Origin: Methylophilus sp. 14
Lineage (GTDB): Bacteria > Pseudomonadota > Gammaproteobacteria > Burkholderiales > Methylophilaceae
Direction: 5' to 3'
Assembly: GCF_015354345.1 (NCBI RefSeq)
Contig: NZ_JADKYS010000002.1
Span: 558,001-622,000, forward strand
DNA: 64,000 bases
The position numbers and the translations under genes are program-made. Of this stretch, positions 1 through 64,000 are shown one piece after another; the stretch's first letter is position 1; each line of letters begins with the position of its first letter. The notes beneath the pieces were generated by a model that saw only the letters and a program-made list of their open reading frames with translations, was not told the origin of the DNA and searched no databases.

Positions 1-1
1 G

Positions 2-2506
2 GATGAGCGCTATGTGAAGGCCGTGGGTTACGCGACCAAGGCTGCACGTCAGCAACGCCCGAAAATGGTGTTGTTGTGCGATATCGCTTCTGATGACGAA
101 AACGCTGTCGGTGAAGTGGCGTCTGCCGTGGTGCGTATGTGTAACGCGCGTAACGGTGAAGGCTTTATTGCCGTCTCGGCTGAGGCGCGTAAAAAATTCT
201 GGTTAGACCGTTCACGCACGGCGGCGATTGCGCGTCACACTAACGCCTTTAAAATCAACGAAGACGTGGTGATTCCGTTGCCACGCCTGGGCGAATACTC
301 TGATGGCATTGAGCGCATTAACATCGAGCTCTCCATCAATAACAAACTGCGCCTGGTCGATGAACTGGAAGCGTTTGTGTCTGGCGACCTGCCATTGCAG
401 CCGGACGAAGACGGTAACGCCGACCCTGAAGGTGTGAAATCCAAGCAGAATATTGCGCTGCAATTATTGCGCGATGTACGTGCCAAATGGCGTTTGTTGT
501 TAAACACGCTTGATGAGCCTGTAGCGGTGTTGGGCGAGTTGGGCAAAGCGTTTACGCAATACGACAATGTGTTCCGCGCCGTGCAGTCTTACGATTTGCG
601 CGTGTCCTGGAAGCGTGAACTCAAGCGCCCGATGGCCGATATTTTTGCGGGTCGCGAATTCCAGAAGATTCTGGATAAACTGGACGAAATCCAAAAAACC
701 GTATTGAAGAGCCGCGTATTTATCGCGCTGCACATGCACGCCGGTGACGGTAACGTGCATACCAATATCCCGGTCAACTCTGACGACTACGGCATGATGC
801 AAGATGCGCACGCCGCGGTGGCACGGGTGATGGATCTGGCACGTAGCCTCAATGGCGTGATCTCAGGTGAGCACGGCATTGGTATCACCAAAATGGAGTT
901 TTTGGATCAGGCGACCATTGATACGTTTGCCAAATACAAAGCCAAAGTAGACCCGGAAGGTCGCTTTAACAAGGGCAAGCTGATGGCTGGTTCCGGGCTG
1001 GAAAATGCCTACACGCCGAGCTTTGGCTTGCTGGAACAAGAGTCCATCATCATGGAGCAATCTGCCATCGGCGAGATTGCGGATGATATTTCTGACTGCT
1101 TGCGTTGCGGTAAATGTAAGCCTGTGTGCTCTACCCATGTGCCACGTGCGAACCTGCTTTACTCACCACGTAACAAGATTCTGGGTACTTCGCTGCTAAT
1201 CGAAGCCTTCTTATACGAAGAGCAGACGCGTCGCGGCATTTCACTCAAGCATTTTGATGAGTTCAACGATGTCGCTGACCATTGCACGGTCTGCCATCGC
1301 TGCGAGAAGCCATGCCCGGTCAATATCGACTTTGGTGATGTGTCAGTGAAGATGCGCAACTTCCTGCGCGAACAGGGTAAAAAGAAATTCAACCCTGGTA
1401 CTGCGGCAGGGATGCTGTACCTCAACGCCAAAGATCCGGCGACGATTAAATTGCTGCGCGGCACCATGATAGGCATGGGCTACAAGGCCATTAACGTAGC
1501 CAATAGCCTGGCCAAAAAGTTTGGTCTGCTCAAGGACAAGAAAGCGCCGCCAGCGACCGTAGGCAAGCCTGAAATCAAGGCGCAGGTGATTCACTTTATT
1601 AATCGCCCGATGCCGAAGAAGATGCAGTCCAGGACCTCGCGTGCGATGCTGGGCGTGGAAGATGACACCATGATTCCGGTCATTCGGAATCCGCAAAAGG
1701 TGACCGAGGATTCGGAAGCCGTGTTCTATTTCCCAGGCTGCGGTTCCGAGCGCTTGTTCTCTAACGTCGGCCTGGCCACGCAAGCCATGCTGTACGAAGT
1801 CGGCGCGATCACCGTATTGCCACCAGGCTATCTGTGCTGCGGTTACCCGCAAACCGCGTCTGGCAACCACGACAAAGGCCAAGAGATTACGGCGGATAAC
1901 CGCGTGCTGTTCCACCGTGTCGCCAATACACTCAATTACCTGGATATTAAAACGGTGATTGTGTCTTGCGGGACTTGTATGGATCAGTTGCAGAAATACG
2001 AGTTCGAGAAGATCTTCCCGGGCTGCCGCTTGCTCGATATCCACGAATACCTGATGGAAAAAGACATGCGTCTGCAAGGCGTCACCGGCACACGGTATAT
2101 GTACCACGACCCTTGCCATTCGCCGATGAAGACCTACAAGCCGATGGAAGTCACTAACAAGCTCATGGGCACGGACGTGGCGCTGAATGACCGTTGCTGC
2201 GGTGAGTCCGGTACTTTTGCCGCAGCGCGTCCTGACATTGCCACCCAGGTCAAATTCCGCAAGCAGGAAGAGCTGGAAAAAGGCATGGAGAAAATGGGCC
2301 TGACCGTGGGTGCCCCTGAGCAGCCAGTCAAAATCCTGACCTCTTGCCCAAGCTGCCTGCAAGGCTTGTCACGCTACGGTGATGACACTGGTATTGAAGC
2401 CGACTACATTGTGGTGGAAATGGCCAAGCATGTGCTGGGTGAAAACTGGATGGAAAATTATATCCAGCAAGCCAATAACGGCGGCATTGAAAAAGTGCTG
2501 CTGTAA
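2..2506 (+). CDS. FAD-linked oxidoreductase fused to an Fe-S (CCG) reductase module, 5' truncated
   Basis: The reading frame is open from base 2, so the gene starts upstream; the GTG at 14 is internal. What is visible is the C-terminal part of a D-lactate dehydrogenase/GlcD-like flavoprotein (HAGDGNVH near visible residue 245, then SGEHGIGITK). It continues into a ferredoxin-like module with CLRCGKCKPVC (about 365) and CTVCHRCEKPCP (about 428), then two cysteine-rich CCG half-domains (CCGYP about 612, CCGESG about 732). This matches the large beta-proteobacterial DUF3683/DUF3400 FAD/FMN oxidoreductases of roughly 1,280 residues. They probably oxidise a 2-hydroxy acid and pass electrons through the clusters to the membrane quinone pool. 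The substrate cannot be read from the sequence. A strong terminator follows. Confidence 0.85.
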   Translation, partial: DERYVKAVGYATKAARQQRPKMVLLCDIASDDENAVGEVASAVVRMCNARNGEGFIAVSAEARKKFWLDRSRTAAIARHTNAFKINEDVVIPLPRLGEYSDGIERINIELSINNKLRLVDELEAFVSGDLPLQPDEDGNADPEGVKSKQNIALQLLRDVRAKWRLLLNTLDEPVAVLGELGKAFTQYDNVFRAVQSYDLRVSWKRELKRPMADIFAGREFQKILDKLDEIQKTVLKSRVFIALHMHAGDGNVHTNIPVNSDDYGMMQDAHAAVARVMDLARSLNGVISGEHGIGITKMEFLDQATIDTFAKYKAKVDPEGRFNKGKLMAGSGLENAYTPSFGLLEQESIIMEQSAIGEIADDISDCLRCGKCKPVCSTHVPRANLLYSPRNKILGTSLLIEAFLYEEQTRRGISLKHFDEFNDVADHCTVCHRCEKPCPVNIDFGDVSVKMRNFLREQGKKKFNPGTAAGMLYLNAKDPATIKLLRGTMIGMGYKAINVANSLAKKFGLLKDKKAPPATVGKPEIKAQVIHFINRPMPKKMQSRTSRAMLGVEDDTMIPVIRNPQKVTEDSEAVFYFPGCGSERLFSNVGLATQAMLYEVGAITVLPPGYLCCGYPQTASGNHDKGQEITADNRVLFHRVANTLNYLDIKTVIVSCGTCMDQLQKYEFEKIFPGCRLLDIHEYLMEKDMRLQGVTGTRYMYHDPCHSPMKTYKPMEVTNKLMGTDVALNDRCCGESGTFAAARPDIATQVKFRKQEELEKGMEKMGLTVGAPEQPVKILTSCPSCLQGLSRYGDDTGIEADYIVVEMAKHVLGENWMENYIQQANNGGIEKVLL

Positions 2507-2508
2507 AC

Positions 2509-2540
2509 AACACAAACCCCGCGCAAGCGGGGTTTGTGTT
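2509..2540 (+). terminator. Hairpin terminator after the FAD/Fe-S oxidoreductase
   Basis: A perfect 14-bp stem (AACACAAACCCCGC at 2509-2522, complement at 2527-2540) closes a GCAA loop three bases after the stop codon. The right arm ends in a T-rich stretch. It also faces the convergent DUF3149 gene, so it may work in both directions. Confidence 0.8.
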
Positions 2541-2563
2541 AGTGGTCGTGCCGTGTCGGCTAC

Positions 2564-2689
2564 TTATTGCTGGCGTGCCTTTAGGTAGACATAAATGCCT
2601 GCCCAGGTCATGACCACAAAAATAATGGCAATCACGATAAAACTCATCAAACCATAGTCAGTAGATAACAAATCAATCAAAATTTTCAT
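2564..2689 (-). CDS. DUF3149-type small membrane protein, 41 aa
   Basis: This short frame begins at ATG 2689 with a consensus AGGAGG ribosome site about 8 bases upstream and ends at TAA 2564. The product begins MKILIDLLSTDYG, has one transmembrane helix of about 20 residues (FIVIAIIFVVMTWAG core) and a short basic tail ending KARQQ. Length and layout (short amphipathic start, LLSTDYGL, one helix) fit the DUF3149 family of tiny proteobacterial inner-membrane proteins, whose function is unknown. It is convergent with the oxidoreductase and divergent from pyrD. The very strong Shine-Dalgarno is the best sign that it is a real gene. Confidence 0.75.
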   Translation of the reverse strand: MKILIDLLSTDYGLMSFIVIAIIFVVMTWAGIYVYLKARQQ

Positions 2690-2857
2690 GGGGTTTCCTC
2701 CTGTAAGCTAGTTATCTGGCAAGCAATGCATCTGAGGAATATTTTGAACCCTATGATCAACATGGTTTTTGATGTAACGCAAAAGTGATGCAGGCAACAA
2801 GCGCTGAAATAAGCGACCGTTGCCAGGCATTAAAAAAAGATTCAGGAAAAGTGACGT

Positions 2858-3874
2858 ATGAATATTTACCCGCTGCTTAAACCGCTGCTATTTCAACTGG
2901 ATGCAGAACAGGCGCACGACCTGACTTTGCAATCACTCAAGCGTGCTGAAAAATTGGGGCTGCTGGCATTGGCTGCAGGCCGTTTGCCTGAGCAACCGAC
3001 GCAAGTGATGGGGCTGACTTTTCCTAATCCGGTCGGTTTGGCCGCAGGCCTGGACAAAAATGCCGCCGTGATTGATGGTATGGCAGCGCTAGGCTTCGGG
3101 TTTATTGAGGTCGGCACCGTCACGCCACGCGCGCAACCAGGCAACCCAAAGCCGCGCCTGTTTCGTTTACCAGAAGCGCAGGCCATTATTAACCGCTTTG
3201 GCTTTAATAACCTGGGGGTGGATCAACTGATCCAGAACGTAAAAGCCAGCAAGTTTAAAGGCATTCTCGGCATTAATATTGGTAAAAACTTTGATACGCC
3301 CAACGACCGAGCCGCTGAGGATTACCTGACCTGTATGCGCAAAGTGTATAGCCATGCCAGCTATATCACGGTGAATATCTCTTCACCCAACACCAAGAAC
3401 CTGCGCGCCTTGCAAGAAAAAGATGCACTTGGCCAATTGCTGGCTACGCTTAAATCCGAACAAAAAATCCTGTCGCAAGTGCATGGCAAATATGTGCCTG
3501 TCGCGCTCAAAATTGCACCAGATTTGACCGTTGAGCAAGTGCAGGAGATTGCTGAGCTACTCATGCAACACCGCCTAGATGGCGTTATCGCTACCAACAC
3601 CACGCTGGCACGTGACGCTGTGGCAGGTTTAAAAAATGCGGAAGAGACGGGTGGCTTATCTGGCGCGCCAGTGAAAGCAGGCTCTACACGCGTGATTCAA
3701 ACCCTGGCGGCGTCACTGCAAGGCAGTTTGCCGATTATTGGTGTAGGTGGCATTTTAAATGGCGACGATGCCAAAGAAAAAATAGCCGCAGGGGCCAGCC
3801 TGGTGCAGCTTTACAGTGGCCTGATTTATAAAGGTCCACAACTGATCAAGGATTGCCGCAAAGCACTGCTCTAA
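2858..3874 (+). CDS. pyrD: Dihydroorotate dehydrogenase (quinone), class 2
   Basis: The enzyme oxidises dihydroorotate to orotate in pyrimidine synthesis, passing electrons through FMN to ubiquinone at the inner membrane. The 338-residue length fits class 2. Visible motifs are the amphipathic N-terminal helix region ([12 protein letters not shown]), GLAAGLDKN near 62, NRFGFNNLG near 112, the catalytic-serine motif [11 protein letters not shown] near 174, and the FMN-phosphate region GVGGI followed by [10 protein letters not shown] at the C-terminus. A GGAAAAG-type ribosome site precedes the ATG. The stop codon overlaps the start of the next gene (TAATG), so the two are probably translationally coupled. 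Confidence 0.95.
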
Positions 3875-4494
3875 TGGCATTGCCTATTCTTTACTCCTAC
3901 CGCCGTTGCCCATATGCCATGCGTGCCCGTATGGCCCTATGGGTAGCGCAAGTCCAGCTTGAAGTGCGTGAAGTGTCATTGCGTGACAAACCTGCGCATT
4001 TATTGCAAATTTCCCCTAAAGGCACGGTGCCAGTCTTGCAACTGCCAGATGGCACGGTGCTGGAGCAAAGCCTGGATATTATGCAATGGGCATTAGCGCA
4101 GCGTGATCCACAAGGCTGGTTGCATGCTGACGGTGAAGCCGTTAATCACTTCATTAGTATCAATGATGGTGAGTTTAAAAAAGCCCTCGACCGCTATAAA
4201 TACCCAGAGCGTTACCCGGAGCAAGCGCAATTGGTTTACCGCCAGCAAGGCGAGCAGTTTTTGCAAGTGCTAGAAACTGCTTTGCAGCAACATCGTTTTT
4301 TGTTGGGTGATTCTGCCAGTGTGGCCGATGTGGCGATTTTTCCGTTTATCCGCCAGTTTGCAGCGGTGAATGGAGAGTGGTTTTCGGGGAGTGCTTATCC
4401 ACGATTGCGGGCTTGGTTGGAGGGGTGGTTGGAAAGCCCTTTGTTTGCAGAGATTATGCAGAAATTTCCTACTTATACCGAGATGACTGCGTAG
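3874..4494 (+). CDS. Glutathione S-transferase family protein
   Basis: The protein has 206 residues with a thioredoxin-like N-terminal domain: YSYRRCPYAMRARMAL places a cysteine near residue 12, followed by the cis-proline motif GTVPVLQLPDG and LEQSLDIMQW. An all-helical C-terminal domain holds the typical LLGDSASVADVAIFPF N-capping region. The family conjugates glutathione to electrophiles or acts as a thiol transferase; the substrate is not predictable. I chose the ATG at 3874 because it overlaps the pyrD stop codon and starts just before the conserved beta strand. An in-frame ATG at 3853 lies inside pyrD. Confidence 0.85.
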   Translation: MALPILYSYRRCPYAMRARMALWVAQVQLEVREVSLRDKPAHLLQISPKGTVPVLQLPDGTVLEQSLDIMQWALAQRDPQGWLHADGEAVNHFISINDGEFKKALDRYKYPERYPEQAQLVYRQQGEQFLQVLETALQQHRFLLGDSASVADVAIFPFIRQFAAVNGEWFSGSAYPRLRAWLEGWLESPLFAEIMQKFPTYTEMTA

Positions 4495-4574
4495 GCCAAG
4501 ATTCAGGCTTGGTTGATTGCAATAAAAGGTTATTCTTTTTTGTGAGGTCTCCTTCCGCTTTTTGGGCGACTCTC

Positions 4575-4626
4575 GTCATTCCGGCGTCGGCCGGAGTCCC
4601 GTCGTAGGGTGGGCATGGATGCCCAC
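4575..4626. repeat. Two short palindromic intergenic repeats
   Basis: Two compact hairpins lie side by side. One is GTCATT followed by CCGGC-GTCG-GCCGG (4581-4594); the other is GTGGGCA-TGGA-TGCCCAC (4609-4626). From memory, similar 'GTCATTCCGG..' and 'GGTGGGCA..TGCCCAC' palindromes are common dispersed repeats in proteobacterial genomes. Only one copy of each is seen here. They border the larger palindromic element that follows. Confidence 0.45.
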
Positions 4627-4655
4627 GCGGATTTTGTGGTTGGTTGGGAGATTGC

Positions 4656-5238
4656 TTTTCGCTTTTTCAGCGAGTTACTTTTCTTTGCTTGCCCAAAGAA
4701 CAAGTAACCAAAAGAAATGCACCCCAGCTTCCGCTTATTTCCTGTGCTACTCGGCTTGCCGGGCGGCCATCGAAACTCGCCCTAGCGGCTTGCACACTGC
4801 GCAAGCCACCGCGGAACTCGAACAGCCGATGGCCGACTGCTCCCGCCAATCCTGCGTTGCTCGGCGCGGCAGATGGGGACCCCGAACACCATACGACTGC
4901 AATCATTAGCGAATTGAAGAAAAAATGAATCTGGTTTTTAACCGTCCAAACTGTAGTTGTGCTGCTTAAATGAGAAGAATCCCATTCCATCACGCTGAGT
5001 AGCGGAGACAAAATAAGAGAAGAGGGAGCGACTGTTTGAGCTCCGCGGCAGCTTGCGTATTGTGCAAGCTGCTAGGGCGAGTTTCGTGAACGGCTTATGC
5101 CTAAGTCCAGCAAAGCATCGGACGAAAGTCCTAGGCTGAGCAACGCAAGGGAGCCGAAGGCCGTGATGGCTGGGTGTCGTCCTCTTTGGTTACTTTCTGG
5201 GGGACAAGCACCAGAAAGTGACTCGCCAACAGGCGAAA
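4656..5238 (+). repeat. Large palindromic intergenic element, copy 1 (A half then B half)
   Basis: This fills the gap between the convergent gst and phoH genes; I see no credible gene here. The outer ends are inverted (TTCGCT..AGCGAGTTAC at 4658 and GTGACTCGCC..GGCGA at 5219-5236). Each half carries an end hairpin around a TTTGCTTG or GGTGCTTG sequence. Each also has a central stem-loop: GGCTTGC/GCAAGCC (4787-4807) in the left half, GCAGCTTGC/GCAAGCTGC (5048-5072) in the right. The middle holds TTTTTAACCGTCCAAACTGT, shared with the copies at 37.2 and 51.6 kb. Translated frames across it are not conserved as protein. It may be a non-autonomous mobile element or a structured RNA or terminator. 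Confidence 0.85.
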
Positions 5239-5340
5239 CAAAATGATGCTTAAACGCACGACACCTAAAGATTAGAAGAGTTGTTTTTCCAACATCATCC
5301 AGAGGTTTTGAGTTGGCTGGCGCACCAGCCTTAAAAGTGA

Positions 5341-6294
5341 TCAGTCACTTTTCTGCGCCGTTTGCTCAAATTTCTCATAGGCATTAATAATCTTCTGCAC
5401 TAACGGATGTCTCACCACGTCCTGCGACATAAACTGGGTAAAGGCAATCCCCTTCACATCCTTGAGAATCTTCTGCGCTTCTACCAAGCCGCTTTTCTGG
5501 TGACGCTGCAAGTCGATCTGCGTCACGTCGCCGGTAATGACGGCTTTGGTGCCAAAGCCAATGCGGGTTAAAAACATCTTCATCTGCTCTGGCGTAGTGT
5601 TTTGCGCTTCGTCCAGAATAATAAAGCTCTGGTTCAAGGTGCGGCCACGCATATAAGCGAGCGGGGCGACTTCAATCGCACCGCGTTCAAACATTTTGTT
5701 CACGGTGTCATAGCCTGCCAGGTCATACAGCGCGTCATACAACGGGCGCAGGTAGGGGTCGACTTTTTGGTTCAAGTCGCCCGGCAAAAAGCCTAGGCGC
5801 TCACCGGCTTCGACCGCTGGGCGGACTAACACGATTCTTTTCACGCGGTCGCGCGTCATGGCATCCACAGCGCTGGCGACGGCCAGGTAAGTTTTACCAG
5901 TACCGGCAGGGCCGATACCAAACGTGATGTCGTGGTCTTGAATCTGTTGCAAATAACTGACTTGGCGCGGCGTACGGCCATGCAAGTCGCCGCGCCGCGT
6001 CATGAGTGTCGGCATGTTACTGCTGGCGACTTCTTCGGGTTTGAGTTTGTCGATTTCTACCAGGCCCAGTTGAATATCTTCGAGCTCGATGGGTTTTTTG
6101 GCGCGTGCGTAAAAGTTTTCCAGCATTTGTGCGGCCAAACGCATATTGGTTTGCGTACCGCTCAGGTAAAACGTGCTGCCGCGACGGTTGATATCAATGT
6201 CCAGGCCGTTCGCTAACTGGCGGATGTTCTCGTCCAGCGGGCCACATAAGTTGGCCAGCATCAGGTTGTCTTCAGGGCTTAATGTAATTTCCAT
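5341..6294 (-). CDS. ybeZ: PhoH-like NTPase (YbeZ type)
   Basis: The protein has 317 residues. An N-terminal KH-like segment (about 1-100) precedes a P-loop NTPase domain with Walker A GPAGTGKTYLA near 133 and Walker B FIILDEAQNTTPEQMK near 226. PhoH/YbeZ proteins bind nucleotides and RNA and act with the YbeY endonuclease in ribosomal RNA maturation and quality control. The gene starts two bases after the miaB stop, so the two form an operon. The usual next gene, ybeY, is not here but about 14 kb away at 20492. Its 3' end faces repeat copy 1. Confidence 0.9.
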   Translation of the reverse strand: MEITLSPEDNLMLANLCGPLDENIRQLANGLDIDINRRGSTFYLSGTQTNMRLAAQMLENFYARAKKPIELEDIQLGLVEIDKLKPEEVASSNMPTLMTRRGDLHGRTPRQVSYLQQIQDHDITFGIGPAGTGKTYLAVASAVDAMTRDRVKRIVLVRPAVEAGERLGFLPGDLNQKVDPYLRPLYDALYDLAGYDTVNKMFERGAIEVAPLAYMRGRTLNQSFIILDEAQNTTPEQMKMFLTRIGFGTKAVITGDVTQIDLQRHQKSGLVEAQKILKDVKGIAFTQFMSQDVVRHPLVQKIINAYEKFEQTAQKSD

Positions 6295-6296
6295 GC

Positions 6297-7634
6297 TTAA
6301 TTCACAATTTCGCCAACCAGGCGATGGGGGTTGTAGACGTCGGTGATTTTGACCTGCACCATCTGGTGGATAAAACGCGCATCGGCGGCAATATCCACGA
6401 CACGGCCGTTGTCGGTTTTCCCGGCCAGCAGGCTAGGATCTTTCCATGACGGGCCGTCAATCAGCACACGTTGCACCGTGCCTAACATGGCGCGACTAAT
6501 GGCATCGCCATTGGTTTCGTTTTCAGTTTGCAGTTGCTTGAGCCAGGCCGCTTTGTCGGCTTGCGGGGTTTCGTCAGGCAGGTAGCTGGCTGGCGTGCCC
6601 GGGCGCGGGCTATACAAAAAGCTAAAGCTGTAATCAAAGCCCACGTCGCGCATGAGTTTGAGCGTCGCCTGAAAGTCCTTTTCGGTTTCGCCCGGGAAAC
6701 CGACAATGATGTCGCTGGTAATCGTTAATTGCGGGTTGGCGGCTTTGAGTTTTCGGATCAGGCCTTTGTATTGCAATGCCGTGTAGTTGCGTTTCATCGC
6801 CATCAAAATACGGTCGCTGCCAGCTTGGACTGGTAAATGTAATTGATTCGCCAGTTTGGGCACATTGGCATGGCAGGCAATCAGGCGCTCGTTCATCTCG
6901 TTGGGATGGCTAGTGGTATAGCGGATGCGCTCGATTTGCGGAATCTCGGCCACCGTTTCAATCAGCATGGCCAGGTCGGCCTCTATGCCTTGATACTGCA
7001 CGCGGTAGGCGTTGACGTTTTGTCCCAGCAGCGTGATTTCTTTGACGCCTTGTTCAGCCAGTTGGATGGCTTCGGTCAGGATGTCTTCAAATGGGCGCGA
7101 GAACTCCTCGCCACGGGTGTAAGGCACCACGCAAAAGCTGCAATATTTGCTGCAGCCTTCCATGATGCTTAAAAAAGCAGTCGCGCCTTCGATGCGTGGT
7201 GGCGGCAAGTGGTCAAACTTTTCAATCTCGGGGAAAGTGATGTCGACTTGCGGCTTGTTTTCGGTCTGTTTGGCTTTAATCAGGTCTGGCAGGCGATGCA
7301 GGGTTTGCGGGCCGAAAACCACGTCCACATAAGGTGCGCGTTTGATAATGGCGTCGCCTTCCTGGCTGGCCACGCAACCACCGACGCCAATCACCAGGTT
7401 GGGGTTTTTCTCTTTGAGCGGAATCATGCGGCCCAGATGACTGAATACTTTTTCTTCAGCTTTTTCGCGTACCGAGCAGGTGTTGAGCAGGATGACATCG
7501 GCTTCTTCCATATTGTCGGTCTGGGTCATGCCGTCATGCTCACGCATCAAGTCCACCATGCGTGACGCATCGTATTCGTTCATCTGGCAACCAAACGATT
7601 TAATGAATATCTTTTTACCGCTGTCCTGCTTCAT
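6297..7634 (-). CDS. miaB: tRNA-2-methylthio-N6-dimethylallyladenosine synthase
   Basis: This radical-SAM methylthiotransferase converts i6A37 to ms2i6A37 in tRNAs that read U-starting codons. It has 445 residues. The N-terminal UPF0004 domain carries three cluster cysteines ([28 protein letters not shown]). The radical-SAM motif is CSKYCSFC near 157-164, followed by TRGEEFSRP. The C-terminal TRAM domain (about 380-443) ends LVGEIVN. It is the first gene of a miaB-ybeZ operon and is divergent from cysG across a gap of about 110 bp that must hold both promoters. Confidence 0.95.
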
Positions 7635-7743
7635 TGCACGCTAAATTTCTCACAAAAACAGTATTTTAGCGTATTTGCAGATGAAACCCCAGCGCGCTTG
7701 GCGACTGCGGTAAAATAGGCATCTTTCAATTGAGCGTTGTTTC

Positions 7744-9135
7744 ATGCAAGCCTTACCGATTTTTTTCAATATTGCGCAACGCCTGTGTATCGTCATTGGC
7801 GGCGGTGATGTGGCGACACGCAAGGTGCTGATGCTGCGCAAGGCGCAAGGTCAGGTGACGGTGATTTCACCTGTTTTGTGTGATGAATTGCGCGTGTTGT
7901 TTGAGCAGGGCGAGATTCAGTATGTGCAGGCTGAGTTTCAGCCTGAGCAACTGACCAGTGCTTGCCTGGTGATTGCAGCCACCGATGATGAGGCTGTGAA
8001 TGAAGCTGTGTCTGTTGCCGCCAAACGCTTGAATATCCCGGTCAATGTGGTCGATGCGCCTGCATTATGTACGTTTACCATGGGCTCTATCATAGACCGT
8101 AGCCCGGTAGTGATTGCGGTCTCCAGTGAAGGCAATGCGCCGGTATTGGCGCGGCATATCCGCAGCAAGATTGAAACCATGTTACCTGCGGCCTACGGCC
8201 GGATTGCGGCGATTGCAGGTGAGTTTCGCGAGCAGGTCAAAGCCAAATTCAGCAATATGCCTGCCCGCCGCCGTTTTTGGGAGGATGTGCTTAACGGGCC
8301 CTTGGTTGAGCGCGTATTGTCTGGTCAGGAGCAGGCGGCGCGTGAGTTGTTGGGCGAGTTGTTGAGCCAAAGCGAAGATGCGCCCACACGCGGCGAAGTG
8401 TATCTGGTGGGCGGCGGCCCTGGGGATCCTGATTTGTTAACGTTCAGGGCCTTACGCCTGATGCAGCAATGCGATGTTTGTGTCTATGACAAACTCGTCA
8501 GCAAAGAGGTGATGGAGTTGGTGCGCCGTGATGCGGAGCTGATTTATGTCGGTAAATCACGCGACCAGCATACGTTGCCGCAAGAGGAAATTAACCAGTT
8601 GCTGGCCAGGTTGGCGCTGGAGGGCAAGCGTGTATTGCGCCTCAAAGGCGGTGACCCGTTTATTTTTGGCCGCGGTGGCGAAGAGATTGAAACCCTGATG
8701 CAGCGCGGTGTGCCGTTCCAAGTGGTGCCCGGCATCACAGCCGCCAATGGCGTGTCGAGTTATGCGGGTATTCCGCTCACACACAGGGATTATGCGCAAG
8801 CCTGTTTGTTTATTACCGGCCACCTCAAAGACGGCACCATAGACCTGGATTGGCAAGCCATGGCACGCCCGAGGCAGACGGTGGTGATTTACATGGGCTT
8901 GGTGGGGCTGGAGCAGATCTGTGCCAAACTGATTGCGCAAGGCGTGCCGCCTGAGATGCCTGCAGCGGTGATTCAGCAAGGCACGACGCAGAAGCAACGT
9001 GTGGTGGAATCGACCTTGAAAAACCTGGCAGCTGATGTGGCTGCAGCCGGGTTGAAGCCACCGAGCCTGACCATTATTGGTGAAGTTGTGCAGCTACGCT
9101 CACGTTTGAACTGGTTTACGCCAGACGGCGAATAA
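7744..9135 (+). CDS. cysG: Siroheme synthase (uroporphyrinogen III methyltransferase/precorrin-2 dehydrogenase/ferrochelatase)
   Basis: One polypeptide makes siroheme, the cofactor of sulfite and nitrite reductases, from uroporphyrinogen III. The 463 residues match full-length CysG. The N-terminal CysG(B) dehydrogenase/chelatase domain has the NAD motif IGGGDVATRKV near 18. The C-terminal SAM-methyltransferase domain carries VGGGPGDPDLLT near 222, RLKGGDPFIFGRGGEE near 300 and VPGITAANG. Its stop codon is one base from the end of the convergent sensor kinase gene, so transcription of the two could interfere. Confidence 0.95.
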   Translation: MQALPIFFNIAQRLCIVIGGGDVATRKVLMLRKAQGQVTVISPVLCDELRVLFEQGEIQYVQAEFQPEQLTSACLVIAATDDEAVNEAVSVAAKRLNIPVNVVDAPALCTFTMGSIIDRSPVVIAVSSEGNAPVLARHIRSKIETMLPAAYGRIAAIAGEFREQVKAKFSNMPARRRFWEDVLNGPLVERVLSGQEQAARELLGELLSQSEDAPTRGEVYLVGGGPGDPDLLTFRALRLMQQCDVCVYDKLVSKEVMELVRRDAELIYVGKSRDQHTLPQEEINQLLARLALEGKRVLRLKGGDPFIFGRGGEEIETLMQRGVPFQVVPGITAANGVSSYAGIPLTHRDYAQACLFITGHLKDGTIDLDWQAMARPRQTVVIYMGLVGLEQICAKLIAQGVPPEMPAAVIQQGTTQKQRVVESTLKNLAADVAAAGLKPPSLTIIGEVVQLRSRLNWFTPDGE

Positions 9136-9136
9136 A

Positions 9137-10450
9137 TCAGGCGTTAGGTAAGATTGGGAGTGATAATCTGGCTTCCAGGCCGCCTTCGCTACGGTTAAGG
9201 AGCGCCAACTGGCCGCCATGCAGGGTAGCAATGCGGTTGCAAATCGCCAGCCCCAAGCCGCTGCCGCCTTCATATTTGTTGCGGGCGCTGTCCATGCGTT
9301 CAAACGGGCGCAACAAACGCTCCGCGTGCTCGGGCGGGATGCCGGGGCCGTTGTCGAGCACACTGATGACGATCTTGTCTGCCATGACTTGGCTGCGTAC
9401 TTCCACTTTGCCTTTGCCGTAGTTGTAGGCATTGCCGACCAGGTTGTCGAGCAAGCGCTGCATGGCCAGCGGCCGGATAGGAATAAAATATTTAGGCCCC
9501 AGGGATACTTTTAACTCACGTCCTGCACGGCGTTGACGCTCAGCCAGCGCATGTAACAAGTCGTTGATGTCCATCATACGGGTGGGCTCACCTTCCACGC
9601 CTCGCACAAAATCCAGGAACTGGTGAATGATATTGTCCATGTCGGAAATATCTTCAATCATGCCGTGTTTCATATAGTCAGCATCAGGCGGCAACATTTC
9701 TACCGCCAGCCGCAAGCGTGCCAAAGGCGTACGGATATCATGCGACACCCCCGCCAATAACAAGGTGCGCTCGGCATCTAGTCGCGCCAGTGATTCGGCC
9801 ATTTCGTTAAAAGTATGCGTCACTTCGCGCAACTCCTCCACGCTGTCTTCCGGCAGTTTGGGCGCTGGTTCGCCATTGCGCAAACGCTGGGCTGCATGCA
9901 CCAGCATAGTGAGTGGGCGATTAATGCGCGCAGTCAGCAGGTAGGCGCCGACCAGTGACAGCAAGCCCACCACGGCAGCCCAGCCCAGCCAATGCCAGGG
10001 GAAAGGGCGGTCAACCTGGATTTTGGGAATCACCACCCAGAAGTCATCCTGGCCGACATTAAAGCTGATCCAGAGGCCGGGAATGTCGTAATGATTGACG
10101 GTGATAATGGTTTCTTCACCCAGGCGCTCACGGATTTTTTGCGCGACCAGGTTGATAAACGGGTCTAGCGGCAGCGGCTCAATGTCTTCGAGGAAGTCTG
10201 CCGCATAAACGCGCACGCCTTCACGGCCGGACAGTTCTGATAGCAAGGCCAGGCGCCGATTTTCATGGGAGGCAATGAGCGAGGCGCGGGTGTAGTTGAC
10301 GATGGTGACTGCCTGCAAGGCAGCCGCTGTTGCGCGTGGTTCGCGGTCAAAATAATCAAAGATTTTGAGCGAGGCATAGATACTGACGGCCAACAAAATG
10401 GCAATCAGTAACATGATGCGGGACAGCAGTCGGCGAGGCAGTAAGCGCAC
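9137..10450 (-). CDS. EnvZ-like sensor histidine kinase
   Basis: The protein has 437 residues. Two transmembrane segments (about 8-30 and 148-170) bracket a periplasmic sensor region. A HAMP linker and a HisKA domain follow (GVSHDIRTPLARL, phospho-acceptor His near 233), then an HATPase domain with N box NLVGNAYNYG, G1 DNGPGIP and G2 GSGLGLAI. The architecture matches EnvZ/OmpR-class kinases. The start codon is GTG at 10450 with only a weak ribosome site, 24 bases after the response regulator. The partner is the adjacent regulator. The stimulus (osmolarity, envelope or other) cannot be read from the sequence. Confidence 0.88.
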   Translation of the reverse strand: MRLLPRRLLSRIMLLIAILLAVSIYASLKIFDYFDREPRATAAALQAVTIVNYTRASLIASHENRRLALLSELSGREGVRVYAADFLEDIEPLPLDPFINLVAQKIRERLGEETIITVNHYDIPGLWISFNVGQDDFWVVIPKIQVDRPFPWHWLGWAAVVGLLSLVGAYLLTARINRPLTMLVHAAQRLRNGEPAPKLPEDSVEELREVTHTFNEMAESLARLDAERTLLLAGVSHDIRTPLARLRLAVEMLPPDADYMKHGMIEDISDMDNIIHQFLDFVRGVEGEPTRMMDINDLLHALAERQRRAGRELKVSLGPKYFIPIRPLAMQRLLDNLVGNAYNYGKGKVEVRSQVMADKIVISVLDNGPGIPPEHAERLLRPFERMDSARNKYEGGSGLGLAICNRIATLHGGQLALLNRSEGGLEARLSLPILPNA

Positions 10451-10474
10451 GTGAATGAGGCTTAGGCAAGGCGC

Positions 10475-11200
10475 TTATTGCGGCGCTTCGCCATCTGGAA
10501 TAAACACATAACCAAAGCCCCACATGGTTTGCAGGTAGCGTGGATGTGCCGGATCTGGCTCGATAATGCGGCGCAAGCGTGATACTTGCACATCAATACT
10601 GCGGTCGAATACATCCAGTTCGCGGCCACGTGCCAGTTGCATCAGGCGGTCACGCGACAAGGGCTGGCGCGGATGCTCGGTAAATACTTTTAATAAGGTG
10701 AATTCGCCACTGGTAATGGTGATCGGTGCGCCATTCTTAGTCAGGCTGCGTGTGTTGATGTCAAACACAAATTCACCAAACTGGAACGCAGCACTTTTTT
10801 CTTCAACCGCCTGTTTAGGGGTGATTTCATGGCGACGCAATACGGCATTAATCCTGGCCAGTAATTCACGTGGATTAAACGGTTTAGGCAGGTAGTCGTC
10901 AGCCCCCATTTCCAGGCCAACGATGCGGTCAACTTCATCGCCACGTGCGGTCAGCATGATAATCGGCGTCATATGGTTGGCACCCCGCAGGCGGCGGCAA
11001 ATGGCCAGGCCATCTTCGCCAGGCAACATCAGGTCTAGAATCAGCAGGTCAAAGCTTTCGGCAGACATGGCTTTGTCCAGCTCTTTGCCATCGGAAACGG
11101 ATTTGATATTGAATCCCTGTTCAGTCAGGTAGCGCTGTAAAAGTTCGCGCATACGCAAATCATCATCAACCATCAATATTTTTTTTAACTGTTCTGCCAT
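10475..11200 (-). CDS. OmpR-family response regulator
   Basis: The protein has 241 residues. The receiver domain carries the acidic pocket DDDLR near 13 and phospho-acceptor Asp in LLILDLMLPGEDG near 56. The switch Thr is in MLTARGDEVDR, and the conserved Lys in DYLPKPFNPREL. The C-terminal winged-helix DNA-binding domain runs from about 140 and ends in SRLRRIIEPDP and the wing TMWGFGYVFIPDG. It resembles OmpR closely and is transcribed ahead of its cognate kinase. Targets are not identifiable here. Confidence 0.9.
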   Translation of the reverse strand: MAEQLKKILMVDDDLRMRELLQRYLTEQGFNIKSVSDGKELDKAMSAESFDLLILDLMLPGEDGLAICRRLRGANHMTPIIMLTARGDEVDRIVGLEMGADDYLPKPFNPRELLARINAVLRRHEITPKQAVEEKSAAFQFGEFVFDINTRSLTKNGAPITITSGEFTLLKVFTEHPRQPLSRDRLMQLARGRELDVFDRSIDVQVSRLRRIIEPDPAHPRYLQTMWGFGYVFIPDGEAPQ

Positions 11201-11645
11201 ACGTACCTTTTTACACAGAAGCGTGCGTTTTGTTAACGCGTCTGGCCGTGATCAGGATGACCTGACAGCAAATGCTAAAACGGCTCAGCCATAAAACTTA
11301 TCTTTATTATTATACTCCAAGCAGTATCTTGCATGAAGTGGGGTGGTTACAACTTGGTTACAAATAGCGCGGGGGATGAAATATTGCATTTACAATCCTG
11401 TTGCAAGATGACTGCCTGAAATTGACAGTAATGGCGATGAAAGAATCGCTATTTTTTGTTAAATCAGTTGATGCCGCGACCAGAGTTGCGTTATGTTAGG
11501 CAGCCTGATTTTAAAGTCAGGCAATATCTGTCATGTTAATCGTGCTTGGTTCTACTTGAAAAAAGTGTTTTTCAAAAGCTTGTGTTTCAAAAAGCTTTAA
11601 GTGAAGCAAGAATTAGTGAAACAAGAATGAAGGTATTACGTTTGG
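11201..11645. other. Divergent intergenic region with near-tandem duplications
   Basis: This 445-bp gap lies between the divergent ompR-like gene and the EF-hand gene and must contain both promoters. A hairpin (GCCTGA/TCAGGC, 11503-11522) is visible. Just before the EF-hand gene there are two adjacent imperfect duplications: about 17 bp at 11565-11581 and 11582-11598, and about 15 bp at 11601-11615 and 11616-11630. I see no credible gene. Confidence 0.55.
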
Positions 11646-12266
11646 ATGTGGATGTGTAAAGCGAACAAACATTTGAAAGAGGTTTTTTTGCTAACAACGA
11701 CCATGTTGCTGGCATCGCCTGTGTCTGCCGACCTTAAGTTACCTATTCGGCTGACGGATAATCGCATGGTCGATAATGATGATGCGGGCCTCTCCAAAAC
11801 CCTGGAACATAATTTCAGTCCTGAAGACCGTGCGCGTTTGCGCAAGGCACTGTCTGATTATGCCCGTAACACCGACCCTGATCACCAACTCATGCTGCAA
11901 AAGCGCAAGGTGATGCACGACAGTATTTCCCAGCGATTTAATGAGTGTAACCGCGACAACGATGACTCGCTGGATCGCGAAGAAGCCACGCTCTGTTTGC
12001 CGCAGGTCGCGCGACACTTCTCTTACGTTGATCTTGATGGCAATGGCGTCATCACTCTGGATGAGCTGGAAAATGCATATGCGCAGATGGTGGAGCGGCA
12101 GCGCGAAGCTGAGGCGAAAACTCAGGCACAGCAAGCCATCGTGTCTGATTCCGATAACGATAAATCAAAAAATAAATCAAAACCTGCTTCTGCAGTGATT
12201 CCTGCCAACAGTACGGTGAACTCCACCGGCAAAGACGTTTCGGTCATACGCAAACGCCCTAGCTAA
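11646..12266 (+). CDS. Secreted EF-hand calcium-binding protein
   Basis: The protein has 206 residues and a signal-like N-terminus (hydrophobic VFLLTTTMLLASPVSA, likely cleaved after ASPVSA). Two EF-hand loops are readable: one beginning near residue 101 (NRDNDDSLDREE) and a better one near 127 (DLDGNGVITLDE), with Asp, Asn and Glu at ligand positions. The tail is Lys/Ser/Asn-rich and disordered. Its role is unknown; bacterial EF-hand exoproteins usually bind calcium in the periplasm or outside the cell. The start is uncertain: ATG codons at 11646 and 11652 are in frame, with GAAGG 13 or more bases upstream. No operon partner is evident. Confidence 0.7.
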   Translation: MWMCKANKHLKEVFLLTTTMLLASPVSADLKLPIRLTDNRMVDNDDAGLSKTLEHNFSPEDRARLRKALSDYARNTDPDHQLMLQKRKVMHDSISQRFNECNRDNDDSLDREEATLCLPQVARHFSYVDLDGNGVITLDELENAYAQMVERQREAEAKTQAQQAIVSDSDNDKSKNKSKPASAVIPANSTVNSTGKDVSVIRKRPS

Positions 12267-12367
12267 CAATATTCTGGCTAAGCCGCTGTTCTATGTCTAT
12301 CTACATGCCAACCTCAGCCCCGGCGTGTCTTTTTTCTTATCTGCGTCTCATCGGTGCTTAACGCCAT

Positions 12368-13513
12368 ATGGATATCAGCCAATTATCGTTTGTCTGGTAT
12401 CGCGGCTTAAAGGATATCCCCGCCGTGGCCTGGCAGGCATTGGCCGGATCTCACCCTATGCTGGATTACCGGTTTTTGCGGGCATTCGAGTTGTCGGCAG
12501 CCGTGGATCATCAAACGGGCTGGATTCCCTATCATTTAGCCGTGTTTAATGGCGAGCAACTGCTTGCTGTGGCGCCTTGTTATATTAAAACTCACTCCTA
12601 TGGCGAATATGTGTTTGACTGGTCATGGGCCGATGCTTATGAACAGGCGGGCGGCCAATATTATCCCAAGCTGATTTCAGCCATTCCTTTCTCGCCGGTC
12701 ACCGGGCCCAGGCTGTTAATCCACCCTGATTGCGCTGAGCCGCAGGTTTTGGCAACGGCGATGTTGTCGCAAATGCGTGACGTCTGTCAGGCACAGGCCT
12801 GGTCGGGGCTGCATGTGTTGTTCCCGGATACGACTTCGGCACATGCATGCGCCGAAGCAGATGGCTTGCGTCGGCATGGCGTGCAGTTTCGCTGGGAGAA
12901 TCCTTGTTACGCCGATTGGGAGGCTTTTTTAGCCGCGCTCAGCCGCGACAAACGTAAAAAAATACGTCAGGAGCGCAACAAGGTCGCCCAGCAAGGCGTG
13001 CATTGCCGCGTACTGAGCGGGCATGACGTCAGCCCGGCAGAGCTCGCGTTGTTGTATCAATGCTATTGCAATACCTATCACCGGCATGGCAGCAGCCCTT
13101 ATTTATCATTGGCATTCTTTGAGCAAATCAGCCGTGACATGCCTGAACAGTTCAGGCTGTTTATTGCTGCACAAGATGGTGAAGATGTCGCAGCCAGTGT
13201 CTGTATTTGGGGTGATGACACCTTGTATGGCCGTTATTGGGGCAGCCTGCGCGATATTTCGTGCCTGCATTTCGAGTTATGTTACTACCAGCCGCAACTG
13301 TTCTGTATCAGCCACGGCATCCGCTATTTTGAAGGTGGCGCACAAGGCATACACAAACTGGCACGCGGTTTCACCCCTTACACGACCTGCTCTTATCACT
13401 GGCTAAGCCACCCCGATTTTCACCAGAGCGTGGCACGCTTTTTGGCTCGCGAAGCGAGCACCATGCAGGACTATGTGGATGAGCTGGAGGAGCGTAGTCC
13501 TTATAAAGCTTAA
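12368..13513 (+). CDS. FemAB-like/COG3146 predicted N-acyltransferase
   Basis: The 381-residue soluble protein belongs to the COG3146 (FemAB_like, PF04339) group of the GNAT superfamily. Recognisable stretches are HPMLDYRFLRAFE near 36, PVTGPRLL near 110, KKIRQERNKV near 198, and a C-terminal YFEGGAQGIHKLARGF signature near 325. The family resembles aminoacyl- and acyl-transferases of cell-wall or lipid metabolism, but the substrate is unknown. The ATG has only a weak ribosome site. The gene ends just before repeat sequence, and the next gene is convergent. Confidence 0.8.
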   Translation: MDISQLSFVWYRGLKDIPAVAWQALAGSHPMLDYRFLRAFELSAAVDHQTGWIPYHLAVFNGEQLLAVAPCYIKTHSYGEYVFDWSWADAYEQAGGQYYPKLISAIPFSPVTGPRLLIHPDCAEPQVLATAMLSQMRDVCQAQAWSGLHVLFPDTTSAHACAEADGLRRHGVQFRWENPCYADWEAFLAALSRDKRKKIRQERNKVAQQGVHCRVLSGHDVSPAELALLYQCYCNTYHRHGSSPYLSLAFFEQISRDMPEQFRLFIAAQDGEDVAASVCIWGDDTLYGRYWGSLRDISCLHFELCYYQPQLFCISHGIRYFEGGAQGIHKLARGFTPYTTCSYHWLSHPDFHQSVARFLAREASTMQDYVDELEERSPYKA

Positions 13514-13641
13514 TTGGCCGCCGATGAACGCAGATGCACGCCGATAAAGGCGCATTGGTTTTAGCCGCAGATAAGTAGGTAAACAGGGAGGGCAATTTTG
13601 GCAAGCTGCTTAAGAGCAATGACGTTGGCACTGCTTATGGG
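13514..13641. repeat. Intergenic stretch with a possible degenerate repeat
   Basis: Bases 13517-13548 hold a near-repeating phrase (GCCGATGAACGCAGATG followed by CACGCCGATAA). From memory, similar ATGAACGC-type intergenic repeats occur in other proteobacteria. The rest, up to the start of repeat copy 2, shows nothing I can interpret. Confidence 0.3.
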
Positions 13642-13862
13642 CCCCATCTGCCGCGCCGAGTAGCGCAGGCGAAGTGGGTGTATTCGGCCATCGGCTGTCC
13701 GAGTTCCGCAACAAGCCATGCTTTGTGTGGCTTGTCAGGGCGAGTTTCGATGGACGCCCGCTTTGACGAGCAACGCAGGAATCAAGCGGAAGCTGGGGTG
13801 CATTTCTTTTGGTTACTTATTCTTTGTGCAAGCAAAGAAAAGTAACTCGCCTACAGGCGAAA
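13642..13862 (-). repeat. Palindromic intergenic element, copy 2 (solo A half)
   Basis: This is a single half-unit read on the minus strand. Its outer end is CTCGCC-TACA-GGCGA (13846-13860) and its inner end is CCCCATCTGCCGCGCCGAG at 13642. The arm hairpin is ACAAGCCA/TGGCTTGT (13711-13735), a stem different in sequence from most other copies but again fully paired. The B half present in the other three copies is absent. It sits between two convergent genes (acyltransferase and SDR). Frames read across it are not real proteins. Confidence 0.8.
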
Positions 13863-13883
13863 GGCAATATCACTCACAACAAA

Positions 13884-14576
13884 TCACCAAGGAATCCTTT
13901 TCCCATCATAAGCAATAAACTCCCCCGATTGCGCACTGTTTAACCCCTCAATCACCAGCCGTAACCCACGCACACTGGTTCCCGTATCAATCAATCCATT
14001 CGGCCCACCCATATCCGTACGCACCCAGCCCGGGTGCAAAGCTGCCACCTTGATATTGAATTCGCGCAGGTCTAGCGCCAGGCTTTTTACCACCATATTC
14101 AAGGCAGTTTTGCTGCTGCGGTAAATATATTCCCCTCCGCTGCCATTGTCTTCTATGCTGCCCATTTTGCTGGTCATGGCGATCAATTTCGCCTGGTTGG
14201 CACGGCGTAGTTGCGGTAAAAAGGCTTCTGCAAGATAGTAAGTGGTGAGTGTATTGACCTGAAATGCGTGTAACCAGGCCTGTGGGTCGGTTTTACCGAA
14301 TGCGCTGTCAGGGTAAGTGCCCGCATTGCTGATGAGAATATCGATTGTGAGTGCCGATAACTGCCCCGCCAGATCACGAATGGCGCTCACATCGCTTACG
14401 TCCAGCGCCAATACCTGGATGTTCGTGTGTTTGGCCGCCAATTGTTGCAGCGCGGTTGCCTTGGCCGGGTCGCGCACGGTGGCATATACCTGTTGACCGC
14501 TTTCGGCATATTGTTTGACATATTCCAACCCAATACCACGGTTGGCACCTGTGATTAAAATCGTTTGTGTCGTCAT
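13884..14576 (-). CDS. Short-chain dehydrogenase/reductase (C-factor-like SDR)
   Basis: This 230-residue Rossmann-fold oxidoreductase has the cofactor motif TGANRGIG near 9, NAG at about 84, and the catalytic Ser/Tyr/Lys arrangement (AMTSKMGS near 135, then YIYRSSKTALN near 150). HPGWVRTDMGG follows the active site. It fits the classical SDR group near the C-factor/CsgA-like proteins. The substrate is unknown; the Arg following the first Gly-rich turn and ATVRDP after strand 2 are compatible with NADP. It starts at ATG 14576 with GAGG upstream and is divergent from the TIGR03790 gene. Confidence 0.85.
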   Translation of the reverse strand: MTTQTILITGANRGIGLEYVKQYAESGQQVYATVRDPAKATALQQLAAKHTNIQVLALDVSDVSAIRDLAGQLSALTIDILISNAGTYPDSAFGKTDPQAWLHAFQVNTLTTYYLAEAFLPQLRRANQAKLIAMTSKMGSIEDNGSGGEYIYRSSKTALNMVVKSLALDLREFNIKVAALHPGWVRTDMGGPNGLIDTGTSVRGLRLVIEGLNSAQSGEFIAYDGKRIPW

Positions 14577-14683
14577 TATTTGCCTCGTTTTCTTGAATCC
14601 ATTGAATCTGGGATATGATTGAATTTTACGCTGGTTTATTTGCCGGGGTGGTATTTTTGCAATTGCAACGGAGTGTTGAGTGG

Positions 14684-15775
14684 ATGGGTGTGAGTCATCG
14701 TTTGAGTCAGGTGCGTGTCTGGATTGGGTTGTGTTGCATGTTGCTGGTCACACAGGCGATGGCGGGCGCTGTTGATGTCAGTAAAAGAATTCCGCTCAGG
14801 CCTTCTTTATTAAAGCCAGAAGATGTTGCGGTGGTTTACAACATTAATGATGCGCAGAGTGAAGAAATTGCCCGCTATTATTTGCAAGCAAGGCAAGTAC
14901 CTGCAGAAAACCTGATTGGCGTGGAGCTGCCCAGGCATGCCAAGGATGCATTGACCGTGCCGGAGTTTGAGTCGTTAAAGGCGCAACTGGATGCCAAGCT
15001 GGGCAATCAGCAAGTATTGTTGCTGGTGTGGCGCACGCCGTTTGCGGTGCAGTGCAACAGCATCACCAGCGCGCTGACCTTGGGGCTGGATTTAAACCAG
15101 TGCCGCAAAACCTGTGACCCCGGCCGTGATAGCCCTTATTTCAATAGCCTGTCATTGCGGCCCTGGGCAGATCATCATCTCCGCTTATCCATGCTGTTGC
15201 CGATTAGCAGCGTAGATGCCGCCAAGGCCTTGATTGACCGTGGTGTGCTGAGCGAATTTAGCTTAAATGACGCCGATGGTTACTTCCTCAAAACGCGCGA
15301 TGCTGCGCGTTCCAAGCCGCGTGAGCCATTTTTCCCGCAAGATGGCATGACCATTAAATCCAAAAAACTCACCCTGCATACCTTGAGCCAGGAGTCGATT
15401 GAAAACCAGGGTTCGGTGATGTTTTATTTCACCGGGCAGAAGCAGGTGGATTTTATGCTCACCAATACATATTTGCCTGGTGCGATTGCTGATCACCTGA
15501 CCTCAAGCGGTGGTGTGCTGGCGAGTTACAACGGCCAGATGCCAGCGTCGCGCTGGCTGGATGCTGGCGTCACGGGCAGTTATGGTACGGTTTCCGAACC
15601 CTGTAATTACTGGCAAAAATTTCCTAACCCGCAAATTGTGATGGCGCATTACCTGTCAGGTGAAACCTTGATTGAGGCCTATTGGAAAAGCGTGAAATGG
15701 CCGATGCAAGGTGTATTTGTCGGCGAGCCGCTGGCCAAGCCCTATGCCAGAAGTGCCCCGGTCATGGCTGAGTAA
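14684..15775 (+). CDS. TIGR03790 family exported protein
   Basis: The 363-residue protein has a signal peptide (VRVWIGLCCMLLVTQAMA, cleavage near AMAG). The mature part begins near VDVSKRIPLRPSLL and shows the TIGR03790 features: VAVVYNINDAQSEEIARYYLQAR, VLLLVWRTPFAVQCNSITSA near 120, and the C-terminal GSYGTVSEPC and GEPLAKPY. The family is found in many beta-proteobacteria and has no assigned function. I chose ATG 14684 over the upstream ATG 14615 because GGAG lies 10 bases before it and a normal signal peptide follows. It lies immediately upstream of the PHO box of phoR. Confidence 0.75.
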   Translation: MGVSHRLSQVRVWIGLCCMLLVTQAMAGAVDVSKRIPLRPSLLKPEDVAVVYNINDAQSEEIARYYLQARQVPAENLIGVELPRHAKDALTVPEFESLKAQLDAKLGNQQVLLLVWRTPFAVQCNSITSALTLGLDLNQCRKTCDPGRDSPYFNSLSLRPWADHHLRLSMLLPISSVDAAKALIDRGVLSEFSLNDADGYFLKTRDAARSKPREPFFPQDGMTIKSKKLTLHTLSQESIENQGSVMFYFTGQKQVDFMLTNTYLPGAIADHLTSSGGVLASYNGQMPASRWLDAGVTGSYGTVSEPCNYWQKFPNPQIVMAHYLSGETLIEAYWKSVKWPMQGVFVGEPLAKPYARSAPVMAE

Positions 15776-15798
15776 CTGGTATGAAGGCCTCTGGGCGG

Positions 15799-15843
15799 CT
15801 GTCATCATCCTGTCATTGCCTGCGCGCAGATGTGTCGTATAAT
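15799..15843 (+). promoter_or_regulatory. PHO box and -10 element ahead of phoR
   Basis: Two perfect half-sites, CTGTCAT (15799-15805) and CTGTCAT (15810-15816), are separated by four bases: the canonical 7-4-7 PhoB-binding arrangement. A perfect TATAAT follows at 15838-15843, 21 bases after the box. This predicts PhoB-dependent autoregulation of phoR with a leader of about 20-25 bases. The 21-base gap is one helical turn longer than in typical E. coli pho promoters, and the ppk candidate has the same gap. Confidence 0.75.
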
Positions 15844-15872
15844 CGCCGACATTGATGTGTTGAGAATGGCTT

Positions 15873-17171
15873 GTGCAAGATATTCGTTGGAAAGCGTTCT
15901 GGAGCCTGCTGTTTTGGGCGTTTTGCTGCCTGATGGTTGGCTGGTTCTGCGGTGCGGAAACAGCCTGGCTATTATTTACAGTTGGTGCATTGGCCTATCT
16001 GGCTGCGCATATTTACTGGATTCACCGTCTGTATCAGTGGGCACTTAAACCCAGCCTTAATTTTATGCCTAACGGCAAAGGCATCTGGGAAGACATTTTT
16101 GCCAATCTCTATCATGAAATGCGCCGTCATTCGCGCAGCCAAAGCCAACTGAGTAGCACGCTGGAGCGGCTGCGTCATGCCACCAGTGCATTGCCGGATG
16201 GTGTGGTGGTGCTCAACAACCGTAACGAAATTGAATGGTTTAACGAACCCGCGATTCAACGATTAGGCTTAAAGCGCCATCATGATGAAAATCAGCCAAT
16301 TTATTACTTGCTGCGGCAAGCCGAGTTTGTCACCTATTTGCAGGCAGAAGATTACAGCGAGCCGCTGAAACTCAAGTCCTGGCGCAGCCCGGACGTGACG
16401 CTGGAATTACAGATTATTCCGTTTGCCAGCAAGCAGCGTTTGCTGATCTGCCGCGATGTGTCTGCCATTGAAAAAACTGAGGTCATGCGCCGCGATTTTA
16501 TTGCCAATGTGTCGCATGAGTTGCGCACGCCGCTGACGGTCATTGGCGGCTTCCTCGAAACCATTAGCGACATGCAAGGTGAGGTCTCGCCGGATATCCA
16601 GCCTTATTTCGACATGATGCAGTCACAAACGACGCGCATGCGCCGCATTATTGAAGACTTGCTGACCTTGTCGCGCCTGGAAAATAACGTCACGCTCAAA
16701 GACGAAACCGATATTGCCATGCCTGCCTTGCTCAATCAGTTGCAGAAAGATGCGCAGGCGCTGAGTCAGGGCCAGCATACGGTGACCCTGCATATGGAAA
16801 CCGAGGTCAATATTCGTGGCAGCTACAATGAGCTATTAAGTGCCTTGAGTAACCTGACCAGCAACGCGGTACGCTACACCCCGGCGCAAGGCCGTATCGA
16901 TATTTACTGGCAAATGCGCGGTGAAGATGCCGTATTCAGCGTGCAGGATACCGGCATTGGTATCGAGTCACATCATTTGCCGCGCTTAACTGAACGCTTT
17001 TACCGTGTCGACAGTGGCCGCAGTCGTGATACTGGTGGCACCGGTTTGGGCTTGTCTATCGTCAAGCATATTTTGCACCACCACCAGGCCAGCTTGCAGG
17101 TTGAAAGTGAGCCAGGGCAAGGTAGTCGCTTCCAGATTGTGTTTCCGGCCCAGCGGGTATTGCCTGCATGA
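15873..17171 (+). CDS. phoR: Phosphate-regulon sensor histidine kinase
   Basis: The inner-membrane kinase has 432 residues. Two closely spaced N-terminal transmembrane segments (about 8-50) have almost no periplasmic loop, as in PhoR. A PAS-like domain (about 95-190, LPDGVVVLNNRNEIEWFN) follows, then HisKA with FIANVSHELRTPLTVIGGF (His near 215) and HATPase with N box NLTSNAVRYTP, DTGIGIE and GGTGLGLSIVKH. It senses phosphate status through the Pst system and phosphorylates PhoB. No phoB is next to it, which is unusual. The start is GTG at 15873. Its stop overlaps the next gene by four bases. Confidence 0.9.
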   Translation: MQDIRWKAFWSLLFWAFCCLMVGWFCGAETAWLLFTVGALAYLAAHIYWIHRLYQWALKPSLNFMPNGKGIWEDIFANLYHEMRRHSRSQSQLSSTLERLRHATSALPDGVVVLNNRNEIEWFNEPAIQRLGLKRHHDENQPIYYLLRQAEFVTYLQAEDYSEPLKLKSWRSPDVTLELQIIPFASKQRLLICRDVSAIEKTEVMRRDFIANVSHELRTPLTVIGGFLETISDMQGEVSPDIQPYFDMMQSQTTRMRRIIEDLLTLSRLENNVTLKDETDIAMPALLNQLQKDAQALSQGQHTVTLHMETEVNIRGSYNELLSALSNLTSNAVRYTPAQGRIDIYWQMRGEDAVFSVQDTGIGIESHHLPRLTERFYRVDSGRSRDTGGTGLGLSIVKHILHHHQASLQVESEPGQGSRFQIVFPAQRVLPA

Positions 17172-17905
17172 GATGTTCCGGCTGGTGGGTGATCATTTTA
17201 TTGCTGGCCGGATGCAGCACGACACCGGATGGCGGTTATGTAGATTCACCTAACGGGCGGCCGGTGCCGGTGCGGCAAGATCGCAATACCTTGCATCAAC
17301 TGGCCAAGACTGACCTCGACCGCCTGGCCGATATTGAATATAGTGAAAATATCAGCACCTTGCGCTTGCTGATGCTCAAAATGTACAAGCGCAACCCGGC
17401 CGAAGCGCAAAAATCAGGGCTGGGGTCGCCAGAGCAAATTGCCAGCTATGTGTTTGAGCAAACAGGCGTGCATCACTGGCAGTTAGATGCCTTAGGTGGT
17501 GCGCAAGACACTGCGGCGATTAAACTCGCACTCAATGCGCAATATAGTGGCGATCGCGTGTTGGCGCTGGTGGTTGGCATTCAGTCCATGCTGTTCCGCG
17601 CCCACGGCAATAAATCAGCTTTTTTCCTGACCGACAGCATAGAGCCGCAAAGTTTGTATAATGCGGCCAGGAATATTGAAATTGCGGTATGGAAGCTGAC
17701 CAATGCCAGAAATGCGCAAGGTGAGTTATTGCTGCTCACCAACAGCCAGCCCGGCGAGGTGCAAAATCTTAGTTTTGAGCGCGAGTTCAGCAAGTTGATT
17801 GCCCGCACCGATTTACTGGCGCTGACCCTGGCTGAAAAATCGCAACGCTTTATTTCGCGCCTGACACAAAGTATTACCACGGCGCCTTTTCTCCCTTTTA
17901 GATAA
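17168..17905 (+). CDS. Predicted lipoprotein of unknown function
   Basis: The 245-residue protein begins with a lipoprotein signal (WWVIILLLAGCSTT, lipidated Cys near 16). The mature part is helical and hydrophilic with no catalytic motif I recognise. One notable patch is YEFEQTGVHHWQ-like sequence near 98 and a hydrophobic stretch VLALVVGIQSMLF near 133. Its start ATGA overlaps the phoR stop, so it is co-transcribed and probably co-regulated with phoR. That suggests, but does not prove, a role in the phosphate-starvation response. I do not recognise a named family with confidence. Confidence 0.75.
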   Translation: MRCSGWWVIILLLAGCSTTPDGGYVDSPNGRPVPVRQDRNTLHQLAKTDLDRLADIEYSENISTLRLLMLKMYKRNPAEAQKSGLGSPEQIASYVFEQTGVHHWQLDALGGAQDTAAIKLALNAQYSGDRVLALVVGIQSMLFRAHGNKSAFFLTDSIEPQSLYNAARNIEIAVWKLTNARNAQGELLLLTNSQPGEVQNLSFEREFSKLIARTDLLALTLAEKSQRFISRLTQSITTAPFLPFR

Positions 17906-17913
17906 ATTGAATC

Positions 17914-19077
17914 ATGCAACAAGCACTGACCTTACTTAATGGCTTAACGCCCGCCGAATTTATGGCGGAATACTGGCAAAAAAAGCCATTGTTAATTCGT
18001 GGCGCAATGCCGGGTTTTGAGGGGTTACTCGATCCTGAAACGTTAGCTGGGATTGCCTGCGATAGCGAGGTGCCCGCCAGGTTGATACAGTTCGATCCTG
18101 CACGTGCGCAACATGGCGATGGTTGGCAGGTCAGGCAAGGCCCTTTTGACGACGAAGATTTTACCGCCTTGCCCGCACAGCATTGGACCTTGCTGGTGCA
18201 GGGCATGAACCATATATTGCCTGAGGCACAAGCCTTGTTGTCGCAGTTTAACTTTATCCCGACCGCCAGGCTGGATGACGTCATGGTCAGTTACGCGCCG
18301 ACTGGCGGTGGCGTTGGGCCACATATTGATAGCTATGATGTGTTCTTGCTGCAAGGGGCGGGTAAGCGTCGCTGGCGCATCAGCCAGCAAACCGACTTAC
18401 GCTTGATTCCTGATGCACCCTTACGCATCCTGTCGCATTTTGTCAGTGAGCAGGAGTGGGTGCTGGAGCCTGGTGACATGCTTTATCTGCCGCCCAACGT
18501 GGCACACTGGGGCATCGCCGAAGATGATGATTGCATGACGTATTCGATAGGTTTCCGCGCGCCAGCTGCCCGGGAACTGGCGGTCGAGTTTCTCGAGGCA
18601 TGCCGCCAGGATAGCCTGCCGGACGAGTTATATCGCGACCCTCAATTGCAGCCTGTGGCAGATGCTGCCGCGGTAGATGCTGACATGGTTGACAATGTGG
18701 CCGCCATGTTGCGCCGTTTACCGTGGCAAACTGAACAATTAGGGCCTTTTTTGGCCAAGTATTTTTCTGAACCCAAGGCATATGTGGTTTTTTCGCCTAA
18801 TCGTAAACTTAGCCTGGACAAGTTTACGCAGCGAGTGGCACAGCATGGGGTGGTGATGGACTTGCAAACGCAGATGCTGCATTGGCAAGGGCAATATTTT
18901 ATCAATGGTGAGGCAGTGGCTGCGCCTGTCGAAGCCGCGTCCTTGCTCAATGTATTGGCCAATCAGCGTCAGTTGGCAGCCACTTTGTGCCAGGTCCCGA
19001 CGGTCACTTGCCTGTTGCCGTGGCTGCATGACATGTACCTCTCAGGTTATGTGCATTTGGCGGAAAATGCGGCTTAA
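17914..19077 (+). CDS. roxA: Ribosomal protein-hydroxylating JmjC-type oxygenase (YcfD/RoxA-like)
   Basis: The 387-residue cupin-fold Fe(II)/2-oxoglutarate oxygenase carries the iron facial triad: HID in GPHIDSYDVFLLQG near 130, and the distal His in LPPNVAHWG near 190. The N-terminal EFMAEYWQKKPLLIRGA is typical of YcfD. E. coli YcfD hydroxylates an arginine of ribosomal protein L16. The C-terminal half holds the dimerisation and winged-helix region. It follows the lipoprotein by 8 bases and probably shares the phoR transcript. Confidence 0.88.
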   Translation: MQQALTLLNGLTPAEFMAEYWQKKPLLIRGAMPGFEGLLDPETLAGIACDSEVPARLIQFDPARAQHGDGWQVRQGPFDDEDFTALPAQHWTLLVQGMNHILPEAQALLSQFNFIPTARLDDVMVSYAPTGGGVGPHIDSYDVFLLQGAGKRRWRISQQTDLRLIPDAPLRILSHFVSEQEWVLEPGDMLYLPPNVAHWGIAEDDDCMTYSIGFRAPAARELAVEFLEACRQDSLPDELYRDPQLQPVADAAAVDADMVDNVAAMLRRLPWQTEQLGPFLAKYFSEPKAYVVFSPNRKLSLDKFTQRVAQHGVVMDLQTQMLHWQGQYFINGEAVAAPVEAASLLNVLANQRQLAATLCQVPTVTCLLPWLHDMYLSGYVHLAENAA

Positions 19078-19282
19078 TTGCATTGGTCACAAATGATTCA
19101 GGCTGGTTTTTTGTCAAAAAAACACAGGGATGTTGTTCTTGCACAAAAAAATCCTTTGTTTTTCACTGGATTTACGTTCTTTTTTTAATAAATTACTGAT
19201 ACAATTTTTTTACTCGGCTGGTTCTGCGTTTAGGGGATTGACCGTACATAATTTTTTGCTCATACATACTAAGGAAATAAAG

Positions 19283-19501
19283 ATGACACGTTCTGCATTG
19301 TTGGCTGCATTGTTGGCTTTGGCTTTGACTGCTTGTGGTGAAAAACCAGCTGAAGAAGCGCCTGCTGCTGAGGCACCTGCTGCTGAAGCTCCAGCTGCTG
19401 AAGCTCCAGCTGAGGCACCTGCTGCTGAAGCCGCTCCTGCTGAAGCTGCTCCAGCTGAAGCTGCACCTGCTGAAGCTGCTCCAGCTGAAGAAGCTAAGTA
19501 A
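19283..19501 (+). CDS. Ala/Pro/Glu-repeat small lipoprotein
   Basis: The 72-residue product has a lipoprotein signal ending LALTACGEK (lipidated Cys near 18). It is followed by about 50 residues of almost pure Ala, Pro and Glu in units such as EAPA and EAAPA, ending EEAK. The DNA is correspondingly an imperfect tandem repeat of GCTGAAGCTCCA-like units, so copy-number change between strains is expected. The start at 19283 has AAGGA 8 bases upstream; a longer in-frame start at 19130 would bury the signal peptide. It is probably an acidic, flexible envelope spacer. Function is unknown. Confidence 0.7.
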   Translation: MTRSALLAALLALALTACGEKPAEEAPAAEAPAAEAPAAEAPAEAPAAEAAPAEAAPAEAAPAEAAPAEEAK

Positions 19502-19582
19502 TTCAGACTTGAGTAATCTGGTTTTAATTAGATCTGGTTTACTTAAAAGATTCACTTAAAATCCAAGCTTGCTTAGATGTAG

Positions 19583-19608
19583 AAAAGCCGACGAAAGTCG
19601 GCTTTTTT
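19583..19608 (+). terminator. Rho-independent terminator
   Basis: The stem AAAAGCCGAC/GTCGGCTTTT with a GAAA loop is followed by a run of T. It lies 80 bases after the repeat lipoprotein and before the convergent tpiA. Confidence 0.9.
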
Positions 19609-19644
19609 ATTTGTGCTGTAATCACAGCTAAAAATGGTGGCCTG

Positions 19645-20430
19645 TCAGGCGGCGCTTTTGAGGGGGGTTAACTCATTTGCAATCTGGCAAATACGGATAA
19701 AGTCTTCTGCGACCAATGCCGCTCCGCCAATCAATCCGCCATCGACATCCGGCATGCTGAGTAATTGCGCAGCATTGCCAGGGTTCATGCTGCCGCCATA
19801 TAACAAGGAAATCTCTTCCGCAGCCTGTGCATCCAGCAATTCAATATGGCCGCGGATAAAAGACAGAATAGCTTGTGCATGTTGCGGCGTGGCGGCCTTG
19901 CCCGTGCCGATGGCCCATACCGGCTCGTAGGCGATCACGCCTTTTGATAAGGCTTGTATTCCCACATGTGCAATGACCGGGTTTAGTTGCCGCACCACCA
20001 CCAGATCAGTTTCGCCCTGTTCATATTCATCCAGCGTTTCACCAATACACAATATAGGTGTCAGCCCGGCTTTTAAGGCAGCCTCAAAACGTTCGCCACA
20101 GGTTTCATCGCTATCATGGCCGCGCTGTCTACGCTCAGAATGGCCAATAATCACATACGTGCAGCCAAACTCTTTCAGCATCAGGGGTGACACCGAGCCG
20201 GTGTAAGCGCCTTTTTCGTAGCGACTCATATTTTGTCCGCCCCAGCTGATATGGCTGTTTTGCAGCACTTGCTGTGCTTGGTACAAATAAGGGTGTGGCG
20301 GACACACCGCATAACGGGCGCGGTGATGCCGTGTCTGTTGCAACAGGCTTTGCATGAATTGCTGATTGTCTGGCAAGTTGCCGTGCATTTTGCGGTTGGC
20401 AACCACCAGCTTGGGGCGATTTGTCATCAC
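19645..20430 (-). CDS. tpiA: Triose-phosphate isomerase, copy 1
   Basis: The 261-residue TIM barrel interconverts dihydroxyacetone phosphate and glyceraldehyde 3-phosphate. Catalytic residues are present: Lys in ANRKMHG near 13, His in YVIIGHSERR near 97, Glu in AYEPVWAIGTGKA near 169, and the phosphate-binding LYGGSMNP and DGGLIGGAAL. The usual GNWKMNG is changed to ANRKMHG, losing the conserved Trp. A second tpiA lies at 42222 in a carbon-assimilation operon. This copy is divergent from ybeY and stands alone. Start could be either of two adjacent ATGs. Confidence 0.92.
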   Translation of the reverse strand: MMTNRPKLVVANRKMHGNLPDNQQFMQSLLQQTRHHRARYAVCPPHPYLYQAQQVLQNSHISWGGQNMSRYEKGAYTGSVSPLMLKEFGCTYVIIGHSERRQRGHDSDETCGERFEAALKAGLTPILCIGETLDEYEQGETDLVVVRQLNPVIAHVGIQALSKGVIAYEPVWAIGTGKAATPQHAQAILSFIRGHIELLDAQAAEEISLLYGGSMNPGNAAQLLSMPDVDGGLIGGAALVAEDFIRICQIANELTPLKSAA

Positions 20431-20491
20431 ACCGTTTCCTTTGAGGGTTTTCTTTCTATAATGACGGATATTCTACAGAAAACTTGACCTT

Positions 20492-20926
20492 ATGCCCGCA
20501 TTAGATTTTTCCTTACAACTGGCTTCGGACGCCGCCGATATTCCTGCGGCTGCGCAATTTAAGCGCTGGGTGCGCAGCGCGTTACGCGTAGAAACCAGCC
20601 TGACCATCCGGATAGTGGATGAAGAAGAGGGGCGGCAGTTAAACGCCGCATATCGCGGCCGAGATTATGCAACCAATGTGCTGACTTTTCCCTTAACTGA
20701 AGAGCCTGTGCTCATGGGCGATATTGTGATTTGTGCGCCCGTGGTCGCCAAAGAAGCTGTTGAGCAGGACAAGCCGCTGCTTGCGCATTATGCACACATG
20801 ACCGTGCATGGCGTGCTGCATCTGCATGGCTATGACCATGAAGTCGATGCGCAGGCTGAGTTGATGGAGGCGATGGAAATCGCCGTCATGCAAAAGCTGG
20901 GTTTTGTGAATCCTTATGCAGAATAA
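20492..20926 (+). CDS. ybeY: rRNA maturation endoribonuclease YbeY
   Basis: The 144-residue single-domain metalloenzyme has the signature HGVLHLHGYDHE near 113, whose three histidines bind zinc. NAAYRGRDYATNVLTFP near 50 is also diagnostic. It acts in 16S rRNA 3'-end processing and 70S quality control, with YbeZ as a known partner in other bacteria. Elsewhere it usually sits directly after ybeZ. Here it is between a tpiA gene and scpA. Confidence 0.95.
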   Translation: MPALDFSLQLASDAADIPAAAQFKRWVRSALRVETSLTIRIVDEEEGRQLNAAYRGRDYATNVLTFPLTEEPVLMGDIVICAPVVAKEAVEQDKPLLAHYAHMTVHGVLHLHGYDHEVDAQAELMEAMEIAVMQKLGFVNPYAE

Positions 20927-20963
20927 CCTTTAACCCCAGGCGGCAAATCGTTACAATCCTTGC

Positions 20964-21749
20964 ATGGAGTTTACCACTCACAGTCCTGTCAAAATCAAAG
21001 GCGAGCCGCTGTCGGCGTTGCCGCAGGATTTGTATATTCCACCGGACGCACTGGAAGTCTACCTGGAGACCTTTGAAGGCCCGCTGGACTTGTTGTTATA
21101 CCTGATTCGCAAGCACAATCTGGATATCCTGGATATTCCCATGGCCGACCTGACGGTGCAGTACATGGCTTATGTCGATAAGATGAAGGCGGTCAACTTA
21201 GAGTTGGCAGCCGAGTATTTATTGATGTCTGCCATGCTGATTGAGATCAAGTCGCGCATGTTGCTGCCCAAGCCAACCGAGGTGGAGGAGGAAGAGGATC
21301 CGCGTGCGGAACTGGTCAGGCGCCTGATGGAGTACGAGGCGATCAAACTGGCTGCCCAGCGGCTGGATGCCATGCCGAAAGTGGGCGAAGAGATTGATGT
21401 GGCGGCGGCGTATTATCAGCAGATCAGCCTGGTGAAGCCGCCGGAAGTGAGCCTGGACGACCTGGTGGAGGCCTGGCGCAATGTGCTCAAACGCGCCAAA
21501 TTGAATCAGCATCACAAACTGGGGCGTGCCGAGTTGTCTGTGCGCGAGCATATGAGTTTGCTGTTGCGCAGGCTGAGTGCCGTGCAGGTGCTGCGGTTTG
21601 ATGAGTTGTTCGACCTTGAAACCGAAGGCGTGCCCAAGCTGGTAGTCAATTTTCTGGCCATGCTGGAACTAGCTAAGGAAGGTCTGGTGAGGATTACGCA
21701 GCAAGAGGCCTTTGGTACTATTTATGTGCAAGCCAATAGTGCGGGTTAA
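20964..21749 (+). CDS. scpA: Segregation and condensation protein A (kleisin)
   Basis: The 261-residue kleisin bridges SMC and ScpB in chromosome condensation. The conserved N-terminal SMC-binding stretch is FEGPLDLLLYLIRKHNLDI near 38, followed by IPMADLTVQYMAY and the helical YLLMSAMLIEIKSRMLLP near 88. The C-terminal winged helix holds FLAMLELAKEGLVRI near 232. It starts 37 bases after ybeY with a weak ribosome site and is followed 11 bases later by scpB. No smc gene is in the window. Confidence 0.93.
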   Translation: MEFTTHSPVKIKGEPLSALPQDLYIPPDALEVYLETFEGPLDLLLYLIRKHNLDILDIPMADLTVQYMAYVDKMKAVNLELAAEYLLMSAMLIEIKSRMLLPKPTEVEEEEDPRAELVRRLMEYEAIKLAAQRLDAMPKVGEEIDVAAAYYQQISLVKPPEVSLDDLVEAWRNVLKRAKLNQHHKLGRAELSVREHMSLLLRRLSAVQVLRFDELFDLETEGVPKLVVNFLAMLELAKEGLVRITQQEAFGTIYVQANSAG

Positions 21750-21760
21750 GAGGCAGACGC

Positions 21761-22309
21761 ATGCGTGAACCGGACAGTATTGGAGAAATGAAGCGTATTC
21801 TGGAGGCCGCGTTGCTGACATCGCCACAGCCGCTGGCGCTTGATGATTTGCTCAAGTTATTTGCCGGGCGCATGGAGCGCGCGACACTGCGTATGCTGCT
21901 GGATGAGTTAAAAGCGGACTGGGTGGAAAAAACACTGGATCTGGTGCAGGTGGCTAGTGGTTACCGCTTTCAGGCCAAGGCTGAGTATAGTGAGTATTTG
22001 TCGCGTTTAAACCCTGAGCGGCAGCCCAAGTATTCGCGGGCGGTGATGGAGACGCTGGCGATTATTGCTTACAGGCAGCCAGTCACGCGCGGGGATATTG
22101 AGCAAATTCGCGGCGTGGCGGTGAATCCGAATGTGATCCGCCAGTTGCAGGAGCGTGACTGGATAGACGTGGTCGGGCAACGTGAAGTGCCGGGTCGGCC
22201 GTCACTATATGCCACTACTAAACATTTTTTGGATGACTTGAATTTGCGCTCACTGGCAGAGTTGCCGCCGTTTGAGGCATTTGCGCAAACAGAAATCCCG
22301 CTGGAGTAA
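21761..22309 (+). CDS. scpB: Segregation and condensation protein B
   Basis: The 182-residue protein has two winged-helix domains. Family landmarks are MKRILEAALLTSPQPL near 8, SGYRFQAKAEY near 66, and the highly conserved ETLAIIAYRQPVTRGDIEQIRG near 107 (central ALAIIAYRQP-type motif), followed by GRPSLYATTKHFLDDL near 144. It forms the MukBEF-like SMC-ScpAB complex with the upstream gene and is almost certainly in the same transcript. Confidence 0.95.
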   Translation: MREPDSIGEMKRILEAALLTSPQPLALDDLLKLFAGRMERATLRMLLDELKADWVEKTLDLVQVASGYRFQAKAEYSEYLSRLNPERQPKYSRAVMETLAIIAYRQPVTRGDIEQIRGVAVNPNVIRQLQERDWIDVVGQREVPGRPSLYATTKHFLDDLNLRSLAELPPFEAFAQTEIPLE

Positions 22310-22317
22310 GACACATC

Positions 22318-22665
22318 ATGCAAGCCTCACTGCTTAGAATCAGAATCAATCATGCAGGTAACACCGCACTTGGGCCAGGCAAGATCGAGCTGCTGCAACA
22401 TATTGCACAGCAGGGTTCAATCTCTGCGGCCGCCAAGCAGATGCGCATGTCTTATCGCCGTGCCTGGGAGTTGGTTGATGTGATGAATCGCTGTTTTGAC
22501 CAGGCGGTGGTGGTGAGTACGGCGGGCGGTTCGCATGGTGGCGGCGCGCAAGTGACCGAGTTCGGCCAGGCGCTGATAGACGCTTATCAGCAGATTTTAC
22601 AAAAATCGGCGCAAGCGGCTGCGGACGAATTGCATTTAATTACACGGCATTTGAAGAAAGACTGA
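22318..22665 (+). CDS. Short ModE-type molybdate regulator (DNA-binding domain only)
   Basis: The 115-residue protein consists only of the LysR-like winged helix of ModE: GKIELLQHIAQQGSISAAAKQMRMSYRRAWELVD (about 21-54) and the wing GGSHGGGAQVTEFGQALI. The C-terminal Mop/molbindin domains of E. coli ModE (about 140 residues more) are absent, so molybdate sensing must work differently or involve another protein. It is the gene just before modA; a ModE-like operator lies in between. It starts 8 bases after scpB, with GGAG overlapping the scpB stop. Confidence 0.85.
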   Translation: MQASLLRIRINHAGNTALGPGKIELLQHIAQQGSISAAAKQMRMSYRRAWELVDVMNRCFDQAVVVSTAGGSHGGGAQVTEFGQALIDAYQQILQKSAQAAADELHLITRHLKKD

Positions 22666-22674
22666 TTTTTTTAA

Positions 22675-22706
22675 CCATCGTAATGTATATATGGGTATAA
22701 CGATGG
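22675..22706. promoter_or_regulatory. ModE-type operator ahead of modA
   Basis: Outer arms CCATCGT and ACGATGG form a perfect inverted repeat around a TATATA-containing core (GTATATAT..GTATAA). This resembles the ModE box of enterobacteria (ATCG..TATATA..TAT..CGAT). Its position, 43 bases before modA and just after the ModE-like gene, supports molybdate-dependent repression of modABC. Confidence 0.75.
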
Positions 22707-22749
22707 TAGCATCGCAGATGTGTCATGAATGGATAACTGGGTGATCGTA

Positions 22750-23505
22750 ATGAAAAAATGGATGTGGCTGTGTTTGTGCCTGATCAGCGTATTGGCGCAA
22801 GCAGAAGACAAGAAAATCAAGGTATTTGCAGCGGCCAGTTTGACCGATGTGATGAACGTACTGGTCAAACAGTATGGCCAGCAAACGGGTGTGCAGGTGG
22901 TGCCAGTGTATGGCGGCTCGGGCACCTTGGCCAAGCAGTTGGAGCAGGGGGCGCCGGGCGATTTGTTTATTTCAGCTGATGAAAAGTGGATGCAATACCT
23001 GAAGGATAAACAACTGGTACAGGTGTCAACGATCAAGCCATGGCTGGGTAACCGCCTGGTGATGATTACGCCACAAAACAAACCGTTAACGATCAAGGCT
23101 GACGCTAATGTAGATGTGAATCAGCAAGCCCCAGGCTATTGGTGCACGGGCGATACCCTGTCGGTGCCGGTGGGGATTTATGCCAAACAGTCACTGACCG
23201 CTCTGGGCTGGTGGGACAAGTTGAAAACCCGCCTGGTCAGCACACAGGACGTGCGAGCCACGCTGAGCCTGGTCGAGCGCGATGAGTGCGATGTCGGCAT
23301 TGTGTATGCCAGCGATGCGCAATCGTCCAGCAAGGTTAAAGTTGCTGGCGAGTTTGCTGAAAATAGTCATGTGCCGATTATTTACCCGATGGCGTTGTTG
23401 CCGCAGGCGGCGGCAGAGACGGGGGCGTTTTATCGTTACCTGCAATCCGCAGAAGCTAAAAAGCTGTTATTCTCCTACGGCTTCAAACCCTTGTTTAACG
23501 ATTAA
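22750..23505 (+). CDS. modA: Molybdate-binding periplasmic protein
   Basis: The protein has 251 residues with a signal peptide (MKKWMWLCLCLISVLAQA, cleavage near AQAED). Mature features of ModA are IKVFAAASLTDVMN near 23, YGGSGTLAKQLEQGAPGDLFISADEKWM-type hinge and oxyanion-binding region near 55-80, and a late GIVYASDA segment near 177. It delivers molybdate (or tungstate) to ModBC. I placed the start at 22750, where a normal signal sequence begins, rather than the ATG at 22729. Confidence 0.93.
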   Translation: MKKWMWLCLCLISVLAQAEDKKIKVFAAASLTDVMNVLVKQYGQQTGVQVVPVYGGSGTLAKQLEQGAPGDLFISADEKWMQYLKDKQLVQVSTIKPWLGNRLVMITPQNKPLTIKADANVDVNQQAPGYWCTGDTLSVPVGIYAKQSLTALGWWDKLKTRLVSTQDVRATLSLVERDECDVGIVYASDAQSSSKVKVAGEFAENSHVPIIYPMALLPQAAAETGAFYRYLQSAEAKKLLFSYGFKPLFND

Positions 23506-23528
23506 TCTGCCTATTGCTGTGAACGGTT

Positions 23529-24218
23529 ATGTGGACGTTGTCTCCCGCTGAACTCGACATTGTCTTGTTGTCACTGAAGGTGGCTGCCTGCTGCGTGCTG
23601 GTGTTATTGCTACCAGCCATAGCCATGGCTTGGTTGCTGGCCAGAAAACGCTTCTGGGGGCATGCGTTGCTTGATGCGCTGGTGCATCTACCTATGGTGC
23701 TGCCGCCAGTTGTGTTGGGCTATATGTTGCTGGTGTTGCTGGGGCGGCGCGGCTGGATTGGCAGTTGGCTGTATGAGCAGTTCCACATTCAGCTGACTTT
23801 TCACTGGTGGGGCGCGGTGATCGCCTCTGCGGTGATGGCGTTTCCGCTGATGGTACGCGCGATCCGCCAGGCGCTGATGCAGGTCAACCCAATGTTTGAG
23901 CAAGCAGCGCAGACCTTAGGTGCTACGCCCGTCAAAACATTTTTTACCATTACCTTGCCACTTTCTTATCACGGCGTGCTCACCGGCGGCATTTTGGCGT
24001 TTAGCCGTAGCCTGGGTGAGTTTGGTGCCACCATCACCTTTGCCGGTAACCTCGAAGGTGAAACGCGCACCTTGCCATTGGCGATTTATAGCCTGACCCA
24101 GTCGCCCGAAGGCGATGCTGCTGCCTTGCGGCTGGTGATATTGAGCGTGCTGGTCTCTGTGGTGGCCTTGCTGGCCAGCCAGTGGCTGGAGCGCCGCCTA
24201 ATCAGGAGTCAGCGCTGA
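23529..24218 (+). CDS. modB: Molybdate ABC transporter permease
   Basis: The 229-residue inner-membrane permease has about five or six hydrophobic helices. The EAA loop is readable as EQAAQTLGATPVKTFFTITLP near 121, followed by GGILAFSRSLGEFGATITFAGN near 150, which is typical of ModB/CysT-type permeases. It forms the membrane channel for ModA-delivered molybdate. Its stop TGA overlaps the ATG of modC. Confidence 0.93.
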   Translation: MWTLSPAELDIVLLSLKVAACCVLVLLLPAIAMAWLLARKRFWGHALLDALVHLPMVLPPVVLGYMLLVLLGRRGWIGSWLYEQFHIQLTFHWWGAVIASAVMAFPLMVRAIRQALMQVNPMFEQAAQTLGATPVKTFFTITLPLSYHGVLTGGILAFSRSLGEFGATITFAGNLEGETRTLPLAIYSLTQSPEGDAAALRLVILSVLVSVVALLASQWLERRLIRSQR

Positions 24219-24871
24219 TGTTTAGTGTCGATATCCAGATTCATCAGCCTTATGCGGCAACCAGCCCGTTTGATTTGCAGGCGCGCTTTGATTTACCCGC
24301 TGGGCGTTGCTTAGGCATCATGGGCGCTTCAGGTTGCGGAAAAACAACCTTGTTGCATAGTATTGCCGGGTTGTTGATGCCGTCTGCTGGCGTCATCCGC
24401 AGTGGGGATAGCCTATGGTTTGATCATAAGCAGGCGATTCAATTACCGCCATGGCAGCGCCCAGTTGGTTTGGTGTTCCAGGATGGCCGCCTGTTTCCAC
24501 ATATGAGTGTAGAGCAGAATTTACGCTATGGCATGCCCGCAGACCTGGCCAGAATAGTGCTGCCCGAGGTGGTGGATATCCTTGCCATTCAGTCCTTGCT
24601 CAAACGTAAACCCAGCCAATTGTCTGGGGGGGAGAAACAACGGGTGGCTATCGGCCGTGCTTTATTGCGCCAGCCATCGGTGCTGTTGATGGATGAGCCA
24701 TTGAGTGGTCTGGACGATCAGCTCAAGCAACAGGTATTGCCTTATATCAAGCAGGTGATCGCAACGTTTGGTTTGCCAACGTTGTACGTCAGCCATGTAG
24801 GGGATGAGGTGGCAGAGGTTGCCGATGAGGTATTAACGCTGGCGCAAGGACAACTGCGCCAGGCCAAGTAA
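24218..24871 (+). CDS. modC: Molybdate ABC transporter ATP-binding protein, short form
   Basis: The 217-residue ATPase shows Walker A MGASGCGKTT near 37, Q-loop FQDGRLFPHMSV near 87, signature LSGGEKQRVAIGRALL near 134, Walker B VLLMDEPLSGLD and H-loop YVSHVGDEV near 190. It ends right after the ATPase domain and lacks the C-terminal TOBE/Mop domain of the roughly 350-residue E. coli ModC. Together with the Mop-less ModE, no molybdate-binding regulatory domain is left in this locus. Start ATGA overlaps the modB stop. Confidence 0.93.
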   Translation: MFSVDIQIHQPYAATSPFDLQARFDLPAGRCLGIMGASGCGKTTLLHSIAGLLMPSAGVIRSGDSLWFDHKQAIQLPPWQRPVGLVFQDGRLFPHMSVEQNLRYGMPADLARIVLPEVVDILAIQSLLKRKPSQLSGGEKQRVAIGRALLRQPSVLLMDEPLSGLDDQLKQQVLPYIKQVIATFGLPTLYVSHVGDEVAEVADEVLTLAQGQLRQAK

Positions 24872-24895
24872 AGCTGCTTGTTAGGTAAGCAGCTT
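24871..24895. terminator. Hairpin between convergent modC and slyD
   Basis: AAGCTGCTT (24871-24879) and AAGCAGCTT (24887-24895) form a perfect 9-bp stem with a 7-base loop directly after the modC stop and before the slyD 3' end. A bidirectional terminator is likely, although the T tract is short. Confidence 0.65.
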
Positions 24896-24900
24896 ACTAC

Positions 24901-25380
24901 TTAGTGGTGATGACCACCTGCACCATGCACGTGCTGGTGAGAGATTTCTTCCTGGTTTGCTGAGCGTACGCTGGCGATCGTTGCTGTAAACAGCAAACGT
25001 TGACCTGCCCAAGGATGGTTGCCGTCAACCACGACTTTGCCGTCTGCAATGTCAGTAATGGTGTACAAAATCACGTCGCCGGTTTCGTCTTCACCTTCAA
25101 ACTGCATGCCTACTTTGAGGTCTTTGCTTGGGAATGCGCTGGCTGGTTCAATTTGCACCAATGCATCATCATATTCGCCAAAGGCATCTTCCGGGTCCAG
25201 GCTGACTTCTACCACGTCACCCACGTTTTTGCCGTGCATGGCTTCTTCCACTTTAGGGAAAATGTTGTCATAACCGCCATGCAGATAGGCAACCGGATCC
25301 TTGCTTTCTTCCAAGGTGTCGCCATCGCTATTTTGCAGTTTATAGGTCATGGTGACCACGGTGTTCATCGCTACTTGCAT
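24901..25380 (-). CDS. slyD: FKBP-type peptidyl-prolyl isomerase, SlyD family
   Basis: The 159-residue prolyl isomerase and chaperone has the FKBP core interrupted by the insert-in-flap domain (about 70-130, DPEDAFGEYDDALVQ). VDGNHPWAGQRLLFTATIASVR near 118 returns to the FKBP fold. The C-terminus is short and His-rich (HQHVHGAGGHHH), a likely nickel or other metal site, though much shorter than the E. coli SlyD tail. The second in-frame ATG (25368) is an alternative start. Confidence 0.9.
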   Translation of the reverse strand: MQVAMNTVVTMTYKLQNSDGDTLEESKDPVAYLHGGYDNIFPKVEEAMHGKNVGDVVEVSLDPEDAFGEYDDALVQIEPASAFPSKDLKVGMQFEGEDETGDVILYTITDIADGKVVVDGNHPWAGQRLLFTATIASVRSANQEEISHQHVHGAGGHHH

Positions 25381-25439
25381 GTCTAAAGTCCTAAAGTTCT
25401 TTGATAAACCAGTATTCTAAAGGATATTGTCAGCATGTG

Positions 25440-25916
25440 TCATTCTTGCCGACGATAATATTGTCCGTAAATCTTTCGCCATTGCCAGGGCGGCAGTGGC
25501 TGGGCGTCTTGCCATAGGCCTAGGCCCTGTTGCTGCGCCTGGTGTTGTAGCGCATCCAGCTCAAAACGTTTTGAATAACGTGCGTTAAACCAGGCCATGC
25601 CTAGCGCAATTTGTGCTTGGCTGGCGTCAGTGTTGTTGCAATACAAATGACCTAGTGTTCTGCCGTAAAGGTCACGGCCTTGCAGTTGGACGGAGATATT
25701 GGCGTGTTCGCAGAGTTGTTTCAGGCTGCGCCTGGACTGGATGCCGAAGGCCTGTTGCCGCTCGGGGGCGTCTATATCCAGCAGACGTAGGTGGTAGGTG
25801 AGGCCGTTGTCACGAATAATGACCGTGTCACCATCAATCACGTTGACCAGCGCAGGTGCTGCATGGGCATAAACGCTTGCCAGCAGCAGGCTAACTGGCA
25901 GCCAGGTTTTGATCAT
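25440..25916 (-). CDS. Secreted thermonuclease (SNase) family protein
   Basis: The 158-residue protein has a signal peptide (MIKTWLPVSLLLASVYAHA). The staphylococcal-nuclease fold shows VIDGDTVII near 26, catalytic Arg/Glu in LRLLDIDAPERQQ near 44-52, and catalytic Arg in GRDLYGRTLGHLYC near 80-85. The C-terminal GLGLWQDAQPLPPWQWRK is typical of this group. It is probably a calcium-dependent exported nuclease. The gene follows nadB by 6 bases on the same strand and may be read through from it. Confidence 0.88.
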   Translation of the reverse strand: MIKTWLPVSLLLASVYAHAAPALVNVIDGDTVIIRDNGLTYHLRLLDIDAPERQQAFGIQSRRSLKQLCEHANISVQLQGRDLYGRTLGHLYCNNTDASQAQIALGMAWFNARYSKRFELDALQHQAQQQGLGLWQDAQPLPPWQWRKIYGQYYRRQE

Positions 25917-25922
25917 GGCACA

Positions 25923-27533
25923 CTAATCCAGCAAGCTGGTGTAGTTGTCTGGCGTGAGCACGCTGGGGATCGCCTCTGGCAACAAGTCGGGGTAGTCTTT
26001 GCTGAAATGCAAGCCGCGACTCTCATGGCGCTCAATGGCGCATCGTACAATCAGCTCGGCTACTTGTAACAGGTTACGTAGCTCGATGAGGTCGTGGCTC
26101 ACTTTGAAGTTGCTGTAAAACTCACCCACTTCGTCGCGCAACATGTGGATGCGATGCAAGGCGCGGCTCAGGCGTTTGGTGGTGCGCACAATGCCGACAT
26201 AGTTCCACATAAAACGGCGTAACTCATCCCAGGTGTGGGTAATGAGTACTTCTTCGTCGGCGTCAGTGACGCGGCTTTCATCCCAGTCAGGCAATGAAAT
26301 GGTTGGCTGCAAGCCTTGCGCCTCTATATCCAGCGCGCAGCTTTGGCTAAAGGCCAGGCATTCCAGCAATGAGTTGCTCGCCAGGCGGTTCGCCCCGTGC
26401 AGGCCGGTGCAAGCTGTTTCGCCAATCGCATACAAGCAATCAATGTCGGTGCGGCCATGCATGTCCGTCATCACGCCGCCACAGGTATAGTGCGCGGCAG
26501 GCACCACGGGAATCGGCTGCTTGGTGATATCAATGCCCAATTGCAGGCAGCGTTGATAAATATTGGGGAAATGCGATTGAATAAATTCGGCGGGTTTGTG
26601 GCTGATATCCAGGTAAACGCAATCCAGGCCGCGTTTTTTCATTTCGAAGTCGATCGCGCGTGCGACGACATCCCGTGGCGCCAGTTCAGCGCGTTCGTCA
26701 TGCCACGGCATAAAGCGCGTGCCATCAGGCAGTAATAGCAGGCCGCCTTCGCCACGCAACACTTCAGAGATTAAAAACGATTTGGCATGTGGGTGGTAGA
26801 GGCAGGTCGGGTGAAACTGCACAAACTCCATATTTGCCACGCGGCAACCTGCCCGCCAGGCCATGGCGATGCCATCACCGGTGCTGATGTCCGGGTTGGT
26901 GGTGTATAAGTAAACTTTGCCCGCGCCACCGGTAGCCGTGACCGTGTATTGTGCAGACAGTGTGATTACTTTGCCGGTCTGGTTGTTGAGCACGTAGGCG
27001 CCCAGGCAGCGGTTGGGACCGTCACTGGCAGTTTGCTTGAACAGTTTGTGCGTGGTGATCAAGTCAACCGCGATATGGTGTTCAAGGATGGTAATGTTTG
27101 GATGCTCGCGCACGAGATCAGTTAAAGTGGTTTGCACGGCTTGGCCAGTGGCGTCGGCCACATGCACCACGCGCCTGTGGCTATGGCCACCTTCGCGGGT
27201 CAGGTGCAGGCGATCATCGTCGGCTTCACGTGTGAAATTGACGCCTTGCTCTAATAACCACTCAATACTGGCGCGGCCATTGGTGACCACCATGCGCGTC
27301 ACTTCGCTATCGCATAGCCCGGCGCCTGCATCTAAAGTGTCTTTAATATGTGCTTCTATCGAGTCTTCACTGTTGTGTACAGCGGCAATGCCGCCTTGCG
27401 CCCAGTTGCTGGCACTCAAGGTGAGTTCGCGCTTGCTTAAGATGCATACCCGGTGTTGATCGGCTAAACGTAACGCCAGCGATTGACCCGCCAGCCCGCT
27501 GCCAATAATCAGGACATCAAACACTTTATTCAT
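25923..27533 (-). CDS. nadB: L-aspartate oxidase
   Basis: The 536-residue FAD enzyme oxidises aspartate to iminoaspartate, the first step of de novo NAD synthesis. Features are the dinucleotide-binding motif [16 protein letters not shown] near 7, [10 protein letters not shown] near 42, the conserved [13 protein letters not shown] near 110, the ATGGAGKVY segment near 205, VQFHPT near 239 and YTCGGVMTD near 348. A helical C-terminal domain completes the fold. It is divergent from rpoE; the short gap between them holds the sigma-E promoter. Confidence 0.95.
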
Positions 27534-27550
27534 ATTGTTTTGAGATCAAT

Positions 27551-27578
27551 GGAACTTTGAAGGGAATGCAGGGTCACA
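27551..27578 (+). promoter_or_regulatory. Sigma-E-type promoter of rpoE
   Basis: GGAACTT at 27551-27557, a 16-base spacer and TCACA at 27574-27578 match the extracytoplasmic sigma-E consensus (GGAACTT, 15-16 bases, TC..A). This predicts autoregulation of the sigma-factor operon, with a transcript starting near 27585 and a leader of about 155 bases before the rpoE start codon. Confidence 0.8.
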
Positions 27579-27741
27579 TAATTGTCTGTATTGCGTGTTG
27601 CAGTGGCAGGCAAAAATAAGGGATGAGACGATGTTACACACAGCAAATTTAGAGGCGTTAACGCGCACCGGGTTCGTCGAAAATAACACAAAAGCGTATA
27701 CTACTCCCAATCATAAAATTACCCAAGGGAGTCATCGCGAT

Positions 27742-28371
27742 ATGACTGTTCAGGCGGCGAACGCCAAACAGCAAGAGAATAAAGAGTTTGACCAGATGCT
27801 GGTTGAGCGCGCTCAGCAAGGCGATAAACGCGCCTTTGGATTGTTGGTAGAAAAATACCATCGTAAGCTTGGCCGCTTGTTGTCGCGCATGATTCGTGAC
27901 CAGGCAGAGGTCGAAGATGTGGTGCAGGAGTCGTTTATCAAGGCTTATCGTGCATTGCACAGCTTTCGTGGTGATAGCGCGTTTTATACCTGGTTGTACC
28001 GGATTGGTATTAACACGGCCAAAAATTACCTGGTGTCTTTGGGGCGCAAGCCACAGGTGATGCAGGATGTGGAAATCGAAGATGTAGAAAACTTCGATGA
28101 AGGCGATGACATGCGTACGATGGAGACGCCTGAGACCTCGCTGATGACAAAAGAAATTGCGCAAACGGTGAACGATGCGATTGCCGCATTGCCTGAGGAA
28201 TTGCGTACTGCCATTACCTTGCGCGAGTTGGAAGGCTTGAGTTATGAAGACATTGCAAACGTGATGCAGTGTCCGATTGGTACCGTACGTTCACGTATTT
28301 TTAGGGCGCGCGAAACGATTGCAGCAAAGCTGAGACCATTGCTGGATACGCCTCAGCATAAACGTTGGTAA
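27742..28371 (+). CDS. rpoE: RNA polymerase sigma-E factor (AlgU/RpoE)
   Basis: The 209-residue group-4 sigma factor has region 2 FGLLVEKYHRKLGRLLSRMIRDQAEVEDVVQESF-type sequence (about 30-65), GDSAFYTWLYRIGINTAKNYL near 80, and region 4 LPEELRTAITLRELEGLSYEDIANVM near 153 with GTVRSRIFRARE. It directs transcription of envelope-stress genes and is held by RseA. I chose ATG 27742 because GGGAG lies 11 bases upstream and the family starts there. An open frame extends up to 27595 but overlaps the promoter leader. Confidence 0.93.
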   Translation: MTVQAANAKQQENKEFDQMLVERAQQGDKRAFGLLVEKYHRKLGRLLSRMIRDQAEVEDVVQESFIKAYRALHSFRGDSAFYTWLYRIGINTAKNYLVSLGRKPQVMQDVEIEDVENFDEGDDMRTMETPETSLMTKEIAQTVNDAIAALPEELRTAITLRELEGLSYEDIANVMQCPIGTVRSRIFRARETIAAKLRPLLDTPQHKRW

Positions 28372-28485
28372 TCGCGCGATAATTGCTATAAAACGTAGGC
28401 TACTAAACGGTAGCGGGTGTGTAGGTGTTATGACAAATTTTTTGTTAAATGCTAACATAAAAACATTGATTGACTTGGGGTTATT

Positions 28486-28950
28486 ATGAAGCAGCAATTA
28501 TCTGCATTGGTCGACGGTGAAGTCGATGTTGAACGCTGCGAACATATTTTTCTCGCAGCCAAATCTACGGGCGAAGTTGCCCAGGCCTGGCGTGACTATC
28601 ATGTGATTCGTGATGTGCTTCGTGAAGAGTGCTGGGTAGAGTCTGATATGACCAGCCGCATTATGGCGCAGCTGGATGATGAGCCAACCATGTTGGTGCC
28701 GCAAGCAGTCACCGTCTCTGACAAAGTGACCCATATCCGCCCGCGTTTCAGTAAATATAGCTGGTCCATTGCCGCTTCCGTGGCTGCCGCTTTCTTTGTC
28801 GGGATGTTCGTGCTCAATCAGCCTGAAGTCGCAGCACCAACCCAAATTGCGGATAACGACACCGACCAGTATGTCGTTGCGCATCACAACTATGCGCCCA
28901 ATAGTGCCACTTATTACATGCACAATGTAGCTTACAACGCTGGCGAATAA
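28486..28950 (+). CDS. rseA: Sigma-E anti-sigma factor RseA
   Basis: The 154-residue single-pass inner-membrane protein has a cytoplasmic anti-sigma domain (about 1-85: MKQQLSALVDGEVD, AWRDYHVIRDVLRE, DMTSRIMAQLDDEP). A transmembrane helix (SIAASVAAAFFVGMFVL, about 94-110) and a short periplasmic tail follow. It sequesters sigma-E until regulated proteolysis removes it. It follows rpoE in the same transcript and precedes the RseB/MucB gene, as in other proteobacteria. Confidence 0.9.
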   Translation: MKQQLSALVDGEVDVERCEHIFLAAKSTGEVAQAWRDYHVIRDVLREECWVESDMTSRIMAQLDDEPTMLVPQAVTVSDKVTHIRPRFSKYSWSIAASVAAAFFVGMFVLNQPEVAAPTQIADNDTDQYVVAHHNYAPNSATYYMHNVAYNAGE

Positions 28951-28968
28951 CCTTACTGTCGTTACTGT

Positions 28969-29937
28969 ATGTCTCCTAAGAATGATTTCCTGCGGGCGCT
29001 TCTGCCTGTCTTGTGTCTGGCTGCGATCAGCCAGCCAGCATTTGCCGAAGAAGACCTCTGGGCAACTATGCAGAAAACCGCTTCTGCTGCCCGCGAGTTA
29101 AATTACCAGGGCCTGTTTGTGTATCACAATGGGGCGATGATACGCTCGGTGCAGATTACCCATATTTATGAAGGCGGGCGCGAGTTTACCCGCAATGTGG
29201 TGCTGGATGGCAGGCCACGCGAAGTCTTCAGTGAAGGCGATGATATCGTCATCTTCAATGCCAAAAATGACAAGGTCGTGATCGAGAAACGCCGTGGCCA
29301 AAATCTGTTTCCGGCCATGTTGCCCACACAGTTATACCCCCTCAAGCAAAATTACAAGCTGAAATTTGTCGGCCAGGAGCGCATTGCCGGACGGCTGGCG
29401 CAAGTCATAGACATGGTGCCGAATGACAATCTGCGTTATCAGTATCGCATCTGGTCGGATGCCGAATATGGCTTGTTGCTCAAGATGAGCATGCTTGATA
29501 TGCAGGGCCACACGCTGGAACAGATAGGTTTTAACCAGGTGGCGATGCTGCACACCAAGGATTTGGACTGGTTTCAGCCCAAGATTGATGCGACCAAACC
29601 ATATGTCATGGATGACACCACTGATTTGACGCATACCGTGGATAACCTAGTGGTGGCAAACTTGCCCACGGGCTACAAAAAAGTCGATCAAATCCAGTTG
29701 CGAGTGCCCGGCAGGACAGCGCCGGTGCAACAGTTGATTTTCTCTGATGGCCTGGCATCCGTGTCGCTATTTGTGGAACCCATGGTCAAAGGCATGCAGC
29801 CCCGCGTTGGTAAGAAAACCATGGGGTCAACCAATGTTTATGCGCATGTATTGAATGGCTACCAGTTGGTCGTGGTCGGCGAAGTGCCTGCGCAAACGGT
29901 TGAACAAATCGCACAGCAGGTGACGTTTAAAAAATAA
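28969..29937 (+). CDS. mucB: Periplasmic sigma-E regulatory protein MucB/RseB
   Basis: The 322-residue protein has a signal peptide (LRALLPVLCLAAISQPAFA). The N-terminal domain is lipoprotein-carrier-like: AARELNYQGLFVYHNG near 38, MIRSVQITHIYEGGREFTR, and the characteristic EVFSEGDDIVIFN. A smaller C-terminal domain (about 215-322) includes YAHVLNGYQLVVVGEVP. It binds RseA and protects it from cleavage until lipopolysaccharide or misfolded protein displaces it. Confidence 0.92.
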   Translation: MSPKNDFLRALLPVLCLAAISQPAFAEEDLWATMQKTASAARELNYQGLFVYHNGAMIRSVQITHIYEGGREFTRNVVLDGRPREVFSEGDDIVIFNAKNDKVVIEKRRGQNLFPAMLPTQLYPLKQNYKLKFVGQERIAGRLAQVIDMVPNDNLRYQYRIWSDAEYGLLLKMSMLDMQGHTLEQIGFNQVAMLHTKDLDWFQPKIDATKPYVMDDTTDLTHTVDNLVVANLPTGYKKVDQIQLRVPGRTAPVQQLIFSDGLASVSLFVEPMVKGMQPRVGKKTMGSTNVYAHVLNGYQLVVVGEVPAQTVEQIAQQVTFKK

Positions 29938-30019
29938 TGTTCATGCCTGGTGAACAATCATTCAGCCAGTTCAATGACATGGTGCGCATCCAATCTCTCC
30001 GCAACTTGTATTTCTCCGC

Positions 30020-30047
30020 AGCGTCGCCATGTAATGATGGTGACGCT
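30020..30047 (+). other. Hairpin between mucB and mucD
   Basis: AGCGTCGCCAT and ATGGTGACGCT pair over 11 positions (one G-T wobble) around a 6-base loop in the 189-bp mucB-mucD gap. There is no T tract, so attenuation, mRNA stabilisation or processing is as likely as termination. Confidence 0.5.
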
Positions 30048-30126
30048 TTCAAGTGTCAATATTCCCGTGCTGCATTTAGCAGGATGGCGTGAACGATTTT
30101 TTTAATCATTAAATGGTAGGATAATC

Positions 30127-31545
30127 ATGATGAAACAATGGATTTCTGGCGTGATGTTGGCGTGTGCAATCACCATCGCCATGCCAGTGGTGGCCGTAGA
30201 GGCCAAAGACTTGCCGGACTTCACCGAGCTGGCAGAAAAACAAGGGCCTGCGGTGGTCAATATCAGCATTACCTCTGTCGTGCATGGTGGCAATATTGGC
30301 TTTCCTGGCATGCCAAATGACGAAAACCTGCAAGAATTTCTGCGTCGCTTTGGTATCCCCGGCATGCCTGGCGGCCAAGGCCAGGACGGTGGTCAGGACT
30401 ATAAAACGCAGTCATTGGGGTCTGGTTTTATTATCAGTGCTGACGGCTACATTCTCACTAACGCACATGTGGTGAATGAAGCGGATGAAGTGTTGGTCAA
30501 GCTGTATGACAAGCGTGAATTCAAGGCAAAAATCATTGGTGCAGATAAGCGTACCGACGTCGCTTTGATCAAGATTGAAGCCACTGGTTTGCCTAAGGTG
30601 ACTGTTGGCGATCCGAATGCCTTGAAAGTTGGTGAGTGGGTGGCGGCGATTGGCTCGCCTTTCGGCCTTGAAAACACCATGACCGCCGGTATTGTCAGCG
30701 CCAAAGGTCGTGCGCTGCCGCAAGAAAACTATGTGCCGTTTATTCAAACGGACGTGGCGATTAACCCTGGTAACTCAGGTGGCCCGTTGTTTAACCTGCG
30801 TGGCGAAGTGGTGGGCGTGAACTCGCAGATATACAGCAAGAGTGGCGGCTCCATGGGCTTGTCTTTCAGCATCCCAATTGATGTTGCGATTGATATTTCC
30901 AATCAGCTCAAGGCGACTGGCCGCATTGCGCGTGGCTGGTTGGGTATTGGCATTCAGGAGGTTACCAAAGACCTGGCTGATTCGTTTGGCCTCAAGCAAA
31001 CCAATGGCGCATTGATCGCTGGTATCGAGAAAAACAGTCCAGCAGACAAGGGTGGCTTGGAAGCTGGCGATATTATCCTCAAGTTTGATGGCAAGCCAAT
31101 TACGACTTCGAGTGATTTGCCGCGCGTGGTGGCGACCACTAAACCGGGTAAAGTCGTGCCGGTGGAGATTGTGCGTAAAGGAGCCAATAAAACCCTGCAA
31201 CTGGGGGTGGGTGAAATGCCTAGCGAGCAACCAGAAGTGGCCGCATCCAGTAAAGAGCCGGTGAAGCCAGAGGCGAATAAGATTGGCCTGACGTTGCGTG
31301 AGCTGACTGCGTTGCAGAAGAAGAAGCTCAATGGTAAAAATGGCCTACTGGTGATTGAAAGTAGCGGTGCAGCGGCACAAGCCGGTATCCGCCGTGGTGA
31401 TGTCATTCTTGGTTTGAATAACAATGAAAGCCAGAGCGTGGATGCGTTTAACAAACAGATCAATGCTGTGGCTGCAGGTAAAACCGTGGCCGTGCTGGTA
31501 CAACGAGGTGAAAATACCTTGTACGTACCGATTAAAATCAAGTAA
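30127..31545 (+). CDS. mucD: Periplasmic serine protease/chaperone, DegP/MucD type
   Basis: The 472-residue HtrA protease has a signal peptide (VMLACAITIAMPVVAVEA). The trypsin-like catalytic triad is His in LTNAHVVNEAD near 116, Asp in RTDVALIKIEA near 146, and Ser in NPGNSGGPLFNL near 219. Two PDZ domains follow (about 265-365 and 385-470, with GWLGIGIQEV and a C-terminal GIRRGDVILGLN). It degrades misfolded envelope proteins and closes the sigma-E locus. The long gap after mucB suggests an additional promoter. Confidence 0.95.
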   Translation: MMKQWISGVMLACAITIAMPVVAVEAKDLPDFTELAEKQGPAVVNISITSVVHGGNIGFPGMPNDENLQEFLRRFGIPGMPGGQGQDGGQDYKTQSLGSGFIISADGYILTNAHVVNEADEVLVKLYDKREFKAKIIGADKRTDVALIKIEATGLPKVTVGDPNALKVGEWVAAIGSPFGLENTMTAGIVSAKGRALPQENYVPFIQTDVAINPGNSGGPLFNLRGEVVGVNSQIYSKSGGSMGLSFSIPIDVAIDISNQLKATGRIARGWLGIGIQEVTKDLADSFGLKQTNGALIAGIEKNSPADKGGLEAGDIILKFDGKPITTSSDLPRVVATTKPGKVVPVEIVRKGANKTLQLGVGEMPSEQPEVAASSKEPVKPEANKIGLTLRELTALQKKKLNGKNGLLVIESSGAAAQAGIRRGDVILGLNNNESQSVDAFNKQINAVAAGKTVAVLVQRGENTLYVPIKIK

Positions 31546-31562
31546 TGGTGGTTGTGATATGA

Positions 31563-31590
31563 CAAAAAGACAGGCTTGCCTGTCTTTTTG
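31563..31590 (+). terminator. Rho-independent terminator after mucD
   Basis: CAAAAAGACAGGC, a TT turn and GCCTGTCTTTTTG form a perfect 13-bp inverted repeat, followed by a further T run. It separates the sigma-E locus from lepA. Confidence 0.9.
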
Positions 31591-31732
31591 TTTTTGGGGC
31601 TGTCAGTATCGCTGGCGGCACGGGCTCGAGCGGAAAATAAATCACTGATATGCATGCATTTGCTGTAAAATGCCACCGATTTGAGAGGCGCGTCAAGCGC
31701 CTTTCTTGCTTGTAAATAACGCATAACTGAAC

Positions 31733-33526
31733 ATGAAAAATATTCGTAATTTTTCGATTATTGCTCACATTGACCACGGCAAATCGACACTGGCAGACCG
31801 CATTATTCAATTGTGCGGTGGTTTGGCCGACCGTGAAATGGAAGCACAAGTGCTGGACAGCATGGATATCGAGCGTGAGCGCGGCATCACCATCAAGGCG
31901 CAAACGGCGGCCCTGCAATACAAGGCCAACAACGGTGAAATTTATCACCTCAACCTGATTGATACCCCCGGTCACGTCGACTTTAGCTACGAAGTGAGCC
32001 GCTCGCTGTCTGCTTGTGAAGGCGCTTTGCTGGTAGTGGATGCCTCGCAAGGCGTAGAAGCACAAAGTGTGGCCAACTGCTACACGGCGATTGACCTCGG
32101 TGTTGAAGTGACGCCTGTGCTCAACAAGATTGATTTGCCATCTGCCGACCCGGCGCGCGTTTCGCAAGAAATTGAAGACGTCATCGGCGTGGATGCGACC
32201 GATGCCGTACGTTGTTCGGCCAAAACCGGTGAAGGCGTGCGCGATGTGCTGGAAGAGGTGGTTGCCAAAGTGCCACCACCAGTGGGTGATATTGACGCGC
32301 CGTTGAAAGCCCTGGTGATCGACGCCTGGTTTGACAACTACGTAGGTGTAGTCATGCTGGTACGCGTGGTGGATGGCGCGTTGAAAGCCAAAGAAAAAAT
32401 CCGCTTGATGGCGACAGGTGCTGAATACCTGTGTGAGCAAGTCGGTGTGTTTACGCCTAAATCATTGCAGCGTACACAGTTAAGCGCGGGTGAAGTAGGG
32501 TTTGTGATTGCTGGCATTAAAGAGCTGGCCGCCGCCAAGGTAGGTGACACGGTCACGCTGGCGGGCAAACCTGCTGCGGCGCCACTGCCTGGTTTTAAAG
32601 AGGTGAAGCCACAGGTGTTTGCTGGCTTGTATCCGGTGGAGTCCAACCAGTTTGAAGCATTGCGTACTGCGCTGGAAAAACTGAGCCTGAACGACTCCAG
32701 CCTGCAGTTCGAGCCAGAAAACTCGACGGCGCTGGGCTTTGGCTTCCGTTGTGGCTTCCTAGGGTTGCTGCATATGGAGATCGTACAGGAGCGCCTGGAG
32801 CGCGAGTACGACATGGACCTGATCACCACTGCGCCAACCGTGATTTATGAGCTGTTGCTCAAAAGCGGTGAGGTGGTACAGATTGAAAACCCGTCACGCC
32901 TGCCTGAACCTTCACGTATTGAAGAAATCCGTGAGCCCATGATTGTGGTCAATCTGTTGATGCCACAAGATTACGTGGGCCCGGTGATGACGCTATGTAA
33001 TAACAAGCGTGGTGTTCAGCGCAATATGCAATACATGGGCCGCCAGGTGATGTTGAGCTACGAAATGCCATTGAATGAAGTAGTGCTCGATTTCTTTGAC
33101 AAGTTGAAGTCAGTGTCGCGTGGTTATGCGTCTATGGACTACGAGTTCCTCGAGTTCCGCGCCGCAGACCTGGTCAAGCTGGATATCATGGTGAACGGCG
33201 AACGCGTCGACGCATTAAGCCTGATTGTGCACCGTGCCAACAGCATTTACCGTGGCCGCGAGCTGGTGGCTAAAATGCGCGAACTGATCCCGCGTCAGAT
33301 GTTTGATATCGCGATCCAGGCGTCTATTGGTGCCAACATTGTGGCGCGCGAAACCGTCAAGGCCATGCGTAAAAACGTGCTGGCCAAATGTTATGGCGGT
33401 GATATTACGCGTAAGCGCAAGTTGCTGGAAAAACAAAAAGAAGGTAAAAAGCGTATGAAGCAGGTGGGTAACGTGGAAATTCCACAAGAGGCCTTCCTTG
33501 CCATCTTGCGTGTAGAAGATAAATAA
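31733..33526 (+). CDS. lepA: Elongation factor 4 (LepA)
   Basis: The 597-residue translational GTPase rescues or back-translocates stalled ribosomes. The G domain shows G1 AHIDHGKST near 11, G2 RGITI, G3 DTPGHVDF near 77 and G4 NKID near 131. The EF-G-like domains and the unique LepA C-terminal domain follow ([15 protein letters not shown] near 490, [20 protein letters not shown] near 560). It begins the lepA-lepB-DUF4845-rnc-era-recO run that is conserved in beta-proteobacteria. Confidence 0.97.
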
Positions 33527-33562
33527 TCCTTTTTAGTGGAATAGCTTACTCAGGAAACAAGC

Positions 33563-34378
33563 ATGTATTTTGCAATTTTTATGTTGGTGATTTTGCTGGT
33601 CTCAGGCGTGATCTGGCTGCTGGATATTCTGGTCTTGCGCAAACAACGCCAGGCAGGTGCCTTGGGCGATGTTGCCGACCCATGGTACGTGGAATACAGT
33701 AAAAGCTTTTTCCCCGTTATTTTGCTGGTATTTATGGTGCGTTCTTTTGTGGTCGAGCCATTCAAGATTCCTTCCGGCTCCATGATGCCAACCCTGCTGG
33801 CGGGTGATTACATCCTGGTGAACAAATTCACCTATGGCTTGCGCGTGCCTATCCTGAATAACGTGTTTTACCCGGTGAGCTTGCCTAAACGTGGCGATGT
33901 GTTCGTGTTTCATTATCCACCTGACACCTCGATTGACTATATCAAGCGCGTCATTGGCCTGCCTGGCGACAAGATTCAGTATAAAGACAAGCAGTTAACC
34001 ATTAACGGCAAAGTGATCAACCTGGATTTTGTGCAGCCGTATCAATATGCCCTGAATGTGAATGATGAAAGCGGTAATGCACGTGCAGTGGATGTGACTG
34101 CGTCCCGCTTGAGTGAGCAATTGGGCGACGTGAAACACGATGTATTGATTCATGACATCATGAACCAGTATAGCCCTGGCAGCGCGGGTGACCGCCTGAT
34201 GCAGGGCGAAACCATCACCGTACCAGAAGGTGAGTACTTTGCCATGGGCGACAACCGTGATAACAGTTCAGACAGCCGTGTCTGGGGCTTTGTCGCAGAA
34301 AAGCACCTGGTTGGTCGCGCATTCTTTATCTGGTTTAATTTTGACCAATGGCGCCGTATCGGGCAAAGTATTGGTTAA
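33563..34378 (+). CDS. lepB: Signal peptidase I
   Basis: The 271-residue membrane-anchored serine protease removes signal peptides from exported proteins. Two N-terminal transmembrane segments (about 1-22 and 52-70) precede the catalytic domain. Catalytic Ser is in KIPSGSMMPTLL near 73, catalytic Lys in DYIKRVIGLPGD near 130. The C-terminal box GDNRDNSSDSR is near 231. It starts 36 bases after lepA with AGGAAA upstream. Confidence 0.96.
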   Translation: MYFAIFMLVILLVSGVIWLLDILVLRKQRQAGALGDVADPWYVEYSKSFFPVILLVFMVRSFVVEPFKIPSGSMMPTLLAGDYILVNKFTYGLRVPILNNVFYPVSLPKRGDVFVFHYPPDTSIDYIKRVIGLPGDKIQYKDKQLTINGKVINLDFVQPYQYALNVNDESGNARAVDVTASRLSEQLGDVKHDVLIHDIMNQYSPGSAGDRLMQGETITVPEGEYFAMGDNRDNSSDSRVWGFVAEKHLVGRAFFIWFNFDQWRRIGQSIG

Positions 34379-34427
34379 GCGCACGGTGAACCGTGTGGAA
34401 ACAGACATCTTCTTGAGGGATCGTATT

Positions 34428-34781
34428 ATGAATGACTCAAAGAGCGCTCACCAACACGGTATCGGCTTGATCGGCTTTTTGCTGGTATTAACCGCATTTG
34501 GCATCCTTGGCACCGTCGCCTTGAAGGCCTTGCCATCTTATATGGAGTATTATTCCATCCAGGCGACCGTGAATCGTATTGCACATGATCCTTTGCTGCA
34601 AAGCGACAGTGATATGCGCACCGCGTTTGATCATCAGATGCAAGTTGACAGCATCCGCGAGGTGACTGGTCGTGATTTGGACATCAGTGGCGGTACGGTG
34701 GCCATGCGCTACCAGAAGAAAATTGCACTCACAGACACCATGACACTGTTGATCGACTTTGATGCTACCAGCAAACCTTGA
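34428..34781 (+). CDS. DUF4845 membrane protein
   Basis: The 117-residue protein has one transmembrane helix near the N-terminus (GIGLIGFLLVLTAFGILGTVALKAL) and a small periplasmic domain (about 40-117). It resembles a pilin-like or general-secretion minor subunit start (GIGLIGFL) but has no clear peptidase site. DUF4845 genes sit between lepB and rnc in many beta- and gamma-proteobacteria; no function is established. I chose ATG 34428 because GAGGGA precedes it and the hydrophobic segment follows directly. The longer frame from 34230 overlaps lepB. Confidence 0.85.
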   Translation: MNDSKSAHQHGIGLIGFLLVLTAFGILGTVALKALPSYMEYYSIQATVNRIAHDPLLQSDSDMRTAFDHQMQVDSIREVTGRDLDISGGTVAMRYQKKIALTDTMTLLIDFDATSKP

Positions 34782-34803
34782 TGGCTGGCTTGATCGTACC
34801 TAA

Positions 34804-35475
34804 ATGAACGCACTCCCGGTATTACAAACCAGAATTAGTTACAGCTTTACGCAGCCTGCCTTGCTGCAACAAGCGCTCACCCACCGCAGCTTTTCTGCCA
34901 CCAATAACGAGCGCCTGGAGTTTTTGGGCGATAGCGTGCTCAACTTTATTATTGCGCACCAGCTGTTTAATTTGTTTCCGCATTTGCCAGAAGGCGATTT
35001 AAGCCGTTTGCGCGCCAAGCTGGTGCGTGAAGCCAGCCTGGCTGAAATCGCGACCGACCTTAATCTGGGCGATGCGCTCAAACTGGGTGAAGGCGAGCTT
35101 AAAAGTGCAGGTTGGCGCCGCCCTTCGATCCTGGCGGATGCGCTGGAAGCGATTGTCGGTGCGGTCTACCTGGATGGCGGCTTTGACGCTGCCCAGCAAG
35201 TGGTAGCATTGTTGTATCGCGACAAGCTGCAAACTATAGATCCCAAAGCGATCGACAAAGACGCCAAATCACAATTACAAGAATATCTGCAAAGCAAGAA
35301 AATGGATCTGCCGGAGTATCAGGTCGTTTCTATTGAAGGTGAGGCGCATGCGCAAACCTTCACCGTGCAGTGTTTTATTAAAAAGCTCAAGCTGACCACC
35401 ACTGGCGTGGGCACCAGTCGCCGTGTGGCGGAGCAACAAGCGGCCAAATTGGCCATGGACGAGATTCAATCATGA
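34804..35475 (+). CDS. rnc: Ribonuclease III
   Basis: The 223-residue double-strand-specific endoribonuclease processes rRNA precursors and structured mRNAs. The catalytic domain has the signature [14 protein letters not shown] near 35 and the metal-binding [15 protein letters not shown] near 113. A dsRNA-binding domain (about 155-223) ends [17 protein letters not shown]. Its stop overlaps the era start (ATGA), which implies translational coupling. Confidence 0.96.
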
Positions 35476-36377
35476 CAGAAGAAATTACCCCCGCTACAGA
35501 CGATTTTCGTTGTGGTACCGTTGCCATCGTTGGTCGCCCCAATGTTGGCAAGTCCACACTGCTGAATCATATTTTAGGCATGAAGCTGGCGATTACCTCA
35601 CGCAAAGCGCAGACCACGCGCCATCGCCTGCTGGGCATTCATACCACAGACGATACCCAGTTCCTGTTTGTGGATACGCCGGGTTTCCAGCAAAAACATA
35701 TTAATGCGCTGAATAAAACACTCAACAAAACCGTCACTCAGGTACTCACTGAAGTAGACGTCGTGCTGTTTGTGATTGAGCCGATGAAACTGGGTGAAGC
35801 GGACGAAATCGTCCTCAAACTGCTGCCTAAGAATAAACCGGTATTGCTGGTCGTGAATAAGGCTGACCTTATGGGCGACAAAGGTAATTTGCTGCCTTTA
35901 ATCCAGGACTTTGATTTGCTGTTTGATTTTGCTGGCATTGTCCCGGTCAGCGCCAAAAAGAGTTTGTACCTCGATGAGTTGCTGTCAGCCGTGCGCGAGC
36001 ACTTGCCACAACAACCAGCCATCTATGCCGAAGATGAGTTGACTGACAAGAATGAACGCTTCCTGGCCGCCGAGCTGGTGCGCGAAAAAGTCTTCCGCTT
36101 GCTGGGTGACGAAGTGCCATACTCTGTGACGGTAGAGATCGAGAAGTTTGAAACGGTTAAAAACCTGCGCCGTATTTTTGCCGCGATTATTGTCGACAAA
36201 GATAGCCAAAAGCCGATGATCATTGGCAAAGGTGGCGAAAAGCTCAAGCAAATTTCCACCGAAGCCCGCCAAGACATGGAAAAGCTGTTTGGTTCTAAAG
36301 TCTACCTGGAAACCTGGGTTAAGGTAAAAGGCGGCTGGGCAGACGATGCGCGTGCACTGAAAAGTCTGGGCTTCTAA
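35472..36377 (+). CDS. era: GTPase Era
   Basis: The 301-residue essential GTPase binds the 3' end of 16S rRNA during 30S assembly. G1 is [12 protein letters not shown] near 21, G3 VDTPGFQ near 68, G4 NKADLMG near 128. The C-terminal KH domain holds [21 protein letters not shown] near 240. Its position overlapping rnc and followed by recO is typical. Confidence 0.97.
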
Positions 36378-36401
36378 CAGCAGATTCACTACTGGCATTT
36401 T

Positions 36402-37154
36402 ATGGCAGTAAAATCCCCCGATTCCGGTAGCCACAAGCAATCGCAGCAACCGGTTTTTATCCTCCACACCTATCCTTTTAAAGAAACCAGCCTCGTGGTT
36501 GAGATGTTCAGCCGCGACCTGGGGCGCATTGCCGCGGTGGCCAAAGGTGCACGGCGGCCACTGTCTGCCATGCGTGGCATGTTGCAATCTTTTCAGCAAC
36601 TGGCAGGCACCTGGTCAGGCAAAAACGAACTCAAAACCTTGCACGAACTAGAGTGGATGACAGGCCTCACGCTGCTGCGCGGCGACGCCCTGATGTGCGG
36701 CTTTTACATGAACGAGTTGCTGCTGCGCTTGTTGCCGCGCGATGACGCCCACGCGCAACTATTCGAATATTACGCGCAAACCATACAATTACTGTCGACC
36801 TTGCAACAGGATGTAGGGAGTGGCCAGCTCGCCGAAATTCTGCGTCGGTTTGAACTCAAAATGCTGCAAGAGCTAGGCTATGCCGTCCCCCTTACACATG
36901 ACGAAAACGGTGAAATTATCCATGCGGACGAAACCTATCGTTTTGAAGCAGATTATGGTGCCTGCTCACCTTCAGCGACCAGGAATGGCATGTTGATTCA
37001 AGGTGCGACGTTATTGGAGATGGCGCGTGGGAATTACACTAGCGTGACTACGCAATCACAAAGCAAGCAGTTGATGCGATATTTATTGCAGCATTATTTG
37101 GGCGAGAAACCGTTATATACGCGACAGTTGCTTGTGGACTTGCAGGATTTTTAA
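36402..37154 (+). CDS. recO: DNA repair protein RecO
   Basis: The 250-residue protein has an N-terminal OB fold (FILHTYPFKETSLVVEMFSRD-type sequence near 20, GRIAAVAKGARRP) and an all-helical C-terminal domain (YMNELLLRLLPRDDAH near 105). RecO helps load RecA onto SSB-coated single-stranded DNA in the RecFOR pathway. The C-terminal zinc-binding cysteines of some RecO proteins are mostly missing; only GACSPSATRNG is seen. The gene ends just before repeat copy 3. Confidence 0.92.
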   Translation: MAVKSPDSGSHKQSQQPVFILHTYPFKETSLVVEMFSRDLGRIAAVAKGARRPLSAMRGMLQSFQQLAGTWSGKNELKTLHELEWMTGLTLLRGDALMCGFYMNELLLRLLPRDDAHAQLFEYYAQTIQLLSTLQQDVGSGQLAEILRRFELKMLQELGYAVPLTHDENGEIIHADETYRFEADYGACSPSATRNGMLIQGATLLEMARGNYTSVTTQSQSKQLMRYLLQHYLGEKPLYTRQLLVDLQDF

Positions 37155-37198
37155 ACGCGATTGTAATAAAATGTTGTTCTTCTTTGTGAGTGGTTGAT

Positions 37199-37742
37199 TT
37201 CGCCTTTTCGGCGAGTTACTTTTCTTTGCTTGCACAAAGAACAAGTAACCAAAAGAAAGTGCACCCCAGCTTCCGCTTGTATCCTGCGTTGCTCGTCAAA
37301 ATAAGCGGTCACGAAACTCAACCTTGTAGCTCACACAGAACGTGAGCTACTGCGGGATTCGAACAGTCGCTCCCTTCTTCCTTATTTTGCCTGCGCTACT
37401 CGGCGCGGCAGATGGGGACCCCGAACACCATGCGACTGCAACCGTCGGTGGTTATAAGAAAAGAGTTTGTTTTTTAACCGTCCAAACTGTGGTGCAGCTA
37501 CTTAAATGAGAAGAATCCCATTCCATCACGCTGAGTAGCGGAGACGAAGTGGGAGTAGTCGGCCATCGTCTGTTCGAGTTCCGCGGTGGCTTGCGTCTTT
37601 TGCAAGCCGCTAGGGCGAGTTTCGATGGACGCCCACTTTGTTGAGCAACGCAAGGGAGCCGTAAGGCCGTGATGGCTGGGTGCCCTCTTTTTGGTTACTT
37701 TTTTGGGGCAAGCAAAAAAAGTAACTCGCCAACAAGGCGAAA
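37199..37742 (+). repeat. Large palindromic intergenic element, copy 3 (A half then B half)
   Basis: This fills most of the 780-bp gap between recO and pdxJ. Outer ends are CGCCTTTTCGGCGAG (37201) and CTCGCCAACAAGGCGA (37725-37740). The left arm hairpin is GTAGCTCAC/GTGAGCTAC (37326-37350), the right one GGCTTGC/GCAAGCC (37588-37608). The centre holds TTTTTAACCGTCCAAACTGT and, in the B half, ATGAGAAGAATCCCATTCC, both also in copy 1. This is the only copy lying between two genes in the same direction. I see no gene inside. The remaining 190 bases up to pdxJ show nothing else recognisable. Confidence 0.85.
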
Positions 37743-37934
37743 GAAAATCTACCTTTAAATGCGAAGATACTTTCAATCAACTGGTAGACAAACTTGGATT
37801 TGGGATGGGCATGTCTGTTTGCCTGGAAACCTTTAAGTCTAAACAGGAATATCTTTCTATTTTTCACATGATTAATTTGGTTTACCATCATCAACAGTTA
37901 AAATATCGTCATTCACCCAATTACAAAGAGAGCT

Positions 37935-38663
37935 ATGTTAAAACTAGGCGTTAATATTGATCACGTCGCAACCATTCGTCAGGCGCGTGGCACCAAATAT
38001 CCCAGCGTGGTACAAGCAGCTCTGCGTGCTGAGCAGTCTGGTGCAGACAGCATTACCTTGCACTTGCGCGAAGACCGTCGCCACATGCAGGATGCGGATA
38101 TTTTTGCGTTAAGGCCTTTGCTGCAAACCAAAATGAACCTTGAGTGCGCTGTCACCAGTGAGATGATTGATATTGCGATTCAGGTAAACCCGCAGGACGT
38201 CTGCCTGGTGCCTGAGCGCCGTGAAGAGCGTACGACGGAGGGTGGTTTGGATGTGCTCACACACTATGCCAAAGTGGAGCATGCGGTGAAGAAACTGTCT
38301 GACCAAGGCATCCGTGTGTCACTGTTTATCGCACCAGATTTGGCACAGATTGATGCAGCCGCCAAAATGGGCGCGCCGGTGATTGAACTGCATACGGGTA
38401 CTTTTGCCGATGCTGAAACAGAAAAAGACCAGTTGGATGAACTGGAGAAAATTGACGCTGCACTCAAACATGCAAAAGCGGCGGGCCTGGTCGTGAATGC
38501 TGGCCACGGCCTGCATTATCATAATGTGCACCATATTGCGCGCTTGCCAGGTTTTGAAGAGCTCAATATCGGCCACGCCATTGTAGCGCATGCTTTGTTT
38601 GTGGGCTGGGATAGCGCTGTGCGTGAGATGAAGGCGCTGATGAAAGAGTTTTCACCTAAATGA
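37935..38663 (+). CDS. pdxJ: Pyridoxine 5'-phosphate synthase
   Basis: The 242-residue TIM barrel condenses 3-amino-1-hydroxyacetone phosphate with deoxyxylulose 5-phosphate to make pyridoxine phosphate. Signatures are [17 protein letters not shown] near 4, [15 protein letters not shown] near 36, [15 protein letters not shown] near 95 with the catalytic Glu, and [11 protein letters not shown] near 189. An AAAGAGAG ribosome site precedes the ATG. Confidence 0.96.
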
Positions 38664-38694
38664 TGCAATTACACAATCATTGTGGAGAACATCA

Positions 38695-39084
38695 ATGATT
38701 TACGGCATAGGCACAGATATTGTCGAAGTTGAGCGGATCGAGGCCTCACTGGATCAGTTCGGTGATAGCTTTGCCAAACGGATTCTGGCCAGCAGTGAGT
38801 GGGCAGATTACGAGGCGAGCAAACTTAAGGCGCGTTTTCTGGCCAAACGCTTTGCCGCAAAAGAAGCGTTTGCCAAGGCCATTGGCACCGGCATTCGTGG
38901 CGATGTCAGTTTTCAGAATATTGCGGTCACCCATGATGCGTTAGGGCGTCCTTTGTTGCAGTTGTCATCTACACTACAAGCCTTTCTCAAACAACATCAT
39001 ATTTACCAATCGCATATCAGCATCAGTGATGAAAAAAATCTGGCACTGGCCTATGTCGTGCTGGAAACGACCCAAGCAGCATGA
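38695..39084 (+). CDS. acpS: Holo-[acyl-carrier-protein] synthase
   Basis: The 129-residue enzyme transfers 4'-phosphopantetheine from coenzyme A to apo-ACP. The metal-binding motif is GIGTDIVEVERI near 4 and the second motif RFAAKEAFAKAIGTGIRG near 53. I chose ATG 38695 (GGAGAA 8 bases upstream); the ATG at 38680 would add five unconserved residues. It follows pdxJ by 31 bases, the usual order, and overlaps tcdA by four bases. Confidence 0.95.
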   Translation: MIYGIGTDIVEVERIEASLDQFGDSFAKRILASSEWADYEASKLKARFLAKRFAAKEAFAKAIGTGIRGDVSFQNIAVTHDALGRPLLQLSSTLQAFLKQHHIYQSHISISDEKNLALAYVVLETTQAA

Positions 39085-39875
39085 CAGCAGATCAGTTAGT
39101 GGATATTCAGCGCCGCTTTAGTGGCGTGCGCCGTTTATATGGCGAGCAAGGGTTGGCTGGTTTGCAGCAAGCGCATGTGCTGGTCATTGGCATTGGTGGT
39201 GTCGGCTCGTGGGCGGTTGAAGCGCTGGCGCGCAATGCGATTGGCAAGTTAACCCTGGTCGATTTAGATAATATTGCCGAGTCGAACATGAATCGCCAGA
39301 TTCATGCGCTGGATGAAACGTTGGGCAAGGCCAAGGTGACTGCCATGCGCGAGAGGATCGCTGCGATTAATCCACTGTGTAAGGTGGCTGAAGTTGAGGA
39401 TTTTGTCACCCCTGAAAATCTGGCCTCAATGTTGGCCGGACAGCCGGATGTGGTGGTGGATTGCATGGATGACACCAAGGCCAAGATTGCGCTGGCGGCT
39501 TACTGCAAGCAGCAGCAATTGCCGTTGATCATGGTAGGCAGCGCAGGCGGCAAGCTGGATGCGACGCGCATACGCCTGGCTGATCTGGCGCATGTACAGG
39601 GCGACCGTATGCTGGCCAAGGTCCGCAACCAGTTGCGACGAGACCATGGTTTTCCTAAAGCGTCAGATCACAAAAAATCAGCCAAGTTTGGCATTGCGGC
39701 TGTGTATTCGGATGAGCCGGTAGAGCGGCCTGAAGAGGCTTGTGAAACGTCATCGGCAGGGCTGACTGGCCTCAACTGTGCGGGCTATGGCTCCAGTATT
39801 TGCGTGACGGCCAGTGCCGGGTTTGTCGCGGCACAACAAGCGATTCAGCAATTGATTGCGCTTTCACGCATTTAA
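39081..39875 (+). CDS. tcdA: tRNA threonylcarbamoyladenosine dehydratase (TcdA/CsdL)
   Basis: The 264-residue E1-like enzyme cyclises t6A37 to ct6A in ANN-decoding tRNAs. The ATP-binding Rossmann motif is VIGIGGVGSWAVEALAR near 32. LVDLDNIAESNMNRQIHA near 55 contains the adenylation residues, and DCMDDTKAKIAL near 129 is typical. A C-terminal TGLNCAGYGSSI segment completes the fold. Its start overlaps the acpS stop (ATGA), so the two are coupled. Confidence 0.92.
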   Translation: MTADQLVDIQRRFSGVRRLYGEQGLAGLQQAHVLVIGIGGVGSWAVEALARNAIGKLTLVDLDNIAESNMNRQIHALDETLGKAKVTAMRERIAAINPLCKVAEVEDFVTPENLASMLAGQPDVVVDCMDDTKAKIALAAYCKQQQLPLIMVGSAGGKLDATRIRLADLAHVQGDRMLAKVRNQLRRDHGFPKASDHKKSAKFGIAAVYSDEPVERPEEACETSSAGLTGLNCAGYGSSICVTASAGFVAAQQAIQQLIALSRI

Positions 39876-40119
39876 GTCTATTCAGTGCTCGCGGCACGCC
39901 ATCGGCCAATCAGGTTGAACAATGTGGGTATGGTGGCGTCTATTTTAAAAAGCCGGGCATAAACACTGCATGTTTTCGTGCATCAACCACGCGGAAACCA
40001 TCCATACTTAACTTTTAAATGCGCTGGTTTTCAGCTTGTCATCATGACTTCAAGCGACAGTGCTATCCGTTACAGTGTCATATGGGCCAAGTACGCTTAA
40101 TCCATTAAAGGTGATTGCC

Positions 40120-41097
40120 ATGCAATTGGATGTGTTTTTAAAGAAGGTTTCTATCAACCATGCCTTGAATGTGCTGGTCTGGCATATTGCCGAGGCGGGG
40201 ATTGAAATTGCTGGGCTGATCAAGCAGGGTGCATTGGAAGGCGTCACTGAAAAAATGACCAGTACCAATGTGCAGGGCGAAACGCAGATGCAACTGGACA
40301 TTCGCAGTCACGAGGTGGCTGTGGCTCACCTGCGTGCTTCGGCAGTGGTGGCTGGCGTGTTGTCAGAAGAAGTGGATGCGCCAGTCTTGTTTGAGACGCT
40401 GGATGCACCATTCCTGGTCAGCATGGATCCTCTGGATGGGTCTTCTAACCTGGCGATTAACGGGGTCGTCGGTAGTATTTTTTCTGTATTACCTAACACT
40501 GGCGTCGCGACGCTGGGTGATCAGGCCTTTTTGCAACCGGGGCAGGACCAACGTGCCGCGGCTTATATCATGTATGGCCCGGCCACCTTGCTGGTGCTCA
40601 CCATTGGCCAGGGCACGCATGTATTTACGCTGGACCAAACGACGCAATCATTTGTATTAACGCAACAAACCGTGCAAATGAGCGAGGAAACGTCTGAGTT
40701 TGCCATTAACGCCAGCAATCAGCGCTATTGGCAACCTGCCGTTCAGCGCTATATTGATGAATGCCTGCAAGGCAGCGAAGGACCGCGTGGGCGCGATTTT
40801 AATATGCGCTGGTGCGCCAGTATGGTGATGGATGTGCATCGTATTTTGACGCGCGGCGGCGTGTTTCTGTATCCGCGCGATAGCAAGCAGCCAGTCAAGG
40901 CTGGGCGCTTGAGATTGTTATATGAGGCTAACCCCATGAGTTTGCTGGTGACGCAGGCTGGCGGGGCCAGTATAGACGGGCTTGAGGATGTGCTGGCGAT
41001 TCAGCCGACGGCATGTCATCAGCGTGTGCCGGTCTTGTTAGGCGCTAAACAGGAAATCCAGCGCTTGCGTGATTATCATCAGCAGGTTTCAAAATAA
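40120..41097 (+). CDS. fbp: Fructose-1,6-bisphosphatase, class I
   Basis: The 325-residue phosphatase hydrolyses fructose 1,6-bisphosphate (perhaps also sedoheptulose bisphosphate). The metal and substrate motif [12 protein letters not shown] is near 107, with [20 protein letters not shown] near 228 and the C-terminal [17 protein letters not shown]. Start ATG 40120 has AAAGGTG 7 bases upstream; an upstream in-frame ATG at 40060 lacks such a site. It leads the fbp-fba-tpiA run, consistent with sugar regeneration in formaldehyde assimilation or gluconeogenesis. Confidence 0.94.
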
Positions 41098-41111
41098 TAA
41101 AGGAGTATGAC

Positions 41112-42146
41112 ATGGCATTGATTTCGCTCAGGCAATTACTCGACCACGCCGCAGAACACAGCTATGGCTTGCCTGCGTTTAATATCAACAACATGGAGCA
41201 GATTCTCTCCATTATGAAGGCAGCCGACGAAGTCGACAGCCCGGTGATTTTGCAGGCCTCAGCAGGCGCACGTGGCTATGCCGGGGAGTCGTTTTTGCGC
41301 AAAATGGTCGAAGCGGCGATTGAGCAATATCCGCATATTCCGATTTGCATGCACCAGGATCATGGTGCTTCGCCCAAGGTTTGCCAGATGGCGATTCGCA
41401 GCGGATTCTCCAGTGTGATGATGGATGGCTCGCTGCGTGAAGATGGCAAAACCCCCGCCAGTTATGAGTACAACGTTGAAGTGACGCGTCGTGTCGTCGA
41501 ATTCGCGCATGCGGTGGGCGTGTCGGTTGAGGGGGAGCTTGGCGTGCTGGGCTCGCTGGAAACCGGTATGGCAGGCGAAGAAGATGGCGTCGGGGCGGAA
41601 GGTAAGCTGGATGAGTCACAATTGTTGACCGATCCGGATGAGGCCGCCGCATTTGTGGAAGCCACCAAGGTTGATGCGCTGGCCATCGCCATTGGCACCA
41701 GCCACGGCGCGTATAAATTCACACGGCCACCTTCAGACGATACGCTTTCGATTGAACGTATTCGTGAAATCCATGCCAAAATCCCTAACACGCATTTGGT
41801 CATGCACGGTTCTTCTAGCGTGCCGCAATCCTTGCTGGAGCAAATCCGGCATTATGGCGGCAATATCAAGGAAACCTATGGTGTGCCGGTGTCGCAAATT
41901 GTAGAAGGCATTAAAAATGGCGTGCGCAAAGTCAATATTGATACCGATATCCGCCTGGCGATGACAGCAGCGATTCGGTGCCATATGGCGGAGCATCCGG
42001 AAGAGTTTGATCCACGCAAATATTTCAAGGAAGCCACCACGGCGGCGCAGCATTTGTGTAAAGAACGCTTTGAGGCCTTTGGTAGTGCCGGACAAGCGAG
42101 TAAGATAAAGGTAATCTCTCTGGAAAAAATGGCGGCTATTTACTAG
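41112..42146 (+). CDS. fba: Fructose-bisphosphate aldolase, class II
   Basis: The 344-residue zinc aldolase cleaves or forms fructose 1,6-bisphosphate. Zinc ligands and catalytic residues are seen in [13 protein letters not shown] near 80, [11 protein letters not shown] near 142, [10 protein letters not shown] near 199 and VMHGSSSVP near 233; [11 protein letters not shown] near 277 closes the barrel. It resembles the Calvin-cycle/methylotroph subtype. It starts 14 bases after fbp with AAGGAG upstream, so the two are co-transcribed. Confidence 0.95.
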
Positions 42147-42221
42147 CTCTGCATGACCATGAGATAAACAGCCTAAAAAAACAATGATAAATTGAGGGGG
42201 CATGAGCAAAGGAATCCCATC

Positions 42222-43052
42222 ATGCGAGAAAAACTAGTCATTGGTAACTGGAAGCTGCACGGCGGCTTGCTTGAAAATCAAGGCTTGCTGAACAGGCTCA
42301 AGCAGGAGCTGCACGACCTGGAGGGCGTAGCGACAGCCGTGTGCTTGCCTTATGTGTACTTGTATCAGGCGCAAGACCTGCTGCAAGACTCGACGATTGC
42401 CTGGGGTGCGCAAAACGTCAGCCAGTTTACCGAAGGCGCGTTTACCTCCTGCATTTCTGCCAAAATGGTGGCCGAGTTTGGTTGTAGCTATACCATTATT
42501 GGCCATTCTGAACGCCGTGCCCTCAAACTCGAAAGTAACCAGGTCGCCACCAAGCGCCTGCTTAATGCCTTGCATGCCGGGCTGACGCCAATTTTTTGTG
42601 TCGGCGAGACCCAAGATGAGCGGGATGGCAATATGGCCGAATTGATCGTGCGCAACCAGATGCTGAACGTGGTGTATGGCCTGGATGATGAAGCTTTTGC
42701 GCTGGCCAAAAAATTCAATATGGTGATTGCCTATGAGCCTGTGTGGGCGATTGGCACCGGCGAGCACGCCACGCCTGAGCAGGCGCAGCGCATGCATGCA
42801 TTTATCCGTATGATGATTGCCGAGCGCGACCGCGAGTTTGCCGAGCAGATTCGTATTGTCTATGGCGGCAGTATGGCGCCTAAAAATGCCTACAGTTTAC
42901 TCAGCATGCCAGATATCGACGGTGGCTTATTGGGCCGTGCCGCGCTGGTCGCGGAAGATTTTGTCGATATCTGCAAAATCGCCAGCCGTTGCTACCAGCA
43001 AAAAACAGCGGTGCGTGAGTCATCGCGAGCCATCCCCGTGTTTGAGGCATGA
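42222..43052 (+). CDS. tpiA: Triose-phosphate isomerase, copy 2
   Basis: The 276-residue TIM has the catalytic Lys in IGNWKLHGG near 11, His in YTIIGHSERR near 95, Glu in AYEPVWAIGTGEHATP near 167 and the phosphate loop VYGGSMAP. Its N-terminal motif is closer to the canonical GNWK than copy 1 at 19645. Start ATG 42222 has AAAGGA 8 bases upstream; an in-frame TTG at 42192 lacks support. Its place after fba suggests it is the isomerase of the assimilatory sugar cycle. The C-terminal extension (about 15 residues after SRCYQQ) is unusual. Its stop overlaps the DUF2256 start. Confidence 0.94.
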   Translation: MREKLVIGNWKLHGGLLENQGLLNRLKQELHDLEGVATAVCLPYVYLYQAQDLLQDSTIAWGAQNVSQFTEGAFTSCISAKMVAEFGCSYTIIGHSERRALKLESNQVATKRLLNALHAGLTPIFCVGETQDERDGNMAELIVRNQMLNVVYGLDDEAFALAKKFNMVIAYEPVWAIGTGEHATPEQAQRMHAFIRMMIAERDREFAEQIRIVYGGSMAPKNAYSLLSMPDIDGGLLGRAALVAEDFVDICKIASRCYQQKTAVRESSRAIPVFEA

Positions 43053-43210
43053 CTGTCAGCTATAAAGGGAATAAAAGCCATCTACCCACCAAGCTTTGCC
43101 AGCAATGCGGCAGACCCATGACTTGGCGTAAAGCCTGGGCTAACAATTGGGATCAAGTCAAATATTGTTCTGAGCGTTGTCGCCGCACACCATCAAAACA
43201 CGTCAAATGA
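43049..43210 (+). CDS. DUF2256 small cysteine-rich protein
   Basis: The 53-residue protein has a conserved core: GNKSHLPTKLCQQCGRPM, then WRKAWANNWDQVKYCSERC, with four cysteines (CQQC and C..RC) arranged as a small zinc-ribbon-like finger. DUF2256 genes are often neighbours of cryptochrome/photolyase-related genes. Here the start overlaps the tpiA stop (ATGA) and the stop overlaps the photolyase start (ATGA), so all three are translationally coupled. Biochemical function is unknown; nucleic-acid or metal binding is only an inference. Confidence 0.85.
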   Translation: MTVSYKGNKSHLPTKLCQQCGRPMTWRKAWANNWDQVKYCSERCRRTPSKHVK

Positions 43211-44751
43211 GAAACCTTGTCATTATTCTGGGCGACCAGCTAACGCTAGATAACCCTGCATTACACGGGTTTGACCCAACGCAAGATCATATCGTCATGG
43301 CAGAGGTTGCTCACGAGTCTCAGCATGTGTGGTCGCACCGGCAGCGCATTACGCTATTTTTATCTGCCATGCGTCACTTCGCCAACCAGTTGCGCGCACT
43401 ACAATTCCCGCTTACTTATTTTAGCCTCGCGTCGCATGACTACCTGGATTTGCCTGCGATTTGGCAGGTCATGTTACAGCAGCATCAACCACAGGCAATC
43501 AAAGTATGTGAACCCGGTGACTGGCGTGTCTGGCAAAGCCTGCAGGCAGTGGCTAAGCAACATGCAACGCCTTTGCAAGTGCTGCAAGACACGCATTTTA
43601 TGTGCAGCATAGACCAGTTCAAGCGCTGGGCCGCGAAATATGGCGAAAAAAATACTTCTTTGCGCATGGAGTTTTTTTATCGCGGCATGCGTAAAAAATA
43701 CAATATTTTAATGACTGGCGATGCGCCTGCGGGCGGTGACTGGAATTACGACCATGACAATCGACAACCACTAGGCAGGCAAGGCCCGCAAGCGCTGGTG
43801 CCGCCGCCTGGGTTTACGCCAGATGCAATTACCCTGGAAGTACTCGCACTGGTCAAGGCGCGGTTTGCAGATCACCCGGGCCAGATGGAGGCTTTTGCCT
43901 GGCCAGTCACGCGCGAGCAAGCGCTCACCTTGCTTGCGCACTTTATCACCGAGAAATTACCTCAATTTGGCCCATATCAAGACGCCATGTGGCAAAACAC
44001 GCCATATTTATGGCATTCACTGCTGGCCTCAGCGCTTAACCTTAAATTGCTCAATCCGCGCGAAGTGATCGCCGCTGCCGAGCAGGCGTATGTGAGCGGT
44101 CAGGCGCCATTGGGCAGTGTTGAAGGCTTTATTCGCCAGATATTGGGTTGGCGCGAGTTTGTGCGTGGGGTTTATTGGCTGGAGATGCCGGGGCTAAAGT
44201 CCGCCAATTATTTTCAGCATACGCGGGATTTGCCAGACTGGTTTTGGACTGGTGAGACGCAGATGCAATGTTTGTCGCAGTGCATCAGTCAAACCCTGCA
44301 AACGGGCTATGCGCACCATATTCAGCGGCTGATGGTGATTGGGTTGTTTTCGACCCTGGCGCAACTGTCGCCACAGCAGGTCTCTGACTGGTTTTTGGCG
44401 GTGTATGTGGATGCCGTCGAGTGGGTCGAGCTGCCAAATGTGGTCGGCATGGCTTTGTTTGCCAATGGTGGCCGTTTTACCAGCAAGCCGTATGTGGCAA
44501 GTGGCGCTTATATTCAGCGCATGAGCAATTATTGTGCGGGTTGCAAATACGACCCCAAGCAAAAAACAGGCGAGCGTGCCTGTCCGTTGACGACCTTGTA
44601 TTGGGCCTTTTTAATCAAACATGAGGCTTGGCTGGCGAGCAATCCACGTACGCGGCTCATGGTTAAACATGTGGCCAAGATGACTGCAGATGAGCGGGAT
44701 GCGCTTGGCGCATTTGCGGAGCAACGCTTGCAGCAACTGGCCTATTTGTAA
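43207..44751 (+). CDS. Fe-S cryptochrome/photolyase (FeS-BCP, prokaryotic 6-4 photolyase-like)
   Basis: The 514-residue protein is of the PhrB/CryB (COG3046) class. It starts LVIILGDQLTLDNPAL and has the FAD-binding helical domain in the second half (GFIRQILGWREFVRGVYW near 310, GYAHHIQRLMVIGLFSTLA near 371). Likely iron-sulfur ligands are the cysteine in MQCLSQC near 360 and the late CAGC plus ACP cysteines near 446-463. Family members repair (6-4) photoproducts with FAD, a lumazine antenna and a 4Fe-4S cluster. ATG 43207 is chosen because it overlaps the DUF2256 stop. Confidence 0.9.
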   Translation: MRNLVIILGDQLTLDNPALHGFDPTQDHIVMAEVAHESQHVWSHRQRITLFLSAMRHFANQLRALQFPLTYFSLASHDYLDLPAIWQVMLQQHQPQAIKVCEPGDWRVWQSLQAVAKQHATPLQVLQDTHFMCSIDQFKRWAAKYGEKNTSLRMEFFYRGMRKKYNILMTGDAPAGGDWNYDHDNRQPLGRQGPQALVPPPGFTPDAITLEVLALVKARFADHPGQMEAFAWPVTREQALTLLAHFITEKLPQFGPYQDAMWQNTPYLWHSLLASALNLKLLNPREVIAAAEQAYVSGQAPLGSVEGFIRQILGWREFVRGVYWLEMPGLKSANYFQHTRDLPDWFWTGETQMQCLSQCISQTLQTGYAHHIQRLMVIGLFSTLAQLSPQQVSDWFLAVYVDAVEWVELPNVVGMALFANGGRFTSKPYVASGAYIQRMSNYCAGCKYDPKQKTGERACPLTTLYWAFLIKHEAWLASNPRTRLMVKHVAKMTADERDALGAFAEQRLQQLAYL

Positions 44752-44766
44752 TCACACGTTTGTTTA

Positions 44767-44811
44767 ATTTCATAAAACTGTCACATTTGACACAGGTTGA
44801 GTCGATACAAT
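44767..44811 (+). promoter_or_regulatory. Candidate PHO box and -10 ahead of ppk
   Basis: ATTTCAT (44767-44773), AAAA, then CTGTCAC (44778-44784) form a 7-4-7 PhoB box: first half 5/7, second half an accepted perfect variant. TACAAT follows at 44806-44811, 21 bases later, the same spacing as at phoR. Transcription would start at about the ATG of ppk (44819), so the mRNA would be leaderless; no Shine-Dalgarno is present. That makes the promoter reading attractive but uncertain. Confidence 0.5.
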
Positions 44812-44818
44812 AACCGCC

Positions 44819-46861
44819 ATGAAAAATACCACGCCTGCTCTGCTTGACAGAGACCTTAGCATTCTCAGTTTTAATGCCCGTGTACTGTCTTTAGCGCAGC
44901 GAGAGGACTATCCCTTACTCGAGCGTTTACGTTTTTTATGTATCGTTTCTAACAACCTCGATGAGTTTTTTGAGGTACGCATGCCCTTGCAGATGGAGGC
45001 TTACCAGCAAGGGGTGACCAGTGGCCCGGTGTCGGCCAGCACTTGTGAGCAAGTGGCCGAGATGGCGCAAGCGCTAGTAGCGCAACAATACCAGTTGTTT
45101 AATGATGCGCTGATGCCCGCCCTGGCTAAACAAAGCGTGCACCTGGTGTCTGGCGGTGTGCGTACACCGGAGCAAACCACCTGGGTTTCTAACTACTTCA
45201 AGCGCGAAGTGTTGCCATTTTTAATGCCGGTCTCGCTGGATCCATCGCATCCGTTCCCGCAGGTGGCCAATAAGTCGCTCAATTTTATTGTGCGTATTGC
45301 TGTTGATGACGAAGAAAAAATTGCCATTGTGCGTGTGCCGCGAGTGGTGCCGCGGCTGGTGCAGTTGCCGCCGTCTATCAGCAAAGGCGAGCAATGCTTT
45401 GTGTCATTGACCAGTATTATCCGCGCCAATCTGGAAGTGCTATTCCAGGGCGCCAGCATCCTGCATTTCTCCCAGTTCCGCGTCACGCGTAACAGCGATC
45501 TCGAGGTGGATGAAGATGATGTCATCAACTTGCGTACAGCCTTGCGTGAAGAACTGGCGCATCGCCAATATGGTGAAGCCGTGCGCCTGGAAGTCACACA
45601 GGAATGTGATGATACGCTGGCCGAGTTTCTGCTCAAGCAGTTTAACTTGCCGCCGCTCGCGCTTTACCGTGTTAACGGGCCGGTCAATTTGGGGCGTTTG
45701 ATCCAGTTGCCAGACATGGCCAAGGGCGACCACCTCAAGTTTGTGCCTTTCCAACCGCATTGGCCGCGACATATCAAACGTAATACCTCCTTGCTGGCAC
45801 AGATGCGTGAAAAAGACCTGTTGATTCACCAGCCTTACGAGAGTTTTGAGGTGGTGATCCAGTTACTGGAAGAAGCGGTCAAAGACGATCAGGTGTTGGC
45901 CATCCGCATGACGATTTACCGTACCGGTGCCGATCCTCGCATGTTGCGCTTGCTGCAAGAGGCCGTGCGCCGTGGCAAAGAAGTGCTGGTGGTGGTGGAG
46001 CTCAAAGCGCGCTTTGACGAAGAGGCAAACATTAACTGGGCGGAGGCCTTGGAGTCGGTTGGTGCGCAAGTGGTGTATGGTGTGGTTGGTTTAAAAACAC
46101 ATGCCAAAATGTTGCTCATCATGCGTAGAGAAGGCAAAGTGATACACCGTTATGGCCATCTTTCTACTGGTAACTATAACCCCAAAACCACACGCCTATA
46201 TACAGACTGGAGCATGCTGACTGCGGATGCCAACCTGACACGCGAAATGGAAACGGTGTTCCGCCACCTGACCAGCGAGTTGCCGATTCCGGCCCTGAGA
46301 CATTTGCTGGTGGCACCATTTACCCTGCAAAACAGCATGATCAAGCAACTGGAGAAAGCCCAGCGCCTGGCGAAACAGGGCAAACCGGCCAGGGTGATTG
46401 CCAAAATGAACGCCTTGACGGATGTGCCCTTGGTGGCGGCCTTGATGAAGGCTGCTAGCGCAGGTGTGGAGATTGACTTGATTGTGCGTGGTGCCTGCAT
46501 CTTGCCAGTCGACTCACCCGCAGTCAAAGGCCGTATCCGCGTGCGTTCTATCGTCGGGCGCTTGCTGGAACATTCACGCGTGTTTTATTTTGAACTGGAT
46601 GGACAAGTGCAGATGTGGCTATCCAGCGCCGATTGGATGAGTCGCAATATGATGCGGCGGGTTGAGCTCGCCTGGCCTATTAAAGATCCTGCCATGCAAA
46701 GCCGCATTTACCAGGAAAGCCTGCAGCTTTACCTGCAAGATAATAAAGATGCCTGGCAATTGGCAGAAAAAGGCCGGTATGTGCCTGTGGCACAATTGGC
46801 GCAGGATGCCGAGCCGCTGTCTTGCCAGAACCTGTTATTGCAACAATATCATTCCATGTAG
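44819..46861 (+). CDS. ppk: Polyphosphate kinase 1
   Basis: The 680-residue enzyme reversibly polymerises the ATP gamma-phosphate into inorganic polyphosphate. N-terminal LLDRDLSILSFNARVL near 8 and SNNLDEFFEVRM near 43 are family marks. The catalytic His region HRYGHLSTGNYNPKTTRLYTD is near 441 and LIVRGACIL near 557. The four PPK1 domains are intact. It is followed 9 bases later by sixA; ppx is 2.1 kb downstream on the other strand. Confidence 0.95.
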   Translation: MKNTTPALLDRDLSILSFNARVLSLAQREDYPLLERLRFLCIVSNNLDEFFEVRMPLQMEAYQQGVTSGPVSASTCEQVAEMAQALVAQQYQLFNDALMPALAKQSVHLVSGGVRTPEQTTWVSNYFKREVLPFLMPVSLDPSHPFPQVANKSLNFIVRIAVDDEEKIAIVRVPRVVPRLVQLPPSISKGEQCFVSLTSIIRANLEVLFQGASILHFSQFRVTRNSDLEVDEDDVINLRTALREELAHRQYGEAVRLEVTQECDDTLAEFLLKQFNLPPLALYRVNGPVNLGRLIQLPDMAKGDHLKFVPFQPHWPRHIKRNTSLLAQMREKDLLIHQPYESFEVVIQLLEEAVKDDQVLAIRMTIYRTGADPRMLRLLQEAVRRGKEVLVVVELKARFDEEANINWAEALESVGAQVVYGVVGLKTHAKMLLIMRREGKVIHRYGHLSTGNYNPKTTRLYTDWSMLTADANLTREMETVFRHLTSELPIPALRHLLVAPFTLQNSMIKQLEKAQRLAKQGKPARVIAKMNALTDVPLVAALMKAASAGVEIDLIVRGACILPVDSPAVKGRIRVRSIVGRLLEHSRVFYFELDGQVQMWLSSADWMSRNMMRRVELAWPIKDPAMQSRIYQESLQLYLQDNKDAWQLAEKGRYVPVAQLAQDAEPLSCQNLLLQQYHSM

Positions 46862-46870
46862 TGCCGCGCG

Positions 46871-47335
46871 ATGTCAGTTAAAAATTTGATTTTATGGCGT
46901 CATGCCGAAGCCGAAGTGTTATTGCACGGCGCCTCTGACCTTGAGCGCGCGCTGACCAAAAAAGGGCATAAGCAGGCCAAGCAAATGGCTAGCTGGCTCA
47001 AGAAATACCTGCCAAAACAGACGTATGTGCTGGTGAGTCCTGCGGTGCGTACGCGTGAAACGGTGGCTTATTGGGGCGATGATTGGCAAGAGGATAGTCG
47101 GCTGGCGCCTGAAAGGCCATTGGAGCCTTTATTACAGTTGCTGGCGCAAAGTCCGTTTGAGACCGTGATGCTGGTCGGCCACCAGCCCTGGATAGGAGAA
47201 CTGGCAGCGCAAAGCCTGGGCATGCCAGACGGGCAGATCAGTATTAAGAAAGGTGCAGTGTGGTGGTTGCGGCTACCAAAATCGGGGCCACCCTATAAAT
47301 TATATAGTGTGCAAAGCCCCGATCTGATTGAGTAA
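46871..47335 (+). CDS. sixA: Phosphohistidine phosphatase SixA-like
   Basis: The 154-residue histidine-phosphatase-fold protein has the catalytic RHG-type motif LWRHAEAE near 9, LTKKGHKQAKQMASWL near 28, and the second catalytic His in VMLVGHQPWIGELA near 100. SixA dephosphorylates His-phosphorylated proteins such as ArcB or PTS components in other bacteria. Its target here is unknown; the tandem position with ppk is the main context. Start ATG 46871 follows the ppk stop by 9 bases. Confidence 0.85.
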   Translation: MSVKNLILWRHAEAEVLLHGASDLERALTKKGHKQAKQMASWLKKYLPKQTYVLVSPAVRTRETVAYWGDDWQEDSRLAPERPLEPLLQLLAQSPFETVMLVGHQPWIGELAAQSLGMPDGQISIKKGAVWWLRLPKSGPPYKLYSVQSPDLIE

Positions 47336-47379
47336 GCGGTGACTATGACCTGGCTACTTTAAGTCAGGTGCATGCAGGC

Positions 47380-47895
47380 TTATTTCTTTGGTCTGCCGGT
47401 TTTAATCGTTGGCACGGCCGCCATCGCTGCTTTCAACGAAGCGTCATCCATTGCTGATAGCAGCTTCAAGCCTGCTCTCAACAGTTCGCTCTTCTTGGCT
47501 GGTTTGGCCAGGCCTTCGAGGCGTTTTTTCAAGGTGGCGATTTGCGCATACTCTTCTTTTGGCATGGTGAAGCTGTCGCGCTCCATTTTTACCTTGCTGG
47601 CTTTGGGTTTGTCTTTTTCAGTCGTTGTCGCTGTTTTGTTCACCACTTTAATGGCTGAGCTGGCAGGGGCCACTTTTTTCGCAGCAACTGCTGTTTTTGC
47701 AACGGCTTTGGCAATCGGCTTGATCGCAGGTTTGGCCGTGGCTGGTTTAACAGTAGAGGGCTTTGCAGCAACAGGTTTCGCGCTGGCAGGCGTAGCAGCA
47801 ACTGGTTTAGTTGCGACTGGTTTGGCTGGGCTGCTAGTTTTTGCAGTGGCTGGTTTATTGGCGCTCAAGGGTTTGGCGACTGGTTTGCTGGCCAT
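47380..47895 (-). CDS. Histone-H1-like Lys/Ala/Pro-rich protein
   Basis: The 171-residue basic protein is divided in two. Residues 1-100 are low-complexity Lys-Pro-Ala repeats (AKPVAAKP, ATKPVAATP type), like eukaryotic H1 tails and AlgP/Hc proteins. Residues about 101-171 form a compact conserved-looking domain starting MERDSFTMPKEEYAQI, with a Leu-rich helix LKKRLEGLAKPAKKSELLRAG and an AT-hook-like end GRPKK. It probably binds DNA non-specifically. The coding strand is chosen because AGGAG precedes the ATG; the opposite frame gives only a hydrophobic shadow. DNA repeats make length variation likely. Confidence 0.75.
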   Translation of the reverse strand: MASKPVAKPLSANKPATAKTSSPAKPVATKPVAATPASAKPVAAKPSTVKPATAKPAIKPIAKAVAKTAVAAKKVAPASSAIKVVNKTATTTEKDKPKASKVKMERDSFTMPKEEYAQIATLKKRLEGLAKPAKKSELLRAGLKLLSAMDDASLKAAMAAVPTIKTGRPKK

Positions 47896-48038
47896 GTGGT
47901 TCTCCTGAATTGATATTGTGAAAACAGTTTATACCGTTTTTTTCTAACGTCAATTGTCATAAATATTTCATATTTGTATGGTGTTATAGAGGCTGTTTTT
48001 CATGACAAAATGCAGCACCTTTAATCAGGGAGTATGAG

Positions 48039-48659
48039 ATGCGCAGGGTATTGGTGGCAAATACCAAAGGAGGCTGCGGTAAAACCACTCTGGCCACTAA
48101 TCTTGCTGGCTATCTGGCGCAACTGGGGCACAAAATCGTGCTGGAAGATATTGACCGCCAGCAGTCTTCAGCTGACTGGCTGGCGCGCCGCCCATCGCAT
48201 GTTGCCACAGTGTTTAATGCCGAAGACCTTGGTAAATCTGCCTTACAGAAAGCGGATTGGGTGATTACTGACTCACCGGGCGGGCTGCGGGACAAAAAGA
48301 TTTCTGATGCGGTGACCGAGGCTGACCTGGTATTGGTGCCGATTGCGCCATCTGCATTTGATATTGGGGCCACGCAGGACTTTTTAGAGTTGCTGGCCGA
48401 AGAAAAAGCCGTGCGCAAGCACAAGACGTTTGTTGGCCTGGTCGGCATGCGTGTGATGCCTCGTACGCGCTCAGCAGAGCGCCTGCTGGCATTTATGGAT
48501 GAGTCAGGCTTTGCCGTGCTTTCCATGCTGCGTTCATCGCAGATTTATGTGACGGCAGCGGAGGAAGGCTTAAGTATTTTTGAATTGTCGAACAGCTTGA
48601 AAGAGGTCGACATTGCGCAGTGGAATCCGGTTACAGACTGGATTCTGCAAAACAGTTAA
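48039..48659 (+). CDS. ParA/MinD-family ATPase
   Basis: The 206-residue P-loop ATPase has the deviant Walker A VANTKGGCGKTTLATNLA near 6-23, with the signature Lys before the Gly pair. The switch-I-like DIDRQQSSADWL is near 37, and Walker B VITDSPGGLRD near 76. It is close to orphan ParA proteins that position cargo or plasmids. There is no ParB or parS in the window. The next gene, 38 bases on, is a small charged protein that could be its partner. A short but clear GGGAG lies 7 bases before the ATG. Confidence 0.88.
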   Translation: MRRVLVANTKGGCGKTTLATNLAGYLAQLGHKIVLEDIDRQQSSADWLARRPSHVATVFNAEDLGKSALQKADWVITDSPGGLRDKKISDAVTEADLVLVPIAPSAFDIGATQDFLELLAEEKAVRKHKTFVGLVGMRVMPRTRSAERLLAFMDESGFAVLSMLRSSQIYVTAAEEGLSIFELSNSLKEVDIAQWNPVTDWILQNS

Positions 48660-48697
48660 AGCGAGCCTGTGACAAACAGGGAATCAAAGGGAGTGCT

Positions 48698-48943
48698 ATG
48701 AAAGACAAAGTGAATCCGGTGTATCTGGATAAGGTAAAACAATTGAGCGCAGACGAGGCCGAGCGTATTTTGTCACGTATGGGTGGCAAATTGCCTAAGC
48801 GTTTTATCAAGGAAAAGCTAAGCCAGGAAGAAGCGCTGGCCTTGCAGCTTGAGATTGAGGATGAACAATTGCAGGAGTGGCGCGATAAGGTGGTCAAGCT
48901 GCGCGAAGAAGACGAAAAGCGCGACAAGAAGAAAAAAGACTGA
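48698..48943 (+). CDS. Small charged protein paired with ParA-like ATPase
   Basis: The 81-residue protein is hydrophilic and probably all-helical (KVKQLSADEAERILSRMGGKLPK, then EEALALQLEIEDEQLQEWR) and ends in a lysine-rich tail (EKRDKKKKD). I do not recognise a family. It starts at 48698 with AAGGGAG upstream and ends before a terminator, so the ParA-like gene and this one form a two-gene unit. A ParA regulator or cargo adaptor is a guess from position only. Confidence 0.75.
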   Translation: MKDKVNPVYLDKVKQLSADEAERILSRMGGKLPKRFIKEKLSQEEALALQLEIEDEQLQEWRDKVVKLREEDEKRDKKKKD

Positions 48944-48960
48944 GTCAAAATTAACTAAAT

Positions 48961-48988
48961 AAAAAACGGGCATCAAGGCCCGTTTTTT
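48961..48988 (+). terminator. Rho-independent terminator
   Basis: AAAAAACGGGC and GCCCGTTTTTT form an 11-bp stem with a 6-base loop, ending in a run of T. It lies between the convergent small charged gene and ppx and should work in both directions. Confidence 0.92.
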
Positions 48989-49002
48989 ATTTAACTGTTT
49001 TG

Positions 49003-50481
49003 TTAACTGTGCCGGATTTCCAGCTGCCAGCCCAGTTTTTGCCATAACAGGCATTCTTCTTCCAGCAGGTAATGGGTTTGCGGATGCTGGCTGGCCCATT
49101 GTGACGACAGTGCCAGGATAAATTGCTGTTTATGGCGCTCCAACTGCAAGTGTTTGAGCGCTGGCAGGCGGCGCGAATGGCAGAAAATTACTGCCAAACG
49201 CAAGGCCATAAGCTGGCAGACCAGGTCCTGGTTATCGAAGTCTGCCGCCAGTTTGCGTAATTTGCCCTGATGGCCAAGCACCAGCAGGCTGATGGTATGC
49301 AACTCACTTTGTGCAAAGCCCATCAGTTCTGTGTTATCCAGGATGTAGGCGCCGTGTTTATTGCAGTCAGTGTGGGAAATGGCCCAGCCAATTTCATGAC
49401 ACAGCGCCGCCCAGTGCAACAGTGGTTTCTGGCTATCGCAAGCTTGCATGGCGTCATAAAAATACAAGGCGAGCTTGCTCACATTGTTGGCGTGGTCCAT
49501 TTCGACGCCAAAGCGTTTACATAGCCGCGCAATCGATGCCTTGCGCAAATCTTCGGTCGCATGGTCAGAGCTCAGCATGTCATACAGTACGCCGTGGCGC
49601 AGCGCACCGTTGGCGACCAGCAGGGTGTCTAGTTTGAGCGTGTCGAATACCGCCGTCAGTACGGCTAGGCCGCCACCAATCACGGCGCGCCTGTCATCTT
49701 TGAGGCCTTCCATATTCAGGCGGTCGGCCGTTTTGGCCTTAATTAAAATTTGTTTCAGCCACTCCAGTTGTGTGCGCTCAATGCGATCGGTCGCAAACCC
49801 TGCACCGGCCAAGACATCCGCCACGGCGCCCACTGTGCCCGAGGCGCCATACGCTACTTCGGACTGGCCGACATAACGATTGGCAATCATGTCGATGATA
49901 GATTCGGCAGCAATTTCAGCACGCTCAAAGTTGCGCTCGCTAAACTGGCCATCGGCAAAATATTTTTGTGACCAGCCCACAGAGCCCAAACGCAAGGATT
50001 CGGTGACGTTGGCCTTGAAATGCTGGCCGAGGATAAACTCGGTAGAGCGCCCGCCGATATCTACTACCAAGCGTTTTTCGTCTGATTGCGGCAGCATGCG
50101 GCTCACGCCTTGGTAAATCAGGCGCGCTTCCTCCACGCCGGAGATAATCTCAATCGGATAGCCGAGTACTTTTTGTGCCTGTTTGATGAATTCGTCGCTA
50201 TTGGCGGCTTCACGCAAGGTTTGCGTGGCAACCGCGCGTACATGCTCAGGTGCAAACCCTTTCAGGCGCTCGCCAAAACGGGCCAGGCATTTCAGGCCGC
50301 GCTCAAACGCCTGCGGTTTCAGGTTGCGTTCTTCATCCAGGTCGCCGCCTTGTCGCACAGCTTCTTTTAAATAGTCGACACGTAGAATCTGGCCGTCCAC
50401 AACGCGCCCGATTTCGAGGCGAAAACTGTTGGAACCCAAGTCTACGGCAGCGAGTTGGGTGTCATGAGTAATATTTAGCAT
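49003..50481 (-). CDS. ppx: Exopolyphosphatase (Ppx/GppA family)
   Basis: The 492-residue enzyme removes terminal phosphate from polyphosphate or pppGpp. The N-terminal actin-like ATPase fold has AAVDLGSNSFRLEIGRVV near 12 and VVDIGGRSTEFILG near 140. The C-terminal HD-type domain contains HWAALCHEIGWAISH near 344. Together with ppk it makes a polyphosphate synthesis/degradation pair. It follows the conserved hypothetical gene by 17 bases and probably shares its promoter. Confidence 0.93.
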   Translation of the reverse strand: MLNITHDTQLAAVDLGSNSFRLEIGRVVDGQILRVDYLKEAVRQGGDLDEERNLKPQAFERGLKCLARFGERLKGFAPEHVRAVATQTLREAANSDEFIKQAQKVLGYPIEIISGVEEARLIYQGVSRMLPQSDEKRLVVDIGGRSTEFILGQHFKANVTESLRLGSVGWSQKYFADGQFSERNFERAEIAAESIIDMIANRYVGQSEVAYGASGTVGAVADVLAGAGFATDRIERTQLEWLKQILIKAKTADRLNMEGLKDDRRAVIGGGLAVLTAVFDTLKLDTLLVANGALRHGVLYDMLSSDHATEDLRKASIARLCKRFGVEMDHANNVSKLALYFYDAMQACDSQKPLLHWAALCHEIGWAISHTDCNKHGAYILDNTELMGFAQSELHTISLLVLGHQGKLRKLAADFDNQDLVCQLMALRLAVIFCHSRRLPALKHLQLERHKQQFILALSSQWASQHPQTHYLLEEECLLWQKLGWQLEIRHS

Positions 50482-50498
50482 GCGATAATACGGGTAGG

Positions 50499-50771
50499 TT
50501 ACTTAAGGTAGCGGTTAATGGCCTTGGGGTATTCTGGAAAATAGCGTTCAATCACGCTTAAATCAAAGCTTCTCAAAATACTGGTGTTAGATTCGCGGTC
50601 GAGCAAAAACTGGAAAGAAGCCGCCACCAGCTCGGCAACGTTGTGCTTGGCATCGAGCAACGGATCCGCATAATCAGGTTTGACACTGACTTGATGCGTA
50701 GTGATGTGCGACCCATGTACCGTGACAGAAAACGAGTTCGGACTGGTTTCAGTCACTTCAATAGTCGCCAT
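50499..50771 (-). CDS. Conserved hypothetical protein, 90 aa
   Basis: The 90-residue protein begins MATIEVTETSPNSFSVTVHG and has a conserved C-terminal half: ELVAASFQFLLDRESNTSIL followed by SFDLSVIERYFPEYP. Similar short proteins are widespread in proteobacteria without known function. The start at 50771 is supported by GGGGAGG 6 bases upstream; the frame extends to 50879 without a ribosome site. It is the first gene of a unit with ppx. Confidence 0.75.
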   Translation of the reverse strand: MATIEVTETSPNSFSVTVHGSHITTHQVSVKPDYADPLLDAKHNVAELVAASFQFLLDRESNTSILRSFDLSVIERYFPEYPKAINRYLK

Positions 50772-50927
50772 GCTTGCCTCCCCAGACAAATGCTGCAAAC
50801 AGTATAAATCGTTATGTTGGCAGAGGCCAGTGAAACTAATATGAAAATGAAACTGCATAGGCAGGCTTGATTTCATCAAACCGTCATGTCAAAAAAATAA
50901 CATCAAAAAAACTCTAAGATACTATTT

Positions 50928-51614
50928 ATGCGTCACTTATTTTACCTCGTATGCTTACTTTGCATTGCCCACAATGCCAATGCTGCACGCCCATTGGTCA
51001 CCGATGATGCGCGTTTGACCAATGCCCATGGCTGCCAATTGGAAAGCTGGATGCGCAGCTATAAAGGCGGCCAGGAGCTATGGGCACTGCCTGCGTGCAA
51101 TTTGGGTGAGAATTTTGAAATTACCCTGGGTGGCGGCAGCTATCGTAATAGCGATGACAACTATCACACTGAAGATTGGGTGGCCCAATTTAAGACCCTG
51201 TTTAAACCGCTGGAAACCAACGGCTGGGGCATAGGCTTTGCCGCCGGGCGCGTCATGCATCCGGATATTCAGCCTGGGCCCAACCAGTTGGGGAATACCT
51301 ATTTTTATGTGCCGATTTCTTTCTCGCTGCGTGATGACGACGTGATTGTGCATGTCAACGTTGGCATGCTGCGCGACCGGCAAGAAGACCGCAACAAGGT
51401 CAATATGGGCGTAGGCTCAGAATTTAAACTTGGCGGCAACTTTAAAGGCGTGGCGGAGGTGTTTGGTGACCACACGCAAAATCCTTTTTATCAATTTGGC
51501 TTACGTTATTCGCTGGTGCCGGAGGTGTTCCAGATCGATGGCACAGTGGGGCAGCAGGTGAATGGGGATAGTCAGATGCAGTGGTTGTCGATTGGGGTGA
51601 GGTGGACACCGTAG
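50928..51614 (+). CDS. Predicted outer-membrane beta-barrel protein
   Basis: The 228-residue protein has a signal peptide (LFYLVCLLCIAHNANA). Alternating hydrophobic/aromatic stretches (LGENFEITLGGGSYR, NTYFYVPISFSL, FYQFGLRYSLVP) and a terminal aromatic strand ending SIGVRWTP suggest a small outer-membrane barrel. The mature start, RPLVTDDARLTNAHGCQLE, recurs in a family of hypothetical beta-proteobacterial exported proteins. Function unknown. It ends 27 bases before repeat copy 4. Confidence 0.7.
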   Translation: MRHLFYLVCLLCIAHNANAARPLVTDDARLTNAHGCQLESWMRSYKGGQELWALPACNLGENFEITLGGGSYRNSDDNYHTEDWVAQFKTLFKPLETNGWGIGFAAGRVMHPDIQPGPNQLGNTYFYVPISFSLRDDDVIVHVNVGMLRDRQEDRNKVNMGVGSEFKLGGNFKGVAEVFGDHTQNPFYQFGLRYSLVPEVFQIDGTVGQQVNGDSQMQWLSIGVRWTP

Positions 51615-51640
51615 GGGTTGGTTTTCTCAAATAATATTTT

Positions 51641-52186
51641 TTCGCCTTTAGGCGAGTCACTTTCTGGTGCTTGTCCCCCAGAAAGTAACCAAAGAGGACG
51701 ACACCCAGCCATCACGGCCTTCGGCTCCCTTGCGTTGCTCAACAAAATAAGCCGGTCACGAAACTCGCCCTGACAAGCCACACACTTCGTGGCTTGTTGC
51801 GGAGCTCAGACAGTCGTTCCCTCTACTCTTATTTTGTTTCCGCTACTCAGCGTGATGGAATGGGATTTATCTCATTTAAGTAGCAGCGTGGAAATGTGGA
51901 CTGTTTAAAAACCATATTCTGTTTTATTGAATTAGCTAGCGGTTGCAGTCGCATGGTGTTCGGGGTCCCCATCTGCCGCGCCGAGTAGCGCAGGCAAAAT
52001 AAGGAGAAAGGGAGCGACTGTTCGAATCCCGCAGTAGCTCACGTTCTGTGTGAGCTACCAGGTTGAGTTTCGTGACCGCTTATTTTGACGAGCAACGCAG
52101 GGAACAAGCGGAAGCTGGGGTGCACTTTCTTTTGGTTACTTATTCTTTGTGCAAGCAAAGAAAAGTAACTCGCCGTAAGGGCGAAA
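51641..52186 (-). repeat. Large palindromic intergenic element, copy 4 (inverted)
   Basis: This copy is in opposite orientation to copies 1 and 3: B half first, A half last. Outer ends are CGCCTTTAGGCGAG (51643) and CTCGCC-GTAA-GGGCGA (52169-52184). Arm hairpins are ACAAGCCAC/GTGGCTTGT (51773-51797) and GTAGCTCAC/GTGAGCTAC (52034-52058), both perfect 9-bp stems with 7-base loops. The inner marker GGGGTCCCCATCTGCCGCGC at about 51962 matches copy 2. It lies between convergent genes and explains the whole 618-bp gap. Confidence 0.85.
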
Positions 52187-52233
52187 AAACATTTCCTAAA
52201 AATCCCCAATATTCCAATCTAGCCATCCAAAAT

Positions 52234-52866
52234 CTACTTCAACAAAATAATCCGATTAATCTGCCCCAACCTAAACGCCGTCTTACTCAATTTGCCCCCT
52301 TTTAGTGCCAATGGCCGAATCGGGCAGGGCGGGATACGCCGCCCATCTTCCAGCAGGGTGTCATCTTCTGCTGTCGATTGCCAAACGCCACCATTCACCG
52401 GCCTAAACTGCCAGCGGATATACCCAACTTTGGCACCCAATTGCAACATTTCGTCACGGTCTGGGGCTTCGCTGACCAGCAGTTCACTTTCGAGTTCTTC
52501 GTCATATTTGCCAAACGCCTGTTTGCAGGCGAGCGCTTCGTGTTCGCTGGCACCCACGTAGGTGCAGGCGCGGTGTTCTTCGCGTTGCACGTCCCACGCA
52601 CCCAATTGCCAGGCGGCATCCAGCACGGCTTCTTCGACCACTTCTGGTTGCCGCCAGCGGTCATTGATTTGCAGAGCCGAGCCTGGCACTGGTTGTAAGA
52701 TTGGTTTGAGCATGGGCAGGGCGGGAGTGGGTTGTTTGCGGAAGCCGTGCCAATGCAACATGAGTAGCAAAGGCGTATCTGCGCGCGGGACGGCGGTCAG
52801 CGTGACTGCGTAAAGTGGCAGTTTCATGACCTGCATTTGCTCGATTAACGTGTGAAAGAGATTCAT
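52234..52866 (-). CDS. Hypothetical protein, 210 aa
   Basis: The soluble protein begins MNLFHTLIEQMQVMKLPLYAVTLTAV and has an acidic middle (EELESELLVSEAPDRDEMLQ). I recognise no domain or catalytic motif. The start at 52866 is supported by AGGAGAGTAGGT just upstream; the open frame extends to 52977 without a ribosome site. Two short neighbouring stretches, LMLHWHGFRKQP near 35 and WQLGAWDVQREEHRACTYVG near 82, look conserved but are unassigned. Its 3' end faces repeat copy 4; its 5' end faces htpG. Confidence 0.65.
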   Translation of the reverse strand: MNLFHTLIEQMQVMKLPLYAVTLTAVPRADTPLLLMLHWHGFRKQPTPALPMLKPILQPVPGSALQINDRWRQPEVVEEAVLDAAWQLGAWDVQREEHRACTYVGASEHEALACKQAFGKYDEELESELLVSEAPDRDEMLQLGAKVGYIRWQFRPVNGGVWQSTAEDDTLLEDGRRIPPCPIRPLALKGGKLSKTAFRLGQINRIILLK

Positions 52867-53060
52867 ACCTACTCTCCTAACCTGACATCTGAACAAAGAA
52901 TGCTGCTTTACCAAATAGCTAGCAAAAAGTGTGCTGAATCCACCAGTTTGAATGGGTGAACAAACAGCCAATGGCATGTGTTGCGGCCTCTATGCATGCA
53001 GTGGCGGTATGTTTGAATCACAGATTAGGCTGCATCCAAGCAATCTCTTCAAATCCCCCT

Positions 53061-53089
53061 CTTGAAAAACGGTTTTTATTTCCCCATCT
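53061..53089 (+). promoter_or_regulatory. Heat-shock (sigma-32) promoter of htpG
   Basis: CTTGAA at 53061-53066, a 15-base spacer and CCCCATCT at 53082-53089 match the RpoH consensus almost perfectly. Transcription would start near 53096, giving a leader of about 38 bases to the htpG ATG with GGAG before it. Confidence 0.9.
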
Positions 53090-53133
53090 AAACGTAAATT
53101 TTTGTGTTCAACCCGTTTTTTGGAGAAATTGTC

Positions 53134-55047
53134 ATGACGACAGCGACAGCAGAATCGCAATCTAAACAGACCATGGGCTTTCAGGCCGAGGTCAAACAAT
53201 TACTGCAATTGATGATTCACTCGCTCTATAGCAACAAAGAGATTGTGTTGCGCGAGTTGATTTCCAACGCATCAGATGCGGCTGATAAGCTGCGTTTCGA
53301 AGCGATTTCTAACGGCAGCCTGTATGAAAATGACAGCGAGTTAAAGATCAATATCGCGTTTGATAAAAACGCACGCACCTTGACCATTGCCGATAACGGC
53401 ATCGGCATGCGCCGCGAAGAGGTGATTAACAACATCGGCACCATTGCCAAGTCTGGTACCAAAGAGTTCTTCCAGAACCTGACTGGTGACCAAGCCAAAG
53501 ATGCCAACCTGATTGGCCAGTTTGGCGTGGGTTTTTACTCCAGCTTTATCATTGCCGACAAAGTGACGCTGATCACGCGCCGTGCCGGTGAAACCGAAGC
53601 GATTAAATGGGAATCTGGCGGTGAAGGTGATTTCACCATTGAAACGACAGAAAAAGCCGGTCGCGGGACTGAAGTCATTCTGCATCTGCGCGAAGCTGAA
53701 GATGAGTTCCTCAACGATTGGAAACTGAAAACCATCATCCGTAAGTATTCTGACCATATCACCTTGCCTATCGTCATGAAAAAATCCGAATGGAAAGATG
53801 GCGAAAACGGCGAAGGCGGCCAGATGGTGGCTACTGACGAAGACGAAACCATCAACAAGGCCTCAGCCTTGTGGGCGCGCAGCAAGAGCGACATCACTGA
53901 AGAAGAATACAACGAGTTTTACAAACACGTTTCGCACGATTACGAAAATCCGCTGGCCTATACGCATAGCCGCGTAGAGGGCAAGCAAGAGTACATTTCG
54001 TTACTCTACGTTCCGGGCAAAGCACCGTTTGATTTATATGACCGCGATCGCCGTCAGGGCATCAAGTTGTATGTGAAGCGCGTGTTTATTCTGGAAGATG
54101 CAGAAAAGCTCATGCCGCAATACCTGCGCTTTGTGCGTGGTGTGATTGACTCAGCCGATTTGCCATTGAACGTGTCGCGCGAGATTCTGCAAGACAGCCG
54201 CGATGTTGAAGCGATTAAAAATGGCTCAGTGAAAAAAGTATTGAGCTTGCTCGAAGACGTGGCTGAAAACAAACCAGAAGACTACGCCAAGTTCTGGAAC
54301 GAGTTTGGCCGCGTGCTCAAAGAAGGCCCGGGCGAAGACTTTGCCAATAAAGACAAAATTGCCGGCTTGCTGCGCTTTGCCTCTACCCACGCCGATACCG
54401 AAGAGCAAAATGTGTCGCTCAAGGCCTATATCGAGCGCATGAAACCTGAGCAAGAAGCTATTTACTACATCACTGCCGATACCTTTGCCGCGGCGAAAAA
54501 CTCCCCGCACCTGGAAATCTTCCGCAAAAAAGGTATTGAAGTATTGCTGATGTCTGACAAGGTAGATGAATGGTTGCTGGGTGGCTTGACCGAGTTTGAA
54601 GGCAAGAAGTTGCAGTCCATCGCCAAAGGTGATTTGGACTTGGGTAAACTGGAAGACGAAGCTGACAAAGAAGCGCAAAAGCAGGTCGAAGAGAATGCCA
54701 AAGACCTGGTTGAGCGATTGAAGGCAGCCTTGGGCGACACCGTGAAAGAAGTGAAAGTGACGCATCGTCTGACCGACTCACCAGCCTGCTTGGTGGCCGG
54801 TGAGCACGATTTGTCCGGTAACCTAGCGCGTATTTTAAAAGCGGCCGGGCAAAAAGCGCCTGATAGCAAACCTGTGCTGGAAATTAACCCGACGCATAGG
54901 CTGGTGGAAAAGCTGGGCGCGGAAACTGACGATGCCAAGTTTGCCGATTATGCGCATGTGTTGTTTGATCAAGCCTTGCTGGCCGAAGGCGGCCAGTTGG
55001 AAGACCCGGCTAGCTTTGTGAAGCGTATGAACAGCTTGATTTTGTAG
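53134..55047 (+). CDS. htpG: Chaperone HtpG (Hsp90)
   Basis: The 637-residue ATP-dependent chaperone has an N-terminal GHKL domain: [23 protein letters not shown]-type helix near 28-50, ATP-lid residues ADNGIGM near 87 and [12 protein letters not shown] near 130. The middle domain ([14 protein letters not shown] near 350) and the C-terminal dimerisation domain follow. I chose ATG 53134 (GGAG 11 bases upstream) rather than the upstream in-frame ATG at 53104, which is nearer the promoter. It is under a sigma-32 promoter and ends at a terminator. Confidence 0.96.
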
Positions 55048-55051
55048 TAAT

Positions 55052-55081
55052 AAAAAGCCACCTAAAGTAAGGTGGCTTTTT
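55052..55081 (+). terminator. Rho-independent terminator after htpG
   Basis: AAAAAGCCACC and GGTGGCTTTTT pair over 11 bases with an 8-base loop and a T-rich tail, directly after the htpG stop. Confidence 0.92.
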
Positions 55082-55187
55082 ATTTCTTTTGTAGTACATG
55101 TGGCATTATTGAAACTATTAAATATGCAAAAAACGCTAGCTAAAGCCAGCCCCTTAATTTAAACGTTATACATAAGGTCCATCTCCG

Positions 55188-57050
55188 ATGAGTTTCCCTT
55201 TAGAACTAACAGCTCAGATCAATAGCCACAATGGTAACTTCACTCGAAAGTTTACCTTAAACCGCGGACTCACAGTTCTGCTTGGGCCAAATGGATCTGG
55301 CAAGACGCACCTACTGAGAGGGCTAAAGCAAAGCCTTAACCAGCACATGAATGGTAAACATGTGCGTTTTCTCTCAGCTGGTCGAATGGGGTTGTTGGAG
55401 CAGTTCAGGTCAGATTATGACGGCCATCGTGGAGGCTCACCGAGATACGACGATGCGACCTATGGTAGTAAAAGTGATGCTGCTCGCAGGCATCGGATGG
55501 AAACCTTGAATGGGGACTTCCAGACGCTCGGAGAGCGGGCCGACATCCTGATAAAAATTCAGGAAAGATTGCGGAAGTTATTTAAACGTGACGTTCTTAT
55601 TGATTGGGATGGAGGGGACCTAAAGATTTCTTTCTCGCGATTAGATATTGAAGCAAAGCCATATTCCTCTGGCCGGGAAGCATCAGGCTTAATGCAACTG
55701 GTTGGAATACTTGCCGCGCTTTATGACGATGAGGTGGGGGCGCTTCTTCTCGACGAACCCGAGGTGTCCTTACACCCCCAGTTGCAGGCCTTTCTTCTGA
55801 ATGAAATTCTTAGCGTTTCTGGGCACCCCGGAGCCGGGACAAATAAGAAGATTGTAATAATCGCTACGCACTCAACAGAAATGCTCCAAATTAAAAGCCC
55901 AGAAGACTTGTTATCCCTCGTCTTTTGTTATGACCTCATGGCTGATCCAGTTCAGATCCCCCATGATGCAGGTGAACTGAAAAATAAGAAGGTACAAAGC
56001 CTAATCGCCCGACTTGGCCAAGAGCATAAATTGTCGCTATTTTCCAAACGACCTCTGCTAGTTGAAGGGCCATCTGATGTAATCATCTGCAGCGCACTCG
56101 GTGGCAAGCTAGATATGCACCTTGAAGCTGCCGGATCACAGCTGCTTCCCGTTATCGGCAAAGGGCAGATGCCAACTGTTGGTAAGTTGCTGCGACTTCT
56201 CGGAAAGACACCAGTGGCATTGGCAGACGCAGATGGTATATCTGATGGGGTTGAGCTTATCAACTCCTACCTGAACGACAACTCTTTCGCAGATAAACGT
56301 GCAAGCTCATTAGGCTTCTCATCTGCGATCCAAATGGCTGGCGCGATATACGCTGATTATTGCGCGTTGGTAGATAATCGATGGAGTGAAGTTTCCCCTC
56401 GCGCCGAAGTCCATCCATATTGGGTTAACCGGAAGGCCGATGAGGAGACGCAAGCAAGGCGCAGATCTGCTTTCTGTGCGTTGTTTACAACCGATGACGT
56501 TGAGTTATCGAAACTGGCGAAGGATGGCGCTTGGACGAACATCAAGGCTCGATTGATTGCCTTGCTTGCCTTACTTGAAGAGTGCGGTCTGTTCATTTTG
56601 CGTAAGGGGTCAATTGAGTCCTACTACCTAAGTTCAGATCAATTCACTTCGGTTGGAAAACCAAGTGCCGCTGTAAGTGAAATCGACTACCTCAATCAAC
56701 TTTTACCTCAAGATATTCATGCTGCATATTCTGACGTGGTGCGCTGTATCCAATACGCCTCCAATGCTGAAGTCATTTGTGAGGCTGATGCGTTAAGAGA
56801 CCTACTACTTTCGGTGGTTGCACCTGCACACGCCAGATTCAAGAGTGGCGACTCGTCGCCAAACTTCAATGTATTAGCCCGATCAATCCTAGGTGAGCGA
56901 TCAAGAATATTTGGTCTGGTTGTTGAAGGTGAAAAACTTGTCATTTCGATTGAAAGTAAGATTCTCAATGTCAAAGGTTTTCCCATAGCTCTCGGAAAGG
57001 ACGATGACGTGCTGAAATCTATTAATGTAGCCCTATCGACAAATGCATAG
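55188..57050 (+). CDS. OLD-family ATPase with Toprim-like nuclease motifs (putative defence gene)
   Basis: The 620-residue protein has an AAA/ABC-type ATPase N-terminal half: Walker A GPNGSGKTHLL near 33, signature-like SSGREASGLMQL near 165, Walker B ALLLDEPEVSLHPQ near 185 and switch His in IATHSTEM near 226. A Toprim-like segment follows: LLVEGPSDV near 291 (Glu and Asp) and VALADADG near 345 (Asp-x-Asp). The last 250 residues match nothing I know. Codon use (CGA, AGA, ATA, TTA richer) differs from the neighbours, suggesting transfer. Solo OLD nucleases, GajA and related proteins are often antiphage; that role is inferred. Confidence 0.75.
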   Translation: MSFPLELTAQINSHNGNFTRKFTLNRGLTVLLGPNGSGKTHLLRGLKQSLNQHMNGKHVRFLSAGRMGLLEQFRSDYDGHRGGSPRYDDATYGSKSDAARRHRMETLNGDFQTLGERADILIKIQERLRKLFKRDVLIDWDGGDLKISFSRLDIEAKPYSSGREASGLMQLVGILAALYDDEVGALLLDEPEVSLHPQLQAFLLNEILSVSGHPGAGTNKKIVIIATHSTEMLQIKSPEDLLSLVFCYDLMADPVQIPHDAGELKNKKVQSLIARLGQEHKLSLFSKRPLLVEGPSDVIICSALGGKLDMHLEAAGSQLLPVIGKGQMPTVGKLLRLLGKTPVALADADGISDGVELINSYLNDNSFADKRASSLGFSSAIQMAGAIYADYCALVDNRWSEVSPRAEVHPYWVNRKADEETQARRRSAFCALFTTDDVELSKLAKDGAWTNIKARLIALLALLEECGLFILRKGSIESYYLSSDQFTSVGKPSAAVSEIDYLNQLLPQDIHAAYSDVVRCIQYASNAEVICEADALRDLLLSVVAPAHARFKSGDSSPNFNVLARSILGERSRIFGLVVEGEKLVISIESKILNVKGFPIALGKDDDVLKSINVALSTNA

Positions 57051-57161
57051 TTCGGCTTTCGAGCGGGCCCGCTGTGATAAATCCGTTTCGCGCCCCTCAC
57101 TTCCACGTTATGCCTTACACTATAAATCACAGCTCAGTCGTTAGATTGTTGGAGGAGTCAC
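57051..57161 (+). other. attC-like sequence between island genes
   Basis: From about 57047 to 57112, GCATAGTTCGG begins and CCACGTTATGCC ends a segment. Its two flanks partly pair (GCATA with TATGC, GAGCGGG with CCCCTC). The GTTATGC end resembles integron core sites, and the length of about 65 bp suits an attC site. The left GCATAG departs from the usual GCATAAC. No integrase is in the window. Confidence 0.3.
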
Positions 57162-58013
57162 TTGGAACAGGCGATATTTGGATTAGCGAGCATCATTCAT
57201 CTTTGTATTTTTTTAGCTTTGTGGGTGCTACCTTTTTATCTATCCAACAAGCTTGGCAGCCTGATTGACACACGAATTAGGAACTTTGGTTTCAACCGAC
57301 TATTTCCCACTCTATTGTTACTAGTTGCTGTAACTTGGGGATACGCAACTTATGCTGTGTTTAAGCGTGACTGTGATCTTATGCCAAAGCCAATTGTTTC
57401 CATAACGAAGCCTCAGCGACCTGATGGCTTTTCTTTTTACAACAACAGCAGCTTTCAGCCTGCTGCCGGTTATAGATGGGAGCCTGCGCTAGCGCGTGGA
57501 TACTTTAAATATATAGATTTCGCGGAGCCCAAGCTTTTCATAAAAAAAGACCGCGCTGCCGATTTTGACTATTCAAAATATGACGATTTCAGTTTCCGAC
57601 GGGCATGTGGTGGAAAAGTCATCTCCGTGAAACCCAGAATAGTAGAAATTAATAACTCTCGTTCATGTGGCCCATTCAAAGCTATTCCGAATGCTAAGAC
57701 CATTGTCACCATTCTTCCAGAAAGAGCATCTAATTATTGGTGGCACCCTCCTATCTATGAATTAGTTATTCAAGTGAAGGACTTATCAAGTGGACAAGTA
57801 ATCGCAAGTGCAACTGATCTCGTCATTGGCGGTGGTTTGGTTGGAGCTCTTCTACGTGTTATCGGCGGTGATCAAGACTACAAATTTCTCAGTTGTGGTT
57901 ATGCATCGCCAAATATAGGTCCTTGGCGTCCATCGCTCGCTAGTAGGCCCAGATACTCTCAATATGAAGAGGCTGATACGAATTTTGTCGTTAATTCGTT
58001 CTCTGAAAATTAA
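57162..58013 (+). CDS. Membrane-anchored hypothetical protein of the island
   Basis: The 283-residue protein starts with TTG at 57162, supported by a strong GGAGGAG 5 bases upstream. Two N-terminal hydrophobic segments (about 5-28, GLASIIHLCIFLALWVLPFYL, and 44-64, LFPTLLLLVAVTWGYATYAVF) anchor a soluble domain with several cysteines (DCDLMPK, RRACGGK, SRSCGPF, SCGYAS). I do not recognise a family. AT-richer codon use, like the upstream OLD-type gene, suggests both arrived together. A role with the ATPase is only inferred from position. Confidence 0.7.
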   Translation: MEQAIFGLASIIHLCIFLALWVLPFYLSNKLGSLIDTRIRNFGFNRLFPTLLLLVAVTWGYATYAVFKRDCDLMPKPIVSITKPQRPDGFSFYNNSSFQPAAGYRWEPALARGYFKYIDFAEPKLFIKKDRAADFDYSKYDDFSFRRACGGKVISVKPRIVEINNSRSCGPFKAIPNAKTIVTILPERASNYWWHPPIYELVIQVKDLSSGQVIASATDLVIGGGLVGALLRVIGGDQDYKFLSCGYASPNIGPWRPSLASRPRYSQYEEADTNFVVNSFSEN

Positions 58014-58144
58014 GCGGAGTTGCCCATCCTACTGATTTGGCGGGCTTTATATATTTTATAGTTATAAAGATATTCAATTTTATTATTTATTGGTATTTAA
58101 GTGGCTTGCTATAGTGATTTCATCACATTTGTATGGAAGTCATT

Positions 58145-59392
58145 ATGCGACACTTATCAAAAATCATTCCGCTGCTAGTTTCATTTTCTTTTGGTAGCGC
58201 CTGGGCGACTGACGGCTATTTTGCGCATGGCTATGGTGTGCGCTCACAGGGTGTGGGTGGCGTAGGCATTGCCTTGCCGCAAGACGCGTTGGCTGCTGCG
58301 GCCAACCCGGCGGGTTTGGGCAAGGTGGGCGACCGTATTGATGCCGGGCTCACTTGGTTTAGGCCGGTGCGTGAGTCTGAAATTGAAGGTAATGGCTTTG
58401 GTTTCAACGGCACTTACAAAGGCAACGATACGCAGGATTTCTTTATCCCTGAATTTGGCTATAACAAACAATATTCCGAAGATGTGACACTGGGCGTGAG
58501 TGTGTATGGCAATGGCGGCATGAATACCGATTATAAAAACGGTGTGAGAGCATTTAGTAGCCAGGGCAGCGCCGGGGTAGATTTGATTCAGGTATTCGTG
58601 GCGCCGACGGCGACCTGGAAAGTTTCTGAAAAGCATATTATTGGTGCCTCGTTAAACCTGGCTTACCAGCGCTTTGAGGCTAAGGGCTTGCAAGGATTTG
58701 ATAATTCGACATTCAGTGCCGCACCCGGTAGCGTCACGAATAATGGCCACGACAACTCGTATGGTGCCGGTGTGCATATCGGCTGGCTGGGTGAGATTAC
58801 CGATACGGTGACCTTGGGCGCGACTTATCAGAGCCGCACGTATATGAGCAAGTTTGATAAATACAAAGGCCTGTTTGCTGAGCAGGGTGACTTTGATATT
58901 CCATCGACCTATGGTGTGGGCGTGGCGGTGAAGGTGACCCCGGCATTGACGTTGGCGGCGGATTTTCAACGCATTAATTACGGTGAAGTAGATGCAGTGG
59001 GTAATGCATCGCAGGCCAATTTGTTTAATGGCCTGGGCAATGACAATGGCGCCGGGTTTAACTGGCAAGACGCCAAAGTGTATAAGATTGGTGCTTTGTA
59101 TCAATATAGCCCGAGCTTGACCTTGCGGGCGGGGTTTAACCATGTCGATCAGCCGATTCGTCGTGGTGATACCTTGCTGAATATTTTGGCGCCAGGCGTA
59201 GTGAAAGATCATCTCTCGCTGGGCGCAACCTGGGTGTTAAGCCCGCAATCTGAGTTGTCATTCTCTTATACGCATGCGTTTGAAAATAGCGTCAATGGTA
59301 GCAACTCGATTCCGGCGGCGTTTGGTGGTGGCGAGGCAAACCTCAAGATGTATCAGGATGCTTTGGGCGTGGCCTATACCTGGAAATTGTAA
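58145..59392 (+). CDS. OmpP1/FadL-family outer-membrane transporter
   Basis: The 415-residue beta barrel has a signal peptide (LSKIIPLLVSFSFGSAWA). The mature N-terminus begins TDGYFAHGYGVRSQGVGGVGIALPQDALAAAANPAG, as in FadL (short N-terminal hatch with the Asn-Pro-Ala turn). Strands such as VTLGATYQSRTYM and the terminal LGVAYTWKL complete the barrel. FadL proteins admit long-chain fatty acids or other hydrophobic compounds. The substrate is not predictable. Start ATG 58145 is chosen over an upstream ATG at 58133 because the signal peptide begins there. Confidence 0.88.
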   Translation: MRHLSKIIPLLVSFSFGSAWATDGYFAHGYGVRSQGVGGVGIALPQDALAAAANPAGLGKVGDRIDAGLTWFRPVRESEIEGNGFGFNGTYKGNDTQDFFIPEFGYNKQYSEDVTLGVSVYGNGGMNTDYKNGVRAFSSQGSAGVDLIQVFVAPTATWKVSEKHIIGASLNLAYQRFEAKGLQGFDNSTFSAAPGSVTNNGHDNSYGAGVHIGWLGEITDTVTLGATYQSRTYMSKFDKYKGLFAEQGDFDIPSTYGVGVAVKVTPALTLAADFQRINYGEVDAVGNASQANLFNGLGNDNGAGFNWQDAKVYKIGALYQYSPSLTLRAGFNHVDQPIRRGDTLLNILAPGVVKDHLSLGATWVLSPQSELSFSYTHAFENSVNGSNSIPAAFGGGEANLKMYQDALGVAYTWKL

Positions 59393-59429
59393 AACTCTTT
59401 TATTTTCGTCATCTTCGGGCGTTATAATT

Positions 59430-59462
59430 AAAAGCCACAGCATGAAGTTGGTGGCTTTTTTT
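59430..59462 (+). terminator. Rho-independent terminator after the FadL gene
   Basis: AAAAGCCAC (59430-59438) pairs with GTGGCTTTT (59451-59459), followed by more T. A 12-base loop makes it moderate in strength. Confidence 0.85.
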
Positions 59463-59549
59463 ATGTCTGACATATTCTTGCTGTAGGCTTGTTTTTTGCT
59501 TTTGGCTCATGTAAAGCAAATTTGTAATCAACACCTCAGGGGAAGATGT

Positions 59550-62051
59550 ATGGCTGCCAATGTGAAAAAAACACCCAAAAAGACGGATAAAGCAGACACT
59601 GCGCAGGCCGTCGATGAATTCTTGCTCGAGCAACTGCCGATTCCACAGGCGTTGCGCAATCACCTGACTTTTTCTATTGGTAAATCAAACTCTTGGGCCA
59701 CCACGCGCGATTGGTATCAAACCGCTGCCTTTACGGTGCGCGACCATTTGATGAGCCGCTGGGTGAATACGCGCGATGCTTATCGTGATGCCAATACCAA
59801 GCGCGTCTATTACCTCTCACTGGAGTTTTTGATTGGTCGCATGCTGTCTAACGCCGCACTTAATTTGGGCATTGCACCGGAACTAAGCGAGGGCTTGCAG
59901 GAGATCGGCCAGAAGTTGGAAGGCGTGGCCGAGCTGGAGCCGGATGCTGCTTTAGGTAACGGTGGCCTGGGCCGACTGGCCGCGTGCTTTGTTGACTCGA
60001 TGGCGACCATGGATATTCCGGCGACCGGCTATGGCATTCGTTATGACTATGGCATGTTCAGACAAACGATTGAGAATGGCCAGCAGAAAGAAAACCCGGA
60101 TAACTGGTTGCGCTACCAAAATATTTGGGAAGTGCAGCGCCCTGAGCATACCTGTGAAGTGAAGTTTTATGGCCGCGTGTTGCATGTGCATACCGAGCAC
60201 GGTATTGAGCACCATTGGGTAGACCACGAAACCGTGGTGGCCATGCCTTATGATGTGCCGGTGCCTGGCTATGGCACACAAACCGTGAACAACCTGCGGT
60301 TATGGTCAGCCAAGGCGACCAACGAGTTTGACCTGGCGCACTTTAATGAAGGTAATTACGAAAAATCAGTTGAAGGCCGTCACAGCGCAGAGACCATTTC
60401 ACAAGTGCTGTATCCCAACGATACTTCTGAGTCTGGCAAAGCCTTGCGCCTGAAACAGCAATACTTTTTTGTGTCTGCCTCAACCCAGGATATTCTGCAC
60501 CGCTTTACCAACTACAACGCTGACTGGAACACGCTGCCGGAAAAAGTGGCGATCCAGCTCAACGATACGCATCCGTCCATTGCGGTGGCGGAAATGATGC
60601 ATCAACTGGTTGATCACTATCACTTGCCATGGGATAACGCCTGGAAGCTGGTCACCAAAATGTTTGCCTACACCAACCACACCCTGATGCCAGAGGCGCT
60701 GGAAACCTGGTCGGTGGATTTATTTGGCCAGTTGTTGCCGCGTCATTTGGAGATTATTTACGAAATCAACCACCAGTTCTTGCAGATGGTCAACCGTCGT
60801 TTTCCGGGCGATACGGCTTTGTTGCAACGTGTGTCGATTATTGATGAAACCCATGGCCGCCGGGTACGCATGGCGCATCTGGCGATTGTCGGTAGCCATA
60901 CCGTCAACGGCGTGGCCGAGCTGCATAGTGAGTTGTTAAAAACCACTTTGTTTGCTGACTTTACTAAAATCTACCCGGGCAAATTTACCAATGTCACCAA
61001 TGGTATTACGCCGCGCCGCTGGTTAAACCAGGCCAATCCTTTGCTGACAGAGTTGTTAACCAAACATATTGGCGCTGGTTTTCAGAAAGACCTGAGTTTG
61101 ATCAAAAAGGTTGAGCCGCTTGCTGATAATGCGGCGTTCAGAAAAGCGTTCCGTGAGGTGAAAAAAGCCAACAAGCAACGCCTGGCCGACAAGATTCTGC
61201 AAAAAACAGGCATCGCCATTAATACCAATGCTTTGTTCGATGTGCAGATTAAGCGTATACACGAATACAAGCGCCAGTTGTTAAATGTGTTGCACGTGAT
61301 CACTTTGTATAACCGTATCCGTAGCGGACAAGTGAGCCAGCATACGCCGCGTGTAGTGATTTTTGCCGGTAAAGCCGCGCCTGGTTACTGGCTTGCCAAG
61401 CAGATTATCCGCCTGATTAACGATGTGGCGACCATGATTAATAACGATCCGGCTGTCAATGACCAGTTAAAGGTGGTGTTCTACCCTAACTATGAGGTGA
61501 GCGCGGCAGAAATACTGTTTCCGGGGGCAGATTTGTCCGAGCAGATTTCTACCGCAGGCACCGAGGCCAGCGGCACCGGTAATATGAAAATGGCGCTCAA
61601 TGGCGCGCTGACCATAGGTACGCTGGATGGTGCTAACGTTGAGATTAAAGAAGAAGTCGGCGATGAGAATATCTTTATTTTTGGCCTGACCACGCCTGAG
61701 GTCGCGCAACTCAAAGCCAGCAACTACAACCCGTGGGATTATTACCATGGCAACAGCGAGCTCAAGCAGGTGATCGATATGATAGGTAACGGTTTCTTCT
61801 CGGTAGAAGAGCCTAGCCGTTACCAGGCCATTGTTGACACCTTGTTGCACAAAGGCGATCAATACCTGTTGCTGGCCGATTATGCCGCGTATGTCACCGC
61901 GCAAGAAAAGGTCGCCGCCTTGTATCAGGATGAAGAAGCCTGGTCACGCATGGCGATTTTAAATGTGGCGCGGATGGCGAAATTCTCCAGTGACCGCACC
62001 ATTGCAGAATACGCACAACGCATCTGGCAGGTTTCACCATTTAAAGCCTGA
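59550..62051 (+). CDS. glgP: Glycogen/starch phosphorylase
   Basis: The 833-residue PLP enzyme releases glucose 1-phosphate from alpha-1,4-glucans. The N-terminal half shows YYLSLEFLIGRMLSNA near 90 and LGNGGLGRLAACF near 132. The PLP-lysine region is EASGTGNMKMALNGALTIGTLDG-type sequence near 672-690, and RIHEYKRQLLN near 570 is conserved. Start ATG 59550 has AGGGGAAG 7 bases upstream; a longer frame from 59496 has no such site. No other glycogen gene lies in the window. Confidence 0.95.
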   Translation: MAANVKKTPKKTDKADTAQAVDEFLLEQLPIPQALRNHLTFSIGKSNSWATTRDWYQTAAFTVRDHLMSRWVNTRDAYRDANTKRVYYLSLEFLIGRMLSNAALNLGIAPELSEGLQEIGQKLEGVAELEPDAALGNGGLGRLAACFVDSMATMDIPATGYGIRYDYGMFRQTIENGQQKENPDNWLRYQNIWEVQRPEHTCEVKFYGRVLHVHTEHGIEHHWVDHETVVAMPYDVPVPGYGTQTVNNLRLWSAKATNEFDLAHFNEGNYEKSVEGRHSAETISQVLYPNDTSESGKALRLKQQYFFVSASTQDILHRFTNYNADWNTLPEKVAIQLNDTHPSIAVAEMMHQLVDHYHLPWDNAWKLVTKMFAYTNHTLMPEALETWSVDLFGQLLPRHLEIIYEINHQFLQMVNRRFPGDTALLQRVSIIDETHGRRVRMAHLAIVGSHTVNGVAELHSELLKTTLFADFTKIYPGKFTNVTNGITPRRWLNQANPLLTELLTKHIGAGFQKDLSLIKKVEPLADNAAFRKAFREVKKANKQRLADKILQKTGIAINTNALFDVQIKRIHEYKRQLLNVLHVITLYNRIRSGQVSQHTPRVVIFAGKAAPGYWLAKQIIRLINDVATMINNDPAVNDQLKVVFYPNYEVSAAEILFPGADLSEQISTAGTEASGTGNMKMALNGALTIGTLDGANVEIKEEVGDENIFIFGLTTPEVAQLKASNYNPWDYYHGNSELKQVIDMIGNGFFSVEEPSRYQAIVDTLLHKGDQYLLLADYAAYVTAQEKVAALYQDEEAWSRMAILNVARMAKFSSDRTIAEYAQRIWQVSPFKA

Positions 62052-62074
62052 TTTTGTATCTGGTAGCGTAAACA

Positions 62075-62100
62075 AAGCAAGTCCATCTGGACTTGCTTTG
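62075..62100 (+). terminator. Hairpin after glgP
   Basis: AAAGCAAGTCCA and TGGACTTGCTTT form a perfect 12-bp inverted repeat separated by only two bases, followed by TGCTTT. The loop is very tight; the end pairs probably open. A terminator is the likely role. Confidence 0.75.
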
Positions 62101-62144
62101 TGCTTTATGGGTACACTGCATTTAACTTGTTAAAGAGCGTTATC

Positions 62145-62900
62145 ATGAAAAATACAGCATGGGTATTGTTGGCCGGTTTGTTAATCACAGACGCACAAGC
62201 ATTGGACCTCAAAGGCTTGGGTGAGATGGTTGAAAAGGTCGGCGGCAGCACGACCAGCAGCAGCGGTGGCAGTAACAGTGCCGTGAGCAACTTGAGCGAA
62301 CAGGAAACCAGCGACGGCCTCAAGCAGGCACTTAACCAGGGCGTGAGCAAGGCGGTTGGCCTGCTGGGCGCCACTGATGGCTTTATGGGCAATAAAGACG
62401 TCAAAATCCCGTTGCCAGATTCATTAAAGAAAATTGAAAAAGGCATGCGCATGGTTGGGATGGGCAGCCAGGCCGATGAGTTGATCCTCAAAATGAACCG
62501 CGCCGCCGAACAAGCTGTGCCTGAAGCCAAAACGCTGTTGGTGAACTCGGTTAAACAAATGAGTGTGACCGATGCTAAAAATATCCTCACCGGCCCGCAA
62601 GATGCTGCCACGCAATATTTCAAGAAAACGACTTCTACCGATATGGCGGCCAAGTTCCTGCCTATCGTGCAAAAAGCCACGGCCAATGTGCAACTGGCAG
62701 ACACTTATAATAAATATGCCGAGATGGGTAGCAAGTTTGGCGTGATTAAAAAAGAAGATGCCAATATTAACCAGTATGTGACGCAGAAAGCACTGGATGG
62801 TGTGTATCTGATGATTGCCAAAGAAGAAGCCGCCATTCGCCAGGACCCAATGGGCCAGGCCAGTAATCTGCTCAAAAAAGTATTTGGTGCTGCCAAGTAG
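62145..62900 (+). CDS. DUF4197 exported protein
   Basis: The 251-residue protein has a signal peptide (WVLLAGLLITDAQA) and a Ser/Gly-rich linker (SGGSNS). An all-helical DUF4197 domain follows: LKQALNQGVSKAVGLLG near 67, MNRAAEQAVPEAKTLLV near 122, LTGPQDAATQYFKK near 148. The last helix ends NLLKKVFGAAK. Proteins of this family are periplasmic and of unknown function. ATG 62145 starts the signal peptide; an in-frame start at 62100 lies in the hairpin. Confidence 0.85.
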   Translation: MKNTAWVLLAGLLITDAQALDLKGLGEMVEKVGGSTTSSSGGSNSAVSNLSEQETSDGLKQALNQGVSKAVGLLGATDGFMGNKDVKIPLPDSLKKIEKGMRMVGMGSQADELILKMNRAAEQAVPEAKTLLVNSVKQMSVTDAKNILTGPQDAATQYFKKTTSTDMAAKFLPIVQKATANVQLADTYNKYAEMGSKFGVIKKEDANINQYVTQKALDGVYLMIAKEEAAIRQDPMGQASNLLKKVFGAAK

Positions 62901-62925
62901 CTGATTCTGATCAGCTTCTATATTG

Positions 62926-62947
62926 CACCCGCGCGACGGCGCGGGTG
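62926..62947 (+). terminator. GC-rich hairpin after DUF4197 gene
   Basis: CACCCGCGC and GCGCGGGTG pair over 9 bases with a GACG loop 25 bases after the stop codon. No T run follows directly, so it may be a weak terminator or mRNA-stabilising hairpin. Confidence 0.5.
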
Positions 62948-63029
62948 TGTCGACATAATTCCTTCTTTTTACTTTAATCCTTTTGTCATGATGCGCCTCT
63001 AATCTGCACGGCATGTGCAGGTGGTGCAA

Positions 63030-64000
63030 ATGAGCAGTCAAAACTCTTCAAACAATTCTTTCGTGGTTTGGCGTCTGCTGGACGGCAAACCGGGCCATGA
63101 GCATCAGTCCTTAGGCCTGGTCAATGCCATGCAGCAGCGTTTGGCGATGCAAGTGGTGGATATTCCTGTGGGCCGTAGCGGCGCTGGCTGGTTATACCTG
63201 GCGGCAGGTGTCTGGCCTGCTGGCAAATCGCTGCCAAAGCCGGATTTAATTGTGGGTGCCGGTCATGCCACACACGGCCATATGCTGGCGGCCAAGCGTG
63301 CTTACGGTGGACAAACCGTGTGCATGATGCAGCCGAGCCTGCCTGCCGAACTATTCGATGTTTGCCTGATTCCTGAGCACGACCAATACCGTGGCTTTTC
63401 CAGTTTTATCGAAACACGTGGTGTGATTAACCATATCCAGCCTGCAAGCGCCGAGAAAAAAGACAGCAATCAGGTGCTGATTATGGTTGGTGGCCCCAGC
63501 AAGCATTTTGAGTGGGACGAGTTAGGCGTGATTGCGCAAGTCTATGACCTGGTGCGCAAGCATGTTGACGTCAATTTTATATTAACCACTTCCAGACGCA
63601 CGCCTGCCAGTTTTGTGTCGGCCATGCAGCGCGTCAAACTAGCTAACCTGACGATTATCCCGATTGCCGATACGCATAAAGACTGGGTGCAAACGACATT
63701 GGCACGTGTGTCTAGCGCCTGGGTGACTGAGGACTCTGTTTCTATGGTCTATGAAGCACTCACGGCGCAAGTGGCGGTCGGCCTGATTAGTCTCTCCGCC
63801 AAGGGCAAGAGCCGGGTCAGCCGCGGTATCGAAAAGTTAATCGACCGCCAACTGGTCACGCGTTACGACCCTTACGGGGTATACCGCCAGTTTATGCGGC
63901 CTGTGCTGGGGTTTAATGAAGCCGGGCGCTGCTGCGACGCGTTGCTGGCCCATTTTAGCGAATCTTCTGCAGGCCGTCGCTTGGTGTCACGACTCACTTA
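63030..64000 (+). CDS. ELM1-family (mitochondrial fission ELM1-like/COG3660) protein, 3' truncated
   Basis: An open frame starts at ATG 63030 and runs to the window edge without a stop (323 visible codons), so the gene continues beyond it. The product opens VVWRLLDGKPGHEHQSLGLVNA near 12, then LPKPDLIVGAGHATHG near 69, MMQPSLPAELFDVCLIPEHDQ-type sequence near 100 and LIMVGGPSKHFEWDE near 150. TTSRRTPASF near 190 and the late TEDSVSMVYEAL near 233 are typical. This matches the glycosyltransferase-like ELM1 (COG3660) family, of unknown bacterial function. Confidence 0.85.
   Translation, partial: MSSQNSSNNSFVVWRLLDGKPGHEHQSLGLVNAMQQRLAMQVVDIPVGRSGAGWLYLAAGVWPAGKSLPKPDLIVGAGHATHGHMLAAKRAYGGQTVCMMQPSLPAELFDVCLIPEHDQYRGFSSFIETRGVINHIQPASAEKKDSNQVLIMVGGPSKHFEWDELGVIAQVYDLVRKHVDVNFILTTSRRTPASFVSAMQRVKLANLTIIPIADTHKDWVQTTLARVSSAWVTEDSVSMVYEALTAQVAVGLISLSAKGKSRVSRGIEKLIDRQLVTRYDPYGVYRQFMRPVLGFNEAGRCCDALLAHFSESSAGRRLVSRLT

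What the first reader, a model, noticed from the sequence alone, without database searches (positions are those of the whole stretch)
4656..52186. A palindromic intergenic element of about 545-585 bp occurs four times with covarying hairpins
Copies at 4656-5238, 37199-37742 and 51641-52186 share the same composite. Two related half-units face each other, joined by a conserved centre (TTTTTAACCGTCCAAACTGT); a solo half lies at 13642-13862. The outer ends are inverted (CGCC..GGCGAGTTAC). In seven arms the same hairpin position has four different stem sequences (GGCTTGC/GCAAGCC, GCAGCTTGC/GCAAGCTGC, ACAAGCCAC/GTGGCTTGT, GTAGCTCAC/GTGAGCTAC), all fully paired and mostly with 7-base loops. Pairing kept while sequence changes is strong evidence that the folded structure, as RNA or cruciform DNA, is what selection or copying preserves. 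Terminal inversion suggests a transposase-mobilised, non-autonomous element.
Basis: partly seen in the sequence, partly recalled or inferred. Interest (0 to 1): 0.85.

Follow-up and report, generated by a model that had tools for sequence, protein, structure and literature searches.

The report
Widespread two-armed folded intergenic repeat
A roughly 550-base non-coding repeat scattered between genes of a Methylophilus bacterium is made of two folded arms whose base pairing is kept while the letters change; relatives of the arm turn up in about a quarter of the related genomes sampled, without a known name and without an enzyme of their own that I could find.

Summary
Three two-armed copies and one solo arm lie at the stated places; the own genome (Methylophilus) has 25 full-length copies. 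Each arm is one ~210-nt fold with strong covariation: 0.534 against 0.213 shuffled in 35 arms, 0.478 against 0.121 in 84 arms outside Methylophilus. A covariance model of the arm matches 102 of 369 sampled genomes of the class. G.U exceeds A.C on the centre-outward strand (13:1, 11:2, 20:1), pointing to one single strand, RNA or ssDNA, rather than a cruciform. Transposase mobilisation is not shown: no target duplication in 25 copies, no enzyme found, all four window sites occupied in three related species. Arms are nevertheless exchanged between sites (30 of 81 best cross-species matches at the same site) and two sites are flipped. In other genera some arm pairs enclose small genes. No Rfam family matches the window. 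Best reading: an enzyme-less two-armed element acted on in trans through its folded strand; a structured 3'-end RNA or terminator is the main rival.

The parts
4656..5238 (.). copy A, two arms head to head, between a GST-like gene and phoH
4670..4881 (-). arm A-left (L type)
   Evidence: R1 match 219.6 bits; type
4978..5226 (+). arm A-right (R type), with a short insertion
   Evidence: R1 match 146.6 bits; alignment
13639..13850 (+). solo arm D (L type)
   Evidence: R1 match 214.6 bits; type
37199..37742 (.). copy B, two arms, between recO and pdxJ
37211..37420 (-). arm B-left (L type)
   Evidence: R1 match 206.4 bits
37421..37513 (.). centre of copy B; no sigma-70-like promoter found
37514..37729 (+). 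arm B-right (R type)
   Evidence: R1 match 214.9 bits; rod-like fold
37326..37350 (-). variable apical hairpin H3 of arm B-left (GTAGCTCAC stem, 7-nt loop)
   Evidence: sequence; allele table
37586..37610 (+). variable apical hairpin H3 of arm B-right (GTGGCTTGC/GCAAGCCGC, one U.G)
   Evidence: sequence
37215..37250 (-). hairpin H2 of arm B-left
   Evidence: sequence; helix 4
37693..37725 (+). hairpin H2 of arm B-right
   Evidence: sequence; helix 4
37199..37215 (+). end hairpin H1 followed by a T-rich tract, terminator-like for transcripts entering from the left
   Evidence: 3 such sites in the region, shuffled mean 1.1
37725..37741 (-). end hairpin H1 followed by a T-rich tract, terminator-like for transcripts entering from the right
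51641..52186 (.). copy C, inverted with respect to B
51652..51867 (-). arm C-left (R type)
   Evidence: R1 match 204.7 bits; type
51964..52173 (+). arm C-right (L type)
   Evidence: R1 match 209.4 bits; type

Best explanation
A non-coding, enzyme-less two-armed element. Each ~210-nt arm encodes, on the strand read from the centre outwards, one conserved fold: a closing CCC/GGG, a rod interrupted by two facing strands of the motif GAGNANCG, an exchangeable apical hairpin, and a 3' hairpin H2 (H1 lies beyond it). Two diverged arms sit head to head around a short centre, or, in some other genera, around small genes. Shown: the fold, its covariation, the strand bias, the prevailing head-to-head order, the wide distribution, exchange of arms and hairpin modules between fixed sites, and flips of orientation. 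Inferred: a trans-acting factor (host or mobile) reads the folded single strand and mediated the spread; in Methylophilus the sites of the window are now old, and copies are kept alike by recombination between copies. The inward terminator-like ends would shield flanking genes, which fits the excess of 3'-to-3' gene gaps.
For: Covariation 0.534 against 0.213 shuffled in 35 arms and 0.478 against 0.121 in 84 distinct arms outside Methylophilus, 95.4% of cells paired. Strand bias G.U:A.C 13:1 in 19 distinct H3 stems and 20:1 in 64 distinct H2 stems of other genera, 11:2 in 19 distinct H2 stems of Methylophilus. Neighbouring arm matches up to 2.5 kb apart in 8 genomes: 29 head to head, 8 (+,+), 1 (-,-), 0 tail to tail; 10 of the 29 enclose 538 bp or more. 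Distribution: 102 of 369 class genomes, 73 of 398 phylum genomes. The best cross-species match of an arm lies at the same site in only 30 of 81 comparisons, although just the four window sites per genome were offered. H3 stems ACAAGCCAC, GCGGCTTGC and GCAGCTCAC occur in both arm types. Flips: site B in G013, site C in G007.
Against: No insertion seen in progress: sites A-D are occupied in G000, G007, G013 and G009 (D is only a 123-bp piece in G013). No target duplication in 25 copies. No enzyme identified; Y1 transposase enrichment is weak (odds ratio 2.07, p 0.007, uncorrected). Stems that carry G.U are related and often share the position, so the counts are not independent events. With 10-11 bp between some pairs and no promoter-like site in copy B, it is unclear how the centre-outward strand would be made as RNA. 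19 of the 89 matches have no neighbour within 2.5 kb. Exceptions to head-to-head order: G740 has two (+,-) neighbours and Pseudoalteromonas piscicida an alternating array of seven.
Confidence: 0.45

Rival explanations
1. A resident structured RNA or bidirectional transcription barrier: the element marks gene 3' ends, H1 plus the T-rich strand stops transcripts that enter, and the arms fold as 3' ends of transcripts. Copies are kept by selection on expression, and their spread is incidental.
For: Crude gene context of 27 own copies: 16 convergent, 9 tandem, 2 divergent. Terminator-like sites face inwards at both ends of B. In L169 an enclosed ORF ends 34 bp before an arm on the same strand. Strand-specific G.U.
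Against: Site occupancy differs between species (recO and phoH loci). Arms are exchanged between unrelated sites. Terminator-like hits were 3 against a shuffled mean of 1.1, sd 1.1, hardly an excess. A terminator does not need a 210-nt covarying rod (inference).
Confidence: 0.27
2. An ordinary MITE: terminal inverted ends cut by a DDE transposase encoded elsewhere.
For: Inverted ends, many intergenic copies.
Against: No target duplication in 25 of 25; whole-arm, strand-specific covariation is not expected of double-stranded end recognition.
Confidence: 0.12
3. A REP/BIME-like repeat mobilised by a Y1 (RAYT) transposase acting on single-stranded hairpins.
For: Mosaic, paired, inverted palindromes; 78 of 102 arm-bearing genomes have a Y1_Tnp match.
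Against: 24 of 102 have none, including G124 with gene-bearing pairs; the own genome has one marginal hit (E 6.7e-4). REP units are 20-40 bp (PMC3733652, start of the abstract seen).
Confidence: 0.08
4. Stems stay paired through templated mutation (quasi-palindrome correction), without selection on the fold.
For: Would give perfect stems with changing sequence (reasoning, no test).
Against: Does not predict G.U over A.C on one strand, conserved internal mismatches, or the same architecture in many genera.
Confidence: 0.03

Closest known systems
REP/BIME elements and REPINs (enterobacteria, Pseudomonas)
   Same: Intergenic, palindromic, paired in alternating orientation, mosaic, many copies (PMC2817692, start of the abstract seen)
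   Different: Units are 20-40 bp (PMC3733652) against ~210 nt here; a Y1 transposase is not present in all arm-bearing genomes; multi-helix arm with a conserved internal motif
bcr1 of the Bacillus cereus group
   Same: Repeated element named in the literature among mobile-like, structured repeats (listing, passage of PMC3110155)
   Different: Other phylum, about 155 bp (recalled); head-to-head arm pairs with enclosed genes are not known to me there (recall)
Rfam RF01731 TwoAYGGAY
   Same: Overlaps arms of Pseudoalteromonas piscicida on the same strand; 3 of the 7 arms of one array pass the gathering score, 4 fall below it
   Different: Covers the apical part there; no match in Methylophilus copy B even at E 5, the only own copy tested at that threshold
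Integron attC sites
   Same: Strand-specific fold, variable terminal hairpin, gene cassettes beside the sites (PMC2727003 and PMC6393395, starts of abstracts seen; details recalled)
   Different: Arms lie inverted, not direct; the genome's own attC-like array looks different and gives no R1 match
BRE repeat of Bordetella and other Betaproteobacteria (PMC3110155)
   Same: Repeated, mostly intergenic, in relatives of Methylophilus; its locus yields small RNAs
   Different: 75-91 bp and often tandem (passages read); sequences were not compared here

Membership tests
Classical MITE | terminal inverted repeats | tested here: met
   43 nt, 77% complementary, at the ends of B
Classical MITE | target-site duplication | tested here: not met
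   0 of 25 copies with an exact direct repeat of 4-12 bp within 3 bp of the ends; shuffled expectation about 0.6. Shorter or worn duplications would be missed
Classical MITE | autonomous partner with the same ends | tested here: inconclusive
   No transposase among 13 ORFs chosen from 10 spaced pairs; no wider search was made
REP/BIME (RAYT-associated) | 20-40 bp palindromic unit | tested here: not met
   Arm model of 215 positions matched end to end by all 7 window arms
REP/BIME (RAYT-associated) | Y1 transposase in the genome | tested here: inconclusive
   78 of 102 arm-bearing genomes; own genome marginal
Integron attC | R'' RYYYAAC and R' GTTRRRY boxes (recalled consensus) | tested here: inconclusive
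   Box pairs in 0 of 110 Methylophilus arms and 1 of 85 others, but the same scan recovers at most one of the attC-like repeats of the own integron, so it is a weak test
Integron attC | direct orientation around cassettes | tested here: not met
   29 head-to-head, 8 (+,+), 1 (-,-) of 38 neighbours
Rfam families (4227) | match at gathering score | tested here: not met
   0 in the window; copy B gives only three unrelated weak hits up to E 5
TwoAYGGAY RF01731 | match to the family model | tested here: not met
   No match in copy B; met in 3 of 7 arms of the P. piscicida array
Structured RNA | covariation above controls | tested here: met
Structured RNA | transcription | not testable with these tools
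   no expression data; no promoter-like site in 37100-37850

The most novel reading that the evidence does not exclude
A new class of gene-carrying mobile element of Proteobacteria, with no enzyme of its own, whose ends are large folded single strands (ssDNA or RNA) read by a widely distributed factor: small genes are carried between two inverted arms, arms are copied into existing arms, and the variable apical hairpin is an exchangeable module.
Probability: 0.25. Interest if true: 0.92.

Novelty: new variant of a known kind. Interest (0 to 1): 0.72.

Why it matters
A folded element that no Rfam family catches in this genus sits in 102 of 369 sampled genomes of the class. ORFs of 60 codons and more run through arms, so it may well be annotated as spurious small genes (inference). 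If one factor reads the folded strand, finding it would explain how enzyme-less repeats spread and how small genes are carried; if it is an RNA 3' end, it is a large unassigned class of transcript ends. Either way the arm model makes the question testable genome by genome.

Tried and rejected
Autonomous copy: the 25 full own copies have no room for a gene in their centres; in other genera ten spaced pairs were read and hold small genes, no transposase among 13 ORFs picked by eye. Y1_Tnp as mobiliser: weak. attC: own integron array is different. Rfam: none for Methylophilus. Plasmids: blastn gives 4 records, 9 places, each match 48-65 bp of the query; the model then finds arms in all four fetched stretches (Aeromonas 68.8, Pseudoalteromonas sp. 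53, P. piscicida seven arms, Ilyobacter 41.7 bits). The Aeromonas record is 4.9 Mb, so 'plasmid' is doubtful. Phages: no blastn match; not scanned with the model. Empty sites: recO found in 21 of 22 genomes, element in 5 (G006 not assessable, its contig ends 34 bp after the gene); phoH found in 22 of 22, element in 8. Species without the element have diverged gaps. At phoH in G002 and recO in G017 only a hairpin TTTCGCC-NNNN-GGYGAAA is left, scar or target. The pattern TTTCGCC-N3-7-GGCGAAA occurs at 14 places in 7 of 22 genus genomes and in none of G000, G007, G013, G009; the backwards control has 6 places in 5 genomes, so the excess is modest. Mobility of enclosed genes: uninformative, only 2 genomes in that family. 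The first H2 wobble count for Methylophilus (15 G.U, 18 A.C) was ungapped and spoilt by a bulge in L-type arms; one search matched only 2 stems, gapped and symmetric, gave 11:2 with 16 other mismatches. On A2, fitted to the model and so leaning to G.U, the count is 98 G.U and 16 A.C. Papers: passages only of PMC2864571, PMC3110155 and PMC2267715; of the others, listing and start of the abstract.

Rows dropped: of the 153 stretches, 110 with a recognised end were kept. Methylophilus arms over 235 nt were dropped before dereplication; of 37 dereplicated arms, L065 and L067 (long inserts) were left out, 35 went into A1. H3 counts use arms with a 28-nt H3 only (19 distinct stems). A1 holds 6 arms from outside the genus; the same places are among the 85 rows of A2. 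A2 rows come from 48 chosen loci, selected by the model at E 1e-8. In one search about 6 and about 5 candidates per genome were scored, so copy numbers there are floors. The 8 genomes were partly chosen because spaced pairs had been seen, so the share of gene-bearing pairs is not a frequency. Gene context is from crude ORF calls; site D was called tandem there, but its right-hand gene (13884-14576, minus) makes it convergent. P-b classes are crude text patterns.
Full report
What is there. The window lies in a Methylophilus genome: the pattern CAGATGGGGACCCCGAACACCAT hits 17 stretches of named genomes, all titled Methylophilus, and the relative G013 has the exact length of Methylophilus sp. 42, 2,968,340 bp. 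Copies A, B, C and the solo arm D are confirmed. The own genome has 25 places that match the full 544-base query, and further partial ones. Among 31 genomes searched by DNA similarity 18 match: 17 of the 19 of the genus and, outside it, one weak hit (G025, E 2e-4). DNA similarity therefore suggested a genus-bound repeat; structure did not.

Anatomy. All 25 full own copies join one L-type and one R-type arm, head to head. Read from the centre outwards an arm is: CCC, a stem P-a, the motif GAGNANCG, a stem P-b, the apical hairpin H3 (9 bp, 7-nt loop in most Methylophilus arms), P-b', a second GAGNANCG facing the first, a small hairpin, P-a', GGGTG, then H2 (GGTTACTTT..CAAGC..AAAGTAAC) and H1 (CGCC..GGCG). 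From reading the letters, the two motif strands can pair with A.G, A.A and G.A mismatches, and the positions beside the A.A vary together: columns 24-142 UA 23, CG 10, AU 1, other 1; columns 26-140 GC 21, AU 9, CG 2, GU 1, UA 1, other 1. In 77 longer arms of other genera the motif is found twice in 47 and once in 16; CAAGC near the 3' end in 23, so these letters are typical, not universal. RNAalifold gives -41.1 kcal/mol, 30 of 42 predicted pairs with double changes. Single-strand folds of the two B arms have z-scores from -3.3 to -4.5 on both strands, so folding energy does not choose the strand.

Covariation. On A1 (35 arms, structure given by me) 93.5% of cells pair, covariation 0.534, shuffled 0.213 (sd 0.009), slid 0.07-0.135. 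On A2 (85 matches from outside Methylophilus, 84 distinct, fitted to the model) 95.4% of cells pair, 40 of 42 pairs have double changes, covariation 0.478, shuffled 0.121 (sd 0.005), slid 0.04-0.08. Six of the 85 were also training sequences. Shuffles do not keep kinship, and the fitted alignment leans towards the structure; the slid controls and the many pair types are the safer part.

Which strand. With G.T and A.C scored equally, H3 stems of Methylophilus (19 distinct) have 13 G.U and 1 A.C in the centre-outward strand, H2 stems of other genera (64 distinct) 20 and 1, H2 stems of Methylophilus (19 distinct) 11 and 2. On the opposite strand these G.U would be A.C. Many of these stems are related. 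One single strand appears to be under constraint; RNA and single-stranded DNA cannot be told apart this way. In Pseudoalteromonas piscicida the Rfam family TwoAYGGAY overlaps the arms on the same strand, an independent hint; Weinberg et al. 2010 list that motif for human gut, gammaproteobacteria and Clostridiales (PMC2864571, passage read).

Distribution. The model R1 matches 102 of 369 genomes drawn from the class, 81 of 272 genera, own genus included, and 73 of 398 drawn from the phylum, 28 of them from one family outside the class. A stretch of the Ilyobacter plasmid (Fusobacteriota) gives 41.7 bits. A 20-kb set of other loci gave no match at E 1.

Pairs and enclosed genes. In 8 genomes 89 matches were listed; 70 have a neighbour within 2.5 kb. 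Neighbour orders are 29 (-,+), 8 (+,+), 1 (-,-), 0 (+,-); the gaps of the 29 run from 10 bp to 2.2 kb, 10 of them 538 bp or more. Thirteen ORFs from ten such gaps were scanned in Pfam: none of seven reached a curated cut-off; three of six did: DUF4760, a nucleotidyltransferase domain, and MUG113/T5orf172. PADLOC matches two of ten scanned, both in L204. Other arrangements exist: (+,-) neighbours in G740 and an alternating array in P. piscicida.

Movement. Regions syntenic to the window in G007, G013 and G009 (blocks about 85-94% identical to the window) hold elements at all four sites A-D, though D is a 123-bp piece in G013. G003 has C, G017 a remnant at A. At recO the element is in 5 of 21 genomes with the gene (one not assessable), at phoH in 8 of 22, so it was gained or lost deeper in the genus. 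B is flipped in G013 and C in G007. The best match of an arm in another genome is at the same site in 30 of 81 comparisons; arms at different sites reach 97.3%, above the flanking blocks measured against the window. H3 stems and P-b types are shared between L and R arms. No target duplication of 4-12 bp in 25 copies.

Context. Of 27 own copies, 16 lie between convergent genes, 9 in tandem, 2 divergent by crude ORF calls. B shows terminator-like sites at both ends facing inwards (3 sites in the region, shuffled mean 1.1) and no sigma-70-like promoter.

Reading. Selection or copying on the folded single strand is supported indirectly but strongly. Mobility by a trans-acting factor is inferred from wide distribution, copy number and gene-enclosing pairs; homologous recombination between copies would be enough for the exchange and flips seen in Methylophilus. 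The 3'-end RNA/terminator reading stays open.

Noticed in passing
own genome G000:C9:68313-69245 and L258:7674-12720: A chromosomal integron: integrase 413 bits over a cut-off of 265 and up to nine attC-like repeats; no arm match in that region.
   Followed up: partly
window 4580-4640 and the outer flank of about half of the own copies: The outer flank of many L-type arms holds another repeat, GATGCCCACGCGG..TTGTGGTTGTTTGT.
   Followed up: no
G002:C2:60115, G012:C12:172899, G017:C5:30731 and others: Lone hairpins TTTCGCC-NNNN-GGCGAAA; in G002 where relatives carry the element downstream of phoH. Only three of the 14 places were checked for arms (none); backwards control 6 places.
   Followed up: partly
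L182:1937-4233 (Pseudoalteromonas piscicida): Array of seven arms in alternating orientation; three overlap Rfam TwoAYGGAY above its gathering score.
   Followed up: partly
L204:1321-2249: Two ORFs enclosed by arms resemble candidate phage-defence parts (nucleotidyltransferase PDC-S09; C-terminal part of PD-Lambda-1).
   Followed up: no
L067:1497-1961 (G087): Another long palindrome is inserted inside the apical region of an arm.
   Followed up: no
L239-L244 (G142): Another genus with its own ~540-bp two-armed copies, about 88-93% alike between copies but about 67% between inverted halves.
   Followed up: partly
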